A stretch of 64,000 nucleotides of DNA from Anadara kagoshimensis (Eukaryota > Mollusca > Bivalvia > Arcoida > Arcidae): positions 8,608,635 to 8,672,634 of the forward strand of contig CM037864.1 of the NCBI GenBank assembly GCA_021292105.1, given 5' to 3'. A program made the translations under genes and the position numbers. Of this stretch, positions 1 to 64,000 are shown piece after piece (positions within the stretch are counted from its first letter, which is position 1; every line of letters begins with the position of its first letter). The notes under the pieces were generated by a model. The model ran no database searches and was not told the DNA's origin. It saw only the letters and a program-made list of their open reading frames with translations.

Positions 1-3000
1 CACAGATGCGAAACAATACCGGAATGGTTAATTATCTTGAAAACTATAAACATTTTGTATAGGCATGTATATTAGAATGTTGTAGGTATTGATACAACGA
101 TCATTTTGATGTATAGAAAAAGGTCATGGGTTCAAAGGTCAAGGTCACAGATGCGAAACAATACCGAAATGGTTAATTATCTCGAAAACTATAAACTTTT
201 TGTATAGGCATGTATATTAGAATGTTGTAGGTATTGATACAACGATCATTTTGATGTATAGAAAAAGGTCATGGGTTCAAAGGTCAAGGTCACAGATGTG
301 AAACAATACCGAAATGTTTAATTATCTCGAAAACTATAAACTTTTTGTATAGGCATGTATATTAGAATGTTGTAGGTATTGATACAACGATCATTTTGAT
401 GTATAGAAAAAGGTCATGGTTCAAAGGTCAAGGTCACAGATGCGAAACAATACCGGAATGGTTAATTATCTCGAAAACTATAAACTTTTTGTATAGGCAT
501 ATATATTAGAATGTTGTAGGTATTGATACAACGATCATTTTGATGTAAAGAAAAAGGTCATGAGTTCAAAGGTCAAGGTCACAGATGCGAAACAATACTG
601 AAATGGTTAATTATCTCGAAAACTATAAACATTTTGTATAGGCATGTATATTAGAATGTTGTAGGTATTGATACAACGATCATTTTGATGTATAGAAAAA
701 GGTCATGGGTTCAAAGGTCAAGGTCACAGATGCGAAACAATACCGGAATGGTTAATTATCTCGAAAACTATAAACTTTTTGTATAGGCATGTATATTAGA
801 ATGTTGTAGGTATTGATACAACGATCATTTTGATGTATAGAAAAAGGTCATGGGTTCAAAGGTCAAGGTCACAGATGCGAAACGATACCGAAATTGTTAA
901 TTATCTCGAAAACTATAAACTTTTTGTATAGGCATGTATATTAGAATGTTGTAGGTATTGATACAACGATCATTTTGATGTATAGAAAAAGGTCATGGGT
1001 TCAAAGGTCAAGGTCACAGATGCGAAACAATACCGGAATGGTTAATTATCTTGAAAACTATAAACATTTTGTATAGGCATGTATATTAGAATGTTGTAGG
1101 TATTGATACAACGATCATTTTGATGTATAGAAAAAGGTCATGGGTTCAAAGGTCAAGGTCACAGATGCGAAACAATACCGGAATGGTTAATTATCTTGAA
1201 AACTATAAACATTTTGTATAGGCATGTATATTAGAATGTTGTAGGTATTGATACAACGATCATTTTGATGTATAGAAAAAGGTCATGGGTTCAAAGGTCA
1301 AGGTCACAGATGCGAAACAATACCGAAATGGTTAATTATCTCGAAAACTATAAACTTTTTGTATAGGCATGTATATTAGAATGTTGTAGGTATTGATACA
1401 ACGATCATTTTGATGTATAGAAAAAGGTCATGGGTTCAAAGGTCAAGGTCACAGATGTGAAACAATACCGAAATGTTTAATTATCTCGAAAACTATAAAC
1501 TTTTTGTATAGGCATGTATATTAGAATGTTGTAGGTATTGATACAACGATCATTTTGATGTATAGAAAAAGGTCATGGTTCAAAGGTCAAGGTCACAGAT
1601 GCGAAACAATACCGGAATGGTTAATTATCTCGAAAACTATAAACTTTTTGTATAGGCATATATATTAGAATGTTGTAGGTATTGATACAACGATCATTTT
1701 GATGTAAAGAAAAAGGTCATGAGTTCAAAGGTCAAGGTCACAGATGCGAAACAATACTGAAATGGTTAATTATCTCGAAAACTATAAACATTTTGTATAG
1801 GCATGTATATTAGAATGTTGTAGGTATTGATACAACGATCATTTTGATGTATAGAAAAAGGTCATGGGTTCAAAGGTCAAGGTCACAGATGCGAAACAAT
1901 ACCGGAATGGTTAATTATCTCGAAAACTATAAACTTTTTGTATAGGCATGTATATTAGAATGTTGTAGGTATTGATACAACGATCATTTTGATGTATAGA
2001 AAAAGGTCATGGGTTCAAAGGTCAAGGTCACAGATGCGAAACGATACCGAAATGGTTAATTATCTCGAAAACTATAAACTTTTTGTATAGGCATGTATAA
2101 TAGAATGTTGTAGGTATTGATACAACGATCATTTTGATGTATAGAAAAAGGTCATGGGTTCAAAGGTCAAGGTCACAGATGTGAAACGATACCGAAATGG
2201 TTAATTATCTCGAAAACTATAAACTTTTTGTATAGGCATGTATATTAGAATGTTGTAGGTATTGATACAACGATCATTTTGATGTATAGAAAAAGGTCAT
2301 GGGTTCAAAGGTCAAGGTCACAGATGCGAAACAATACCGGAATGGTTAATTATCTCGAAAACTATAAACTTTTTGTATAGGCATATATATTAGAATGTTG
2401 TAGGTATTGATACAACGATCATTTTGATGTATAGAAAAAGGTCATGGTTCAAAGGTCAAGGTCACAGATGCGAAACAATACCGAAATGGTTAGTTATCTC
2501 GAAAACTAAAAACTTTTTGTATAGGCATGTATATTAGAATGTTGTAGGTATTGATACAACGATCATTTTGATGTAAAGAAAAAGGTCATGAGTTCAAAGG
2601 TCAAGGTCACAGATGCAAAACAATACTGAAATGGTTAATTATCTCGAAAACTATAAACATTTTGTATAGGCATGTATATTAGAATGTTGTAGGTATTGAT
2701 ACAACGATCATTTTGATGTATAGAAAAAGGTCATGGGTTCAAAGGTCAAGGTCACAGATGCGAAACAATACCGAAATGGTTAATTATCTCGAAAACTATA
2801 AACTTTTTGTATAGGCATGTATATTAGAATGTTGTAGGTTTTGATACAACGATCATTTTGATGTATAGAAAAAGGTCATGGGTTCAAAGGTCAAGGTCAC
2901 AGATGTGAAACAATACCGAAATGTTTAATTATCTCGAAAACTATAAACTTTTTGTATAGGCATGTATATTAGAATGTTGTAGATATTGATACAACAATCA

Positions 3001-3160
3001 TTTTGATGTATAGAAAAGGGTTATGGGTTTAAAGGTCAAGGTCACATATGCAAAATAATACCGAAATGTTTAATTATCTCGAAAACTATAAACTTTTTGT
3101 AGAGGCATGTATATTAGAATGTTGTAGGTATTGATACAACGGTTATCATGATGGGGTTTA
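1..3160. repeat. 145-bp tandem satellite, about 22 monomers
   Basis: A unit of 145 bp repeats head to tail; the marker CACAGATGCGAAACAATACC recurs at 1, 146 and 291 and onward. Monomer variants recur in the same order at a distance of about 1160 bp (eight monomers): the CAGATGTG form at 291 and 1451, the one-base-shorter TCATGGTTC form near 416 and 1575, and the GTAAAGAAAAAGG form near 546 and 1705. This is higher-order structure. The last monomers (2890-3160) are more diverged, as at an array edge. Each monomer contains GGTTCAAAGGTCA overlapping TCAAGGTCA. The array continues beyond the left end of the window. Confidence 0.95.
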
Positions 3161-3237
3161 GTATTTATGTTTTCTTTAAATCTATCAGCTAGCCATTAGT
3201 TGTCAGGTGAGCGTATCAGGCCCATGGGCCTCTTGTT
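3130..3237 (+). mobile_element. Palindromic 3' terminus of a pearl/Helentron-like element
   Basis: Immediately after the satellite comes unique sequence with the perfect 14-bp palindrome AGGCCCATGGGCCT at 3218-3231, followed by CTTGTT. A short subterminal tail with a GC-rich palindrome after a tandem-repeat core is the layout of non-autonomous Helentron-related (pearl-type) elements of bivalves. On that reading the 145-bp array is the element's internal repeat core and this is its end. The 5' end lies outside the window, so the class assignment is inference. Confidence 0.5.
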
Positions 3238-4078
3238 AATAAAAAGGCCAACATTCGTTCATGACTAAAATATAAACACAAGTGTTTAGTGAAACCAGTT
3301 AGTATTATCAATTTTGAGTTGAGTGCTATTTTAAAAATCTGACACCAGCTTCACAGTCATTTCTTAACTAAGATTTTCTTTAACATAAATCTGGTATATT
3401 TAAAATCTAAATAATTTTGTCAGTTTTTGAGATATTAACAAATTAAAGGTGTCATTTTGAAGATCACTCTACCTTTATTACATGTATTCTAATTTTTGAA
3501 GATTCTTTTGATTTAAAGTACCATAAGACATTGTCAAAATTTGCTAGATTTAAGTTGGGGAAAAATCTTCATTAAGGAATGATTGTGAAACTTGAGCACT
3601 CTCTTGTAATTATTAAATGAAATGAATTCAAATTATCAAGTATACAGTGTACATGGTAAGTTGTGCTTTTAAGATGTTGAAAGCTTGACTATTAAATGCA
3701 AATCTATGGTCACATCACATACTTTACCCACCTATTTTAGTATCTTATCTTGTTCATTCTAGGGCAAAATAAAATTCATGTAGTTAATGTTTCATTACAT
3801 AAACTGGTATAATGTAAATTTAAGACAAAATGGTAGTGTTACCATGGAAACAAGAAAACATTTTTTGGCTTAGATATCATATGTATTAAAACTATCACAT
3901 TTAGGTTTGTATGTATATATTTTGTTATTAAAATTGTGGTAATAATATCATATTGTGTATGTGACAAAGTCATCAATAAAAGAAATTAAAAAAGTCAAAA
4001 AGTTGTTTATTTTCTTTTACAGTCATCTTGTACAATTAGCTCACTGGACAAAAAGTATGGAACACTGACTGACTGTTG
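3238..4078. other. AT-rich spacer, nothing recognised
   Basis: No convincing reading frame, RNA gene or repeat was found. Only short low-complexity AT runs are visible. Confidence 0.6.
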
Positions 4079-4262
4079 TCATCTTGGCTTGATTTTGGAT
4101 TGCTGTGACTCTTGCAACCTAGGTTTGAGTCTCATTTGGGACAGACCCTATTGCAGGAAGTTTGTCAGGTTGCTTACCAAATGTCAATGGTTTTCTCTGG
4201 GCACTCAGGTTTCCTCTGTCTCTTCAGTATAAGTGAGAGTCTTGACTGACCCCTAAATCACT
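4079..4262 (+). mobile_element. Degraded SINE body
   Basis: This stretch resembles the SINE at 13526: a damaged promoter B-box-like segment (TAGGTTTGAGTCTCATTTGG), then CAGGAAGTTTGTCAGGTTGC, a TTTCCTC segment and the GTCTTGACTGAC tail. It is too decayed to define ends or target-site duplications. Confidence 0.45.
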
Positions 4263-4284
4263 TACTCAAACTCCAGTACAATGA

Positions 4285-5185
4285 GCTCCAAGCAATTAAG
4301 TATGAAGTGCTGTTGTCATCCAGAACAATGAAGTATGGAGCACTATTGTCATCCCGTACAATAAGCACCCAGCACATAAGTATGGAGCGCTGTTGTCACC
4401 CAGAGCAATGAGCTCCCAGCACATTATTATTGAGCATTGTTGTCATCCAGAACAAAGAGCACGAAGCACATAAATATGGAGCGCTGTTGTCATCCAGAAC
4501 AATGAGCACGAAGCACATAAGTATGGAGCGTTGTTATCATTTAGGACAATGAGCACGAGGCACATAAGTATGGGGCAATGTTGTCACATAGTGCACTGAG
4601 TCCCCAGCACATAAGAATGGTGCGCTGTTGTCATCCAGAACAATGAGCTCCAAGCAAATAAGTATGGAGCGCCATAGTTTCCCAGAACAATAAGCTCCTA
4701 GCACATAAGTATGGAGCGCTGTTGTCACCCAGAACAATGAGCTCCCAGCATGTAAGTATGGAGCGCCATATTTTTCCAGAACAATGAGCACCCAGCACAT
4801 AAGTATGGAGCGCTGTTGTCACCCAGAACAATGAACTCCCAGCACATTATTATTGAGCGCTGTTGTCATCCAAAACAATGAGCTAGAAGCACATAAGTAT
4901 GGAGCGCTGTTGTCACCCAGAACAATGAACTCCCAGCACATTATTATTGAGCGCTGTTGTCATCCAGAACAATGAGCACGAAGCACATAAGTATGGAGCA
5001 CTGTTGTCACCTAGTGCACTGAGCTCCCAGCACATAAGTATGGTGCGCTGTTGTCATCCAGAACAATGAGCACCCAGCAAATAAGTATGGAGCGCTGCTG
5101 TCATACCGTACAGTGAACTTCCAGAACATAAGTTTGGATCACTGTTGTCATTCCGTACAATGAGCTCTCAGCACATAAGTATGGT
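4285..5185. repeat. 47-bp minisatellite, about 19 copies
   Basis: The core CATAAGTATGGAGCGCTGTT plus an AGAACAATGAGC segment repeats at about 47 bp with alternating subtypes (ACATTATTATTGAGC versus ACATAAGTATGGAGC). Because 47 is not a multiple of three, short open frames on the minus strand are chance products of the repeat, not genes. Confidence 0.88.
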
Positions 5186-5186
5186 T

Positions 5187-5510
5187 ATCTATACACGAGA
5201 TTAAGAACTCACAAGGTAAATCGCTACAAAGTTACTATTTCGCCTGAAGTGGTACACTTTTGAGAAAATATCTTCGAAAATCTTCAAAACGCGTATCTGG
5301 CTATCTATGTACGGAATTTGAAGTTTTTTGTTTGGTCAAAGCGTTACAAAGTTACTATTAACCAGAAACGGTACGGAATTTCGGAAATCTTGAAACCGCG
5401 CACCTGCTTATCTGTATATGGATTTTAGAATATATTATTATTTTACATGAAACCGTCACTACGGAATTTAGAAAAAAAAAGTCTTCAGAAATCTTCAAAG
5501 CGCTCAGGAC
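5187..5510. repeat. Diverged tandem repeats of about 130 bp
   Basis: Segments containing CGTTACAAAGTTACTATT and CTTCAAAACGCG-like motifs recur two to three times with substantial divergence. The unit is old and its origin is not recognised. Confidence 0.45.
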
Positions 5511-6010
5511 CAGGGTATAGGAAATGTTGGCGTTCCTTATTCTAACCGTTTTTACCGTAAACGATATGGAATTTTGGGGAAAAATCCTAGACCGTGCTGT
5601 TACTATCGAATTTTTGTAGCATAAACGCTACATATAAAATAGGCCTTCGTGATCTATGCATAGCTCTAGCTAAACCTATCTACACTTTCTAAGATTTACC
5701 GACGGAGACAGCTTGGTCGTTTGATGAAGATTTAGTTTTCATTTTTCAGAACAAGTTTGGATTGTTCGTTTTGAAACACTATTTATTATTTATCCTTTCA
5801 CACTCAAAATAATGTCAAACAGACATTCATATATATTCTTCAAAAGTTTTGACGTGTTGTGTCTTTTCAAGTGCCCCTTTGTTAAAGGGTTGGATACCCA
5901 ATGGGCTCATAACATGTGATCGACAACGTGTACTCCCAATAGAATTATCAAACTAGAAACTATATGCATGTACTTGGTAACTTGTATCTTCGTTAATCAT
6001 CGTTTCAGAA

Positions 6011-6270
6011 GCAATGTATCTCAGGGGGTTAATTCCGATCCTGATATAGTTCAAAAATTTTTCACCCATATTGAAGCGTTCAATTCAGGAATGGTGGAGG
6101 AAACCGGAGTGCCCGTAGAAAACCACTATATTATTTCAGCAGCAATGTATCTCAGGGGGTTAATCTTGATCCTGATAGTTTTCAAAAGTTTCTCACTGAT
6201 ATAGAGGCTGTCAATTCAGGAATGATGGAGGAAATCGGAGTGCCCGGAGAAAACCATCGACTTTCTGTAA
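6011..6270. repeat. Tandem duplication, 132-bp period
   Basis: AGCAATGTATCTCAGGGGGT starts at 6011 and again at 6143, and each copy ends in a GGAGGAAA-CGGAGTGCCCG segment. That segment is the reverse complement of a motif seen in the SINE-like repeats near 14020. There is no persuasive coding content. Confidence 0.7.
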
Positions 6271-6600
6271 GCGAACGGTAATTTCTCCTCTCCAATTGTA
6301 AAGGAGATACTTGTACGCAATAAAGTATTTTGGGTATTTCAAGACACATATTGCTAATGCAATAAACTAATTTTAAATAATACTGTCTGTACTTTAAAAT
6401 TATCTTTATTTTGCCTATTAAGGAAAATGTATCCACAAATTTAGACAATTTACTTGTGGAATTCGATTGTAAAAGATTGATTATGACCGGTCAACTTTTA
6501 TGGGAACTCATCGTACTTGCAGTGTCCAATCAAAAACAAACATACTAATCCATTTCCGAATCACAATCCAGAAGCAAAGTAAAAACTTTGGAACCGACAA

Positions 6601-6840
6601 GTTAGGTTAGACACGTGAACTTCCACCAGGGAAGTGAGCCCGGGTGCTCCGGAAGGTTAAGCACCTCCTGTTTAGCTAGCTACACCCTCCACGTGTGTAA
6701 TCAAAATTGTGTGAAAGGAACATGGAACTATGAGACGTCAAATATATCCAAGGCAATCCTGGACACAAAGACATCAAACTTATCAACAATACTGTGATGA
6801 CGGCCATAAAACTTTTTGAGGGCCTTGATAAGCCTAGGCT
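6601..6840 (+). repeat. Repeat shared with TRIM upstream regions
   Basis: The stretch TTTAGCTAGCTACACCCTCC through GATGACGGCCATAAAACTTT aligns along its length with the sequence 150-330 bp upstream of each TRIM-like gene (for example 43040-43215 and 51715-51880). Its left part (GACACGTGAACTTCCACC to TCCGGAAGG) matches 51278-51330 in unit C. It lies directly beside the Penelope-type RT remnant, so it may be part of that element's non-coding end. That origin is inference; the similarity is directly visible. Confidence 0.7.
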
Positions 6841-6841
6841 T

Positions 6842-7444
6842 TCAATATCCCTGAGTCAACAATTTATTTGCAAGCAGCCTACTTCGTTGTACAAAGTCCC
6901 CGTAGTGGGAACAAGTTCTACCACAGCGTATTAATTGGGAAACAAATACATCATAAGCAGGAGAAGCAGGTATATTGTTGCATAAAAAAGGAAAATTGAC
7001 AATAGAAAAATTGAAGTCATCACGTTTGTCATAAAGTTTCAAATGTAGCCTTTCATGTGCGTCAGGTATAAGTCTAAATATGAAGCAGAACATGAGGAAT
7101 CAGTCGTGTCTTTTATTTCAAGCTCACTACTAAGGATAGATGACATTTACATAGTCTCCAAATTTAGGATTGTTAAGAGACATAACGTCATCTATATATC
7201 TGTATGTTGAGTTGAATGATTTGGCGACAGTTTTCTCTCCAGATTTAACAAGGTTCTGCATAAATTCTGCTTCATAAGAATAAAGAAACAAATCAGCAAA
7301 CAATGGTGCACAGTTTGTACCCATTGGTATACCGATTGTATTTGGTTTTTGGATTTTCTGTATTTTCACGCTTTTTACTGTTCTCATTCTTAAATTGTTT
7401 GGTTTGGAATTAACATATATGCCAGGATTTAATCTAGATTTCAT
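6842..7444 (-). pseudogene. Penelope-like element reverse transcriptase fragment
   Basis: On the minus strand, frames with RT similarity run from 7444 down to 6842. The first segment (7444-7130, 104 codons) contains GIPMGTNCAPLFADLFLYSY, the conserved RT palm region, and YRYIDDV with the catalytic YxDD-type aspartates. After the stop near 7130 the similarity continues in other frames (SELEIKDTTDS), then KLYDKRDDFNFSIVNFPFLC and SPAYDVFVSQLIR to 6842. The order is that of Penelope-like element RTs. At least two frame changes, and loss of the N-terminal part and of any GIY-YIG endonuclease domain, mark it as a dead fragment of a retroelement in the spacer upstream of VPS50. Confidence 0.85.
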
Positions 7445-8745
7445 AAGACAGTATACAAAACACAGTCAGTTAGCACAGGACGTTTAACTTTAAATTACGA
7501 TGGTGCTCAACACATGAAGGGAAATACTGGAGTAGGAGAAGTTCGGATAACCACGTTTTCCAATTTGACAATTTTAATATCTCTGTCACTTCCGGAAAAG
7601 AGGGGAGTTGGCAAAATTGAGAAAATGTAAAATTACAAGTATTTACTTGTAATATTATGGAACATTTGAAGGTGAACATATAGTAAACCATATGTTTTAA
7701 AACTTACAGCTTTATTTCACGGTTAAGCTGAATGACAACCTCAAAATGTAATGTTGAATTTTGTAAATGTGAAGGAGAATGAGATCATGTTCTGTCCATT
7801 AATTTGCCGAGTAGGAAATCGAGTTAATGTTGACATGTTCACTCTTACTTGTGAGAATGATGATATGTATAATATGACTGACGGTGTGACCGTTACGAAA
7901 GCACAGCAGACAGATTATTTACTAGGTCAAACCTTTCGAAACTCTTAAAAATTACTCCTATATTTCTTGGGGAAAAATTCCAAAATAATTCGAAAATTTT
8001 AGTTACAGACAATATGCACAGACTGTTTTAATACTGTAAACAGTGGTGTGCCAGATAGTGGCAGGATCTCCGAAAAGAAAGAATGATGCCGCAAGATCCT
8101 GTTTTGTTCGCGTTTCAATATGGCAACGTATTGCAGGAAAATTCACGTGAATTTGTTACAATTTTTTCAACTAACCAGTATATGGATAATTGTGCTAAAT
8201 TAATGGATTTTTTGTAATTTGATTGATCTAAGAATTACACACATGTCTATAGTGAAAACTTCAGCCGTGAAAAAGCTGTGCTTTTTATAACATAAACACA
8301 CACGTACAAAAAACCCCATGCCCTTTTACTTCATTAGTCTTCAGAAGAAACTGATAAAGTCGGGGTAAAACATAAACTGTATTGATCATGATTTTTGTCC
8401 GGCATCACCATATTTTAAGTAATCTACTTTAGACTTACAACACATTTTTCCAAATAATAATAATAAAAATTATAATGAGAAAAAAGATATTTTGCATTTA
8501 TGGTAAAAGTTACTCAAACATGAGGAATTGACTTCATTCAAGGTCCAAGGTTCGGGAACTATTGATTGACCCATAAAATTAAAACTAAAAGTCCAACGGA
8601 CCTGCCATAATTTTTTACCAGGATAATGGTACTTATTCTTGATAAAATAATTGCACATGGACCTTTGAATGATGATAAATGTATTGGACCTACAACTATA
8701 TGTTGTACCTGTCAAAAATAAAGGCATAAGGTCCTGGACCTTCCA
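7445..8745. other. AT-rich spacer, nothing recognised
   Basis: Short open frames on both strands show no family signature and no codon structure. No RNA gene or clear repeat was found. Confidence 0.55.
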
Positions 8746-8748
8746 TTA

Positions 8749-9106
8749 GGCCTAAAAAAATATGTGCGTTTCCGCTAACATAGAATTATTATAAAGGGTC
8801 GGTAGGTCGATTTTGTTTTTGTTTTTTTAATAGCATATGTTATGCATGTGTATGTAATGTATTATGTTAAAATTATATTATAAATGTGTTGTTTAAGTTA
8901 TTTTGCTTATCATGGTCGAAACAGTTATAATGATTACATATCAAAAACATGTACCAATTAAACGTTTTGCTGACTTATTTTTGATACAATAGAGTTTTAA
9001 TCGAAAAATGAAAACAGATTTTTAAAAATCCGGGAAAAAACTGGAGTCTGTCCGTTTTTAGTTGGGTCAGTCGGGTTAGTGGAAACATAAATATTTTTTT
9101 TAGGCC
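8749..9106. mobile_element. Harbinger-type MITE, 358 bp
   Basis: The ends are inverted repeats of about 31 bp with a few mismatches: the left end reads GGCCTAAAAAAATATG and continues to TTTCCGCTAAC; the right end, read in reverse complement, starts GGCCTAAAAAAAATAT and continues to TTTCCACTAAC. TTA lies directly outside both ends (8746-8748 and 9107-9109). A 3-bp TTA target-site duplication is typical of PIF/Harbinger transposons. There is no internal coding capacity. It sits about 165 bp upstream of the VPS50 start codon. Confidence 0.82.
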
Positions 9107-9189
9107 TTACAAAATATAACTTTGAACCCCTGTTATTTTACATCATATATCGCCCCCCCCCAAAAAATTGCATAAGTGACACACAGTTT

Positions 9190-9271
9190 TAATTATGCTT
9201 CTTCTTTTTCAGGTTTATCACATCACAGATGAAAATTCCATAATGAAAAGAAATATCTAAAACATGCTAAA
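9190..9271 (+). promoter_or_regulatory. Putative 3' splice site and 5' UTR of VPS50
   Basis: A pyrimidine-rich run (GCTTCTTCTTTTTCAG, ending at about 9213) looks like a good splice acceptor, followed by about 58 bp of leader before the ATG at 9272. This suggests one or more upstream non-coding exons. No matching donor can be placed, so the exon boundary is a prediction. Confidence 0.5.
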
Positions 9272-12136
9272 ATGGAGAAGATTGACATAAAGAAAAAGTT
9301 CAAATCCTTCATAGCAGGAAAGCGAGATTCTATTCATTCTCCAAGTGATGAACACATCAGTCATGAATTATTTACTGGAGAACCTGCTGTTGCCAAGTAC
9401 AAACAAACATGGCATCCTAGTAACCCACATGAAGATCAGGAAATCTTGGAGTCCATTGAAGATACTTATTACAATAATGGCTTACAGGACACTAGTGAAT
9501 ATGAACTTTTAAAACTTCCAGAGGTTTTCGAATTGGAGAAGATTGATGATGATCGAACAAGGCTTCGAAAACAACTTCAAGTTGTGTCGAAAAAAGTGTC
9601 AGACCTTGTCTTGCAGAATCATCCAGCTTACGCTACAGAGTTACAACGAGTGATGGAGCTTCAGAAAACATTGCAATTGGCTAGAGTTATCTGTTCAAAT
9701 GGCAGGAGACAATTAGGAGTTGCAGAGCAAAGTTTTACAACAGCAAGTTTAAAAATGTTAGCAAATTATAGGAAACGACAACAGCTCATTGGACTTTTGA
9801 AATCTTTACGGACAATTAAAACACTACAACAGACCGACGTACGATTACGGGAAATGATGGTTGAAGAGGATTACTGTGGGGCAATTCAGTTGTGTCTTGA
9901 ATGTATGAAAGCTGCCAGTACATACAAACATTACAAATGTATAAGTGAGCTTAGTTCCAAGTTACAAGATACGCTAGAAATGATTGAGGAACAGTTAGAT
10001 GTAGCATTATCCAAAACTTGTGTTAATTTTGAAGTTGCACACTACGAAAAGGTACAAACAGCTTACAGATTATTAGGCAAAACCCAGACTGCTATGGATC
10101 AGTTGCACATGCATTTTGCAAGTGCCATACACAACACAGCATTTCAAATTGTGTTAGGTTATGTGGAGTTATACTCTGGAACCGGCAATTCAAATTTTCA
10201 TAAACTGCAATATAGTGATCTCTGTAAGAATGTCAATCAAGAAAGTTTTATGCCATGTTTGTTTGATTTGAACCGAGCATTATGGGAAGTAATGAAAAGT
10301 TATCATAAAACAATACGCTGGCACGAGAGTCGTGAGCTTGATTCCAATCCAGAATCTGGGACCAATGTTGAAGCAAACTTTAACAAGCAATATGTAAAGC
10401 AGAAATTAGAACATGGACAAACTCGCATATGGCAGGATGTACAAACTAAAGTAAAAGCCTTTGTACTTGGAACTGATCTTTCTACCTTTAAATTTGAAGA
10501 GTTCATTCGTGTTTTAGATCTTGTTAATCGATTAATTGAAATTGGAGAGGAATTTTGTGGAAGCAAATCTGAGGGGCTTCAAGATTCGTTGAAACAACAA
10601 AGCTTGAATTATTTTAAGAACCACCACCATTACAGAATGGATGAGCTGAGAATGTTCCTGGAGAACGAAGGATGGGAAATTTGTCCAGTTAAGTCCAACT
10701 TCAATTTTTTGCAGTTATTGGAATTTAGGTTTATGAGATCATGGTTCAAAGGTAGAGATCCTCAATCTGAGGTTAGCTCCATCAATTCAATGGAAAATAT
10801 GGTTGCTTCAGTATCTGATAAAAAAGTCCATTATTTTGAAGATTTTAAAGAAGGTACAAGTCCTTTTGATATTGAGCAGTATGATGATGAAAATGAAGAT
10901 GTTTTTTCAGGTTCATGGGAGAATGAAGAGAACAACCATGACGATAGCGATAGTGATTCAGACATTCCAGATGAACTTAAACAAGATTTTATAGACGAAG
11001 GTACAGGCGAAGTCAAGACGAACCGACAAGTTAGACGAAGAATTTCCAGAAACAAAAGTCAGAAATATATTCCAATCATCACCAACACGACACTCAATGT
11101 TTTACGAGTCATCGGTAAATATATGCAAATGATGACTGTATTGAAGCCCATAGCTTTTGATGTAACAGCTTGTTTGTCACAGTTATTTGATTATTATCTC
11201 TATACCGTTTTCATGTTTTTCGGGTCAAATTCGGTAGTCATGCATGAAAAGTCCATAAACAATCGTCTACCCATGTGTCTTTCAAGAATACGATCTAACT
11301 TGATAGCAGAATCTCCAGTACCTGGTGCTTCACCAGCAGAGTTGGAAGATACCAGAGATAAAGTACCACAGGCATTTCTCTCGCCTATTGTGGATTTAGT
11401 GAATGGTGATCGGTTATATGGATTAGCTGAGAGAATAGTGGCTGTTGAATCACTGGTTTTCCTTTCCAGTCAACTGGAAATGATACATCCTCACTTAGAA
11501 TCTATGATTCCACCAAACAAAAAGGCTTTTCTTCAACAGTTTTTCTCTCATACAGTCAAAATGGCCACAGAACTACGGAAACCTGTATACTGGACAGTAT
11601 CTTCACAAGTTATCGACTATGACCAGGTCCTCCAACTGATGGCGACGGTCAAATGGGATGTCAAAGATATCATGTCGCAGCATAATCCCTATGTTGACTT
11701 GCTACTGAAGGACTTTGAGTCTATAAATTCACGTTTAATGGAAGTGAACAGAAGGGTTCCAGTGCCAAAGGTCGTCTATGACACACTTTGGGAGCATACA
11801 GTTAGGTTATCAAACAGGGTCTTTGTAGATGGTTTTGCAGGCGCTAAAAAGTGTAGCAATGAAGGAAGAGCACTTATGCAGCTTGATTTTCAGCAGTTTT
11901 TGTCCAAAGTAGAAAAGGTTGTAGATATTAAACCTCTTCCAGAGAGGGAATTTGTTGAGGCTTATATCAAGGCTTATTACCTTCCAGAAAGTCAGTTTGA
12001 AACTTGGTTACATGAACATAAGGAATATTCAAATAAGCATTTGTTTTCTCTTATTACATCTGTGGATCACTTAAGTAAGAAAGCACGACAGAGGCTCATG
12101 GGAATGGTGGAAGACATGGACAATAATCGAAGATAA
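9272..12136 (+). CDS. Syndetin (VPS50), complete single-exon coding region
   Basis: The product is 954 aa, close to human syndetin (about 964 aa), and similarity runs from end to end. Syndetin is the subunit that sets the EARP tethering complex (with VPS51, VPS52 and VPS53) apart from GARP; EARP works on recycling endosomes and, in neurons, on dense-core vesicle sorting. The N-terminal Vps54-like helical region is roughly residues 45-330 and includes YAGAIQL-like EEDYCGAIQLCLECMKAA and LLGKTQTAMDQLHMHF. LEHGQTRIWQDVQ follows near residue 375. A disordered acidic stretch rich in Asp, Glu and Ser lies at about 536-580. The C-terminal syndetin domain is about 700-945, with CSNEGRALMQLDFQQFL and EFVEAYIKAYYLPES. 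The frame has no break across 2865 bp, and no typical intron is seen, whereas vertebrate VPS50 is split into many exons. It may be a functional retrocopy or a lineage that lost introns. The ATG is the first in-frame start after the putative acceptor. Confidence 0.96.
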   Translation: MEKIDIKKKFKSFIAGKRDSIHSPSDEHISHELFTGEPAVAKYKQTWHPSNPHEDQEILESIEDTYYNNGLQDTSEYELLKLPEVFELEKIDDDRTRLRKQLQVVSKKVSDLVLQNHPAYATELQRVMELQKTLQLARVICSNGRRQLGVAEQSFTTASLKMLANYRKRQQLIGLLKSLRTIKTLQQTDVRLREMMVEEDYCGAIQLCLECMKAASTYKHYKCISELSSKLQDTLEMIEEQLDVALSKTCVNFEVAHYEKVQTAYRLLGKTQTAMDQLHMHFASAIHNTAFQIVLGYVELYSGTGNSNFHKLQYSDLCKNVNQESFMPCLFDLNRALWEVMKSYHKTIRWHESRELDSNPESGTNVEANFNKQYVKQKLEHGQTRIWQDVQTKVKAFVLGTDLSTFKFEEFIRVLDLVNRLIEIGEEFCGSKSEGLQDSLKQQSLNYFKNHHHYRMDELRMFLENEGWEICPVKSNFNFLQLLEFRFMRSWFKGRDPQSEVSSINSMENMVASVSDKKVHYFEDFKEGTSPFDIEQYDDENEDVFSGSWENEENNHDDSDSDSDIPDELKQDFIDEGTGEVKTNRQVRRRISRNKSQKYIPIITNTTLNVLRVIGKYMQMMTVLKPIAFDVTACLSQLFDYYLYTVFMFFGSNSVVMHEKSINNRLPMCLSRIRSNLIAESPVPGASPAELEDTRDKVPQAFLSPIVDLVNGDRLYGLAERIVAVESLVFLSSQLEMIHPHLESMIPPNKKAFLQQFFSHTVKMATELRKPVYWTVSSQVIDYDQVLQLMATVKWDVKDIMSQHNPYVDLLLKDFESINSRLMEVNRRVPVPKVVYDTLWEHTVRLSNRVFVDGFAGAKKCSNEGRALMQLDFQQFLSKVEKVVDIKPLPEREFVEAYIKAYYLPESQFETWLHEHKEYSNKHLFSLITSVDHLSKKARQRLMGMVEDMDNNRR

Positions 12137-12480
12137 TGACTGTGGAAATATTAGATTCAACTCAATATTGATAATTGTTGTGACAGAATGTTTACTTAAA
12201 ATTTTCCAAAAGGCAATCCAGGGCTTGAAAAATTCACTTTTTAGATCCATAGGTCATGAAAAACCAAAACTTCTATTGTGGGACCAGTAAAACTGTTAAA
12301 TATGTATATTTACTTGAAATTTTCTAAAAGCATTTCAGAAATTTCTGCACCATCGCCTATAGCTGGCTACATCTCAATATAAGTGAAATATTCTTGATTG
12401 GGACATTTAACAGCGTTACTCAACTCAAGGCATTTCTGGGTTTGAAGAATCCATTTTTATCCAACAGCCAATAAACAATT
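12137..12480 (+). other. VPS50 3' UTR with SINE tail and poly(A) signal
   Basis: Downstream of the stop codon, 12330-12428 matches the 3' tail of the tRNA-headed SINE at 16757 (TTCTGCACCATCGCCTATAG through TTACTCAACTCAA). A canonical AATAAA is at 12470-12475. The SINE tail is probably transcribed as part of the 3' UTR. No genomic poly(A) tract of the kind left by retrocopying is obvious here. Confidence 0.6.
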
Positions 12481-12607
12481 TTCAGATACAAAACATTTTA
12501 GATCACATTGCTCAAGAAAAACAAAAAAATTATCTTAGGACCATTAAAACTTTTTCCCCCCATTTAATTGTTTTGGTCCGAAGGACAACAAATTGTGGTC
12601 TTGGCCC

Positions 12608-12850
12608 TTTGAAGAGCCTCGGTGGTCAAGTGGTCTAAAGTGCTGGCTTATGGACTACATCATGTAACACCTAGGTTAGACTCTCACACATCCAGACTTG
12701 TGTGAGACAATTTGTCAGTTTGCTTGTTGAACATTAATGGTTTCCATCAGTAACTCTGACTATACAAGACTATACCTTTCCCTCATTATACAAAAACTTT
12801 ACTCCATAATATAAGAGGAATATTCTTGACTGAGGTGTAAAACTCCACTT
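12608..12850 (+). mobile_element. tRNA-derived SINE copy
   Basis: The head GCCTCGGTGGTCAAGTGGTC is an A-box-like tRNA segment of the Leu/Ser type. A damaged B-box-like segment follows, then a body with GACAATTTGTCAGTTTGCTT and an ATATTCTTGACTGAGG tail shared with other SINEs here. It is the same family as 13526. Confidence 0.7.
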
Positions 12851-13525
12851 CATCTTTGGCCTTTGGGATTGTCAAGCCCTGAATTTCCTGAAACATTTTG
12901 GTGATCATGATGATATTGTTTTTCGTTGTTTTTTTTTATTATTTTTTTGTTAGGTTGACACTAGTACTAGGTTTCCATAAATTTAAAATCATTAGTAACC
13001 ATATTTCTAAAATTTGTGAAAATATAGTCCTTTTTTAAAGTATTTTTTTCACAAATTTGCTAAAATAGGTTACTTTTTGAAAGAATTTCTTAGAAACTAG
13101 TAGTCTATGGTGATTTTGGCTACTAGAAATAGAAACACAGTTAATATAGTTAAAAATGTTTTATAGATGAACTGTTGGGGAATATTATCCATACATTTTG
13201 ATATTTATATAATAAATATTTACAATAACAGGTATACAGTCCAGACTGCCTTAAAGGCCTTCTCTATATAAGGAATTTTCACATTTTCAACTGAAACAGC
13301 GCCATTTATCCTTTCAGACCATTTAGCCCCACCTTCTTTGACACCATTTTTTATCCCTTCATGACATATAGCCACGCCTTCTTTGACATCACAATAAACA
13401 ACCCAAAGCAAACTCAGACTTGACAAGAGGTTGAAAAGTCGCACTAGTTTACAGAAATGTAACCATTATTCTGATCACCCTCTTTGTTTGAACCCCACTT
13501 GGGGCAGACTGTAGTGTGAGAAAAC
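12851..13525. other. AT-rich spacer, nothing firm
   Basis: There is a minus-strand frame of 74 codons at 13444-13220 but it matches no family I recognise. The rest is low-complexity AT sequence. Confidence 0.5.
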
Positions 13526-13780
13526 CGGGGCCTCTGTGGCCGAGTGGTCTAAAGTGCATACTTATAAATCACAGTGTCTTTAATCACTTCTTTGGTTTGA
13601 ACCCCACTCAGAGCAGATCCTAGTGTGAGAAAGTTTGTCACTTAGCTTGTTAAAGGTCGGTGGATTTCTACGGGCACTTCTGTTTCCTCCACCATTCCTG
13701 AACCGACCATCTAATTATAAGTTTCTCCATTACTCCACTACATTACACTTATAAAACTCATATTTGGAAATTTTTCTTTG
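13526..13780 (+). mobile_element. tRNA-derived SINE copy
   Basis: The head GCCTCTGTGGCCGAGTGGTC resembles the A box of a class II tRNA, and GGTTTGAACCCC is a good B box. The body contains AAGTTTGTCACTTAGCTTGT and TTTCCTCCACCATTCC. The tail is truncated relative to the 12608 copy. Confidence 0.72.
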
Positions 13781-13878
13781 TTTTCAATATAAGTTTATTT
13801 TCAGTGTCAGGTCATTAGTCTAGAACAAAAGAATCATAGGGGCATATCAATGACAATTCATTGTAACTTGATGTCACC

Positions 13879-13905
13879 ACAAAACTGATTCAGAATCAGT
13901 TTTGT
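13879..13905. repeat. Perfect hairpin, 12-bp arms
   Basis: ACAAAACTGATT and its exact reverse complement are separated by CAG. The function is unknown; it may be the core of an old palindromic element. Confidence 0.6.
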
Positions 13906-14005
13906 AAAAAAAAATTATAAATAAAAAAAATCCATTTTTTCTGTTTCAAAAAAGATTACCGGTAACAGTTTTAAAATATACTTCATGTTTTATGTATAAA
14001 TTTAA

Positions 14006-14244
14006 ACCAGGTCACTCGGGTTTCCTCCACTGTTCCATAACTGTCTGCCTCTATACATGTGAAGAATGGGCATGAAATAGAATTATTCTACTCTAAATAT
14101 AAAGCTTGAGTGTGTAAGTTTTCAACCAGTTCACTCCGGTTTCCTCCACTGTCCCATAACTGACTGCTTCTATACATGTGAAGAATGGGCATGAAATAGA
14201 ATTACATGTATGTTACTTTAAATTTAAAGCTTTAGTGTGTAAGT
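14006..14244. repeat. Tandem duplication, 119-bp period, SINE-derived
   Basis: A unit starting ACCAGGTCACTCGGGTTTCC at 14006 repeats at 14125 with few changes, including CTATACATGTGAAGAATGGG in both. The TTTCCTCCACTG segment is shared with the SINE at 13526. Confidence 0.8.
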
Positions 14245-14633
14245 TTTGTACAGAAATATTTGTATTGCTCACATGTACAATATATATATGCATTGATATT
14301 ACCGTATATTTTAAATATTTTGTATATTCATCAATACAATTTTAACAAATATCGAAAATTTTAGTTAAGGAACGATTGTGAAATTTTGCCCAGGTTGATT
14401 TGAGTATTTACATTTGTGTTGTTTTATAATATGTAACTTGTTTGTGACCAAATGTAATTACAGGACTATAATTACATTTGCTAAAATGATGTCACTCCTG
14501 TCTTGCTTTTGCCTATATGCATGATGTCATAGATTGGCTGTTCCAACAATTGGAAATGGATGTTCTACACGAGAGTGTTTTTAATTTTTTCCAGGATTTA
14601 AAAACCACAATATGAGAAATGTAAATACATGTG

Positions 14634-14757
14634 TAACCATTGAACTGTCTAGAAAATAGTGCTATAACTTCCATTGCTGTGCAAAGCAAACTAATCAACA
14701 TGCTAACAATGGAAGTTATAGCACTATAAACACCATTTCTAGGTAGTTCTATGGTTA
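14634..14757. mobile_element. Foldback MITE, 124 bp
   Basis: The arms are about 42 bp and inverted: TAACCATTGAACTGTCTAG through GTGCTATAACTTCCATTG on the left, and the matching reverse complement ending ATGGTTA on the right, around a short unpaired centre. There is no coding capacity. Confidence 0.8.
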
Positions 14758-14779
14758 ATTAAAAACTTTTAATTGGATG

Positions 14780-15345
14780 TTTTCATCCCCACCTATTGAA
14801 GAAAGAGGGGGATATTGAATTTGAGTTTCCGTCTGTCTGTCCTTCCTTCTTTCTTTCCATCCATCCTTCTGTCCATCCAATAGAAATTCTTGTCTATGCT
14901 AATTCTTCGAAGCTATGCAGCACAATTTCATGAAACTTGGTGCAAAGATATGTATATATCGTTAACCCAAGTTGGTATGCTCATTTTACTTGGAGTTATG
15001 GCTCTTTGACTTAAAAACCTATAACAGTTAAATTTGTTAAAATGCCTGACTGGAGTCATCCATTTCGTAAAATTTAGTTGGAAATTTGGTTACACATTTT
15101 TTGCATTACATTTTGAAAAAATACTACTACTAGTATTTAAAAATGCCTTCAAATTGTTATGTCCAGACACAAAGAATCCAAATTGACAGGATATGTGCAT
15201 ATCACTAACCCAAGTTCATTTATTTTCCTGGGAGTTATTGTCCTTTAAAAATCAAATGCAATTCACACAAAAAGAATGTGCAGGCAAGGGATCTTAATTC
15301 ACTGAATTTGCTCGTTTTGTATCACATTGAATCAGGGCCTTAAAT
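14780..15345 (+). repeat. Interspersed repeat with two internal units
   Basis: After a TCTGTCTGTCCTTCC pyrimidine-rich lead, the pattern of a time-like ATATCGTTAACCCAAGTT, then CTTGGAGTTATGGCTCTTTG, recurs about 240 bp later as ATATCACTAACCCAAGTT and CTGGGAGTTATTGTCCTTT. Repeats of this kind are common in mollusc spacers. The class is not assigned. Confidence 0.55.
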
Positions 15346-15370
15346 TGTGATATATATCTGATATTGAGTT

Positions 15371-15645
15371 AAGTTGAGTAATGGTGTTTAATGTCCCAGT
15401 CAAGAATATTCACTTATATCAAGACATCGCCAGCTATAGGCGAAGGTGCAGAAATTTTAACTGTGCATTGCGCTGATGGCATTATACAGCAGGGTTCTTT
15501 ATCGTGCCAAGCCCACCGACATGGGACCTTGTTTATTTTTAGTTCCCATCCGAAAGAATCATGACTTTCATTGCTTATGCAGAGTGCTTGGTGAAAGAAC
15601 AGTCACTACCCACTTTTTAAGTCTTGGGTCAGACCCGGCCACTGA
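15371..15645 (-). mobile_element. SINE, 5'-truncated copy
   Basis: This is the reverse complement of the body and tail of the SINE at 16757: on the plus strand it reads GTTGAGTAATGGTGTTTAAT, then GCCAGCTATAGGCGAAGG, GCTGATGGCATTATACAGCA and GGTCAGACCCGGCC. The tRNA-like head is missing beyond about 15645. Confidence 0.85.
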
Positions 15646-16013
15646 TATTGTATGGTCAATTAGGCGTTCATTTCAGCCCTAATTAAATATACATTCCAAA
15701 TAAACACATTTCTTTTTATATATTTGATTTATTTCATGTTTGCATTGGTTTTGAAGTTTTAGATAATTTAATATAAGACCAGTTTTGTAAATAATTATTA
15801 ATGAACTTAATTTAAAAGTTTCATGCAGCAAATTTGGGATTCCTCAAAAATATATATCTTTAAGCACTTTTCTTTATAGTTGCTAAATACATGTAAAGGA
15901 GCATTGTTTTGTAGGTGGAAAGGTATGTTAGTGCTATGTTATATGTTATTATTATATGTCATACTTTTTGTTATTATTTATGTTATCAATCAATGTAATG
16001 CTATTATATAGGC

Positions 16014-16665
16014 AAACAACATTGACCTGTCCACTTGACCTTTCATATAGGAGGATCCACTCAATACTTAGGATTCACAATCAATACACACACAACACAC
16101 AAACTCGGTCCTACCACACCTGACTTAAGATTAATATTTTTTACTGTCTTTAAACCATCACCATTGATTCTACCTGTATTTGTTTGAAATGAAATAGTGT
16201 TCCCTATACACACATAGAGGCAGCGGTAGCCCTAATGGATAAGACGTCAGTTCACAAATCCAAGACCTCTCAACTTTGTGAGTTAGAGCCCCACTCAGAC
16301 CACATGTGGGAAAGTGAACTTTCCTTGCCCTTGGCCTTTACTGGTTCACCTGGTATCAGTATAATGGACTGGGGGAGTGGGGGCGTGTCTGCGGCGTACT
16401 GACTATGTGAGCTAGCACCTTAAAGTCTCCCTGAGTGCGCACTAGTACAAGGCAGACCATACAACACACTCGCACTTCACATGCATACACAGAATTGTTT
16501 CATAGTTTATTCCATAGAGATTAATAAAATAGTTCTTGTCGCGAATAGCTGAAAAATTGCTGATGCGACATTAAGCAACATTCAGCCAGCCAACCTATAC
16601 ACACATGCTCTGCTCTGTGATAAATATTTTGAGTGGAAGGTCAAGTAGACAGGTCAGTGTTGTTT
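16014..16665. mobile_element. MITE with 31-bp inverted ends, host of a nested SINE
   Basis: The left end AAACAACATTGACCTGTC (continuing CACTTGACCTT) is matched by the right end in reverse complement, AAACAACACTGACCTGTC (continuing TACTTGACCTT), with about 28 of 31 positions equal. Removing the nested SINE (16216-16593) and one target copy leaves an element of about 260 bp. The SINE therefore inserted after the MITE. Confidence 0.78.
16216..16593 (+). mobile_element. Full-length tRNA-Arg-like SINE with target-site duplication
   Basis: It is flanked by a perfect 13-bp duplication, CCTATACACACAT, at 16203-16215 and 16594-16606. The head TAGCCCTAATGGATAAGACG looks like the A box of tRNA-Arg; the B box is weaker. 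The body includes CCACATGTGGGAAAGTGAAC, and the tail ends GACATTAAGCAACATTCAGC then CCAACC. It is the reference copy for the family at 41793, 49288, 50147 and 59135. Confidence 0.9.
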
Positions 16666-16756
16666 AACTATAGTACATATGAATTGAGGAAAATCAGAAA
16701 TAATATTACATATTCTAGCTAAAGATTTCCTCTAGTTTTAACTCTTACTTTGCTTA

Positions 16757-17095
16757 CCACTGCGGTAGCTCAGTTGATTGAGTGCTCACTTCATAAGTGG
16801 GAGGTCGTGGGTTCGAACCCTGGCCTGGTCTGACCCAAGACTTAAAAGTGGGTTGTGACTGTTCTTTGGCCAAGCAGTCGGCATTACGAAATGAAAGTCC
16901 GGTTCGTTCGGACGGGAACTTAAAATAAACGAGGCCCCGTGTCTTGGTAGGCTTGGACGATAAAGAACCCTGCTGTAAATGCCATCATTTCAATGCACAG
17001 GCAAAATTTCTGCACCTTCGTCTATAGCTGGCGACGTCACAATATTAGTGAAATATTCTTGACTGGGACGTTAAACACCATTACTCAACTCAACT
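16757..17095 (+). mobile_element. Full-length tRNA-headed SINE (possible MetaSINE type)
   Basis: The head has intact RNA polymerase III promoter boxes: GTAGCTCAGTTGATTGAG (A box) and GGTTCGAACCC (B box), with an anticodon-like loop reading CAT. The body carries GTCTGACCCAAGACTTAAAA, a conserved middle, CACCTTCGTCTATAGCTGGC and the tail GACTGGGACGTTAAACACCA. The tRNA-head/conserved-centre/tail plan fits the SINE superfamilies described across molluscs; membership of a named family is inference. At least six further copies are in this window. Confidence 0.88.
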
Positions 17096-17390
17096 TTACT
17101 GTGCTGAAGTATATCTGAATAACTGAAAAATTGTTGATAGTGTTTGTAAAATAACCATTGATAATACAGAATAGCTTTGAATAGAGTAAATTCTTGGTGT
17201 TTTTATCACCCCGCAATCAATATATTTTCTCACTTATATCAAATTGGCTAGTTATGGATGAAAAAAAACTGGAGTGCCTGGAGAAACCCACCAACAATTG
17301 AAACTGACAACTTTAGTTCTGTATGAGTGAGAACTGGATCTTGTAAGTTAGAAACAAAACACATCTTTTAAACCGAGTTATTTCAGTCAA

Positions 17391-17443
17391 GTACTGTAGT
17401 GGCTATGTAAGTCACATTGCCCATCATGTGACAATCTGCACTA
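17391..17443 (+). repeat. First, interrupted monomer of the 92-bp satellite
   Basis: GTACTGTAGTGG followed by ATGTAAGTCACATTGCCCAT and CTGCACTA is a slightly diverged monomer. The rest of that monomer, GTTACTACTGACTACC, resumes at 18133 after a TA-flanked insertion. Confidence 0.85.
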
Positions 17444-18130
17444 TTGTTCGTCTTTTTTTTTTAACTTAGAGACAGTCCTGAACTAAAATGGCTATATTAT
17501 CATTTGGTTTCTCATAGAATAACTACAATATATGTGTTTAAAAACAAAAATACTAACAAGGAAAAATACTTGAAAAATCAAAATCATTACATTTATTCCT
17601 GTATATAGAGAAAAAATCAGCAAATTTACAGTAATCGTGATTAGACTAAGAACTAATACACCCGTTTTGGACCCCATGTTCTAAATCATTGATATTCACC
17701 CCTGAATCACGCCTGTGTCATAGACTTAATCAGTTTGTCCACTTTAAAAAATGTGATTCTGGTGCTTTTTTTACAAATTAAAACTTGAAAACTGCATACT
17801 TATCGTCATCTGGAATGGATGTTTCTTTCCATAATTTTGTCTAAACCGATGCCAATAACAAGTGTCATATAAGTTATTGTTGACCTTATTTGAACCTTTT
17901 AATATATGCATATGAGGTCACCAAGGGAACATACTACAACTGATTTTAAGTAAACAATGTAAACTTTTCTCTATGTAGGAGAATATCAGAAAAAGTAAAA
18001 ATAAAACAAAAAATATGTTTAGATGCGCTTTTTGTTTTCAAAACAAAATATGATTGTTAAGTTTCAAAAACTTAAAAGGTATAAAAGTTATTTATGAAAA
18101 TGACTGTCTCTAAACATTAAAGATGAACAA
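17444..18130. mobile_element. TA-flanked MITE inserted in satellite, 687 bp
   Basis: The left end TTGTTCGTCTTT continues to AACTTAGAGACAGTC. The right end in reverse complement reads TTGTTCATCTTTAATG then TTTAGAGACAGTC, giving imperfect inverted ends of about 30 bp. TA lies at both borders (17442-17443 and 18131-18132), and the uninterrupted satellite has a single TA at this spot (GCACTAGTTAC), so the duplication is demonstrable. This fits a Tc1/mariner-type non-autonomous element. No transposase is visible. Confidence 0.82.
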
Positions 18131-21100
18131 TAGTTACTACTGACTACCCTTTATCTATCCAGTTATATAGTGTACTGTAGTGGTATGTAAGTCACATTGC
18201 CATCACGTGACAATCTGCACTAGTTACTACTGACTACCCTTGTTTATCTATCCAGTTATATATAGTGTACTGTAGTGGTATGTAAGTCACATTGCCATCA
18301 TGTGACAATCTGCACCAGTTACTACTGACTACCCTTTATCTATCCAGTTATATATAGTGTACTGTAGTGGTATGTAAGTCACATTGCCATCATGTGACAA
18401 TCTGCACTAGTTACTACTGACTACCCTTTATCTATCCAGTTATATATATAGTGTACTGTAGTGGTATGTAAGTCACATTGCCATCATGTGACAATCTGCA
18501 CTAGTTACTACTGACTACCCTTTATCTATCCAGTTAGATATAATGTACTGTAGTGGTATGTAAGTCACATTGCCATCATGTGACAATCTGCACTAGTTAC
18601 TACTGACTACCCTTTATCTATCCAGTTATATATAGTGTACTGTAGTGGTATGTAAGTCACATTGCCATCATGTGACAATCTGCACTAGTTACTACTGACT
18701 ACCCTTTATCTATCCAGTTATATATATAGTGTACTGTAGTGGTATGTAAGTCACATTGCCATCATGTGATAATTTGCACCGGTTACTACTGACTACCCTT
18801 TATCTATCCAGTTATATATATAGTGTACTGTAGTGGTATGTAAGTCACATTGCCATCACGTGACAATCTGCACTAGTTACTACTGACTACCCTTGTTTAT
18901 CTATCCAGTTATATATAGTGTACTGTAGTGGTATGTAAGTCACATTGCCATCACGTGACAATCTGCACTAGTTACTACTGACTACCCTTGTTTATCTATC
19001 CAGTTATATATAATGTACTGTAGTGGTAGGTAAGTCACATTGCCATCATGTGACAATCTGCACTAGTTACTACTGACTACCCTTTATCTATCCAGTTATA
19101 TATAGTGTACTGTAGTGGTATGTAAGTCACATTGCCATCATGTGACAATCTGCACCAGTTACTACTGACTACCCTTTATCTATCCAGTTATATATAGTGT
19201 ACTGTAGTGGTATGTAAGTCACATTGCCATCATGTGACAATCTGCACTAGTTACTACTGACTACCCTTTATCTATCCAGTTATATATATAGTGTACTGTA
19301 GTGGTATGTAAGTCACATTGCCATCATGTGACAATCTGCACTAGTTACTACTGACTACCCTTTATCTATCCAGTTATATATATAGTGTACTGTAGTGGTA
19401 TGTAAGTCACATTGCCATCATGTGACAATCTGCACCAGTTACTACTGACTACCCTTTATATATCCAGTTATATGTAATGTACTGTAGTGGTATGTAAGTC
19501 ACATTGCCATCATGTGACAATCTGCACTAGTTACTACTGACTACCCTTTATCTATCCAGTTATATATAGTGTACTGTAGTGGTATGTAAGTCACATTGCC
19601 ATCATGTGACAATCTGCACCAGTTACTACTGACTACCCTTTATCTATCCAGTTAGATATAATGTACTGTAGTGGTATGTAAGTCACATTGCCATCATGTG
19701 ACAATCTGCACTAGTTACTATTGACTACCCTTTATCTATCCAGTTAGATATATAGTGTACTGTAGTGGTATGTAAGTCACATTGCCATCATGTGACAATC
19801 TGCACTAGTTACTACTGACTACCCTTTATCTATCCAGTTATATATAGTGTACTGTAGTGGTATGTAAGTCACATTGCCATCATGTGACAATCTGCACTAG
19901 TTACTACTGACTACCCTTTATCTATCCAGTTAGATATAATGTACTGTAGTGGTATGTAAGTCACATTGCCATCATGTGACAATCTGCACTAGTTACTACT
20001 GACTACCCTTTATCTATCCAGTTAGATATAATGTACTGTAGTGGTATGTAAGTCACATTGCCATCATGTGACAATCTGCACTAGTTACTATTGACTACCC
20101 TTTATCTATCCAGTTATATATAGTGTACTGTAGTGGTATGTAAGTCACATTGCCATCATGTGATAATCTGCACTAGTTACTACTGACTACCCCTTATCTA
20201 TCCAGTTAGATATATAGTGTACTGTAGTGGTATGTAAGTCACATTGCCATCATGTGACAATCTGCACTAGTTACTACTGACTACCCTTTATCTATCCAGT
20301 TATATATAGTGTACTGTAGTGGTATGTAAGTCACATTGCCATCATGTGACAATCTGCACCAGTTACTACTGACTACCCTTTATCTATCCAGTTATATATA
20401 GTGTACTGTAGTGGTATGTAAGTCACATTGCCATCATGTGACAATCTGCACTAGTTACTACTGACTACCCTTTATCTATCCAGTTATATATAGTGTACTG
20501 TAGTGGTATGTAAGTCACATTGCCATCATGTGACAATCTGCACTAGTTACTACTGACTACCCTTTATCTATCTAGTTATATAGTGTACTGTAGTGGTATG
20601 TAAGTCACATTGCCATCATGTGACAATCTGCACTAGTTACTACTGACTACCCTTTATCTATCCAGTTATATATATAGTGTACTGTAGTGGTATGTAAGTC
20701 ACATTGCCATCATGTGACAATCTGCACCAGTTACTACTGACTACCCTTTATCTATCCAGTTATATATATAGTGTACTGTAGTGGTATGTAAGTCACATTG
20801 CCATCATGTGACAATCTGCACCAGTTACTACTGACTACCCTTTATCTATCCAGTTATATATAGTGTACTGTAGTGGTATGTAAGTCACATTGCCATCATG
20901 TGACAATCTGCACTAGTTACTACTGACTACCCTTTATCTATCCAGTTAGATATAATGTACTGTAGTGGTATGTAAGTCACATTGCCATCATGTGACAATC
21001 TGCACTAGTTACTACTGACTACCCTTTATCTATCCAGTTATATATAGTGTACTGTAGTGGTATGTAAGTCACATTGCCATCATGTGACAATCTGCACTAG

Positions 21101-24100
21101 TTACTACTGACTACCCTTTATCTATCTAGTTATATATAGTGTACTGTAGTGGTATGTAAGTCACATTGCCATCATGTGACAATCTGCACTAGTTACTACT
21201 GACTACCCTTTATCTATCCAGTTATATATAGTGTACTGTAGTGGTATGTAAGTCACATTGCCATCATGTGACAATCTGCACTAGTTACTACTGACTACCC
21301 TTTATCTATCCAGTTATATATAGTGTACTGTAGTGGTATGTAAGTCACATTGCCATCATGTGACAATCTGCACTAGTTACTACTGACTACCCTTTATCTA
21401 TCCAGTTAGATATAATGTACTGTAGTGGTATGTAAGTCACATTGCCATCATGTGACAATCTGCACTAGTTACTACTGACTACCCTTTATCTATCCAGTTA
21501 TATATAGTGTACTGTAGTGGTATGTAAGTCACATTGCCATCATGTGACAATCTGCACTAGTTACTATTGACTACCCTTTATCTATCCAGTTATATATAGT
21601 GTACTGTAGTGGTATGTAAGTCACATTGCCATCATGTGACAATCTGCACCAGTTACTACTGACTACCCTTTATCTATCCAGTTATATATAGTGTACTGTA
21701 GTGGTATGTAAGTCACATTGCCATCATGTGACAATCTGCACTAGTTACTACTGACTACCCTTTATCTATCTAGTTATATATAGTGTACTGTAGTGGTATG
21801 TAAGTCACATTGCCATCATGTGACAATCTGCACTAGTTACTACTGACTATCCTTTATCTATCCAGTTATATATATAGTGTACTGTAGTGGTATGTAAGTC
21901 ACATTGCCATCATGTGACAATCTGCACCAGTTACTACTGACTACCCTTTATCTATCCAGTTATATATAGTGTACTGTAGTGGTATGTAAGTCACATTGCC
22001 ATCATGTGACAATCTGCACTAGTTACTACTGACTACCCTTTATCTATCCAGTTAGATATAATGTACTGTAGTGGTATGCAAGTCACATTGCCATCATGTG
22101 ACAATCTGCACCAGTTACTACTGACTACCCTTTATCTATCCAGTTATATATAGTGTACTGTAGTGGTATGTAAGTCACATTGCCATCATGTGACAATCTG
22201 CACTAGTTACTATTGACTACCCTTTATCTATCCAGTTAGATATAATGTACTGTAGTGGTATGTAAGTCACATTGCCATCATGTGACAATCTGCACTAGTT
22301 ACTACTGACTACCCTTTATCTATCCAGTTAGATATATGTACTGTAGTGGTATGCAAGTCACATTGCCATCATGTGACAATCTGCACTAGTTACTACTGAC
22401 TACCCTTTATCTATCCAGTTATATATAGTGTACTGTAGTGGTATGTAAGTCACATTGCCATCATGTGACAATCTGCACTAGTTACTACTGACTACCCTTT
22501 ATCTATCTAGTTATATATAGTGTACTGTAGTGGTATGTAAGTCACATTGCCATCATGTGACAATCTGCACTAGTTACTACTGACTACCCTTTATCTATCC
22601 AGTTATATATATAGTGTACTGTAGTGGTATGTAAGTCACATTGCCATCATGTGACAATCTGCACCAGTTACTACTGACTACCCTTTATCTATCCAGTTAT
22701 ATATAGTGTACTGTAGTGGTATGTAAGTCACATTGCCATCATGTGACAATCTGCACCAGTTACTACTGACTACCCTTTATCTATCCAGTTATATATAGTG
22801 TACTGTAGTGGTAGGTAAGTCACATTGCCATCATGTGACAATCTGCACTAGTTACTACTGACTACCCTTTATCTATCTAGTTATATATAGTGTACTGTAG
22901 TGGTATGTAAGTCACATTGCCATCATGTGACAATCTGCACTAGTTACTACTGACTACCCTTTATCTATCCAGTTATATATAGTGTACTGTAGTGGTATGT
23001 AAGTCACATTGCCATCATGTGACAATCTGCACCAGTTACTACTGACTACCCTTTATCTATCCAGTTATATATAGTGTACTGTAGTGGTATGTAAGTCACA
23101 TTGCCATCATGTGACAATCTGCACTAGTTACTACTGACTACCCTTTATCTATCCAGTTAGATATAATGTACTGTAGTGGTATGCAAGTCACATTGCCATC
23201 ATGTGACAATCTGCACTAGTTACTATTGACTACCCTTTATCTATCCAGTTAGATATAATGTACTGTAGTGGTATGTAAGTCACATTGCCATCATGTGACA
23301 ATCTGCACTAGTTACTATTGACTACCCTTTATCTATCCAGTTAGATATAATGTACTGTAGTGGTATGTAAGTCACATTGCCATCATGTGACAATCTGCAC
23401 CAGTTACTACTGACTACCCTTTATCTATCCAGTTATATATAGTGTACTGTAGTGGTATGTAAGTCACATTGCCATCATGTGACAATCTGCACCAGTTACT
23501 ACTGACTACCCTTTATCTATCCAGTTATATAGTGTACTGTAGTGGTATGTAAGTCACATTGCCATCATGTGACAATCTGCACTAGTTACTACTGACTACC
23601 CTTTATCTATCCAGTTATATGTATGTACTGTAGTGGTATGTAAGTCACATTGCCATCATGTGACAATCTGCACTAGTTACTATTGACTACCCTTTATCTA
23701 TCCAGTTATATATAGTGTACTGTAGTGGTATGTAAGTCACATTGCCATCATGTGACAATCTGCACTAGTTACTACTGACTACCCTTTATCTATCCAGTTA
23801 GATATAATGTACTGTAGTGGTATGTAAGTCACATTGCCATCATGTGACAATCTGCACTAGTTACTACTGACTACCCTTTATCTATCCAGTTATGTATAGT
23901 GTACTGTAGTGGTATGTAAGTCACATTGCCATCATGTGACAATCTGCACTAGTTACTACTGACTACCCTTTATCTATCTAGTTATATATAGTGTACTGTA
24001 GTGGTATGTAAGTCACATTGCCATCATGTGACAAACTGCACTAGTTACTACTGACTACCCTTTATCTATCCAGTTATATATATAGTGTACTGTAGTGGTA

Positions 24101-27100
24101 TGTAAGTCACATTGCCATCATGTGACAATCTGCACCAGTTACTACTGATCCAGTTATATATATAGTGTACTGTAGTGGTATGTAAGTCACATTGCCATCA
24201 TGTGACAATCTGCACCAGTTACTACTGACTACCCTTTATCTATCCAGTTATATATAGTGTACTGTAGTGGTATGTAAGTCACATTGCCATCATGTGACAA
24301 TCTGCACTAGTTACTACTGACTACCCTTTATCTATCTAGTTATATATAGTGTACTGTAGTGGTATGTAAGTCACATTGCCATCATGTGACAATCTGCACT
24401 AGTTACTACTGACTACCCTTTATCTATCCAGTTATATATATAGTGTACTGTAGTGGTATGTAAGTCACATTGCCATCATGTGACAATCTGCACAGTTACT
24501 ACTGACTACCCTTTATCTATCCAGTTATATATAGTGTACTGTAGTGGTATGTAAGTCACATTGCCATCATGTGACAATCTGCACTAGTTACTACTGACTA
24601 CCCTTTATCTATCCAGTTAGATATAATGTACTGTAGTGGTATGCAAGTCACATTGCCATCATGTGACAATCTGCACCAGTTACTACTGACTACCCTTTAT
24701 CTATCCAGTTATATATAGTGTACTGTAGTGGTATGTAAGTTACATTGCCATCATGTGACAATCTGCACTAGTTACTATTGACTACCCTTTATCTATCCAG
24801 TTAGATATAATGTACTGTAGTGGTATGTAAGTCACATTGCCATCATGTGACAATCTGCACTAGTTACTATTGACTACCCTTTATCTATCCAGTTAGATAT
24901 AATGTACTGTAGTGGTATGTAAGTCACATTGCCATCATGTGACAATCTGCACCAGTTACTACTGACTACCCTTTATCTATCCAGTTATATATAGTGTACT
25001 GTAGTGGTATGTAAGTCACATTGCCATCATGTGACAATCTGCACCAGTTACTACTGACTACCCTTTATCTATCCAGTTAGATATAATGTACTGTAGTGGT
25101 ATGTAAGTCACATTGCCATCATGTGACAATCTGCACCAGTTACTACTGACTACCCTTTATCTATCCAGTTATATGTAATGTACTGTAGTGGTATGTAAGT
25201 CACATTGCCATCATGTGACAATCTGCACTAGTTACTATTGACTACCCTTTATCTATCCAGTTAGATATAATGTACTGTAGTGGTATGTAAGTCACATTGC
25301 CATCATGTGACAATCTGCACTAGTTACTACTGACTACCCTTTATCTATCCAGTTAGATATAATGTACTGTAGTGGTATGTAAGTCACATTGCCATCATGA
25401 GTTACTACTGACTACCCTTTATCTATCCAGTTATATATAGTGTACTGTAGTGGTATGTAAGTCACATTGCCATCATGTGACAATCTGCACTAGTTACTAC
25501 TGACTACCCTTTATATATCCAGTTATATGTAATGTACTGTAGTGGTATGTAAGTCACATTGCCATCATGTGACAATCTGCACCAGTTACTACTGACTACC
25601 CTTTATCTATCCAGTTATATATAGTACTGTAGTGGTATGTAAGTCACATTGCCATCATGTGACAATCTGCACCAGTTACTACTGACTACCCTTTATCTAT
25701 CCAGTTATATATAGTGTACTGTAGTGGTATGTAAGTCACATTGCCATCACGTGACAATCTGCACCAGTTACTACTGACTACCCTTTATCTATCCAGTTAT
25801 ATATACATGTAGTGTACTGTAGTGGTATGTAAGTCACATTGCCATCATGTGACAATCTGCACCAGTTACTACTGACTACCCTTTATCTATCCAGTTAGAT
25901 ATAATGTACTGTAGTGGTATGTAAGTCACATTGCCATCATGTGACAATCTGCACTAGTTACTACTGACTACCCTTTATCTATCCAGTTAGATATAATGTA
26001 CTGTAGTGGTATGTAAGTCACATTGCCATCATGTGACAATCTGCACTAGTTACTACTGACTACCCTTTATCTATCCAGTTAGATATAATGTACTGTAGTG
26101 GTATGTAAGTCACATTGCCATCATGTGACAATCTGCACCAGTTACTACTGACTACCCTTTATCTATCCAGTTATATATAGTGTACTGTAGTGGTATGTAA
26201 GTCACATTGCCATCATGTGACAATCTGCACTAGTTACTACTGACTACCCTTTATCTATCCAGTTATATGTAATGTACTGTAGTGGTATGTAAGTCACATT
26301 GCCATCATGTGACAATCTGCACTAGTTACTATTGACTACCCTTTATCTATCCAGTTAGATATAATGTACTGTAGTGGTATGTAAGTCACATTGCCATCAT
26401 GTGACAATCTGCACTAGTTACTACTGACTACCCTTTATCTATCCAGTTAGATATAATGTACTGTAGTGGTATGTAAGTCACATTGCCATCATGTGACAAT
26501 CTGCAGCAGTTACTACTGACTACCCTTTATCTATCCAGTTATATATAGTGTACTGTAGTGGTATGTAAGTCACATTGCCATCATGTGACAATCTGCACTA
26601 GTTACTACTGACTACCCTTTATATATCCAGTTATATGTAATGTACTGTAGTGGTATGTAAGTCACATTGCCATCATGTGACAATCTGCACCAGTTACTAC
26701 TGACTACCCTTTATCTATCCAGTTATATATAGTGTACTGTAGTGGTATGTAAGTCACATTGCCATCATGTGATAATCTGCACTAGTTACTACTGACTACC
26801 CTTTATCTATCCAGTTATATATAGTGTACTGTAGTGGTATGTAAGTCACCTTGCCATCATGTGACAATCTGCACCAGTTACTACTGACTACCCTTTATCT
26901 ATCCAGTTATATATAGTGTACTGTAGTGGTATGTAAGTCACATTGCCATCATGTGACAATCTGCACTAGTTACTACTGACTACCCTTTATCTATCCAGTT
27001 ATATATAGTGTACTGTAGTGGTATGTAAGTCACATTGCCATCATGTGACAATCTGCACTAGTTACTACTGACTACCCTTTATCTATCCAGTTATATATAG

Positions 27101-27573
27101 TGTACTGTAGTGGTATGTAAGTCACATTGCCATCATGTGACAATCTGCACTAGTTACTACTGACTACCCTTTATCTATCCAGTTAGATATAATGTACTGT
27201 AGTGGTATGTAAGTCACATTGCCATCATGTGACAATCTGCAGCAGTTACTACTGACTACCCTTTATCTATCCAGTTATATATAGTGTACTGTAGTGGTAT
27301 GTAAGTCACATTGCCATCATGTGACAATCTGCACCAGTTACTACTGACTACCCTTTATCTATCCAGTTAGATATAATGTACTGTAGTGGTATGTAAGTCA
27401 CATTGCCATCATGTGACAATCTGCACTAGTTACTACTGACTACCCTTTATCTATCCAGTTAGATATAATGTACTGTAGTCGTAGGTAAGTCACATTGCCA
27501 TCATGTGACAATCTGCACTAGTTACTACTGACTACCCTTTATCTATCCAGTTATGTATAATGTACTGTAGTGG
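18131..27573 (+). repeat. 92-bp satellite array, about 100 monomers
   Basis: The monomer runs from GTACTGTAGTGGTATGTAAG through CACATTGCCATCATGTGACA and CTGCACTAGTTACTACTGAC to CTTTATCTATCCAG plus a variable TATATA stretch. Length varies (88-98 bp) mostly by TA count. Two main subtypes, CAGTTATATATAGTG and CAGTTAGATATAATG, are intermixed. Within each monomer GTCACAT and ATGTGAC form an inverted repeat with a 7-nt loop; a minority read CACGTGAC instead. Two internally deleted monomers are at about 24148 and 25399. Confidence 0.97.
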
Positions 27574-30500
27574 GGGTGCAAGTCATTTCGGCACCTGTAG
27601 AAAAAGTCATTTTGGCACCGAGTCAATTCGGCACCAGGTCGTATCGGCACCTACAATAAGTCACTTCGGCACCTCCATTTTTTAAAATTTTCATTTCAAT
27701 AAAATCACTAAATGTGTTTTGTAGCAATAATTAAAATTAATAAAATTAAAAAAAAAAAAATAATAACTAGAGATTGTAACTGGGATACCAGTTACGTATG
27801 ATTCCCCACCATCCATAAATAATTTATGGCATATATCTGGTGAAAAGACCCTAGCAGGGTTAGCGCTGGGTTGTAAAAGTCTGTCGTCAAGGAAATCGCC
27901 AGTTGTAAAAGTTTTGTTGCCAATTTCATTACTGTGTCGCCAAAAAGGGTAAATTTTGTGATTTTCACGTCACATGCGTTTTTAATGCTGTGTATATATT
28001 GCCTTGATGAACGGTTACATTTTAAAGGCAGTTGTGTATGAAGTACATTTGTACCGCGCCGACCTGGTAATCTAAAAAAATCATACCTTGATTACTTTTT
28101 TAAATTTCTTTGAAAGTTAAAGTAGATTTGAATTAAAGTCGTACATTGGAAGGCCTTCTCGGCATAGGAAGTGACGTTTTCAATGAATTTCATTGAATAA
28201 GAAAGTTCGTAGAACCCCTCTCAGGCCTCTGATTCGGCCTCGCCGCGTGTTACAATAAATGAACACGTATGGGAGGGTTTGCGCTGGGCATCGCCAACGT
28301 CGCCAATTGCGATTTTTTTTCTTTAACTGGCGACAAAAAAACGGCGCTTTGCTATTTTTCTGGCCACAAGTTTTCAAAGTTTACCGGTATCTTGGTCACC
28401 AGTAATTAACAGGTGATAACACACATTGAAGCCAGTGACGGATTGGCGAGTGTCACTGAATAAACACAGTAATTAACGACTGAGTTGATTAAGATCGTTG
28501 TCTTAGGTGCGAATGTAAGACCTTCTAATGATGGGCAGGTAGATCCAGGTAATATTGTAGCGTGTCGACATTGCCTGAGGATATACCCAGGTGCCCTCCC
28601 GATGTCGTCAGACAGTATAAACACCGATGGATTCGGTATTATTGTAAAATCCAAAATAAAATATAATAAAAGTTACCCTTTGTGATGTTTATTTAATAAT
28701 TTTTCTAAAAAGTTCATTGATTAATAATTGTGATTCAATGCGCAATACACATCATGGGAGGCCATCTGTTTGTATTTTAATTACGCGACTTATATCGGTT
28801 ATTCCTATATGTTTGAGGTTCATGATCATAACGATACATCTACTCAGTCAAAATTGTAAAAGACGGGACATTTTTATATGAAGCATGTATGTTAACTCTG
28901 TGTATAGTGTGTTGAAATTGATCGACGCTGTATATATAGTCCAATTTAAAAGACCCCCTCTATTGAAAAAAAACGTACTTTTTAACACGTTGAGGTACAT
29001 ATTAGTTTAGGTGTATTATACGGAATAAATCTCATATTGTTATTTCCAGCATCTAATAGACTCAGATCTTCATTGCTCTGTAGATTATTTAGATGTTATT
29101 GATGCAAACGAAATAAAGTCGACTCTTGTCGCTTAAATCGAAATGATACAAATGGTCCCGTCAGATCGCTATGTATTTCTATGTAAATTTGTTAGTTAAT
29201 TCGATTTGCCGAATTTGAAGCAAATTTTCAGTCCAAATTACGAAATATTACGAAAATTCCCATGTTTAAATCGAAGTGAACTTTCAGTCCAAATTACGAA
29301 AATTCCAATGTTTAAATCGAATAAAAAAGACATAAAAATATTTTATCTTAAACTTGAACAATACCTGAAATAATTGTCCATCTCTTATTTGAAAAGTGTT
29401 AATAGTAACAGAGTGGCGGCTTACTCGGAAGATTCATTTCCGACTAAAACGGCAAATTTTTGTACTCGACATACCGGTCATTAGGAAAGTGTCAGTCAGT
29501 AAAAGGAGACATTTCATTGGTGTAAACTTAAAAAAGTGGGTAGTCTTCTACTTCCACAGTCAGTGATTAACAGAAAACCCCGAAGCCATTTGATCTATCA
29601 AGGCAAATTGTATACACCATTCATCTCATTGTGTAAGGTTTTAAGTACAGGCGTGTGACGTGACAAGCTGTGGTTTTAAAAATCGCCAAGTTTTTAACGG
29701 TCACTAATCGGATTAACTCATAGGTGAAACCATTGGCTTAGTATAACTAAGGTGTCGTAACCAGCTTATGTCCATTCAGAATTGGTTTCCCCGGGTATTT
29801 AACTACGTATTTATTTACACCCATCCACCCACCCACCTTCAAGATAACGAAAATGAACGCGTCTTGATTATCTACACAGACAACAGATTATTGGTAGCAA
29901 ATTTCATCTAAATCCATCAAGCCGTTACCGAGATGTGCGCCAGCATATGGTCTTGAGAGAAGAAGAATAATAAGAATAAGAATAATAAAAATAATAATAA
30001 GAAGAAGAAACAGAACGAAAACAATATGATTCCCCACCTTCGGTGGTGGGGAATCATAATAATTACCGGTGTATCACTGAGCGGTACCGTGATTATTTAC
30101 TTTTACAAATTCTTTAGATTTATGTAATAATAAAGAAATGGCGTGGACTGGTAGATTAGAGTGGAAAATGTGTTAAAATCCGGGCCGCATGGATTGATTG
30201 GTGTTGCCGAATTATGTTTTTACATGTGTTTAATATGCCTCTTTTCAAGTTTTTGAATATTTTAATTGAGTAGCCAATCAAGAATATGCGGCTTTGCAAA
30301 ATATTTTACTTTCGTAGCTAGTCAAGAATATTTTACCTAAATCAAAATACAATATAAAAAGTCAAAAGTATTTCATTGAAAACGCCAATCTCTGCAGAAA
30401 TTGTGGAAATTGTTTGTTTTAATTTAAACAATATTTTATTCACAAAATACAATAATACAATCATATACCAAGACCAATTAATTATCAGATTTTAATGATT

Positions 30501-30943
30501 TCTATATATCTTTAAATTTTCATTGAAAAAATTTAACTTCGTTTCAAAAAAAATGAAAATGAATTATGAATTTCTGCCAATATTTTGTCATATATACCAT
30601 TAAAATACTGAATTTTTGCATTTTTAAAACTTAATTCAACAGAATTATTTTAAATGTAAATTCTGGGTGTTACATATAAACATTGTAAAAAGTGGATAAA
30701 AATGATATGTGCACTGGGTTGTGTAGAGGGAAAACGTCAATAGTGGGATTATTATAATTATGTCCTCAGAATTAAGACAAAGTTATACATAGCCAATAAT
30801 TTATAGTACTGACGATTAATCAGCTGTTAATAGTAATGTATTAGCAAGGTGCCGAAATGACTCGGGACTGGTGCCGAAATTACCCGGTGCCGAAATGACT
30901 TGCCAAGTGCCGAAATGACCTGGTGCCGAAGTGACTAGGATTC
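27574..30943. mobile_element. TIR-type element with TGCCGAAATGACT clusters, nested insert
   Basis: It interrupts the satellite with CTGTAGTGG at both borders (27565-27573 and 30944-30952), a 9-bp target duplication. The left 110 bp contain five AGTCATTTCGGCACC-like motifs; the right 100 bp contain five in inverse orientation (GGTGCCGAAATGACT). These clusters act as long imperfect inverted ends. A duplication of 8-10 bp fits hAT or Mutator-like elements; no transposase is present. Relative to the copy at 32143, this one holds an extra insertion of about 2.3 kb (27766-30057). Confidence 0.82.
27766..30057 (+). mobile_element. Nested insertion with hairpins at both ends, about 2.3 kb
   Basis: It is absent from the otherwise matching element at 32143-33229, so it is a later insertion. 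It starts with a perfect hairpin (GTAACTGG-GATA-CCAGTTAC, 27776-27795) followed by ATGATTCCCCACC (27798-27810). It ends with a perfect 13-bp hairpin, ATGATTCCCCACC-TTCGGT-GGTGGGGAATCAT (30026-30057), after a run of AAGAAG/AATAAT repeats. A terminal hairpin after a simple-repeat tail suggests a Helitron-like or other non-autonomous element. Short frames inside (such as 28654-28406 minus and 28485-28685 plus) overlap one another and match no known family. The class is unassigned. Confidence 0.65.
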
Positions 30944-32142
30944 CTGTAGTGGTATGTAAGTCACATTGCCATCATGTGACAATCTGTACCGGTTACTACT
31001 GACTACCCTTTATCTATCCAGTTAGATATAATGTACTGTAGTGGTATGTAAGTCACATTGCCATCATGTGACAATCTGCACCAGTTACTACTGACTACCC
31101 TTTATCTATCCAGTTATATATAGTGTACTGTAGTGGTATGTAAGTCACATTGCCATCATGTGACAATCTGCACTAGTTACTACTGACTACCCTTTATATA
31201 TCCAGTTATATGTAATGTACTGTAGTGGTATGTAAGTCACATTGCCATCATGTGACAATCTGCACCAGTTACTACTGACTACCCTTTATCTATCCAGTTA
31301 TATATAGTGTACTGTAGTGGTATGTAAGTCACATTGCCATCATGTGACAATCTGCACCAGTTACTACTGACTACCCTTTATCTATCCAGTTATATATAGT
31401 GTACTGTAGTGGTATGTAAGTCACATTGCCATCACGTGACAATCTGCACCAGTTACTACTGACTACCCTTTATCTATCCAGTTATATATAGTGTACTGTA
31501 GTGGTATGTAAGTCACATTGCCATCATGTGACAATCTGCACCAGTTACTACTGACTACCCTTTATCTATCCAGTTAGATATAATGTACTGTAGTGGTATG
31601 TAAGTCACATTGCCATCATGTGACAATCTGCACTAGTTACTACTGACTACCCTTTATCTATCCAGTTAGATATAATGTACTGTAGTATGTAAGTCACATT
31701 GCCATCATGTGACAATCTGCACTAGTTACTACTGACTACCCTTTATCTATCCGTTAGATATAATGTACTGTAGTGGTATGTAAGTCACATTGCCATCATG
31801 TGACAATCTGCACCAGTTCTACTGGACTACCCTTTATCTATCCAGTTATATATAGTGTACTGTAGTGGTATGTAAGTCACATTGCCATCATGTGACAATC
31901 TGCACCAGTTACTACTGACTACCCTTTATCTATCCAGTTAGATATAATGTACTGTAGTGGTATGTAAGTCACATTGCCATCATGTGACAATCTGCACTAG
32001 TTACTACTGACTACCCTTTATCTATCCAGTTAGATATAATGTACTGTAGTCGTAGGTAAGTCACATTGCCATCATGTGACAATCTGCACTAGTTACTACT
32101 GACTACCCTTTATCTATCCAGTTATGTATAATGTACTAGTGG
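30944..32142 (+). repeat. Second block of the 92-bp satellite, 13 monomers
   Basis: Monomers are the same as in the large array. The first carries the variant CTGTACCGGTTACTACTGAC and the last reads CAGTTATGTATAATGTACT, next to a monomer with GTAGTCGTAGGTAAG. These are the same flanking variants seen around the first element copy. One monomer is damaged (CAGTTCTACTGGACTACC near 31815). Confidence 0.95.
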
Positions 32143-33229
32143 GGGTGCAAGTGATTTCGGCACCTGTAGAAAAAGTCATTTTGGCACCGAGTCAATTCGG
32201 CACCAGGTCGTTTCGGCACCTACAATAAGTCATTCGGCACCTCCATTTTTTAAAATTTTCATTTCAATAAAATCACTAAAGAATGTGTTTTAGTAGCAAT
32301 AATTAAAAATTAATAAAATTAAAAAAATAATAATAATAATAATTACCGGTGTATCACTGAGCGGTACCGTGATTATTTACTTTTACAAATTCTTTAGATT
32401 TATGTAATAATAAAGAAATGGCGTGGACTGGTAGATTAGAGTGGAAAATGTGTTAAAATCCGGGCCGCATGGATTGATTGGTGTTGCCGAATTATGTTTT
32501 TACATGTGTTTAATATGCCTCTTTTCAAGTTTTTGAATATTTTAATTGAGTAGCCAATCAAGAATATGCGGCTTTGCAAAATATTTTACTTTCGTAGCTA
32601 GTCAAGAATATATTTACCTAAATCAAAATACAATATAAAAAGTCAAAAGTATTTCATTGAAAACGCCAATCTCTGCAGAAATTGTGGAAAAATTGTTTGT
32701 TTTAATTTAAACAATATTTTATTCACAAAATACAATAATACAATCATATACCAAGACCAATTAATTATCAGATTTTAATGATTTCTATATATCTTTAAAT
32801 TTTCATTGAAAAAATATTTAACTTCGTTTCAAAAGAAAATGAAAATGAATTATGAATTTCTGCCAATATTTTGTCATATATACCATTAAAATACTGAATT
32901 TTTGCATTTTTAAAACTTAATTCAACAGAATTATTTTAAATGTAAATTCTGGGTGTTACATATAAACATTGTAAAAAGTGGATAAAAATGATATGTGCAC
33001 TGGGTTGTGTAGAGGGAAAACGTCAATAGTGGGATTATTATAATTATGTCCTCAGAATTAAGACAAAGTTATACATAGCCAATAATTTATAGTACTGACG
33101 ATTAATCAGCTGTTAATAGTAATGTATTAGCAAGGTGCCGAAATGACTCGGGACTGGTGCCGAAATTACCCGGTGCCGAAATGACTTGCCAAGTGCCGAA
33201 ATGACCTGGTGCCGAAGTGACTAGGATTC
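32143..33229. mobile_element. Second copy of the TGCCGAAATGACT element, 1.09 kb, no nested insert
   Basis: It is nearly identical to the outer parts of 27574-30943, with the same terminal motif clusters and the same AT-rich interior (ATTACCGGTGTATCACTGAG to CAGCTGTTAATAGTAATG). Its flanking satellite monomers carry the same private variants as the first copy, so it arose by duplication of element plus flanks, not by a second insertion. Confidence 0.85.
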
Positions 33230-33402
33230 CTGTAGTGGTATGTAAGTCACATTGCCATCATGTGACAATCTGTACCGGTTACTACTGACTACCCTTTATC
33301 TACCCAGTTAGATATAATGTACTGTAGTGGTATGTAAGTCACATTACCATCACGTGACAATCTGCACTAGTTACTACTGACTACCCTTGTTTATCTATCC
33401 AG
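33230..33402 (+). repeat. Last two satellite monomers before TRIM unit A
   Basis: Two monomers end at CTATCCAG, after which GCCAGGTAGATTGTACTATA begins the TRIM unit. The same junction occurs at 42222, 50662 and 59562. Confidence 0.9.
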
Positions 33403-33689
33403 CCAGGTAGATTGTACTATATATATATATGGATATACAATTTTAATTTACTTCCTTGTTTCATATTACCTGTCCGTTGGTCTGTTCAGGTTTATACTTG
33501 TTATTTAAAATGCGCCATCTTGAGATGCAACAAATTTACAACAATCAACAGAAGGAAGGCTGAACGAAAATCCAGAAAAAAATTGTTACAGATATAACAA
33601 AGACTTAAACAGACTGTTGATAAATCAAAGAATACGCCTCACAGGTAGGAATAAAAGTTAAAATACATAATTAATGTACAGACCACGTC

Positions 33690-33691
33690 AC

Positions 33692-33748
<57 letters not shown>

Positions 33749-33809
33749 TTTCGCAGATATTCGTCTCACAGAAAGGAATTGGTAAAATACAAACTAATGT
33801 ATATCAGGT

Positions 33810-33842
<33 letters not shown>

Positions 33843-33845
33843 ACA
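33690..33845. repeat. GA and CA microsatellites in the unit A upstream region
   Basis: Pure GA dinucleotides lie at about 33700-33744 and CA at about 33811-33835. Counterparts stand at 42583-42628 (CA), 51118-51155 (GA), 51211-51247 (CA) and 59922-59970 (CA). Frames through them give Arg-Glu or His-Thr runs and are not genes. Confidence 0.85.
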
Positions 33846-34474
33846 CCCGGGTAATACCGGTAGTTATTAAAATACAAAACACATTGCAGTATCATCTTTG
33901 ATTTGATATATTTCTTTAATAATGAAGTTTCATTTTATAGTTGATATTTTGAATAATCATCGATATTCTAAGTTTCTGGTCTTGCGTACGTTTGACCATC
34001 ATCCTTACTCGTCAAGGAAATATCATGGATCTTTCACACATTAAGTATTGTTGAGTAGCTACATATTTAGTATTGTTGAGCTACTCTTTGGAACAAGAGT
34101 GTTTTTCCATTAATTTTGAATAACCTTCACTAATGAGAATATCAATAATCTGCAAAAATTAAAGTTTAAACAATATATTTTAATGATATATTGAATTGCT
34201 TAATTACCAATCAAATCCAAATCTGTTTAACTATTTACACCTTCCACATGTTGAGAATGGAAGGAACATGGAACGTCAAATATATCCAGGGTAATTTTTG
34301 GACGACATAAAGACAGCATACTTATCAACAACATTGTGATGACGACCATGAAACTTTAAGGGTCTTGATCGATAACCCTGTAACCCTGGGCTTGCATAAT
34401 CCTGCCTAATTGATGTCAGAGTTTAAGTCAAGTAAAAGCTATTTCAACTCCCTTAAGACATGGACTTGTGAATT

Positions 34475-34526
34475 ATAACTATTTTTCTTCTTCTTTTTTT
34501 TTTTTTTTAGAAATATCCCTATCGGA
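34475..34526 (+). promoter_or_regulatory. 3' splice site and leader of TRIM-like gene A
   Basis: A TTCTTCTTC and poly-T tract ends in TAG at about 34510, followed by 16 bp of leader to the ATG. The tract is conserved ahead of all four gene copies, so a non-coding 5' exon lies further upstream. Its position is not resolved. Confidence 0.65.
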
Positions 34527-36200
34527 ATGGCGACGCCAGAAGTTCCTGATGCCCAGTGGCCAGTAATCCTTGACCAGAAATGTGAGCTTTGTGAAATTAA
34601 CAACATATCTTATAAGTGTCTCAATTGTGATGAGATGACATGTGATTTTTGTACAAAAGCACACTTGAAAAGCAAAGCAACTAAAGACCATAAAGTAGTT
34701 TGCTTAAAATCAGCTGAGATATATGAAAATATTCAAATTGGGAAAAAATGCCCTACCCATACTAAGGAGGATTTGCTTATGTTTTGTAATACCTGTAATT
34801 GTCCAGTCTGCAGAGAGTGTGTTACCAGTAGTGTCCATCTTCATCACCCCATGGTTAAAGTGGAAGAGGTTATAGATATCAAACAAAAACAACTATCAAA
34901 TATCATCAGACAGACAAACGAAAAGTCCAAAAAATATGAAGATGTAATCAAAACCATTGTCTACAATAAATTAGAATTCTCCGAGTTCATAACCAAAAAA
35001 ATCAAGGAGGTGAAGGCTAGAAATAACCAGCTTAAAAGCAGACTAGACAAAATGGAATCTGACATCATCCAACAGTTACAAAATATAGACAAGGAGAATA
35101 AGAAAGCTATGACTGAGTTGGAAGAAAGGTTACAAGGAGAAATGGCCGATATAAATCAACTGATACATCAATGTGAGCGGAAAGAGAGAGACAGGAATAT
35201 AGAGATGGTAAAGTTTGTGACAGATGTTACACAAAGATTAGATAAATACAGACCATGTGATCCACCAGACCCAGTAAGTCCACCAGACCTGATAACCAGG
35301 CCTGTGGATGATCAAGAACTTAAAGATATGTTTGGCCAACTTGATTTGAAGACTAAACCAGCAGCCAATGCACCATTAACGCAAGGCAATCAAATCCCAT
35401 CACACAGTCCTGTTGTAGATGCTAAGATAGTTTCCAGTTTTACTCGTAATACGACTCATGTAGCAACAACAGATAATGATAAGGCTTGGTTATGGAACTG
35501 GAGTGATAGAAGTATATCACTGGTGACATCAGATGGTAAAGTTATACAGAACATCAGGACTGACTTTTGTATATATGATGCTGCTGTCTCTAAATCTGGA
35601 GATCTTCTTGTGACAGTGCATGATGGTAATAAAGTAAAGAAGTTAACAGGAAATAACACATTTATAGACGTATATACAGCAGCAGATGACTATACGACAC
35701 TAGGAATTACTGTAACAGGTACAGGTAATGTACTTGTTGGGTTGTGGGATTACAATGACAGAAAGATAGTGGAGATAACAACCAGTAGACAACACATCAG
35801 GACAATACAACATGACACATTAGATAACAAACAATTGTTTGACAACCCCTGGTTTATCTGTACTAACATAAATGGTGACATTATAGTTAGAGATAATGGT
35901 AAAGTAGTAGTTGTTAACCAACAGGGACAGAAAAGATTTATATATCAGGGTGAGGGGAGAAAACTGAAGGAACCATTTGCTCCAGAGTATACAGTCACAG
36001 ATAAACATGGACATATAATAATCAGTGACAGTGACAACTCTGTAGTACATGTCTTAGATAAAGATGGGAAGTTTCTACAGTATCTGATAACACCTGAACA
36101 GGGGTGTAACGAGCCAAGGGGAATGGACATAGATAGTTCTGGTAGATTGTGGGTGTGTAATGCTGGAAATAACAAAATCTTCATAATGAAATATGTGTAA
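34527..36200 (+). CDS. TRIM-like B-box/coiled-coil/beta-propeller protein, copy A
   Basis: The product is 557 aa in one exon. B-box 1 has zinc-binding positions C19, C22, C31, C34, C39, C42, H46 and H55; B-box 2 has C75, H78, C87, C90, C95, C98 and the HLHH histidines at 104-107. A coiled coil follows at roughly 119-240, then a proline-rich linker (DPPDPVSPPD), then an NHL-like propeller at about 290-557 with repeated V-x-D-x-x-G strands such as DSSGRLWVCN. There is no RING finger, so ubiquitin-ligase activity cannot be assumed; proteins of this layout are numerous in bivalves and some respond to immune challenge. It is one of four tandem copies. Compared with copy C the first 290 residues are nearly the same and the propeller is strongly diverged. 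The start follows the conserved splice acceptor. The 3' end is repeated downstream as tandem cassettes. Confidence 0.93.
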   Translation: MATPEVPDAQWPVILDQKCELCEINNISYKCLNCDEMTCDFCTKAHLKSKATKDHKVVCLKSAEIYENIQIGKKCPTHTKEDLLMFCNTCNCPVCRECVTSSVHLHHPMVKVEEVIDIKQKQLSNIIRQTNEKSKKYEDVIKTIVYNKLEFSEFITKKIKEVKARNNQLKSRLDKMESDIIQQLQNIDKENKKAMTELEERLQGEMADINQLIHQCERKERDRNIEMVKFVTDVTQRLDKYRPCDPPDPVSPPDLITRPVDDQELKDMFGQLDLKTKPAANAPLTQGNQIPSHSPVVDAKIVSSFTRNTTHVATTDNDKAWLWNWSDRSISLVTSDGKVIQNIRTDFCIYDAAVSKSGDLLVTVHDGNKVKKLTGNNTFIDVYTAADDYTTLGITVTGTGNVLVGLWDYNDRKIVEITTSRQHIRTIQHDTLDNKQLFDNPWFICTNINGDIIVRDNGKVVVVNQQGQKRFIYQGEGRKLKEPFAPEYTVTDKHGHIIISDSDNSVVHVLDKDGKFLQYLITPEQGCNEPRGMDIDSSGRLWVCNAGNNKIFIMKYV

Positions 36201-37112
36201 CAGAAACAGGGACAAAGTTATAACAACATTCTCAGATCAATTAGGTAATGACATTGTTTATCTGTAACAGGCCACTGGGAATGGACTTGGATAGTTCTGT
36301 CATATACCATTTTTTGAATTTAATCATAAAATACATTCAAAAAATGATATGTGACAATATTGTCACATACCATTTTTTGAATGTATTTTATGATTAAATT
36401 AAAAAAATGGTATAAGACAGTTCTGGTAGGTTGTGGCTGTGTAATACTGGCAATTTCAAAATTCTTATAATTAAATATGTGTAACAGAAACAGGGACAAA
36501 GTTATAACAACATTCTGTGACCTTTTAGATATTAACATTGATTACTTCTGACAGGCCAGTGGGACTGGACTTGGATAGTTCTGGTAGATTGTGGGTATGT
36601 AATGCTGGACATGACAAAATCCTCATAGTGAAATATGTGTAACAGAAACAGGGACAAAGTTATAACAACATTCTGTGATCATTTAGGTATTGACATTGTT
36701 TATATGTGACAGGCCAGTGGGATTGGACTTGGATAGTTCTGGTAGATTATAGGTGTGTAATTCTGGAAATAACAAAAACCTTATAGTGAAATACAATGTA
36801 TGTGTAACAGAAACAGGGACACAGTTGAAATAACACACTGTGATCAATTAGATAATGCCATTGTTAATCTGTGACGGGCCAGTGGGACTGGGCTTGGATA
36901 GTTCTGGTAGATTGTGGCTGTGTAATACTGGAAATAACAAAATCCTCATAGTGAAATATGTGTAACAGAAACAGGGACAAAGTTATAACTACATTCTATG
37001 ATCATTTAGGTTATGAGATTGTTTATCTGTGACAGGCCAGTGCGATTGGACTTGGATAGTTCTGGTAGATTATAAGTGTGTAATGCTGGAAAAAACGAAA
37101 ATGAAAAACAGG
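36201..37112 (+). repeat. Tandem 3'-end cassettes of gene A (five)
   Basis: The last coding strand of the gene plus its 3' UTR recurs every 155-165 bp: cassette 1 at 36270-36490 (split by a foldback element), 2 at 36553-36642, 3 near 36710, 4 near 36875 and 5 near 37034, cut off at about 37110. Cassette 2 is a clean 29-codon open frame ending in stop and reads like the gene's own C-terminus with GLDLDSSGRLWVC. Cassette 4 is also open; 3 and 5 have a stop (RL-stop). Each is preceded by CTGACAG or CTGTGACAG, which resembles a splice acceptor. Confidence 0.85.
36300..36418. mobile_element. Foldback MITE inside cassette 1, unit A
   Basis: Two arms of about 55 bp (TCATATACCATTTTTTGAAT outward to ATGTGACAAT, and its reverse complement) meet in a near-perfect palindrome. 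AGTTCTG lies at both borders (36293-36299 and 36419-36425), a 7-bp target duplication inside the cassette's coding strand. The same insertion is at 44621-44739, 53783-53900 and 61965-62083. Confidence 0.9.
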
Positions 37113-37138
37113 AAAAGAACAAATGCAGCGGCCAAACC

Positions 37139-37139
<1 letters not shown>

Positions 37140-37185
<46 letters not shown>
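37140..37185. repeat. GA microsatellite closing the cassette row
   Basis: A pure GA run follows GGCCAAACCGT at the end of the last truncated cassette. Counterparts are at 45788-45832, 54463-54530 and 63135-63179. Confidence 0.9.
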
Positions 37186-37186
<1 letters not shown>

Positions 37187-37497
37187 CTGTCTAAAAGCTA
37201 TTATAATATAGGTAGCGATAGGTCAAGGCGCGTTGAACATTGATTGGGCACACATTCGTTAGCTTATTGTAAAACGTTCGACATGCCTGTACTGTATATG
37301 ATGTGCGATTTTGGTTTACAATGTTTATGTCAGTGTGGATTGAATGAGGTAAAAGGAACAATTGATTGACACTTCACAAACCAAAAAATTTATTTTTCAC
37401 AGTACAGACCTGTCGAAAGGTTAACACTAAGCTGATGAAAAGGAGTAGACCGCCTAGTAGCCGAGATAAGGATAGTGACCGAAACAGCTGCTGAGAG

Positions 37498-37840
37498 AGT
37501 TGAGTGATGGTGTTTAACGTCCCAGTCCAGAATATTTCACTTAAATATCGAAACGTCGCCAGCTGTAAACGAAGGCGCAGAATTTTTTCCTGTGCGTTGC
37601 GCTGATGGCATTATACATCAGGGTTCTTTAGCGTGTCAAGCCTACTATAACACGGAGCCTCATTTATTTTAAGTTTCCATCCGAAATATCCGCGACTTTC
37701 ATTTCGTAATGCCGAGTGCTTGCCAAAAGAAAAATCACTTAACACGTTCAAGTATTGGGTCTGACCCGGTCGGGGTTCGAACCCATTACCTCTCACTTAC
37801 GGAGCGAGCACTCTACCAACTGAACTACCACAGTGGTTAA
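37498..37840 (-). mobile_element. tRNA-headed SINE, full-length, unit A
   Basis: This is the reverse complement of the 16757 family with head and boxes intact (plus-strand GGGGTTCGAACCC and CTACCAACTGAACTACC). It is shared by all four units at the same place, so it inserted before the units duplicated. Confidence 0.88.
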
Positions 37841-37999
37841 CTACCGAGAGATAGTTATCAGCTGTCGTATAGCTACCTAGACATAGCCAGCGCAATAAGC
37901 TGCTTATTCGGCATCAATTCGGCAGCTTAGTGTTAAACTTTAGACAGGACTGTACTGTACTTTATATCCATGTAATGATGTATAAATATTTCAAGTGTT

Positions 38000-38032
38000 T
38001 TTGTGTAAATATGTAATAAATAAAAAAACCTT
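38000..38032 (+). terminator. Candidate poly(A) signal region for gene A
   Basis: ATATGTAATAAATAAAAAAA holds two overlapping AATAAA hexamers, the first strong poly(A) signals after the cassettes. If used, the 3' UTR would be about 1.8 kb and include the cassettes and the SINE. Conserved counterparts lie near 46655 and 55365. Confidence 0.4.
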
Positions 38033-39125
38033 GCTTGCAAATATGTTTGTTTACTAGCTCATATATGATTGTAAATAAATTTTATCCAGACAATAAAAAG
38101 ATTTCAAATTCCTCAAATTCTGACAACTTCTTTGAAGATTTTTACAACTATACACGTCCATTATTATAGTACATCTTCAATAACTAGAACTTCATCATTT
38201 TCAATATACATTGGTACCAAAAATCTAAATTATTATTTTGTCTCATCAGTTTTTATTTTGAAATTTAAAAGTCCCAAACACTTCAAGTTATTGAAGCATT
38301 ACTGTGCAACAGATAAGTTTTTCTGTTGATTCATGAATTTTTTGTTGTTGTTGTTTGAATACTTAAGAGATGGAAATGTATCAGGAAATTGCTAAGACAA
38401 GGCCAAATGATTGATTAAATAGCATTTTACTTTCCAGTCTAGAATATTTTACTGATATCGAGACGTCGCCCACCAGCTATAGGTGACGTAACGAAAACAT
38501 TTTTTTTTACCTTTGCCCAGGGAAATGTGAAAGAAGGGTCCTCATCATGCCAAGTCTGAAGTGACACGGGATAGGTTTTTAAGGTCTCTTCCAACAGAAC
38601 AAGTGACTTAGCAATTATACACCACAGTAATATGGACACTGGTCACCAGGACGAAGTAGAAGTAGAGTGTGGAGTTGTGTAATCGAGTTTTATACCCTCG
38701 GTTAAGATACTGTTTCGAGGCTGTTAGTTAAGGGATGGTGACATAAACTTAAATACTAATCTCACAAAAATCAGTTAACCTTTTTAAACTAAATTTGGAT
38801 GTCACGAGATTGCCGTTTGGTTGGTGTTATACATTGAAGTAAGTTATTGTCGTCAACAAAATAACCCACGTCATCTCCCATGTACTGTTGGTGTTGAAAG
38901 ATTCGATATTACAGACTACTGACTCGAAAAATGGACCAAACTTGTCATGCGGGATTTTATCAGAACTGTCCGACCTGTGGAAATTGACTTGAATCTTAAT
39001 TTAATTTCATATTTTTTCTCAAGTCTAATTTTATAGGCGGGCTGGTCTGATAAACTACAAATAATTTGGCATGGCCTTATTAGAAAGATTATAAAATGTG
39101 GGTATTTAGTGACAACTTGAACAAT
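38033..39125. other. Unit A spacer, no gene recognised
   Basis: AT-rich sequence is conserved with 46680-47770 and 55380-56470. Short frames are not preserved between copies. Confidence 0.6.
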
Positions 39126-39134
39126 AAGATGCGT

Positions 39135-39365
39135 GGGACATTGCAAGTAGTTCTGTTGGTAGAGCGTCAGCCTCAGGATCGGAACGTCATGAGTTCGAAT
39201 TTTGACGGGGGCATGTTGGTATTTTACTACTAGTAGATTCACTTACACTGTGTTGGAATAATGGGCCAATTGGACTGCAATCTCTGCCACTGTTGTCTCG
39301 GTGAACTAGTACCTAAACGTCGCCCCGTGTGTACGCTAGTACAAAACAGATACAAACATGCATAT
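39135..39365 (+). mobile_element. Third tRNA-headed SINE family, unit A
   Basis: The head GTAGTTCTGTTGGTAGAGCG plus CATGAGTTCGAATTTTGACG reads as A and B boxes with a damaged B box. The body has TGTTGGTATTTTACTAC and CTGTTGTCTCGGTGAACTAG. A better-preserved copy is at 47785 in unit B. Confidence 0.75.
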
Positions 39366-39599
39366 TACACAGTCTGTCATGAGCCCAACGTGATCTGACC
39401 GACCCTTGCACCGCAGTGTGAGAATTAAAATGCCCCACACAATGTTCCGTCTTTCTGTACCGCAGTGTGAGAATTAAAATGTCCCACACAATGTTCCGTC
39501 TTTCTGTTAACGTAATCGATTAAAAGCATCCATGTTTACAAACGTTTACAGATTTTTGTTGACGTCGGAAGCCTTATTCGTGAACAGCGTAGCCGGTTT

Positions 39600-40560
39600 A
39601 TTGATTGAAATTTCTAGTCAAGATATGCCACTTATATCGAGACGTCACCTTTTGAAGGTGAAGTGGCAGAAATTTTGACCTTTGCAGTGTCATAAGGACA
39701 ATATGCAGAGAGGGTTCTTTCACGTGCCACGCCAGTTGTGACACGGGACAACGGGTTTTAAGGAATTTTTCGAAGTACCCCATGGATATCATTCTAAATG
39801 TCGAGTATTTGGCGAAAGAACAGTCACTGTCTATTTTTAAAGTCTTGGCCAGACCACGGGCTGGGAGTATTCTATAACGTGCCTAGCCGTTTGTGACATC
39901 GGTTTTAAGGTATTTTCCGAATTACTAGTACCCCATGGATATCATTCTAAATTTCAAGTATTTGGCGAAAGAACAGTCACTGTTTATTTTTAAAGTCTTG
40001 GTCAGACCCCGGGCTGGAAGTGTTCCATAACGTGCCTAGCCGTTTGTGACATGGGACGTCGGTTTTAAGGTATTTTCCGAATTACTAGTACCCCATGGAT
40101 ATCATTCTTAATTTCAAGTATTTGGCGAAAGAACAGTCACTGTCTATTTTTAAAGTCTTGGTCAGACCCTGGGCTGGAAGTGTTCCATAACGTGCCTAGC
40201 CGTTTGTGACATGGGACGTCGGTTTTAAGGTATTTTCCGAATTACTAGTACCCCATGGATATCATTCCTAATTTCAAGTATTTGGCGAAAGAACAGTCAC
40301 TGTCTATTTTTAAAGTCTTGGTCAGGCCCCGGGCGTGGAGTGTTCTAAAACGTGCCTAGCCGTTTGTGACATGGGACATAGGTTTTAAGGTCTTTTCCGA
40401 ATTACCCTATGAATATCCTTCTAAATGTGGAGTATTTGGCAAAAGAACAGTAACTGGCTATTTTTAAAGTCTTGGTCAGACCCCGGGCTGTGACACGGGA
40501 CAACGGGGTTTTAAGGTCTTTTCCGAAGTACCCCATGATTTTCATTCTAAATGAGAACAG
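39600..40560 (-). repeat. 160-bp tandem amplification of a SINE segment, unit A
   Basis: A SINE-like body in reverse orientation has its internal segment (GTGACATGGGACGTCGG through TAAAGTCTTGGTCAGACC) repeated four to five times at 153-160 bp. Unit B has only a single copy in the same place (48170-48370), so the amplification happened in the A lineage; unit C has the same array at 56943-57895. Confidence 0.85.
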
Positions 40561-40970
40561 GCACTACCTTGTTTACTGTGCGTCAAGTTTGACCTAGCAG
40601 TTTGACCTTAAATTTAAATATAAGGATGGGCTAACAGACTGTGTGTTTCATGTAAAACAGTCATGATTCTTTACCATAAAAACCAGGACCCAGTTGTTCG
40701 AATCTTGTCTAGCTTGATTAGTTTAATCGGTGATTAGCTGAAAATTAAAATATGAATAAAATCAAAATATCACTATCGCATTTCTATTTTTATTTCAATA
40801 TGCTTAAGTTTGATGGAATTTTATACATTTTCAACATTTCAACTTTAAGTTCACAATATATCTGAAATTATGCAAAATTTAAAATTAGACTAATTAAGCT
40901 TCAAACAACTAGCCCATGGTACCCAGTATCACTACCATCTATCCTCATATATAAACTTTAAATGGATATC

Positions 40971-41235
40971 CACGACCAGGTCTGACCCAAGACTTAAAGG
41001 TCTTTCGCCGAGCATTCAGCATTACGAAATGAATGTTACAATTCGTTCAGATGGGAACTAAGTAAAATAAACGAGGTCCTGTGTCACCGTAGGCTTGGAA
41101 CGATAAAGAAACCTGCTGTATAATGTTATCAGCGCAAAGCACATGCAACATTTCTGCACCTTCGCCTATAGCTGGCGCCGTCTCGATATAAGTGAAATAT
41201 TTTTAACTGGGACGTTAGACACCATTACTAAACTC
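40971..41235 (+). mobile_element. SINE (16757 family), head missing, unit A
   Basis: The copy starts at CCAGGTCTGACCCAAGACTT and continues to the GACGTTAGACACCATTAC tail. The tRNA head is absent. The counterpart in unit C is at 58314. Confidence 0.85.
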
Positions 41236-41439
41236 TACTTAAAATGGATTGTTTGTTTGAATATTCAAATTAAAGATCAAACGACATTGTCAAAATTGAC
41301 GCACTATACAGAATAGCAATGCTTTAAGAATACATCAGAACTTATTGGTAAATGGGAGATAATTCAAGTAGCAAACATCGGATTAGTGTCTGCCCATTGG
41401 ATGGGTTAGTTTGCGTTTGAAAATGCTTAAAATATTTTT

Positions 41440-41745
41440 TCATGGTCAGGTATGATTACAGATAGGCTTGTCCTTGATATTGCTTAAAATGGGAATTTTT
41501 AACTGTCTTAATTGTTTTTGGTGTTATTGTTTCAGATATGGATAGTTGGGTTTTGCACGCCCTTGACATTGCGTAAAATATTGAAATTTGGACTGCCTTA
41601 ATTTTCTCTGGTGGTATTGTGTCAGATGTGGAAAGTTGGGTTGGCTTGTCCTTGATATTGCGTACAAAATATAAAAAATTGAACTGTCTTGATCTTCTCT
41701 TTGGTGGTATTGTTTCAGATATGGAAAGTTGGGTTGGCTTGTGGT
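41440..41745 (+). repeat. 90-bp minisatellite, unit A, about 4 copies
   Basis: TTCAGATATGGATAGTTGGG recurs at 41531, about 41621 and about 41713, with CTTAATTTTCTCTGGTGG between. Unit B carries a much larger block of the same repeat. Confidence 0.85.
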
Positions 41746-41792
41746 TGAACTTGCTCTATATAACCTTAACTACCCTTTATTTTTTCACTAAC

Positions 41793-42113
41793 GGATAAGA
41801 CATCAGTCTACAAATCCAGGGTCTATCACCGCTGTGAGTTCGAGCTCGTCTCAGATCACATGTGGGAAAGTGAAGTTTTCTTGCCGTTGGCCTTTACTGG
41901 TTCATCTAATATAAGTCTTGTCTGCTGCGTGATGACTCTGTTAGCTAGCTCCGAGTGCGTGGTAGTACAAGGTAGACAATACAGCACACACGCACTCCAC
42001 ATGCATACACGAACTTGTTCATAGATTAATTCATAGAGATTAATAAAAATAGTTCTTGTCGCGAATAGTTGAAAAATTGCTGATGCGACGTTAAGCAACA
42101 TTCAACCAACCTT
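41793..42113 (+). mobile_element. tRNA-Arg-like SINE, 5'-truncated, unit A
   Basis: It has the body and tail of the 16216 family from AACGGATAAGACATCAG to CATTCAACCAACC. The first part of the head is lost. Confidence 0.85.
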
Positions 42114-42141
42114 CATTGTTTCAGTAAGATATACAGCTGTA

Positions 42142-42222
42142 GTGTACTGTAGTGGTATGTAAGTCACATTGCCATCATGTGACAATTTGCACCGGTTACT
42201 ATTGACTACCCTTTATCTATCA
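42142..42222 (+). repeat. Single 92-bp satellite monomer at unit A/B junction
   Basis: GTGTACTGTAGTGGTATGTA through CCCTTTATCTATCAG is a satellite monomer standing alone at the border of two TRIM units, more than 8 kb from the main array. Confidence 0.9.
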
Positions 42223-42580
42223 GCCAGGTAGATTGTACTATATATATATACATTAATAATTTACCTTCTTGTTTCATATTACCTGTCCTTTGGTCTGTTC
42301 AGGTTTATACTTGTTATTTAAAATGCACCATCTTGATATGCAACAAATTTACAACAATCAACAGAAAGAAAAGTTTGGAACTTATTAAGGCTGAACGAAA
42401 ATCCAGAAAAAAATTGTTACAGATATAACAAAGACTTAAAGAGACTGTTGATAAATCAAAGAATACGCCTCACAGGTAGGAATATAACTTAAAATACATA
42501 ATTAATGTACAGACCATGATGTTCGCAGATATTCGTCTCACAGGAAGGAATTGGTAAAATACAAACTAATGTATATCAGG

Positions 42581-42630
<50 letters not shown>

Positions 42631-43346
42631 GGGTTATAGTTATTAAAATACAAAATTAAAGTTCAGGTGTTGATAAAAAACAAACATACTAACACATTGC
42701 AGTATCATCTTTGATTTTATAGATTTCGTCAATAATGAAGTTTCATTTTATAGTTGATACTTTGAATAATGATCGATATTCTAAGTTTCTGGTCTTGCGT
42801 ACGGTTGACCATCATCCTTACTCGTCAAGGAAATATATTATCTCTCGCACATTAAATTACATATTTAGTATTGTTAAGTATTATCATGACCACAAGTACT
42901 TGGGGACAATAGTGATTTTTCTATTAATTTTGAATAACCTTCACTAATGAGAATATCAATAATTTGCAAAATTAAAAAAGTTTAAACAATGTGTTTTACT
43001 GATATATTGAATTGCTTAATTACCAATCAAAGTCCAAATCTGTTTAACTATTTACACCTTCCACATGTATAAACAAAATTGAGAATGGAAGGAACATGGA
43101 ACGTCAAAATATATCCAGGGTAATTTTGGACGACACAGAGACAGCATACTTATCAACAACATTGTGATGACGACCATAAAACTTTAAGGGTCTTGATCGA
43201 TAACCCTGTAACCCTGGGCTTGCATAATCCTGCCTAATTGATGTCAGAGTTTAAGTCAAGTAAAAGCTATTTCAACTCCCTTAAGACATGGTCTTGTGAA
43301 TTATAACTATTCTTCTTTTTTTTTTTTTTAGAAATATCTCTATGGA

Positions 43347-44520
43347 ATGGCGGCGTCAGAAGTTCCTGATGCCCAGTGGCCAGTAATCCTTGACCAGAAA
43401 TGTGAGCTTTGTGAAATTTACAACATATCTTATAAGTGTCTTAATTGTGATGAGATGACATGTGATTTTTGTACAAAAGCACACTTGAAAAGCAAAGCAA
43501 CTAAAGACCATAAAATAGTTTGCTTAAAATCAGCTGAGATATATGAAAATATTCATATTGGGAAAAAGTGTCCTACCCATACTAAGGAGGATTTGCTTAT
43601 GTTTTGTAATACCTGCAACTGTCCAGTCTGCAGAGAGAGTGTTACCAGTGGTGTCCATCTTCATCACCCCATGGTTAAAGTGGAAGAGGTTATGGATATT
43701 AAACAAAAACAACTATCAAATATCATCAGACAGACAAACGAAAAGTCCAAAAAATATGAAGATGTAATCAAAACCATTGTCTACAATAAATTAGAATTCT
43801 CCAAGTTCATAGCCAAAAAAATCAAAGAGGTGAAGGCTAGAAATAACCAGCTTAAAAGCAGACTAGAAAAAATGGACTGACTTTTGTGTATATGATGCTG
43901 CTGTCTCTAAATCTGGAGATCTTCTTATGACAGTGTCTCTTGGTAATAAAGTAAAGAAGTTAACAGGAAAAAACACATTTACAAACGTATATTTAGCAGC
44001 AGGTGGCTATTAGGCACAAGGTATAACTATAACAGATACAGGGAATGTACTTGTTGTGTTGTGTAAGGACAATGACAGTAAGATAGTGGAGATAACAACC
44101 AGTGGACGACACATCAGAACAATACAACATGACACAGTGGATAACAAACAACTGTTTGACTACCCCTGGTTTATTTGTACTAACATAAATGGTGACATTA
44201 TAGTTATAGATGATCGTAATGTAGTTGTTGTGAACCAACAAAGACAGAAAAGATTTATATATCAGGGTGAGGGGAGAAAACTGAAGGAACCATTTGATCC
44301 ACGGTATGTAGTCACAGATAAACATGGACATATAATAATCAATGAGTGACAACTCTGTAGTACATGTCTTAGATAAAGATGGGAAGTTTCTACAGTATCT
44401 GATAACACCTGATCAGGGATGTAGTTGGCCGGTGGGAATGGACATAGATAGTTCTGGTAGATTGTGGGTGTGTAATAGGGGAAATGGAAATAATAAAATC
44501 CTCATAATGAAATATGTGTA
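43347..44520 (+). pseudogene. TRIM-like gene copy B, disrupted
   Basis: It is open for 177 codons (to 43880), covering both B-boxes and the start of the coiled coil. Relative to copy A a 503-bp deletion (A positions 35057-35559) then removes the rest of the coiled coil, the linker and the first propeller blades and shifts the frame to an immediate stop. Further lesions are a TAG in the propeller (near 44011) and a 2-bp loss at 44344 that ends the remaining frame. B-box 2 has Ser in place of zinc ligand C98. A one-base loss in the leader creates an out-of-frame ATG at 43342, five bases before the normal start. The residual 177-aa product could still be made, but a full protein cannot. Confidence 0.92.
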
Positions 44521-44620
44521 ACAGAAACAGGGACAAAGTTATAACAACATTCTCTGATCACTTAGGTAATTACACTGTTTATCTGTAACAAGCCACTGGA
44601 AATGGACTTGGATAGTTCTG

Positions 44621-44739
44621 TCATATACCATGTTTTGAATTTAATCATAAAATACATTCAAAAAATGATATGTCACAACATTGTCACATCCCATTTTTTG
44701 AATGTATTTCATGATTAAATTTTAAAAATGGTATAAGAC
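44621..44739. mobile_element. Foldback MITE, unit B
   Basis: This is the same palindromic insertion as at 36300, at the same cassette position and with the same AGTTCTG duplication. Confidence 0.88.
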
Positions 44740-45281
44740 AGTTCTGGTAGGTTGTGGCTGTGTAATACTGGAAATGACACAATTCTTATGACGAATTATG
44801 TGTAACAGAAACGGGGACAAAGTTATAACAACATTCTGTGACCTTTTAGATATTGACATTGTTTTTTTCTGACAGGCCAGTGGGACTGGACTTGGATAGT
44901 TTTGGTAGATTGTGGGTTTATAATACTGGAAATGATAAACTCTTCATAGTGAAATATGTGTAACAGAAACAGGGACAAAGTTATACCAACATTCTGTGAT
45001 CATTTAGATATTGACATTGTTTTTTTCTGACAGGCCAGTGCGATTGGACTTGGATAGTTGTGGTAGATTGTGGGTGTGTAATACTGGAAATGACAAAATT
45101 CTTGTAACTAAATATGTGTAACAGAAACAAGGACCAAGTCATAACAACATTCTGTGATCATTTGGGTAATTACATTGTTTATCTGTGACAGGCCAGTGAG
45201 ATTGGACTTGAATAGTTCTGATAGATTGTGGATGTGTAATACTAGGATTAACAAAATCCTAATAATGAAATATGTTTAACA

Positions 45282-45632
45282 TAGTGAGTGAATGTGTAAT
45301 GGTGTTTAACGTCCCAGTCAAGACTCTTTCACTTATATCGAGACGTCGCCAGCTATAGGCGAAGGTGCAGTAATTTTTCCTGCGCGTTGCGCTGATGGCA
45401 TTATACAGCAGGGTTCTTTAGTGTGCCACTGAGCCCACCGTGACACGGAACCTTGATTATTTTAAGTTCCCATCTGGAAGAACTCTGACTTTTTTTCGTA
45501 ATGCCGAGTGCTTGGCGAAAGAACAGTCACTACCCACTTTCAAGTCTTGGGTCAGACCCGGCCGGGGTTCGAACCCACGACCTTCCACTTACGGAGCGAG
45601 CATTCTACCAACTGAGCTACTGCAGTTGCCTT
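45282..45632 (-). mobile_element. tRNA-headed SINE inside the last cassette, unit B
   Basis: Full-length reverse copy with GGGGTTCGAACCC and CTACCAACTGAGCTACTGCA. It is flanked by TATGTTTAACA (45271-45281) and TATGTGTAACA (45633-45643), a target duplication with one change. It is absent from units A and C, so it marks the B/D lineage. Confidence 0.9.
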
Positions 45633-45785
45633 TATGTGTAACAGAAACAGGGATAAAGTTAAAACAACATTCTGCGATCACTTAAGTGACATTATTTATC
45701 TTTGACAGTCCGGTGCGATAGTTCTGGTAGATTGTGGCTGTATAATGCTCGAAAAACAGGAAAGGGCAAATGCAGCGGCCAAACC

Positions 45786-45833
<48 letters not shown>

Positions 45834-46138
45834 CTGTCTAAAAGCTATTATAATATCAGTAGCGATAGGTCAAGGCGCGTTGAACATTGATTCGACACAT
45901 ATTCGTTAGCTTATTGTAAAACGTTCGACATGCCTGTACTGTATATGATGGTTTACAATGTTTGTCAGTTTGGATTGAATGAGGTAAAAGGAACAATTGA
46001 TTGACACTTCACAAACCAAAAAAAGTTATTTTTCACAGTACAGACCTGTCGAAAGGTTAACACTAAGCTAATGAAAAGGAGTAGACCGCCTAGTAGCCGA
46101 GATAAGGATAACTAGCGACCGAAAAAGCTACCGAGAGA

Positions 46139-46479
46139 GTTGAGTGATGATGTTTAACGTCCCAGTCAAGAATATTTCATTTAAATATCGAAACGTCGCC
46201 AGCTGTAAACGAAGGCGCAGAATTTTTTTCTGTGCGTTGCCCTGATGGCATTATACATCAGGGTTGTTTAGCGTGCCAAGCCTACTGTAACACGGGACCT
46301 TATTTATTTTAAGTTTCCATTCGAAAGAACCGCGACTTTCATTTCGTAATGCCGAGTGCTTGCCGAAAGAACAATCACTACCCACTTTTAAGTTTTGGTC
46401 AGACCCGGTCGGGGTTCGAACCCATTACCTCTCACTTACGGAGTGAGCACTCTACCAACTAGACTACCACAGTGGTAAA
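46139..46479 (-). mobile_element. tRNA-headed SINE, unit B
   Basis: This is the counterpart of 37498. The 11-bp target duplication CTACCGAGAGA is intact at 46128-46138 and 46480-46490. Confidence 0.9.
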
Positions 46480-46490
46480 CTACCGAGAGA

Positions 46491-47780
46491 TAGTTAGCAG
46501 CTGTTGTATAGCTACCTAGATATAGCCAGCGCAATAAGCTGCTCATTCGGCATCAATTCGGCAGCTTAGTGTTAAACTTTAGACAGGACTGTACTGTACT
46601 TTATATCCATGTAATGGATGTATAAATATTTCAAGTGTTTTGTGTAAATATGTAATAAATAAAAAATCTTTCTTGCAAATATTTTTGTTTACTAGCTCAT
46701 ATATAGTTGTAAACAAGTTTTGTCCAGACAATAAACAAATTTTATTCCTCAAATTCTGACAACTTCTTTGAAGATTTTTACAATTATACACCTCCATTAT
46801 TATAGTACATCTTCAATAACTAGAACTTCATCATTTTCAATTTACATTGGTTCGAAAAATCTAAATTATCATTTTGTCTCATTAGTTTTAATTTTCAAAT
46901 TTAAAAGCCTCATACACTTCAAGTTATTGAAGCATCACTGTGCAACAGATAAGTTTTTCTGTTGATTCATGAATTTCTTTGTTGTTGTTGTTCGGATACT
47001 TAAGATATGGAAATGTTTCAGGAAATTGCCGAGATAAAACCTTATGATTGATTAAATTGCATTTTACTTTCCAGTCTAGAATGTTTTACTGATATCGAGA
47101 CGTCACCCACCAGCTATAGGTGACGTAACGAAATTTATTTTTTACCTTTGCCCAGGGGAGGGGGTCTTCAATATGCCAAGTCTGAAGTGACACGGGGCAT
47201 ATGTTTTAAAGGTCTCTTTTAACGGACTCTGAGACAAAAACAAGTCAGCAATTATAAAACGACAGTGATGTGAACACTGGTCACCAGGACGAAGTAGAAG
47301 TAAAGAGGGTAGTTGTGTCATAGAGTTTTATACCCCCGGTTAAGATACTTTCACTTGTATCGAAGCTGTAAGTTAAGGGATGGTTGACATAATTTAATAC
47401 TAATCTCACAAAAACCAGTTAACCTTTTTAAACTAAATTTGGATGTCACGATTGTCGTTTGGTTGGTGTTATACATTCAAGTAGATTAATGTCATTTGCA
47501 TTCTATTGTTATAAAAACAACCAAAATAATCCACGTAATCCCCATGAGCTGTTGGTGTTGAAAAATTTGATATTACAGACTCGAAAAATGGACCAAATGT
47601 GTCATGAAGGATTTAAACCGGAATTTTCGGACCTGTGGAAATCGACTTGAATCTTAATTTACACAGTGTCTTATTTTACAGGTGGACGGGTCTGATTAAC
47701 TACAAATAATTTAACATGGCCTTACTGGGAAAAAAGATAATTAAATGTTGGTATCTAGTGACCACTTGACCAAAAGATGC
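46491..47780. other. Unit B spacer, no gene recognised
   Basis: Homologous to 37850-39130 with about the divergence expected between A and B units. Short frames are not conserved. Confidence 0.6.
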
Positions 47781-47784
47781 CCAA

Positions 47785-48000
47785 GATATGTATGTAGCTC
47801 TATTGGTAGAGCATCAGACTCAAGATCCGAGCGTCGTGAGTTTGAATCCCGACTGGGGCATGTTGGTATGTTACTAAATTCCACTTGCACTGTGTCGGAA
47901 TAATGCAACCTCTGCAACTGTTGTCTCGATGAGCTAGTACCTAAAAGTCGCCCCGGTGTGTACGCTATTACAAAACAGATATACACATAATACACAGTCT
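47785..48000 (+). mobile_element. Third tRNA-headed SINE family, unit B
   Basis: GTAGCTCTATTGGTAGAGCA gives a clean A box and GTGAGTTTGAATCCCGAC a near-consensus B box. A real tRNA is unlikely because the body and tail match the copies at 39135 and 56478. Confidence 0.78.
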
Positions 48001-48699
48001 ATCGTGGTTACATGGAGTATAACATAATTTGACTGACCCTTGCACCGCAGTGAGAGAATTCAAATGTCCCACACAATGTTTCTGTTAACGTAATCGATTA
48101 AAAGATCTTAGTAACCGTTGGAAGCCTTATTCATGAACATCGTTGCTTGTTTGTTAATTGAAATTTCCAGTCAAGATATGTCACTTATATCGAGACGTCA
48201 CAATCTGTAGGTGAAGTGGCATATTGCATTGTGCTTGGAGGGTTCTTTCACGTGCCACGACTGTCTGTTGTGATATGGAACATCGGTTTTTAAGGTCTTT
48301 TCCGAAGTACCCCATGGGTTTCATTCTAAATGTCTTTGGCAAAAGAGAAGTCACTACCTTTGTTTATAGTGCGTCAAGTTTGACCTGGCAGTTTGACCTT
48401 AAATTTGAATATTATGATGGGCTAATACACTGTGTGATTCAGGCAAAGCAGCGCCATCATTAGGTACCATAAACACCTGGTATCCCGTATCGCTACCATC
48501 TAACCTTTTATATCAACTTTAAACGAATATATCTGTTTGAATATTGAAATTAAAGGCCAAACGACCATGTCAAACTTGACGCACTATACACATCCTTTTA
48601 GGGTCACGCATGCAATACTGACATCAAAACTTAATGGTCAAATGGAGACAATTCAAGTAGCAAACATGCACATTGGTTGCGTTTGACAGTGCATAAAAT

Positions 48700-50110
48700 A
48701 TTGACTTATTTTAATGGTAAGGTATGGTTTCAGATATAAAAGTTGGTTTGGCTTGTCCTTGCATAAAATAGATAATTGTTTTTGGTGGTATTGTTTCAGA
48801 TTTGAAAAGTCGGGTTGGTTTGTCCTTGATATTGCGTAAATTATCGAAATTTGGACTGCTTTAATTTTCTCTGGTGGTATTGTTTCAGGTATGGAAAGTT
48901 TGGTTGGTTTGTCCCTGTCTTTGCGTAAAATATGAAAATTTGGAGTGCCTTAATTGTATCATTTGGTGATATTTCAGATATGGCTGGAAAGTTTGGTTGG
49001 CTTGTCTCTGACTTACGGAAATTTGAACTGCCTTAATTGTCCTTGCTATTGCTTAAAATATGGAATTTTGAACTGTCTTAATTATTTTTTGTTGTATTGT
49101 GTCAGGTGAGTTGGGTTGGTTTGTCCTTGTCTTTGCGTAATATACTGAAATTTGAACTGTCGTCATTTTCTTTGGTGGTAATGTTTCAGATAGAAAGTTG
49201 TGTTGGCTTGTGGTGGTGGAAAATGCTATAAATATGGAAAATTGAACTGGCTTAATTTTCTCTGGTGGTATTGTTTCTGATATAAGGTTGGTTGGTTGGT
49301 TGGTTGGTTGAATGTTGCTTAACGTCGCATCAGCAATTTTTCAGCTATTCGCGACGAGAACTATTTAATTAATCTATGAACAATTTTTGTGTATGCATGT
49401 GAAGTGCGAGTGTGTTGTATGGTCTGCCTTGTACTAGCGCGCACTCAGGGCGACTTTACCGTGCTAGCTCACAGAGTCAGTACGCCGCAGACAAGCGTAC
49501 CACTCCCCCAGTCCATTATACTGATACCAGATGAATCAGTAAAGGCCAACGATAAGGAAAATTCACTTTCCCACATGTGGTCCGAGCGGGACTCGAACTC
49601 ACAGCAGTGAGAGACCCTGGATTTGAAGACTGACGTCTTATCCATTAGGCCACCGCGCCCTTTTCTGATATAAGGAAAGTTAGGTCGGCTTGCACTTGAC
49701 TTTGCGTAAAATATGGAAATTTCGACTGCCTTAATTTGTACCAGTTGGTGGTATTTTTAGATATGGCCGGAAAGTTGGATTGGCTCACCCTTGATATTGC
49801 GTAAAATATGGAAATTTGAAGTGTTTTAATTTTCTCTGGTGTTTTAGATAAGGAAAATCGGGTTGACTTGCGGTTGATATTGCTATAAATATTGAAATTT
49901 GAACTGGCTTAATTTTCTCATTGACTTTGCGTACAAAATATGGATTTGAACTGCCTTAATTGTATCAGTTGGTGGTATTGTTTCAGATAAGTAAAGTTGG
50001 CTTGCCTGTCTGATATTGTGTAAAATATAGAAATTTGGACTGTCTTAATGTTATCTTTGGTGGTATTGTTTCAGATATGGATAGTTGGGTTGGCTTATGG
50101 TTGAAATTGC
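48700..50110 (+). repeat. 90-bp minisatellite, unit B, about 12-15 copies
   Basis: The GGTGGTATTGTTTCAGATAT unit seen four times in units A and C is expanded here and more diverged, with a SINE (49288-49661) inserted inside. Confidence 0.85.
49288..49661 (-). mobile_element. Full-length tRNA-Arg-like SINE in the minisatellite
   Basis: The (GGTT)n-tailed reverse copy runs to CCATTAGGCCACCGCGCCC at its head. TTTCTGATATAAGG at 49274-49287 and 49662-49675 is a perfect 14-bp target duplication. It is found only in unit B. Confidence 0.92.
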
Positions 50111-50146
50111 TATATATAACCTTAACTACCCTTTATTTTTCACTAA

Positions 50147-50457
50147 CGGATAAGTCTACAAATCCAGGGTCTATCACCGCTGTGAGTTCGAGCCCGTCTC
50201 AGATCACATGTGGGAAAGTGAAGTTTCCTTGCCGTTGGCTTTTACTGGTTTACATAATACAAGTCTTGTCTGCTGCGTGCTGACTCTGTTAGCTAGCTCT
50301 GGGTGCGTGCTAGTACAAGGTAGACCATGCAAAACACTCGCACTTCACATGCATACACGAACTTGTTCATAAATTAGCCCAATAGAGATTAATAAAAAGT
50401 TCTCGTCGTGAATAGCTGAGGAATTGCTGATGCGACGTTAAGCAACATTCAAACAAC
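50147..50457 (+). mobile_element. tRNA-Arg-like SINE, 5'-truncated, unit B
   Basis: Counterpart of 41793 with several substitutions and a short deletion near its start. Confidence 0.85.
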
Positions 50458-50486
50458 CTTTATTGTTTCAGTAAGATATACAACTG

Positions 50487-50662
50487 TAGTATAGTGTAGT
50501 GGTATGTAAGTCACATTGCAATCATATGACAATCTGCACCAGTTACTACTGACTACTCTTTATCTATCCAGTTATATATAGTGTACTGTAGTGGTATGCA
50601 AGTCACATTGTCATCATGTGACAATCTGCACTAGTTACTACTGACTACCCTTTATCTATCCA
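50487..50662 (+). repeat. Two satellite monomers at unit B/C junction
   Basis: Two consecutive diverged monomers precede CAGACAGGTAGATTGTAC, the start of unit C. A TA microsatellite of about 50 bp follows (50678-50730). Confidence 0.9.
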
Positions 50663-50674
50663 GACAGGTAGATT

Positions 50675-50730
<56 letters not shown>

Positions 50731-51119
50731 TATAATTTACTTCCTTGTTTCATATTACCTGTCCTTTGGTCTGTTCAGGTTTATACTTGTTATTTGAAAT
50801 GCGCCATCTTGAAATGCAACAAGTTTACAACAATTAACAGAAAGAAAAGTTAGGAGTGACTTACTAGTATTAAGAGTTTACAAGGATCCAGAAAAATGGT
50901 TACAGATTTAACAGAGACCTAAACAGACTGCTGATAACTTACAGAAAACGCCTCACAGGTAGGAATAAAAGTTAAAATACATAATGAATGTACATGTATA
51001 TATCACTTAATAGACCACGTCATAGAGAGAGAGAGAGGGGGGGGATTTTTCGCAGATATTTATTTATATCAATATCTTATTATTGCTCAGATCACATCAG
51101 AAAGAGAGCAACTGGAGAT

Positions 51120-51154
<35 letters not shown>

Positions 51155-51206
51155 TCACAGATACATCTCCAGGCAGGTATGATTTAAATACTGTATATTA
51201 GATCAT

Positions 51207-51249
<43 letters not shown>

Positions 51250-52009
51250 AATAGTTATTAAAATAAAAAAGTATTAGACACGTGAAATTCTAACAGGCTA
51301 GTCAGGCCGGGTGGTCCGAAAGGGTATTTAATTATCCACTTAATGATCACAGAATTTCACAGATTACTTTGCAGTATCATCTTTGATTTTATATTCGTCA
51401 ATAATGAAGTTTCATTTTATTTGATACTTTGAATAATGATCGATATTTTAAGTTTCTGGTCTTGCGTACGGTTGACCATCATCCTTACTCGTCAAGGAAA
51501 TATCATGGATCTTTCACACATTAAGTATTGTTGAGTAGCTACATATTTAGTATTGTTGAGCTACTCTTTGGAACAAGAGTGAATTTTTCATTAATTTTGA
51601 ATAACTTTCACTAATGAGAATATCAATAATCTGCAAAAAATAAAAAAAAGTTTAAACAATATGTTTTACTGATATATTGAATTGCTTAATTACCAATCAA
51701 AGTCCAAATCTGTTTAACTATTTACACCTTCCACATGTATAAACAAAATTGAGAATGGAAGGAACATGGAACGTCAAAATATATCCAGGGTAATTTTTGG
51801 ACGACACAGAGACAGCATACTTATCAACAACATTCTGATGACGACCATAAAACTTTAAGGGTCTTGATCGATAACCCTGGGCTTGCATAATCCTGCCTAA
51901 TTGATGTCAGAGTTTAAGTCAAGTAAAAGCTATTTCAACTCCCTTAAGACATGGTCTTGTGAATTATAACTATTTTTCTTCTTCTTTTTTTAGAAATATC
52001 CCTATCGGA
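50663..52009 (+). promoter_or_regulatory. Upstream region of TRIM-like gene C
   Basis: The first 700 bp differ clearly from unit A, with a long TA run, a GGGGGGG run and the 51278 repeat segment. From about 51400 the region follows A closely (AGTATTGTTGAGTAGCTACA twice in tandem). The acceptor tract TTTTTCTTCTTCTTTTTTTAG ends at about 51993 and the leader continues to the ATG at 52010. No promoter motif is convincing. Confidence 0.5.
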
Positions 52010-53683
52010 ATGGCGGCGTCAGAAGTTCCTGATGCCCAGTGGCCAGTAATCCTTGACCAGAAATGTGAGCTTTGTGAAATTAACAACATATCTTATAAGT
52101 GTCTCAATTGTGATGAGATGACATGTGATTTTTGTACAAAAGCACACTTGAAAAGCAAAGCAACTAAAGACCATAAAGTAGTTTGCTTAAAATCAGCTGA
52201 GATATATGAAAATATTCAAATTGGGAAAAAATGCCCTACCCATACTAAGGAGGATTTGCTTATGTTTTGTAATACCTGTAATTGTCCAGTCTGCAGAGAG
52301 TGTGTTACCAGTGGTGTCCATCTTCATCACCCCATGGTTAAAGTGGAAGAGGTTATAGATATCAAACAAAAACAACTATCAAATATCATCAGACAGACAA
52401 ACGAAAAGTCCAAAAAATATGAAGATGTAATCAAAACCATTGTCTACAATAAATTAGAATTCTCCGAGTTTATAACCAAAAAAATCAAGGAGGTGAAGGC
52501 TAGAAATAACCAGCTTAAAAGCAGACTAGACAAAATGGAATCTGACATCATCCAACAGTTACAAAATATAGACAAGGAGAATAAGAAAGCTATGACTGAG
52601 TTGGAAGAAAGGTTACAAGGAGAAATGGCCGATATTAATCAACTGATACAACAGTGTGAGCGGAAAGAGAGAGACAGGAATATAGAGATGGTAAAGTTTA
52701 TGACAGATGTAACACAAAGATTAGATAAATACAGACCATGTGATCCACCAGACCCAGTAAGTCCACCAGACCTGATAACCAGGCCTGTGGATGATCAAGA
52801 ACTTAAAGATATGTTTGGCCAACTTGATTTGAAGACCAAACCAGCAGCCAATGCACCATTAACGCAAGGCAATCAAATCCCATCACACAGTTCTGTTGTA
52901 GATGCTAAGATAGTTTCCAGTTTTACTCGTAATACGACTCGTGTAGTAACAACAGATAATGACCAGGCTTGGTTATGGAACTGGAGTGGTAGAGATATAT
53001 CACTGGTGACATCAGATGGTAAAGTTATACAGAACATCAATACTGACTTTGATGCGTATGACGCTGCTGTCACGAAATGTGGGGATCTCCTTGTGACAGT
53101 GTTCGGTGGTAGCGAAGTAAAGAAGTTAACAAGAAATAACACATTTACAGACGTATATATAGCAGCAGGCGGCTATGGGGCACGAGGTATCACTGTAACA
53201 GATACAGGGAATGTACTTGTTGTGTTGTATAAGTACAATTACAGAAAGATAGTGGAGATAACAACCAGTGGACAACACATCAGGACAATACAGCATTACA
53301 CAGTGGATAACAAACAATTGTTTGACAGCCCCTTGTTTATCTGTACTAACATAAATGGTGACATTATAGTTATAGATGATGGTAAAGTAGTAGTTGTTAA
53401 CCAACAGGGACAGAAGAGATTTATATATCAGGGTGAGGGAGGAAAACTGAAGGAACCATTTGCTCCAAAGTATACAGTCACAGATAAACATGGACATATA
53501 ATAATCAGTGACTATTACAACTCTGTAGTACATGTCTTAGATAGAGATGGGAAGTTTCTACAGTATCTGATAACACCTGAACAGGGGTGTAACGAGCCAA
53601 GGGGAATGGACATAGATAGTTCTGGTAGATTGTGGGTGTGTAATACTGGAAATAACAAAACCTTCATAATGAAATATGTGTAA
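52010..53683 (+). CDS. TRIM-like B-box/coiled-coil/beta-propeller protein, copy C
   Basis: The product is 557 aa, collinear with copy A and without gaps. The frame stays open 17 codons further upstream (to 51959), but that stretch is the poly-T acceptor of the preceding intron, so the ATG at 52010 (MAASEVPDAQ), equivalent to A's start, is preferred. Both B-boxes keep all zinc ligands, including C98. The coiled coil and linker are as in A. About 42 of 265 propeller residues differ from A, clustered in loops: VFGGSEV for VHDGNKV, LYKYNYR for LWDYNDR, SDYYNSV for SDSDNSV. Only about 5 of the first 290 differ. The gene is therefore an older paralogue of A, although the sequence after its stop codon is nearly identical to A's. 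Confidence 0.93.
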   Translation: MAASEVPDAQWPVILDQKCELCEINNISYKCLNCDEMTCDFCTKAHLKSKATKDHKVVCLKSAEIYENIQIGKKCPTHTKEDLLMFCNTCNCPVCRECVTSGVHLHHPMVKVEEVIDIKQKQLSNIIRQTNEKSKKYEDVIKTIVYNKLEFSEFITKKIKEVKARNNQLKSRLDKMESDIIQQLQNIDKENKKAMTELEERLQGEMADINQLIQQCERKERDRNIEMVKFMTDVTQRLDKYRPCDPPDPVSPPDLITRPVDDQELKDMFGQLDLKTKPAANAPLTQGNQIPSHSSVVDAKIVSSFTRNTTRVVTTDNDQAWLWNWSGRDISLVTSDGKVIQNINTDFDAYDAAVTKCGDLLVTVFGGSEVKKLTRNNTFTDVYIAAGGYGARGITVTDTGNVLVVLYKYNYRKIVEITTSGQHIRTIQHYTVDNKQLFDSPLFICTNINGDIIVIDDGKVVVVNQQGQKRFIYQGEGGKLKEPFAPKYTVTDKHGHIIISDYYNSVVHVLDRDGKFLQYLITPEQGCNEPRGMDIDSSGRLWVCNTGNNKTFIMKYV

Positions 53684-54460
53684 CAGAAACAGGGACAAAG
53701 TTATAACAACATTCTGTGATCAATTAGGTAATGACATTGTTTATCTGTAACAGGCCACTGGGAATGGACTTGGATAGTTCTGTCATATACCATTTTTTGA
53801 ATTTAATCATAAAATACATTCAAAAAATGATATGTGACAATATTGTCACATACCATTTTTTGAATGTATTTTATGATTAAATTAAAAAATGGTATAAGAC
53901 AGTTCTGGTAGGTTGTGGCTGTGTAATACTGGCAATTTCAAAATTCTTATAATTAAATATGTGTAACAGAAACAGGGACAAAGTTATAACAACATTCTGT
54001 GACCTTTTAGATATTAACATTGTTTACTTCTGACAGGCCAGTGGGACTGGACTTGGATAGTTCTGGTAGATTATAGGTGTGTAATTCTGGAAATAACAAA
54101 AACCTTATAGTGAAATACAATGTATGTGTAACAGAAACAGGGACACAGTTGAAATAACACACTGTGATCAATTAGATAATGCCATTGTTAATCTGTGACG
54201 GGCCAGTGGGACTGGACTTGGATAGTTCTGGTAGATTGTGGCTGTGTAATACTGGAAATAACAAAATCCTCATAGTGAAATATGTGTAACAGAAACAGGG
54301 ACAAAGTTATAACTACATTCTATGATCATTTAGGTTATGAGATTGTTTATCTGTGACAGGCCAGTGCGATTGGACTTGGATAGTTCTGGTAGATTATAAG
54401 TGTGTAATGCTGGAAAAAACGAAAATGAAAAACAGGAAAAGGACAAATGCAGCGGCCAAA
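53684..54460 (+). repeat. Tandem 3'-end cassettes of gene C (four)
   Basis: The row is as in unit A, but one cassette of about 157 bp is missing: cassette 2 here starts like A's cassette 2 and ends like A's cassette 3 (GTAGATTATAGGTGTG). The others match A closely. Confidence 0.85.
53783..53900. mobile_element. Foldback MITE, unit C
   Basis: Same palindromic insertion and position as 36300, with AGTTCTG on both sides. Confidence 0.88.
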
Positions 54461-54464
54461 CCGT

Positions 54465-54529
<65 letters not shown>

Positions 54530-54840
54530 GCTGTCTAAAAGCTATTATAATATAGGTAGCGATAGGTCAAGGCGCGTTGAACATTGATTGGGCACACATT
54601 CGTTAGCTTATTGTAAAACGTTCGACATGCCTGTACTGTATATGATGTGCGATTTTGGTTTACAATGTTTATGCCAGTGTGGATTGAATGAGGTAAAAGG
54701 AACAATTGATTGACACTTCACAAACTAAAAAATTTATTTTTCACAGTACAGACCTGTCGAAAGCTTAACACTAAGCTGATGAAAAGGAGTAGACCGCCTA
54801 GTAGCCGAGATAAGGATAGTGACCGAAACAGCTGCTGAGA

Positions 54841-55182
54841 GAGTTGAGTGATGGTGTTTAACGTCCCAGTCCAGAATATTTCACTTAAATATCGAAACGT
54901 CGCCAGCTGTAAACGAAGGCGCAGAATTTTTTCCTGTGCGTTGCGCTGATGGCATTATACATCAGGGTTCTTTAGCGTGTCAAACCTACTATAACACGGA
55001 GCCTCATTTATTTTAAGTTTCCATCCGAAATATCCGCGACTTTCATTTCGTAATGCCGAGTGCTTGCCAAAAGAACAATCACTTAACACGTTCAAGTATT
55101 GGGTCTGACCCGGTCGGGGTTCGAACCCATTACCTCTCACTTACGGAGCGAGCACTCTACCAACTGAACTACCATAGTGGTT
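54841..55182 (-). mobile_element. tRNA-headed SINE, unit C
   Basis: Near-identical counterpart of 37498-37840. Confidence 0.88.
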
Positions 55183-56470
55183 AACTACCGAGAGATAGTT
55201 ATCAGCTGTCGTATAGCTACCTAGACATAGCCAGCGCAATAAGCTGCTTATTCGGCATCAATTCGGCAGCTTAGTGTTAAACTTTAGACAGGACTGTACT
55301 GTACTTTATATCCATGTAATGATGTATAAATATTTCAAGTGTTTTTGTGTAAATATGTAATAAATAAAAAAACCTTGCTTGCAAATATGTTTGTTTACTA
55401 GCTCATATATGATTGTAAATAAATTTTATCCAGACATAAAAAGATTTCAAATTCCTCAAATTCTGACAACTTCTTTGAAGATTTTGTACAACTATACACG
55501 TCCATTATTATAGTACATCTTCAATAACTAGAACTTCATCATTTTCAATATACATTGGTACCAAAAATCTAAATTATTATTTTGTCTCATCAGTTTTTAT
55601 TTTCAAATTTAAAAGTCCCAAACACTTCAAGTTATTGAAGCATTACTTTGCAACAGATAAGTTTTTCTGTTGATTCATGAATTTTTTTGTTGTTGTTGTT
55701 TGAATACTTAAGAGATGGAAATGTATCAGGAAATTGCTAAGACAAGGCCAAATGATTGATTAAATAGCATTTTACTTTCCAGTCTAGAATATTTTACTGA
55801 TATCGAGACGTCGCCCACCAGCTATAGGTGACGTAACGAAAACATTTTTTTTTTACCTTTGCCCAGGGAAATGTGAAAGAAGGGTCCTCATCATGCCAAG
55901 TCTGAAGTGACACGGGATAGGTTTTTAAGGTCTCTTCCAACAGAACAAGTGACTTAGCAATTATATCACCACAGTAATATGGACACTGGTCACCAGGACG
56001 AAGTAGAAGTAGAGTGTGGAGTTGTGTAATCGAGTTTTATACCCTCGGTTAAGATACTGTTTCGAGGCTGTTAGTTAAGGGATGGTGACATAAACTTAAA
56101 TACTAATCTCACAAAAATCAGTTAACCTTTTTAAACTAAATTTGGATGTCACGAGATTGCCGTTTGGTTGGTGTTATACATTGAAGTAAGTTATTGTCGT
56201 CAACAAAATAACCCACGTCATCTCCCATGTACTGTTGGTGTTGAAAGATTCGATATTACAGACTACTGACTCGAAAAATGGACCAAACTTGTCATGCGGG
56301 ATTTTATCAGAACTGTCCGACCTGTGGAAATTGACTTGAATCTTAATTTAATTTCATATTTTTTCTCAAGTCTAATTTTATAGGCGGGCTGGTCTGATAA
56401 ACTACAAATAATTTGGCATGGCCTTATTAGAAAGATTATAAATGTGGGTATTTAGTGACAACTTGAACAA
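55183..56470. other. Unit C spacer, near-identical to unit A
   Basis: Matches 37841-39130 with only scattered single-base changes. No gene is recognised. Confidence 0.65.
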
Positions 56471-56477
56471 TAAGATG

Positions 56478-56705
56478 CGTGGGACATTGCAAGTAGTTCT
56501 GTTGGTAGAGCGTCAGCCTCAGGATCGGAACGTCATGAGTTCGAATTTTGACGGGGGCATGTTGGTATTTTACTACTAGTAGATTCACTTACACTGTGTT
56601 GGAATAATGGGCCAATTGGACTGCAATCTCTGCCACTGTTGTCTCGGTGAACTAGTACCTAAACGTCGCCCGTGTGTACGCTAGTACAAAACAGATACAA
56701 ACATG
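56478..56705 (+). mobile_element. Third tRNA-headed SINE family, unit C
   Basis: Counterpart of 39135-39365, including the same damaged B box. Confidence 0.75.
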
Positions 56706-56942
56706 CATATTACACAGTCTGTCATGAGCCCAACGTGATCTGACCGACCCTTGCACCGCAGTGTGAGAATTAAAATGCCCCACACAATGTTCCGTCTTTC
56801 TGTACCGCAGTGTGAGAATTAAAATGTCCCACACAATGTTCCGTCTTTCTGTTAACGTAATCGATTAAAAGCATCCATGTTTACAAACGTTTACAGATTT
56901 TTGTTGACGTCGGAAGCCTTATTCGTGAACAGCGTAGCCGGT

Positions 56943-57895
56943 TTATTGATTGAAATTTCTAGTCAAGATATGCCACTTATATCGAGACGTCACCTTTTGA
57001 AGGTGAAGTGGCAGAAATTTTGACCTTTGCAGTGTCATAAGGACAATATGCAGAGAGGGTTCTTTCACGTGCCACGCCAGTTGTGACACGGGACAACGGG
57101 TTTTAAGGAATTTTTCGAAGTACCCCATGGATATCATTCTAAATGTCGAGTATTTGGCGAAAGAACAGTCACTGTCTATTTTTAAAGTCTTGGCCAGACC
57201 ACGGGCTGGGAGTATTCTATAACGTGCCTAGCCGTTTGTGACATCGGTTTTAAGGTATTTTCCGAATTACTAGTACCCCATGGATATCATTCTAAATTTC
57301 AAGTATTTGGCGAAAGACAGTCACTGTTTATTTTTAAAGTCTTGGTCAGACCCCGGGCTGGAAGTGTTCCATAACGTGCCTAGCCGTTTGTGACATGGGA
57401 CGTCGGTTTTAAGGTATTTTCCGAATTACTAGTACCCATGGATATCATTCTTAATTTCAAGTATTTGGCGAAAGAACAGTCACTGTCTATTTTTAAAGTC
57501 TTGGTCAGACCCTGGGCTGGAAGTGTTCCATAACGTGCCTAGCCGTTTGTGACATGGGACGTCGGTTTTAAGGTATTTTCCGAATTACTAGTACCCCATG
57601 GATATCATTCCTAATTTCAAGTATTTGGCGAAAGAACAGTCACTGTCTATTTTTAAAGTCTTGGTCAGGCCCCGGGCGTGGAGTGTTCTAAAACGTGCCT
57701 AGCCGTTTGTGACATGGGACATAGGTTTTAAGGTCTTTTCCGAATTACCCTATGAATATCCTTCTAAATGTGGAGTATTTGGCAAAAGAACAGTAACTGG
57801 CTATTTTTAAAGTCTTGGTCAGACCCCGGGCTGTGACACGGGACAACGGGGTTTTAAGGTCTTTTCCGAAGTACCCCATGATTTTCATTCTAAAT
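56943..57895 (-). repeat. 160-bp tandem SINE-derived array, unit C
   Basis: Matches 39600-40560 repeat for repeat, differing mainly by one-base losses in homopolymer runs. Confidence 0.85.
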
Positions 57896-58313
57896 GAGAA
57901 CAGGCACTACCTTGTTTACTGTGCGTCAAGTTTGACCTAGCAGTTTGACCTTAAATTTAAATATAAGGATGGGCTAACAGACTGTGTGTTTCATGTAAAA
58001 CAGTCATGATTCTTTACCATAAAAACCAGGACCCAGTTGTTCGAATCTTGTCTAGCTTGATTAGTTTAATCGGTGATTAGCTGAAAATTAAATATGAATA
58101 AAATCAAATATCACTATCGCATTTCTATTTTTATTTCAATATGCTTAAGTTTGATGGAATTTTATACATTTTCAACATTTCAACTTTAAGTTCACAATAT
58201 ATCTGAAATTATGCAAAATTTAAAATTAGACTAATTAAGCTTCAAACAACTAGCCCATGGTACCCAGTATCACTACCATCTATCCTCATATATAAACTTT
58301 AAATGGATATCCA

Positions 58314-58578
58314 CGACCAGGTCTGACCCAAGACTTAAAGGTCTTTCGCCGAGCATTCAGCATTACGAAATGAATGTTACAATTCGTTCAGATGGGAACT
58401 AAGTAAAATAAACGAGGTCCTGTGTCACCGTAGGCTTGGAACGATAAAGAAACCTGCTGTATAATGTTATCAGCGCAAAGCACATGCAACATTTCTGCAC
58501 CTTCGCCTATAGCTGGCGCCGTCTCGATATAAGTGAAATATTTTTAACTGGGACGTTAGACACCATTACTAAACTCTA
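58314..58578 (+). mobile_element. SINE (16757 family), head missing, unit C
   Basis: Counterpart of 40971-41235. Confidence 0.85.
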
Positions 58579-58784
58579 CTTAAAATGGATTGTTTGTTTG
58601 AATATTCAAATTAAAGATCAAACGACATTGTCAAAATTGACGCACTATACAGAATAGCAATGCTTTAAGAATACATCAGAACTTATTGGTAAATGGGAGA
58701 TAATTCAAGTAGCAAACATCGGATTAGTGTCTGCCCATTGGATGGGTTAGTTTGCGTTTGAAAATGCTTAAAATATTTTTTCAT

Positions 58785-59090
58785 GGTCAGGTATGATTAC
58801 AGATAGGCTTGTCCTTGATATTGCTTAAAATGGGAATTTTTAACTGTCTTAATTGTTTTTGGTGTTATTGTTTCAGATATGGATAGTTGGGTTTTGCACG
58901 CCCTTGACATTGCGTAAAATATTGAAATTTGGACTGCCTTAATTTTCTCTGGTGGTATTGTGTCAGATGTGGAAAGTTGGGTTGGCTTGTCCTTGATATT
59001 GCGTACAAAATATAAAAAATTGAACTGTCTTGATCTTCTCTTTGGTGGTATTGTTTCAGATATGGAAAGTTGGGTTGGCTTGTGGTTGAA
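58785..59090 (+). repeat. 90-bp minisatellite, unit C, about 4 copies
   Basis: Counterpart of 41440-41745 with the same copy number. Confidence 0.85.
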
Positions 59091-59134
59091 CTTGCTCTAT
59101 ATAACCTTAACTACCCTTTATTTTTTCACTAACG

Positions 59135-59455
59135 GATAAGACATCAGTCTACAAATCCAGGGTCTATCACCGCTGTGAGTTCGAGCTCGTCTCAGATCAC
59201 ATGTGGGAAAGTGAAGTTTTCTTGCCGTTGGCCTTTACTGGTTCATCTAATATAAGTCTTGTCTGCTGCGTGATGACTCTGTTAGCTAGCTCCGAGTGCG
59301 TGGTAGTACAAGGTAGACAATACAGCACACACGCACTCCACATGCATACACGAACTTGTTCATAGATTAATTCATAGAGATTAATAAAAATAGTTCTTGT
59401 CGCGAATAGTTGAAAAATTGCTGATGCGACGTTAAGCAACATTCAACCAACCTTC
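59135..59455 (+). mobile_element. tRNA-Arg-like SINE, 5'-truncated, unit C
   Basis: Counterpart of 41793-42113. Confidence 0.85.
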
Positions 59456-59480
59456 ATTGTTTCAGTAAGATATACAGCTG

Positions 59481-59562
59481 TAGTGTACTGTAGTGGTATG
59501 TAAGTCACATTGCCATCATGTGACAATTTGCACCGGTTACTATTGACTACCCTTTATCTATC
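59481..59562 (+). repeat. Single satellite monomer at unit C/D junction
   Basis: Same solitary monomer and junction as 42142-42222. Confidence 0.9.
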
Positions 59563-59920
59563 AGCCAGGTAGATTGTACTATATATATATACATTAATAA
59601 TTTACCTTCTTGTTTCATATTACCTGTCCTTTGGTCTGTTCAGGTTTATACTTGTTATTTAAAATGCACCATCTTGATATGCAACAAATTTACAACAATC
59701 AACAGAAAGAAAAGTTTGGAACTTATTAAGGCTGAACGAAAATCCAGAAAAAATTGTTACAGATATAACAAAGACTTAAAGAGACTGTTGATAAATCAAA
59801 GAATACGCCTCACAGGTAGGAATATAACTTAAAATACATAATTAATGTACAGACCATGATGTTCGCAGATATTCGTCTCACAGGAAGGAATTGGTAAAAT
59901 ACAAACTAATGTATATCAGG

Positions 59921-59972
<52 letters not shown>

Positions 59973-60688
59973 GGGTTATAGTTATTAAAATACAAAATTA
60001 AAGTTCAGGTGTTGATAAAAAACAAACATACTAACACATTGCAGTATCATCTTTGATTTTATAGATTTCGTCAATAATGAAGTTTCATTTTATAGTTGAT
60101 ACTTTGAATAATGATCGATATTCTAAGTTTCTGGTCTTGCGTACGGTTGACCATCATCCTTACTCGTCAAGGAAATATATTATCTCTCGCACATTAAATT
60201 ACATATTTAGTATTGTTAAGTATTATCATGACCACAAGTACTTGGGGACAATAGTGATTTTTCTATTAATTTTGAATAACCTTCACTAATGAGAATATCA
60301 ATAATTTGCAAAATTAAAAAAGTTTAAACAATGTGTTTTACTGATATATTGAATTGCTTAATTACCAATCAAAGTCCAAATCTGTTTAACTATTTACACC
60401 TTCCACATGTATAAACAAAATTGAGAATGGAAGGAACATGGAACGTCAAAATATATCCAGGGTAATTTTGGACGACACAGAGACAGCATACTTATCAACA
60501 ACATTGTGATGACGACCATAAAACTTAAGGGTCTTGATCGATAACCCTGTAACCCTGGGCTTGCATAATCCTGCCTAATTGATGTCAGAGTTTAAGTCAA
60601 GTAAAAGCTATTTCAACTCCCTTAAGACATGGTCTTGTGAATTATAACTATTCTTCTTTTTTTTTTTTTTTAGAAATATCTCTATGGA

Positions 60689-61865
60689 ATGGCGGCGTCA
60701 GAAGTTCCTGATGCCCAGTGGCCAGTAATCCTTGACCAGAAATGTGAGCTTTGTGAAATTTACAACATATCTTATAAGTGTCTTAATTGTGATGAGATGA
60801 CATGTGATTTTTGTACAAAAGCACACTTGAAAAGCAAAGCAACTAAAGACCATAAAATAGTTTGCTTAAAATCAGCTGAGATATATGAAAATATTCATAT
60901 TGGGAAAAAGTGTCCTACCCATACTAAGGAGGATTTGCTTATGTTTTGTAATACCTGCAACTGTCCAGTCTGCAGAGAGAGTGTTACCAGTGGTGTCCAT
61001 CTTCATCACCCCATGGTTAAAGTGGAAGAGGTTATGGATATTAAACAAAAACAACTATCAAATATCATCAGACAGACAAACGAAAAGTCCAAAAAATATG
61101 AAGATGTAATCAAAACCATTGTCTACAATAAATTAGAATTCTCCAAGTTCATAGCCAAAAAAATCAAAGAGGTGAAGGCTAGAAATAACCAGCTTAAAAG
61201 CAGACTAGAAAAAATGGACTGACTTTTGTGTATATGATGCTGCTGTCTCTAAATCTGGAGATCTTCTTATGACAGTGTCTCTTGGTAATAAAGTAAAGAA
61301 GTTAACAGGAAAAAACACATTTACAAACGTATATTTAGCAGCAGGTGGCTATTAGGCACAAGGTATAACTATAACAGATACAGGGAATGTACTTGTTGTG
61401 TTGTGTAAGGACAATGACAGTAAGATAGTGGAGATAACAACCAGTGGACGACACATCAGAACAATACAACATGACACAGTGGATAACAAACAACTGTTTG
61501 ACTACCCCTGGTTTATTTGTACTAACATAAATGGTGACATTATAGTTATAGATGATCGTAATGTAGTTGTTGTGAACCAACAAAGACAGAAAAGATTTAT
61601 ATATCAGGGTGAGGGGAGAAAACTGAAGGAACCATTTGATCCACGGTATGTAGTCACAGATAAACATGGACATATAATAATCAATGACAGTGACAACTCT
61701 GTAGTACATGTCTTAGATAAAGATGGGAAGTTTCTACAGTATCTGATAACACCTGATCAGGGATGTAGTTGGCCGGTGGGAATGGACATAGATAGTTCTG
61801 GTAGATTGTGGGTGTGTAATAGGGGAAATGGAAATAATAAAATCCTCATAATGAAATATGTGTAA
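60689..61865 (+). pseudogene. TRIM-like gene copy D, disrupted
   Basis: Near-identical to copy B: the 177-codon open front part, the C98S change in B-box 2, the 503-bp deletion with stop, the leader change giving an extra ATG at 60684, and the TAG in the propeller (near 61353) are all shared. It lacks B's 2-bp loss, so the last 155 codons (61398-61865, KIVEITTSGRHIRTIQH to the end) stay open. The lesions shared with B predate the duplication that made D. Confidence 0.92.
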
Positions 61866-61964
61866 CAGAAACAGGGACAAAGTTATAACAACATTCTCTG
61901 ATCACTTAGGTAATTACACTGTTTATCTGTAACAAGCCACTGGAAATGGACTTGGATAGTTCTG

Positions 61965-62083
61965 TCATATACCATGTTTTGAATTTAATCATAAAATACA
62001 TTCAAAAAATGATATGTCACAACATTGTCACATCCCATTTTTTGAATGTATTTCATGATTAAATTTTAAAAATGGTATAAGAC
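61965..62083. mobile_element. Foldback MITE, unit D
   Basis: Same insertion as in the other three units, flanked by AGTTCTG. Confidence 0.88.
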
Positions 62084-62629
62084 AGTTCTGGTAGGTTGTG
62101 GCTGTGTAATACTGGAAATGACACAATTCTTATGACGAATTATGTGTAACAGAAACGGGGACAAAGTTATAACAACATTCTGTGACCTTTTAGATATTGA
62201 CATTGTTTTTTCTGACAGGCCAGTGGGACTGGACTTGGATAGTTTTGGTAGATTGTGGGTTTATAATACTGGAAATGATAAACTCTTCATAGTGAAATAG
62301 AATAGTGTAGAACAGAAACAGGGACAAAGTTATACCAACATTCTGTGATCATTTAGATATTGACATTGTTTTTTTCTGACAGGCCAGTGCGATTGGACTT
62401 GGATAGTTGTGGTAGATTGTGGTGTGTAATACTGGAAATGACAAAATTCTTGTAACTAAATATGTGTAACAGAAACAAGGACCAAGTCATAACAACATTC
62501 TGTGATCATTTGGGTAATTACATTGTTTATCTGTGACAGGCCAGTGAGATTGGACTTGAATAGTTCTGATAGATTGTGGATGTGTAATACTAGGATTAAC
62601 AAAATCCTAATAATGAAATATGTTTAACA

Positions 62630-62980
62630 TAGTGAGTGAATGTGTAATGGTGTTTAACGTCCCAGTCAAGACTCTTTCACTTATATCGAGACGTCGCCAG
62701 CTATAGGCGAAGGTGCAGTAATTTTTCCTGCGCGTTGCGCTGATGGCATTATACAGCAGGGTTCTTTAGTGTGCCACTGAGCCCACCGTGACACGGAACC
62801 TTGATTATTTTAAGTTCCCATCTGGAAGAACTCTGACTTTTTTTCGTAATGCCGAGTGCTTGGCGAAAGAACAGTCACTACCCACTTTCAAGTCTTGGGT
62901 CAGACCCGGCCGGGGTTCGAACCCACGACCTTCCACTTACGGAGCGAGCATTCTACCAACTGAGCTACTGCAGTTGCCTT
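62630..62980 (-). mobile_element. tRNA-headed SINE in the last cassette, unit D
   Basis: Counterpart of 45282-45632, with the same imperfect target duplication. Confidence 0.9.
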
Positions 62981-63133
62981 TATGTGTAACAGAAACAGGG
63001 ATAAAGTTAAAACAACATTCTGCGATCACTTAAGTGACATTATTTATCTTTGACAGTCCGGTGCGATAGTTCTGGTAGATTGTGGCTGTATAATGCTCGA
63101 AAAACAGGAAAGGGCAAATGCAGCGGCCAAACC

Positions 63134-63179
<46 letters not shown>

Positions 63180-63484
63180 CTGTCTAAAAGCTATTATAAT
63201 ATCAGTAGCGATAGGTCAAGGCGCGTTGAACATTGATTCGACACATATTCGTTAGCTTATTGTAAAACGTTCGACATGCCTGTACTGTATATGATGGTTT
63301 ACAATGTTTGTCAGTTTGGATTGAATGAGGTAAAAGGAACAATTGATTGACACTTCACAAACCAAAAAAAGTTATTTTTCACAGTACAGACCTGTCGAAA
63401 GGTTAACACTAAGCTAATGAAAAGGAGTAGACCGCCTAGTAGCCGAGATAAGGATAACTAGCGACCGAAAAAGCTACCGAGAGA

Positions 63485-63825
63485 GTTGAGTGATGATGTT
63501 TAACGTCCCAGTCAAGAATATTTCATTTAAATATCGAAACGTCGCCAGCTGTAAACGAAGGCGCAGAATTTTTTTCTGTGCGTTGCCCTGATGGCATTAT
63601 ACATCAGGGTTGTTTAGCGTGCCAAGCCTACTGTAACACGGGACCTTATTTATTTTAAGTTTCCATTCGAAAGAACCGCGACTTTCATTTCGTAATGCCG
63701 AGTGCTTGCCGAAAGAACAATCACTACCCACTTTTAAGTTTTGGTCAGACCCGGTCGGGGTTCGAACCCATTACCTCTCACTTACGGAGTGAGCACTCTA
63801 CCAACTAGACTACCACAGTGGTAAA
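63485..63825 (-). mobile_element. tRNA-headed SINE, unit D
   Basis: Counterpart of 46139-46479, with CTACCGAGAGA at both borders. The unit runs off the window soon after. Confidence 0.9.
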
Positions 63826-64000
63826 CTACCGAGAGATAGTTAGCAGCTGTTGTATAGCTACCTAGATATAGCCAGCGCAATAAGCTGCTCATTCGGCATC
63901 AATTCGGCAGCTTAGTGTTAAACTTTAGACAGGACTGTACTGTACTTTATATCCATGTAATGGATGTATAAATATTTCAAGTGTTTTGTGTAAATATGTA

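Follow-up and report, generated by a model that had tools for sequence, protein, structure and literature searches.

Copies A and C, two intact genes of the arcid bivalve Anadara kagoshimensis, are members of a large TRIM-like gene family in which no RING was found. They probably form part of a recognition repertoire in which two B-boxes and a coiled coil are joined to an NHL propeller that appears to be exchanged between loci and diversified on one face. From this pattern, we infer a ligand for the propeller and an immune role for the family. Both genes lie in the window, by which we mean the whole stretch of DNA analyzed (64,000 nucleotides; contig CM037864.1, positions 8,608,635 to 8,672,634). 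The gene copies and their parts are as follows, with positions counted in the window.

34527..36200, plus strand: copy A, an intact coding sequence (CDS) of 557 amino acids with B-box1, B-box2, coiled coil, linker, and six-bladed NHL propeller
34581..34859, plus strand: residues 19-57 and 73-111 of copy A, two zinc-binding B-box domains, from Pfam and alignment columns
34860..35240, plus strand: residues 112-238 of copy A, a coiled-coil helix, from AF2/DSSP and a PDB sequence match to TRIM28 and TRIM5 constructs
35415..36197, plus strand: propeller module of copy A (residues 297-557), apparently exchanged between clusters and diversified
43347..44518, plus strand: copy B, a pseudogene with the front 177 codons, a deletion, and a remnant propeller
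51970..51993, plus strand: polypyrimidine tract and AG of copy C, which may be the 3' splice site of an intron in the 5' UTR, from the sequence and a comparison across loci
52010..53683, plus strand: copy C, an intact CDS of 557 amino acids
52898..53680, plus strand: propeller module of copy C, aligned with that of copy A without gaps
60689..61865, plus strand: copy D, a recent duplicate of pseudogene B with the same deletion

Most of the zinc-ligand cysteines and histidines of the B-boxes were invariant in a 15-sequence alignment, and the others were nearly so. A Pfam scan assigned these B-boxes, which are part of the TRIM architecture, to PF00643 and PF22586. A coiled coil follows, as in TRIM proteins; residues 112-238 form a helix in the AF2 model and match TRIM28 and TRIM5 in sequence. 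The C-terminal six-bladed NHL propeller is that of TRIM-NHL proteins. The N-terminal RING of the TRIM family was not found within the sequence scanned: Pfam gave no match in four window proteins (A, C, the B/D fragment, and syndetin), and a RING pattern scan of all six frames of the window gave 0 matches. The Pfam scan also contained no B30.2/SPRY domain of the finTRIM/TRIM5 type, with NHL in its place, and neither the NACHT domain nor the WD40 repeats of fungal NWD proteins. Gluconolactonases, designed Pizza proteins, and teneurins are look-alikes in the PDB and were rejected as relatives; they have only the fold in common.

The AG of the candidate splice acceptor is located 16 nt upstream of the ATG in copy C, and copy A has the same arrangement (AG at 34509-34510). 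Among the loci listed, 24 of 26 had an acceptor-like site located 2-17 nt upstream of the ATG (31 CDS in all). The distance from this site to the ATG was 0, 1, or 2 modulo 3 in the loci listed, and five loci (L024, L026, L032, L035, and L044) had an in-frame stop in the interval. A RING encoded on an unusual upstream exon is improbable. Retroposition was considered as the reason why homology is limited to the CDS. It is disfavored because the acceptor-like site beside the ATG has been kept in these 24 loci. The listed open reading frame of copy C starts with GTG at 51959, and the conserved ATG is at 52010.

The genome to which the window belongs yielded 31 open CDS with 540 or more codons. Chromosome 8 (C8) carries 38 of the 85 matches. 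Pairwise and tree analyses were performed on 22 of the 31 CDS; L044-L050, L053, and L057 were left out, eight as distant and L044 (C8:4.22 Mb) for a repeated insert in the linker. Thirteen chromosome-8 genes, selected after the pairwise dS values had been seen (without L029-L035, L038, and L039), entered a site model, and nine of these entered an Fst-like test, with six in the 8.6-9.4 Mb cluster and three in the 6.9 Mb cluster. Silent sites of the front half clearly separated the two clusters (0.84; 1 of 84 relabelings as large), whereas those of the propeller did not (-0.07; 62 of 84). The values without two inverted-arm genes were 0.87 and -0.04, respectively. When the C8 genes were placed in five groups, the propeller statistic was slightly positive (0.09, against 0.80 for the front half).

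The clusters compared are at least 1.7 Mb apart, and dS between them was about 0.10 in the propeller and 0.39 in the front half. A sequence-only reading of this DNA had proposed that the propeller outruns its flank; between clusters, however, it is the less silently diverged part. We attribute this to exchange between loci. Silent-site constraint in the propeller was rejected as the cause of the low dS because it would leave the differentiation between clusters in place. In silent distance, the propeller of copy A is closer to that of L019, 1.7 Mb away (0.076), than to that of copy C (0.100), whereas the front-half distances are 0.37 and 0.031, respectively. The front alignment rejected the propeller tree (dlnL 478), and the propeller alignment rejected the front tree (AU 0.0016). 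Two tree rejections were significant in the AU test, but not in the SH test (propeller against the first-third tree, 0.09; first third against the front tree, 0.07). Shared runs remained significant after Bonferroni correction in 7 of 54 cross-cluster pairs, with six in the propeller and one in the front half. Five cross-cluster pairs were profiled: the 5' flanks could not be aligned in any of them, the 3' flanks were still partly alignable in two, and 100-bp bins of the propeller differed by 1-20% (median 7%). These results support the exchange of the propeller between loci from about codon 290 onward, by gene conversion or another form of recombination. They also support a B-box/coiled-coil half that evolves locally under purifying selection.

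Paralogues and exchange may both be mimicked when haplotypes or collapsed repeats are joined in an assembly as tandem or inverted copies. The following repeats bear on this explanation.

36574..53897, plus strand: 17.3-kb unit of a recent tandem duplication, with the second copy from 53898 to past the window end
36416..37100, plus strand: array of 158-bp units downstream of copy A; the units carry the last approximately 30 codons (end of blade 6)
44740-45281, 53898-54426, and 62084-62629: arrays resembling that at 36416..37100

The tandem copies were 99.2% identical over 10.1 kb (36574-46654 and 53898-64000), with their junction in a 158-bp array. A further copy of syndetin lies in the inverted arm (97.8% over 3.7 kb), and three loci, L015-L017, have equal scores and one TAA each. 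These features would be expected of an artefact. However, the distance between the clusters, the lack of alignable 5' flanks in the five profiled pairs, and the persistence of the Fst-like result without the inverted-arm genes argue against it, as do the sets of top-face residues, which were all different in 13 of 13 genes. An artefact is, therefore, very improbable.

The sequence-only reading was derived from copies A and C, and its counts were accurate. The two proteins align without gaps over 557 residues each and differ at 47 of them (77 nucleotides in the CDS), five in residues 1-290 and 42 in residues 291-557. In the latter, 42 codons with replacements and 10 silent ones gave a ratio of 4.2 to 1, close to the four to one described, and the loop motif pairs VHDGNKV/VFGGSEV, LWDYNDR/LYKYNYR, and DSDN/DYYN were all found in the copies. 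The upstream DNA was said to differ by a few percent, which held close to the gene (2.9%, 18/620), but not beyond about -640 (14.7%, 95/647); 3' of the gene, divergence was 0.7% (7/941). The conclusion that this ratio and the conserved flank reveal a fast propeller did not survive. By the NG86 method, dN/dS was 0.007/0.031 in the front half, while the propeller had a dN of 0.086, a dS of 0.097, and an omega of 0.86-0.89 (1.16 for A-C by YN00). Accordingly, a ratio of four to one is close to the neutral expectation for a single pair. The flanks and front half of A and C are homogenized locally, and silent divergence between the copies is also approximately threefold higher in the propeller than in the front half. 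A patch-runs test of A/C mosaicism using pseudogene B was borderline (p = 0.05). Propeller faces were assigned by DSSP strands and propeller topology, not by solvent exposure, and the d-a/b-c face of A and C is presumably that termed top in NHL papers. Replacement sites between A and C occupied 22 of 88 positions in top-face loops and edges, 7 of 77 on the bottom face, and 12 of 93 in strand interiors (top against bottom, Fisher p = 0.008).

The idea that selection diversifies one face of the propeller in a family that is tandemly arranged and recombining found its support when more members were included, and not from the A/C pair. The site model is our own implementation; for the propeller it assumes beta > alpha with an empirical prior of 0.6, and it treats blocks as recombination-free. 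In the 13 genes, positive selection on the propeller gave a 2dlnL of 57.0, whereas none of 100 null simulations on fixed trees exceeded 9.5. Sites flagged at >0.9 numbered 47 of 261 in the propeller and 0 of 290 in the front half. They occurred in all six blades, in both the bc and the da/start-of-a stretches, strand edges included, with 27 of 88 on the top face and 3 of 77 on the bottom face. Variable sites had been predicted to avoid the core; their clustering on one face was strong, but not exclusive, with 17 of the 47 in strand interiors (DSSP).

Counting gave a pN/pS of 2.66 (bootstrap 1.53-5.54) for the bc loops in the 13 genes, and 2.84 and 2.63 with L044 and L030 added, respectively. 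The predicted excess above 1 was thus obtained here, but was less clear when all 22 aligned genes were pooled (1.40, 0.96-2.08). The corresponding ratio for the whole top face was 1.23 (0.86-1.82) in 13 genes and 0.85 in 22. The model flagged 11 of 45 sites in the d-a loops, where pN/pS was 0.94, and only the b-c class exceeded 1 by counting. The bottom face had a pN/pS of 0.44, which indicates that the fold is constrained. Propeller omega was about 1 overall and 0.6-0.7 once more distant members entered. The loop-selection signal was weaker with 22 genes than with 13. These data support selection that diversifies loops on one propeller face, most clearly the b-c loops.

Paralogues of the blood cockle Tegillarca granosa were variable at similar positions. 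The comparison covered 16 of 19 listed proteins; three with fused or duplicated gene models (P0005, P0007, and P0012) were excluded. Sites selected solely from the T. granosa paralogues had a pN/pS of 1.83 (1.21-3.22) in A. kagoshimensis, against 0.71 at the remaining sites, and 1.07 (0.88-1.36) in all 22 genes. Among the 16 paralogues, mean entropy was about equal in the front half (0.98) and the propeller (0.91); contrary to the sequence-only reading, conservation of the front half is therefore not a general feature. Among the matches listed, the best T. granosa relative of copy A was 66% identical, against 96% for the neighboring syndetin, which suggests a rapid turnover of the family.

Relaxed constraint with a mosaic history would explain the data by near-neutral propellers whose apparent speed is due to conversion of the flank and front half, with no diversifying selection. 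The A/C omega of about 0.9, the overall propeller omega of about 1, the threefold silent divergence, and the bc ratio in 22 genes fit this explanation. So do the adjoining pseudogenes B and D; copy B has a deletion of approximately 493 bp (residues about 180-343 lost) and one stop and one frameshift in its remnant propeller. However, the bootstrap intervals of the bc loops and of the T. granosa-selected sites exceed 1 in 13 genes, the bottom face is constrained, and 0 of 100 simulations reached the observed 2dlnL. We consider relaxed constraint to be unlikely.

The TRIM2/TRIM3/TRIM71/Brat class comprises few, conserved regulators, most with a RING, whereas the clam family is RING-less and turns over rapidly. 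An alternative is that the genes encode diversified endogenous RNA- or protein-binding regulators, the top face of which binds host targets, as in Brat and LIN41, under specialization or intragenomic conflict (e.g., with transposons) and not in response to microbes. Developmental TRIM-NHL regulators do not usually have so many copies with such rapid turnover, and we regard this alternative as rather improbable. In its favor, passages of PMC5908797 and PMC9070667 describe RNA binding by the upper or top NHL surface of LIN41, Brat, and Mei-P26. Furthermore, the Brat contacts F916 and N933 in a passage of PMC13245067 are 17 residues apart, the a-start/bc spacing here (e.g., 390 and 407), which is suggestive only.

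In the favored recognition repertoire, the coiled coil and B-boxes would be a constant oligomerizing or signaling scaffold, and the variable top face may bind ligands that vary and are probably non-self, whether proteins, glycans, or nucleic acids. Exchange between clusters would spread and recombine useful binding surfaces over the gene set. With such a scaffold, face, and exchange, the family would act like a germline-encoded recognition repertoire. Bivalves, which are not known to have vertebrate-type adaptive immunity, live in densely microbial surroundings. If true, this would show concretely how a germline can encode a recognition repertoire in an invertebrate, with the binding domain pooled across clusters and diversified on one face and the scaffold local. 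It would also be an independent parallel to fungal non-self recognition, on the same propeller loops. The analysis provides directly testable residues and loci.

Fish TRIM families and TRIM5alpha bind through a B30.2/SPRY domain and usually carry a RING. As in the clam family, the TRIM-type genes fish btr, trim35/hltr, and finTRIM and primate TRIM5alpha have expanded and show positive selection on loops of their C-terminal binding domain, and recombination was detected in btr; these passages of PMC3137616 describe no lack of silent differentiation between clusters in the C-terminal domain. An expanded bivalve B-box orthogroup in a table of PMC8382680, the entry of which gives counts only and does not deal with propeller exchange or site selection, is likewise a lineage expansion of B-box genes and is labeled with interferon-beta production. 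Among the openly licensed PMC papers listed in our searches, none dealt with an NHL propeller that is hypervariable or exchanged in a TRIM-like family of animals.

Passages of PMC1805685 and PMC2873952 on the Podospora anserina NWD/HNWD genes (het-d and het-e) describe a beta-propeller recognition domain with inter-locus exchange of its sequence while the scaffold domains differ, as in the clam family. Diversifying selection in NWD acts on top-face positions, in the b-c turn and in the loop that joins strand d to the strand a that follows, and these are the loop classes of the clam NHL propeller. Both features of this mode of evolution were found here, namely, propeller exchange between loci and diversifying selection on the d-a and b-c loops, the b-c loops by model and counting and the d-a loops by the model alone. 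However, as described in these passages, NWD genes are fungal, are known allorecognition genes, and have a NACHT domain and WD40 propellers of near-identical shuffled repeat units. The clam family is animal, with a B-box/coiled-coil front and a six-bladed NHL propeller that seems to be exchanged in stretches or as a whole domain, and its function is inferred.

By analogy, the family may be an animal counterpart of NWD, in which a chromosome-wide NHL pool serves as a library of exchangeable cassettes for RING-less TRIM-like sensors, with a six-fold hypervariable face per locus. The blade-6 arrays, mostly open and with an acceptor-like AG, may then increase diversity further, either as donors for conversion or by use as alternative last exons, and the resulting variation may even distinguish individuals or cells. 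We offer this extension tentatively and consider it doubtful. An AG preceded 36 of the 41 distinct 158-bp units, and 33 of the 41 were open. A candidate GT donor (GGGTGT), which bears on the alternative-last-exon reading, was present in only 7 of 21 CDS with the matching motif. A few of the 41 units are the ends of stop-bearing gene copies and not array members.

The following copies of the TRIM-like gene, which encodes two B-boxes, a coiled coil, and a six-bladed NHL propeller, were found in the window:

34527-36200, copy A, intact, one open frame of 557 residues
52010-53683, copy C, intact, one open frame of 557 residues, aligned with A without gaps
43347 (start), copy B, pseudogene with a deletion of ~493 bp
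60689 (start), copy D, pseudogene with the ~493-bp deletion in common with copy B

Positions 36574-46654 and 53898-64000 were 99.2% identical, showing a recent tandem duplication of a 17.3-kb unit. The junction lies within an array of 158-bp repeats, and these repeats contain the final part of the last blade of the propeller. A and C differed at 5 residues in 1-290 and at 42 in 291-557, exactly as counted by hand in the sequence-only reading, and the replacement excess in the back half was also as counted (42 replacement versus 10 silent codons). That reading had held that the propeller evolves faster than its flank. However, A-C divergence varied along the locus: it was 14.7% in the far upstream DNA and 2.9% in the proximal 5' flank, fell to 1.1% across the front half, rose to 8.4% for residues 291-557, and was 0.7% beyond the gene, in the 3' flank. 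This is the profile of a divergent island amid homogenised stretches, not of a propeller evolving faster than neutral flanking DNA. Silent divergence between A and C was 3-fold higher in the propeller than in the front half (0.097 vs 0.031).

A search of the genome (1.115 Gb, 36 contigs; the window is C8:8608635-8672634 on chromosome 8, C8) identified at least 85 stretches that matched A with an E-value of 1e-20 or lower, in some cases several fragments of one gene; this count is a lower bound, with 78 of 1312 candidates scored. C8 holds 38 of the 85, 37 of them within 3.4-9.4 Mb. Open coding sequences of at least 540 codons were extracted (31), and 22 were aligned.

Two C8 clusters were compared, at 8.6-9.4 Mb (6 genes) and at 6.9 Mb (3 genes). 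Between-cluster dS was 0.39 for the front halves and 0.10 for the propellers, the latter being no higher than propeller dS within the clusters (0.109 and 0.090). For the front half, a silent Fst-like statistic was 0.84, a value that no other of the 84 relabelings reached; for the propeller, it was -0.07, and 62 of the 84 were as large. When two inverted-arm genes were dropped because of a possible assembly duplicate, the values were 0.87 and -0.04, and with the 13 C8 genes divided into five groups they were 0.80 and 0.09. In five profiled cross-cluster pairs, the 5' flanks were unalignable in all five and the 3' flanks in three, with partial alignment in two (family loci L009-L024 and L024-L026), while 100-bp propeller bins were 1-20% different (median 7%). 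The silent distance between A and L019, a family locus 1.7 Mb away, was smaller than that between A and C in the propeller (0.076 vs 0.100); in the front half, it was 0.37 vs 0.031. The best silent change point between both clusters fell after codon 290, in the linker preceding the propeller. The propeller tree was rejected for the front half (dlnL 478) and the front tree for the propeller (AU p = 0.0016), and each propeller third rejected the trees of the others (AU), with the caveat that a short alignment is biased toward its own tree and that two comparisons were non-significant by SH. Shared runs were significant after Bonferroni correction in 7 of 54 cross-cluster pairs (6 in the propeller, 1 in the front half). 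Sequence comparison supports the view that the B-box/coiled-coil half evolves locally and that the propeller is common to the clusters.

Selection was examined in the 13 C8 genes using a FUBAR-like grid with block-specific trees, in purpose-written code. Sites above 0.9 numbered 47 of 261 in the propeller and 0 of 290 in the front half; a single tree gave 46 propeller sites. Forbidding beta > alpha worsened the fit (2dlnL = 57.0; maximum 9.5 in 100 null simulations on the same trees), and the test grid gave 40 sites above 0.9 against at most 8 (mean 0.34) under the null. The d-a and b-c loops were assigned to the top face, the a-b and c-d loops to the bottom, and strand ends to their own side. 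Flagged sites comprised 27/88 top, 3/77 bottom, and 17/93 strand-interior positions (top vs bottom, p = 4e-6). In each blade, at least one flagged site fell in the b-c stretch and at least one in the d-a/start-of-a stretch. At the 27 flagged top sites, no two of the 13 genes had the same set of residues.

Tree-free counting in these genes gave pN/pS of 2.66 (bootstrap 1.53-5.54) for b-c loops (2.84 with locus L044 added, 2.63 with L030), 0.94 for d-a loops, 0.98 for strands, 1.23 (0.86-1.82) for the whole top face, and 0.44 (0.25-0.83) for the bottom. Pooling the 22 aligned genes lowered b-c pN/pS to 1.40 (0.96-2.08), with 0.85 for the top and 0.53 for the bottom, and propeller omega was 0.6-0.7 once more distant members entered. 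Therefore, the b-c excess is a feature of recent, closely related genes; the fall is as expected if diversified sites are saturated or older lineages differ. Diversifying selection, proposed earlier from A and C, was not supported by the pair alone (NG86 dN/dS 0.89 in the propeller, 0.23 in the front half; 1.16 in the propeller by YN00), whereas the top-face sites and model fit of the 13 genes supported it.

Sixteen Tegillarca granosa paralogues were compared as proteins. Among them, the top face showed greater entropy than the bottom face (p = 2e-5), and entropy correlated with the replacement rate in the window's family (rho 0.49). When propeller sites were selected on the T. granosa proteins alone, those sites had pN/pS of 1.83 (1.21-3.22) in the 13 genes, against 0.71 at the remaining propeller sites; in the 22 genes, the values were 1.07 and 0.58. 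The proposed conservation of the front half held between A and C (5 differences), but not in T. granosa (similar mean entropy, 0.98 in the front vs 0.91 in the propeller).

These results support the diversification of one propeller face in recent genes. We infer that the B-box/coiled-coil scaffold oligomerises and signals, and that the top face serves as the binding site for a variable ligand. We take the RNA-binding upper/top surface of NHL domains to be the d-a/b-c face of these propellers. Portions of PMC5908797 and PMC9070667 describe this surface as RNA-binding in LIN41, Brat, and Mei-P26. In Podospora NWD WD40 propellers, d-a and b-c, the same two loop positions as in the clam, are positively selected and exchanged within the family, according to part of PMC1805685, and part of PMC3137616 describes diversifying B30.2 loops in fish TRIM families. 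The clam genes resemble the NWD family in mode of evolution without being members, and differ from TRIM proper in lacking a RING. They are therefore best described as a RING-less TRIM-like family evolving like the fungal propeller repertoire.

Other features of the window are as follows:

9272-12136, syndetin (VPS50), a single uninterrupted ORF of 954 codons
36416-37100, 44740-45281, 53898-54426, and 62084-62629, 158-bp arrays downstream of genes
18131-27573, 30944-32137, and also 50487-50663, 92-bp satellite-like array, ~100 copies
1-3141, 145-bp tandem array, ~22 copies

The syndetin protein was 96% identical to that of T. granosa and at most 73% to others among the best 120 of 1122 matches, so the source is probably an ark clam (Arcidae) closely related to T. 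granosa but distinct from it. A genome search (4 candidates scored) identified a second copy, inverted and 99% identical, at C8:8827575-8830436, and no multi-exon syndetin; therefore, an intronless version may have taken the place of the original gene. Parts of 9128-17443 and 34161-37100 recur, inverted and diverged, at C8:8815388-8830585 (identity of 97.8% across the syndetin block and 91-95% across several blocks next to it). This arrangement may reflect either a segmental duplication in inverted orientation or the head-to-head joining of two haplotypes, and some family copies could be haplotype duplicates.

Loci L015, L016, and L017 (C8 8.72 Mb, +; 8.77 Mb, -; 9.39 Mb, +) matched with identical scores, each contained a single in-frame TAA, and are probably very recent dispersed duplicates of a single broken gene. 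L044 (C8:4224000-4226300) carries a repeated insert of ~63 residues in the coiled coil-propeller linker. In a B-box search of the genome, all 150 scored candidates (of 1500) exceeded the cut-off. Many of these lay within open frames of 500-650 aa and were clustered in tandem on several chromosomes; thus, expansion has probably occurred in other B-box families as well.

The 158-bp arrays also occur at many loci among L009-L030. The unit contains the end of blade 6 and part of the 3' UTR; 33 of 41 distinct units were open, and AG immediately preceded 36. They might serve as alternative last exons or as donors for conversion. Smaller islands of the 92-bp array lie near propeller genes, and a stretch related to the 145-bp array adjoins the inverted-arm copy at about C8:8818872-8819923.
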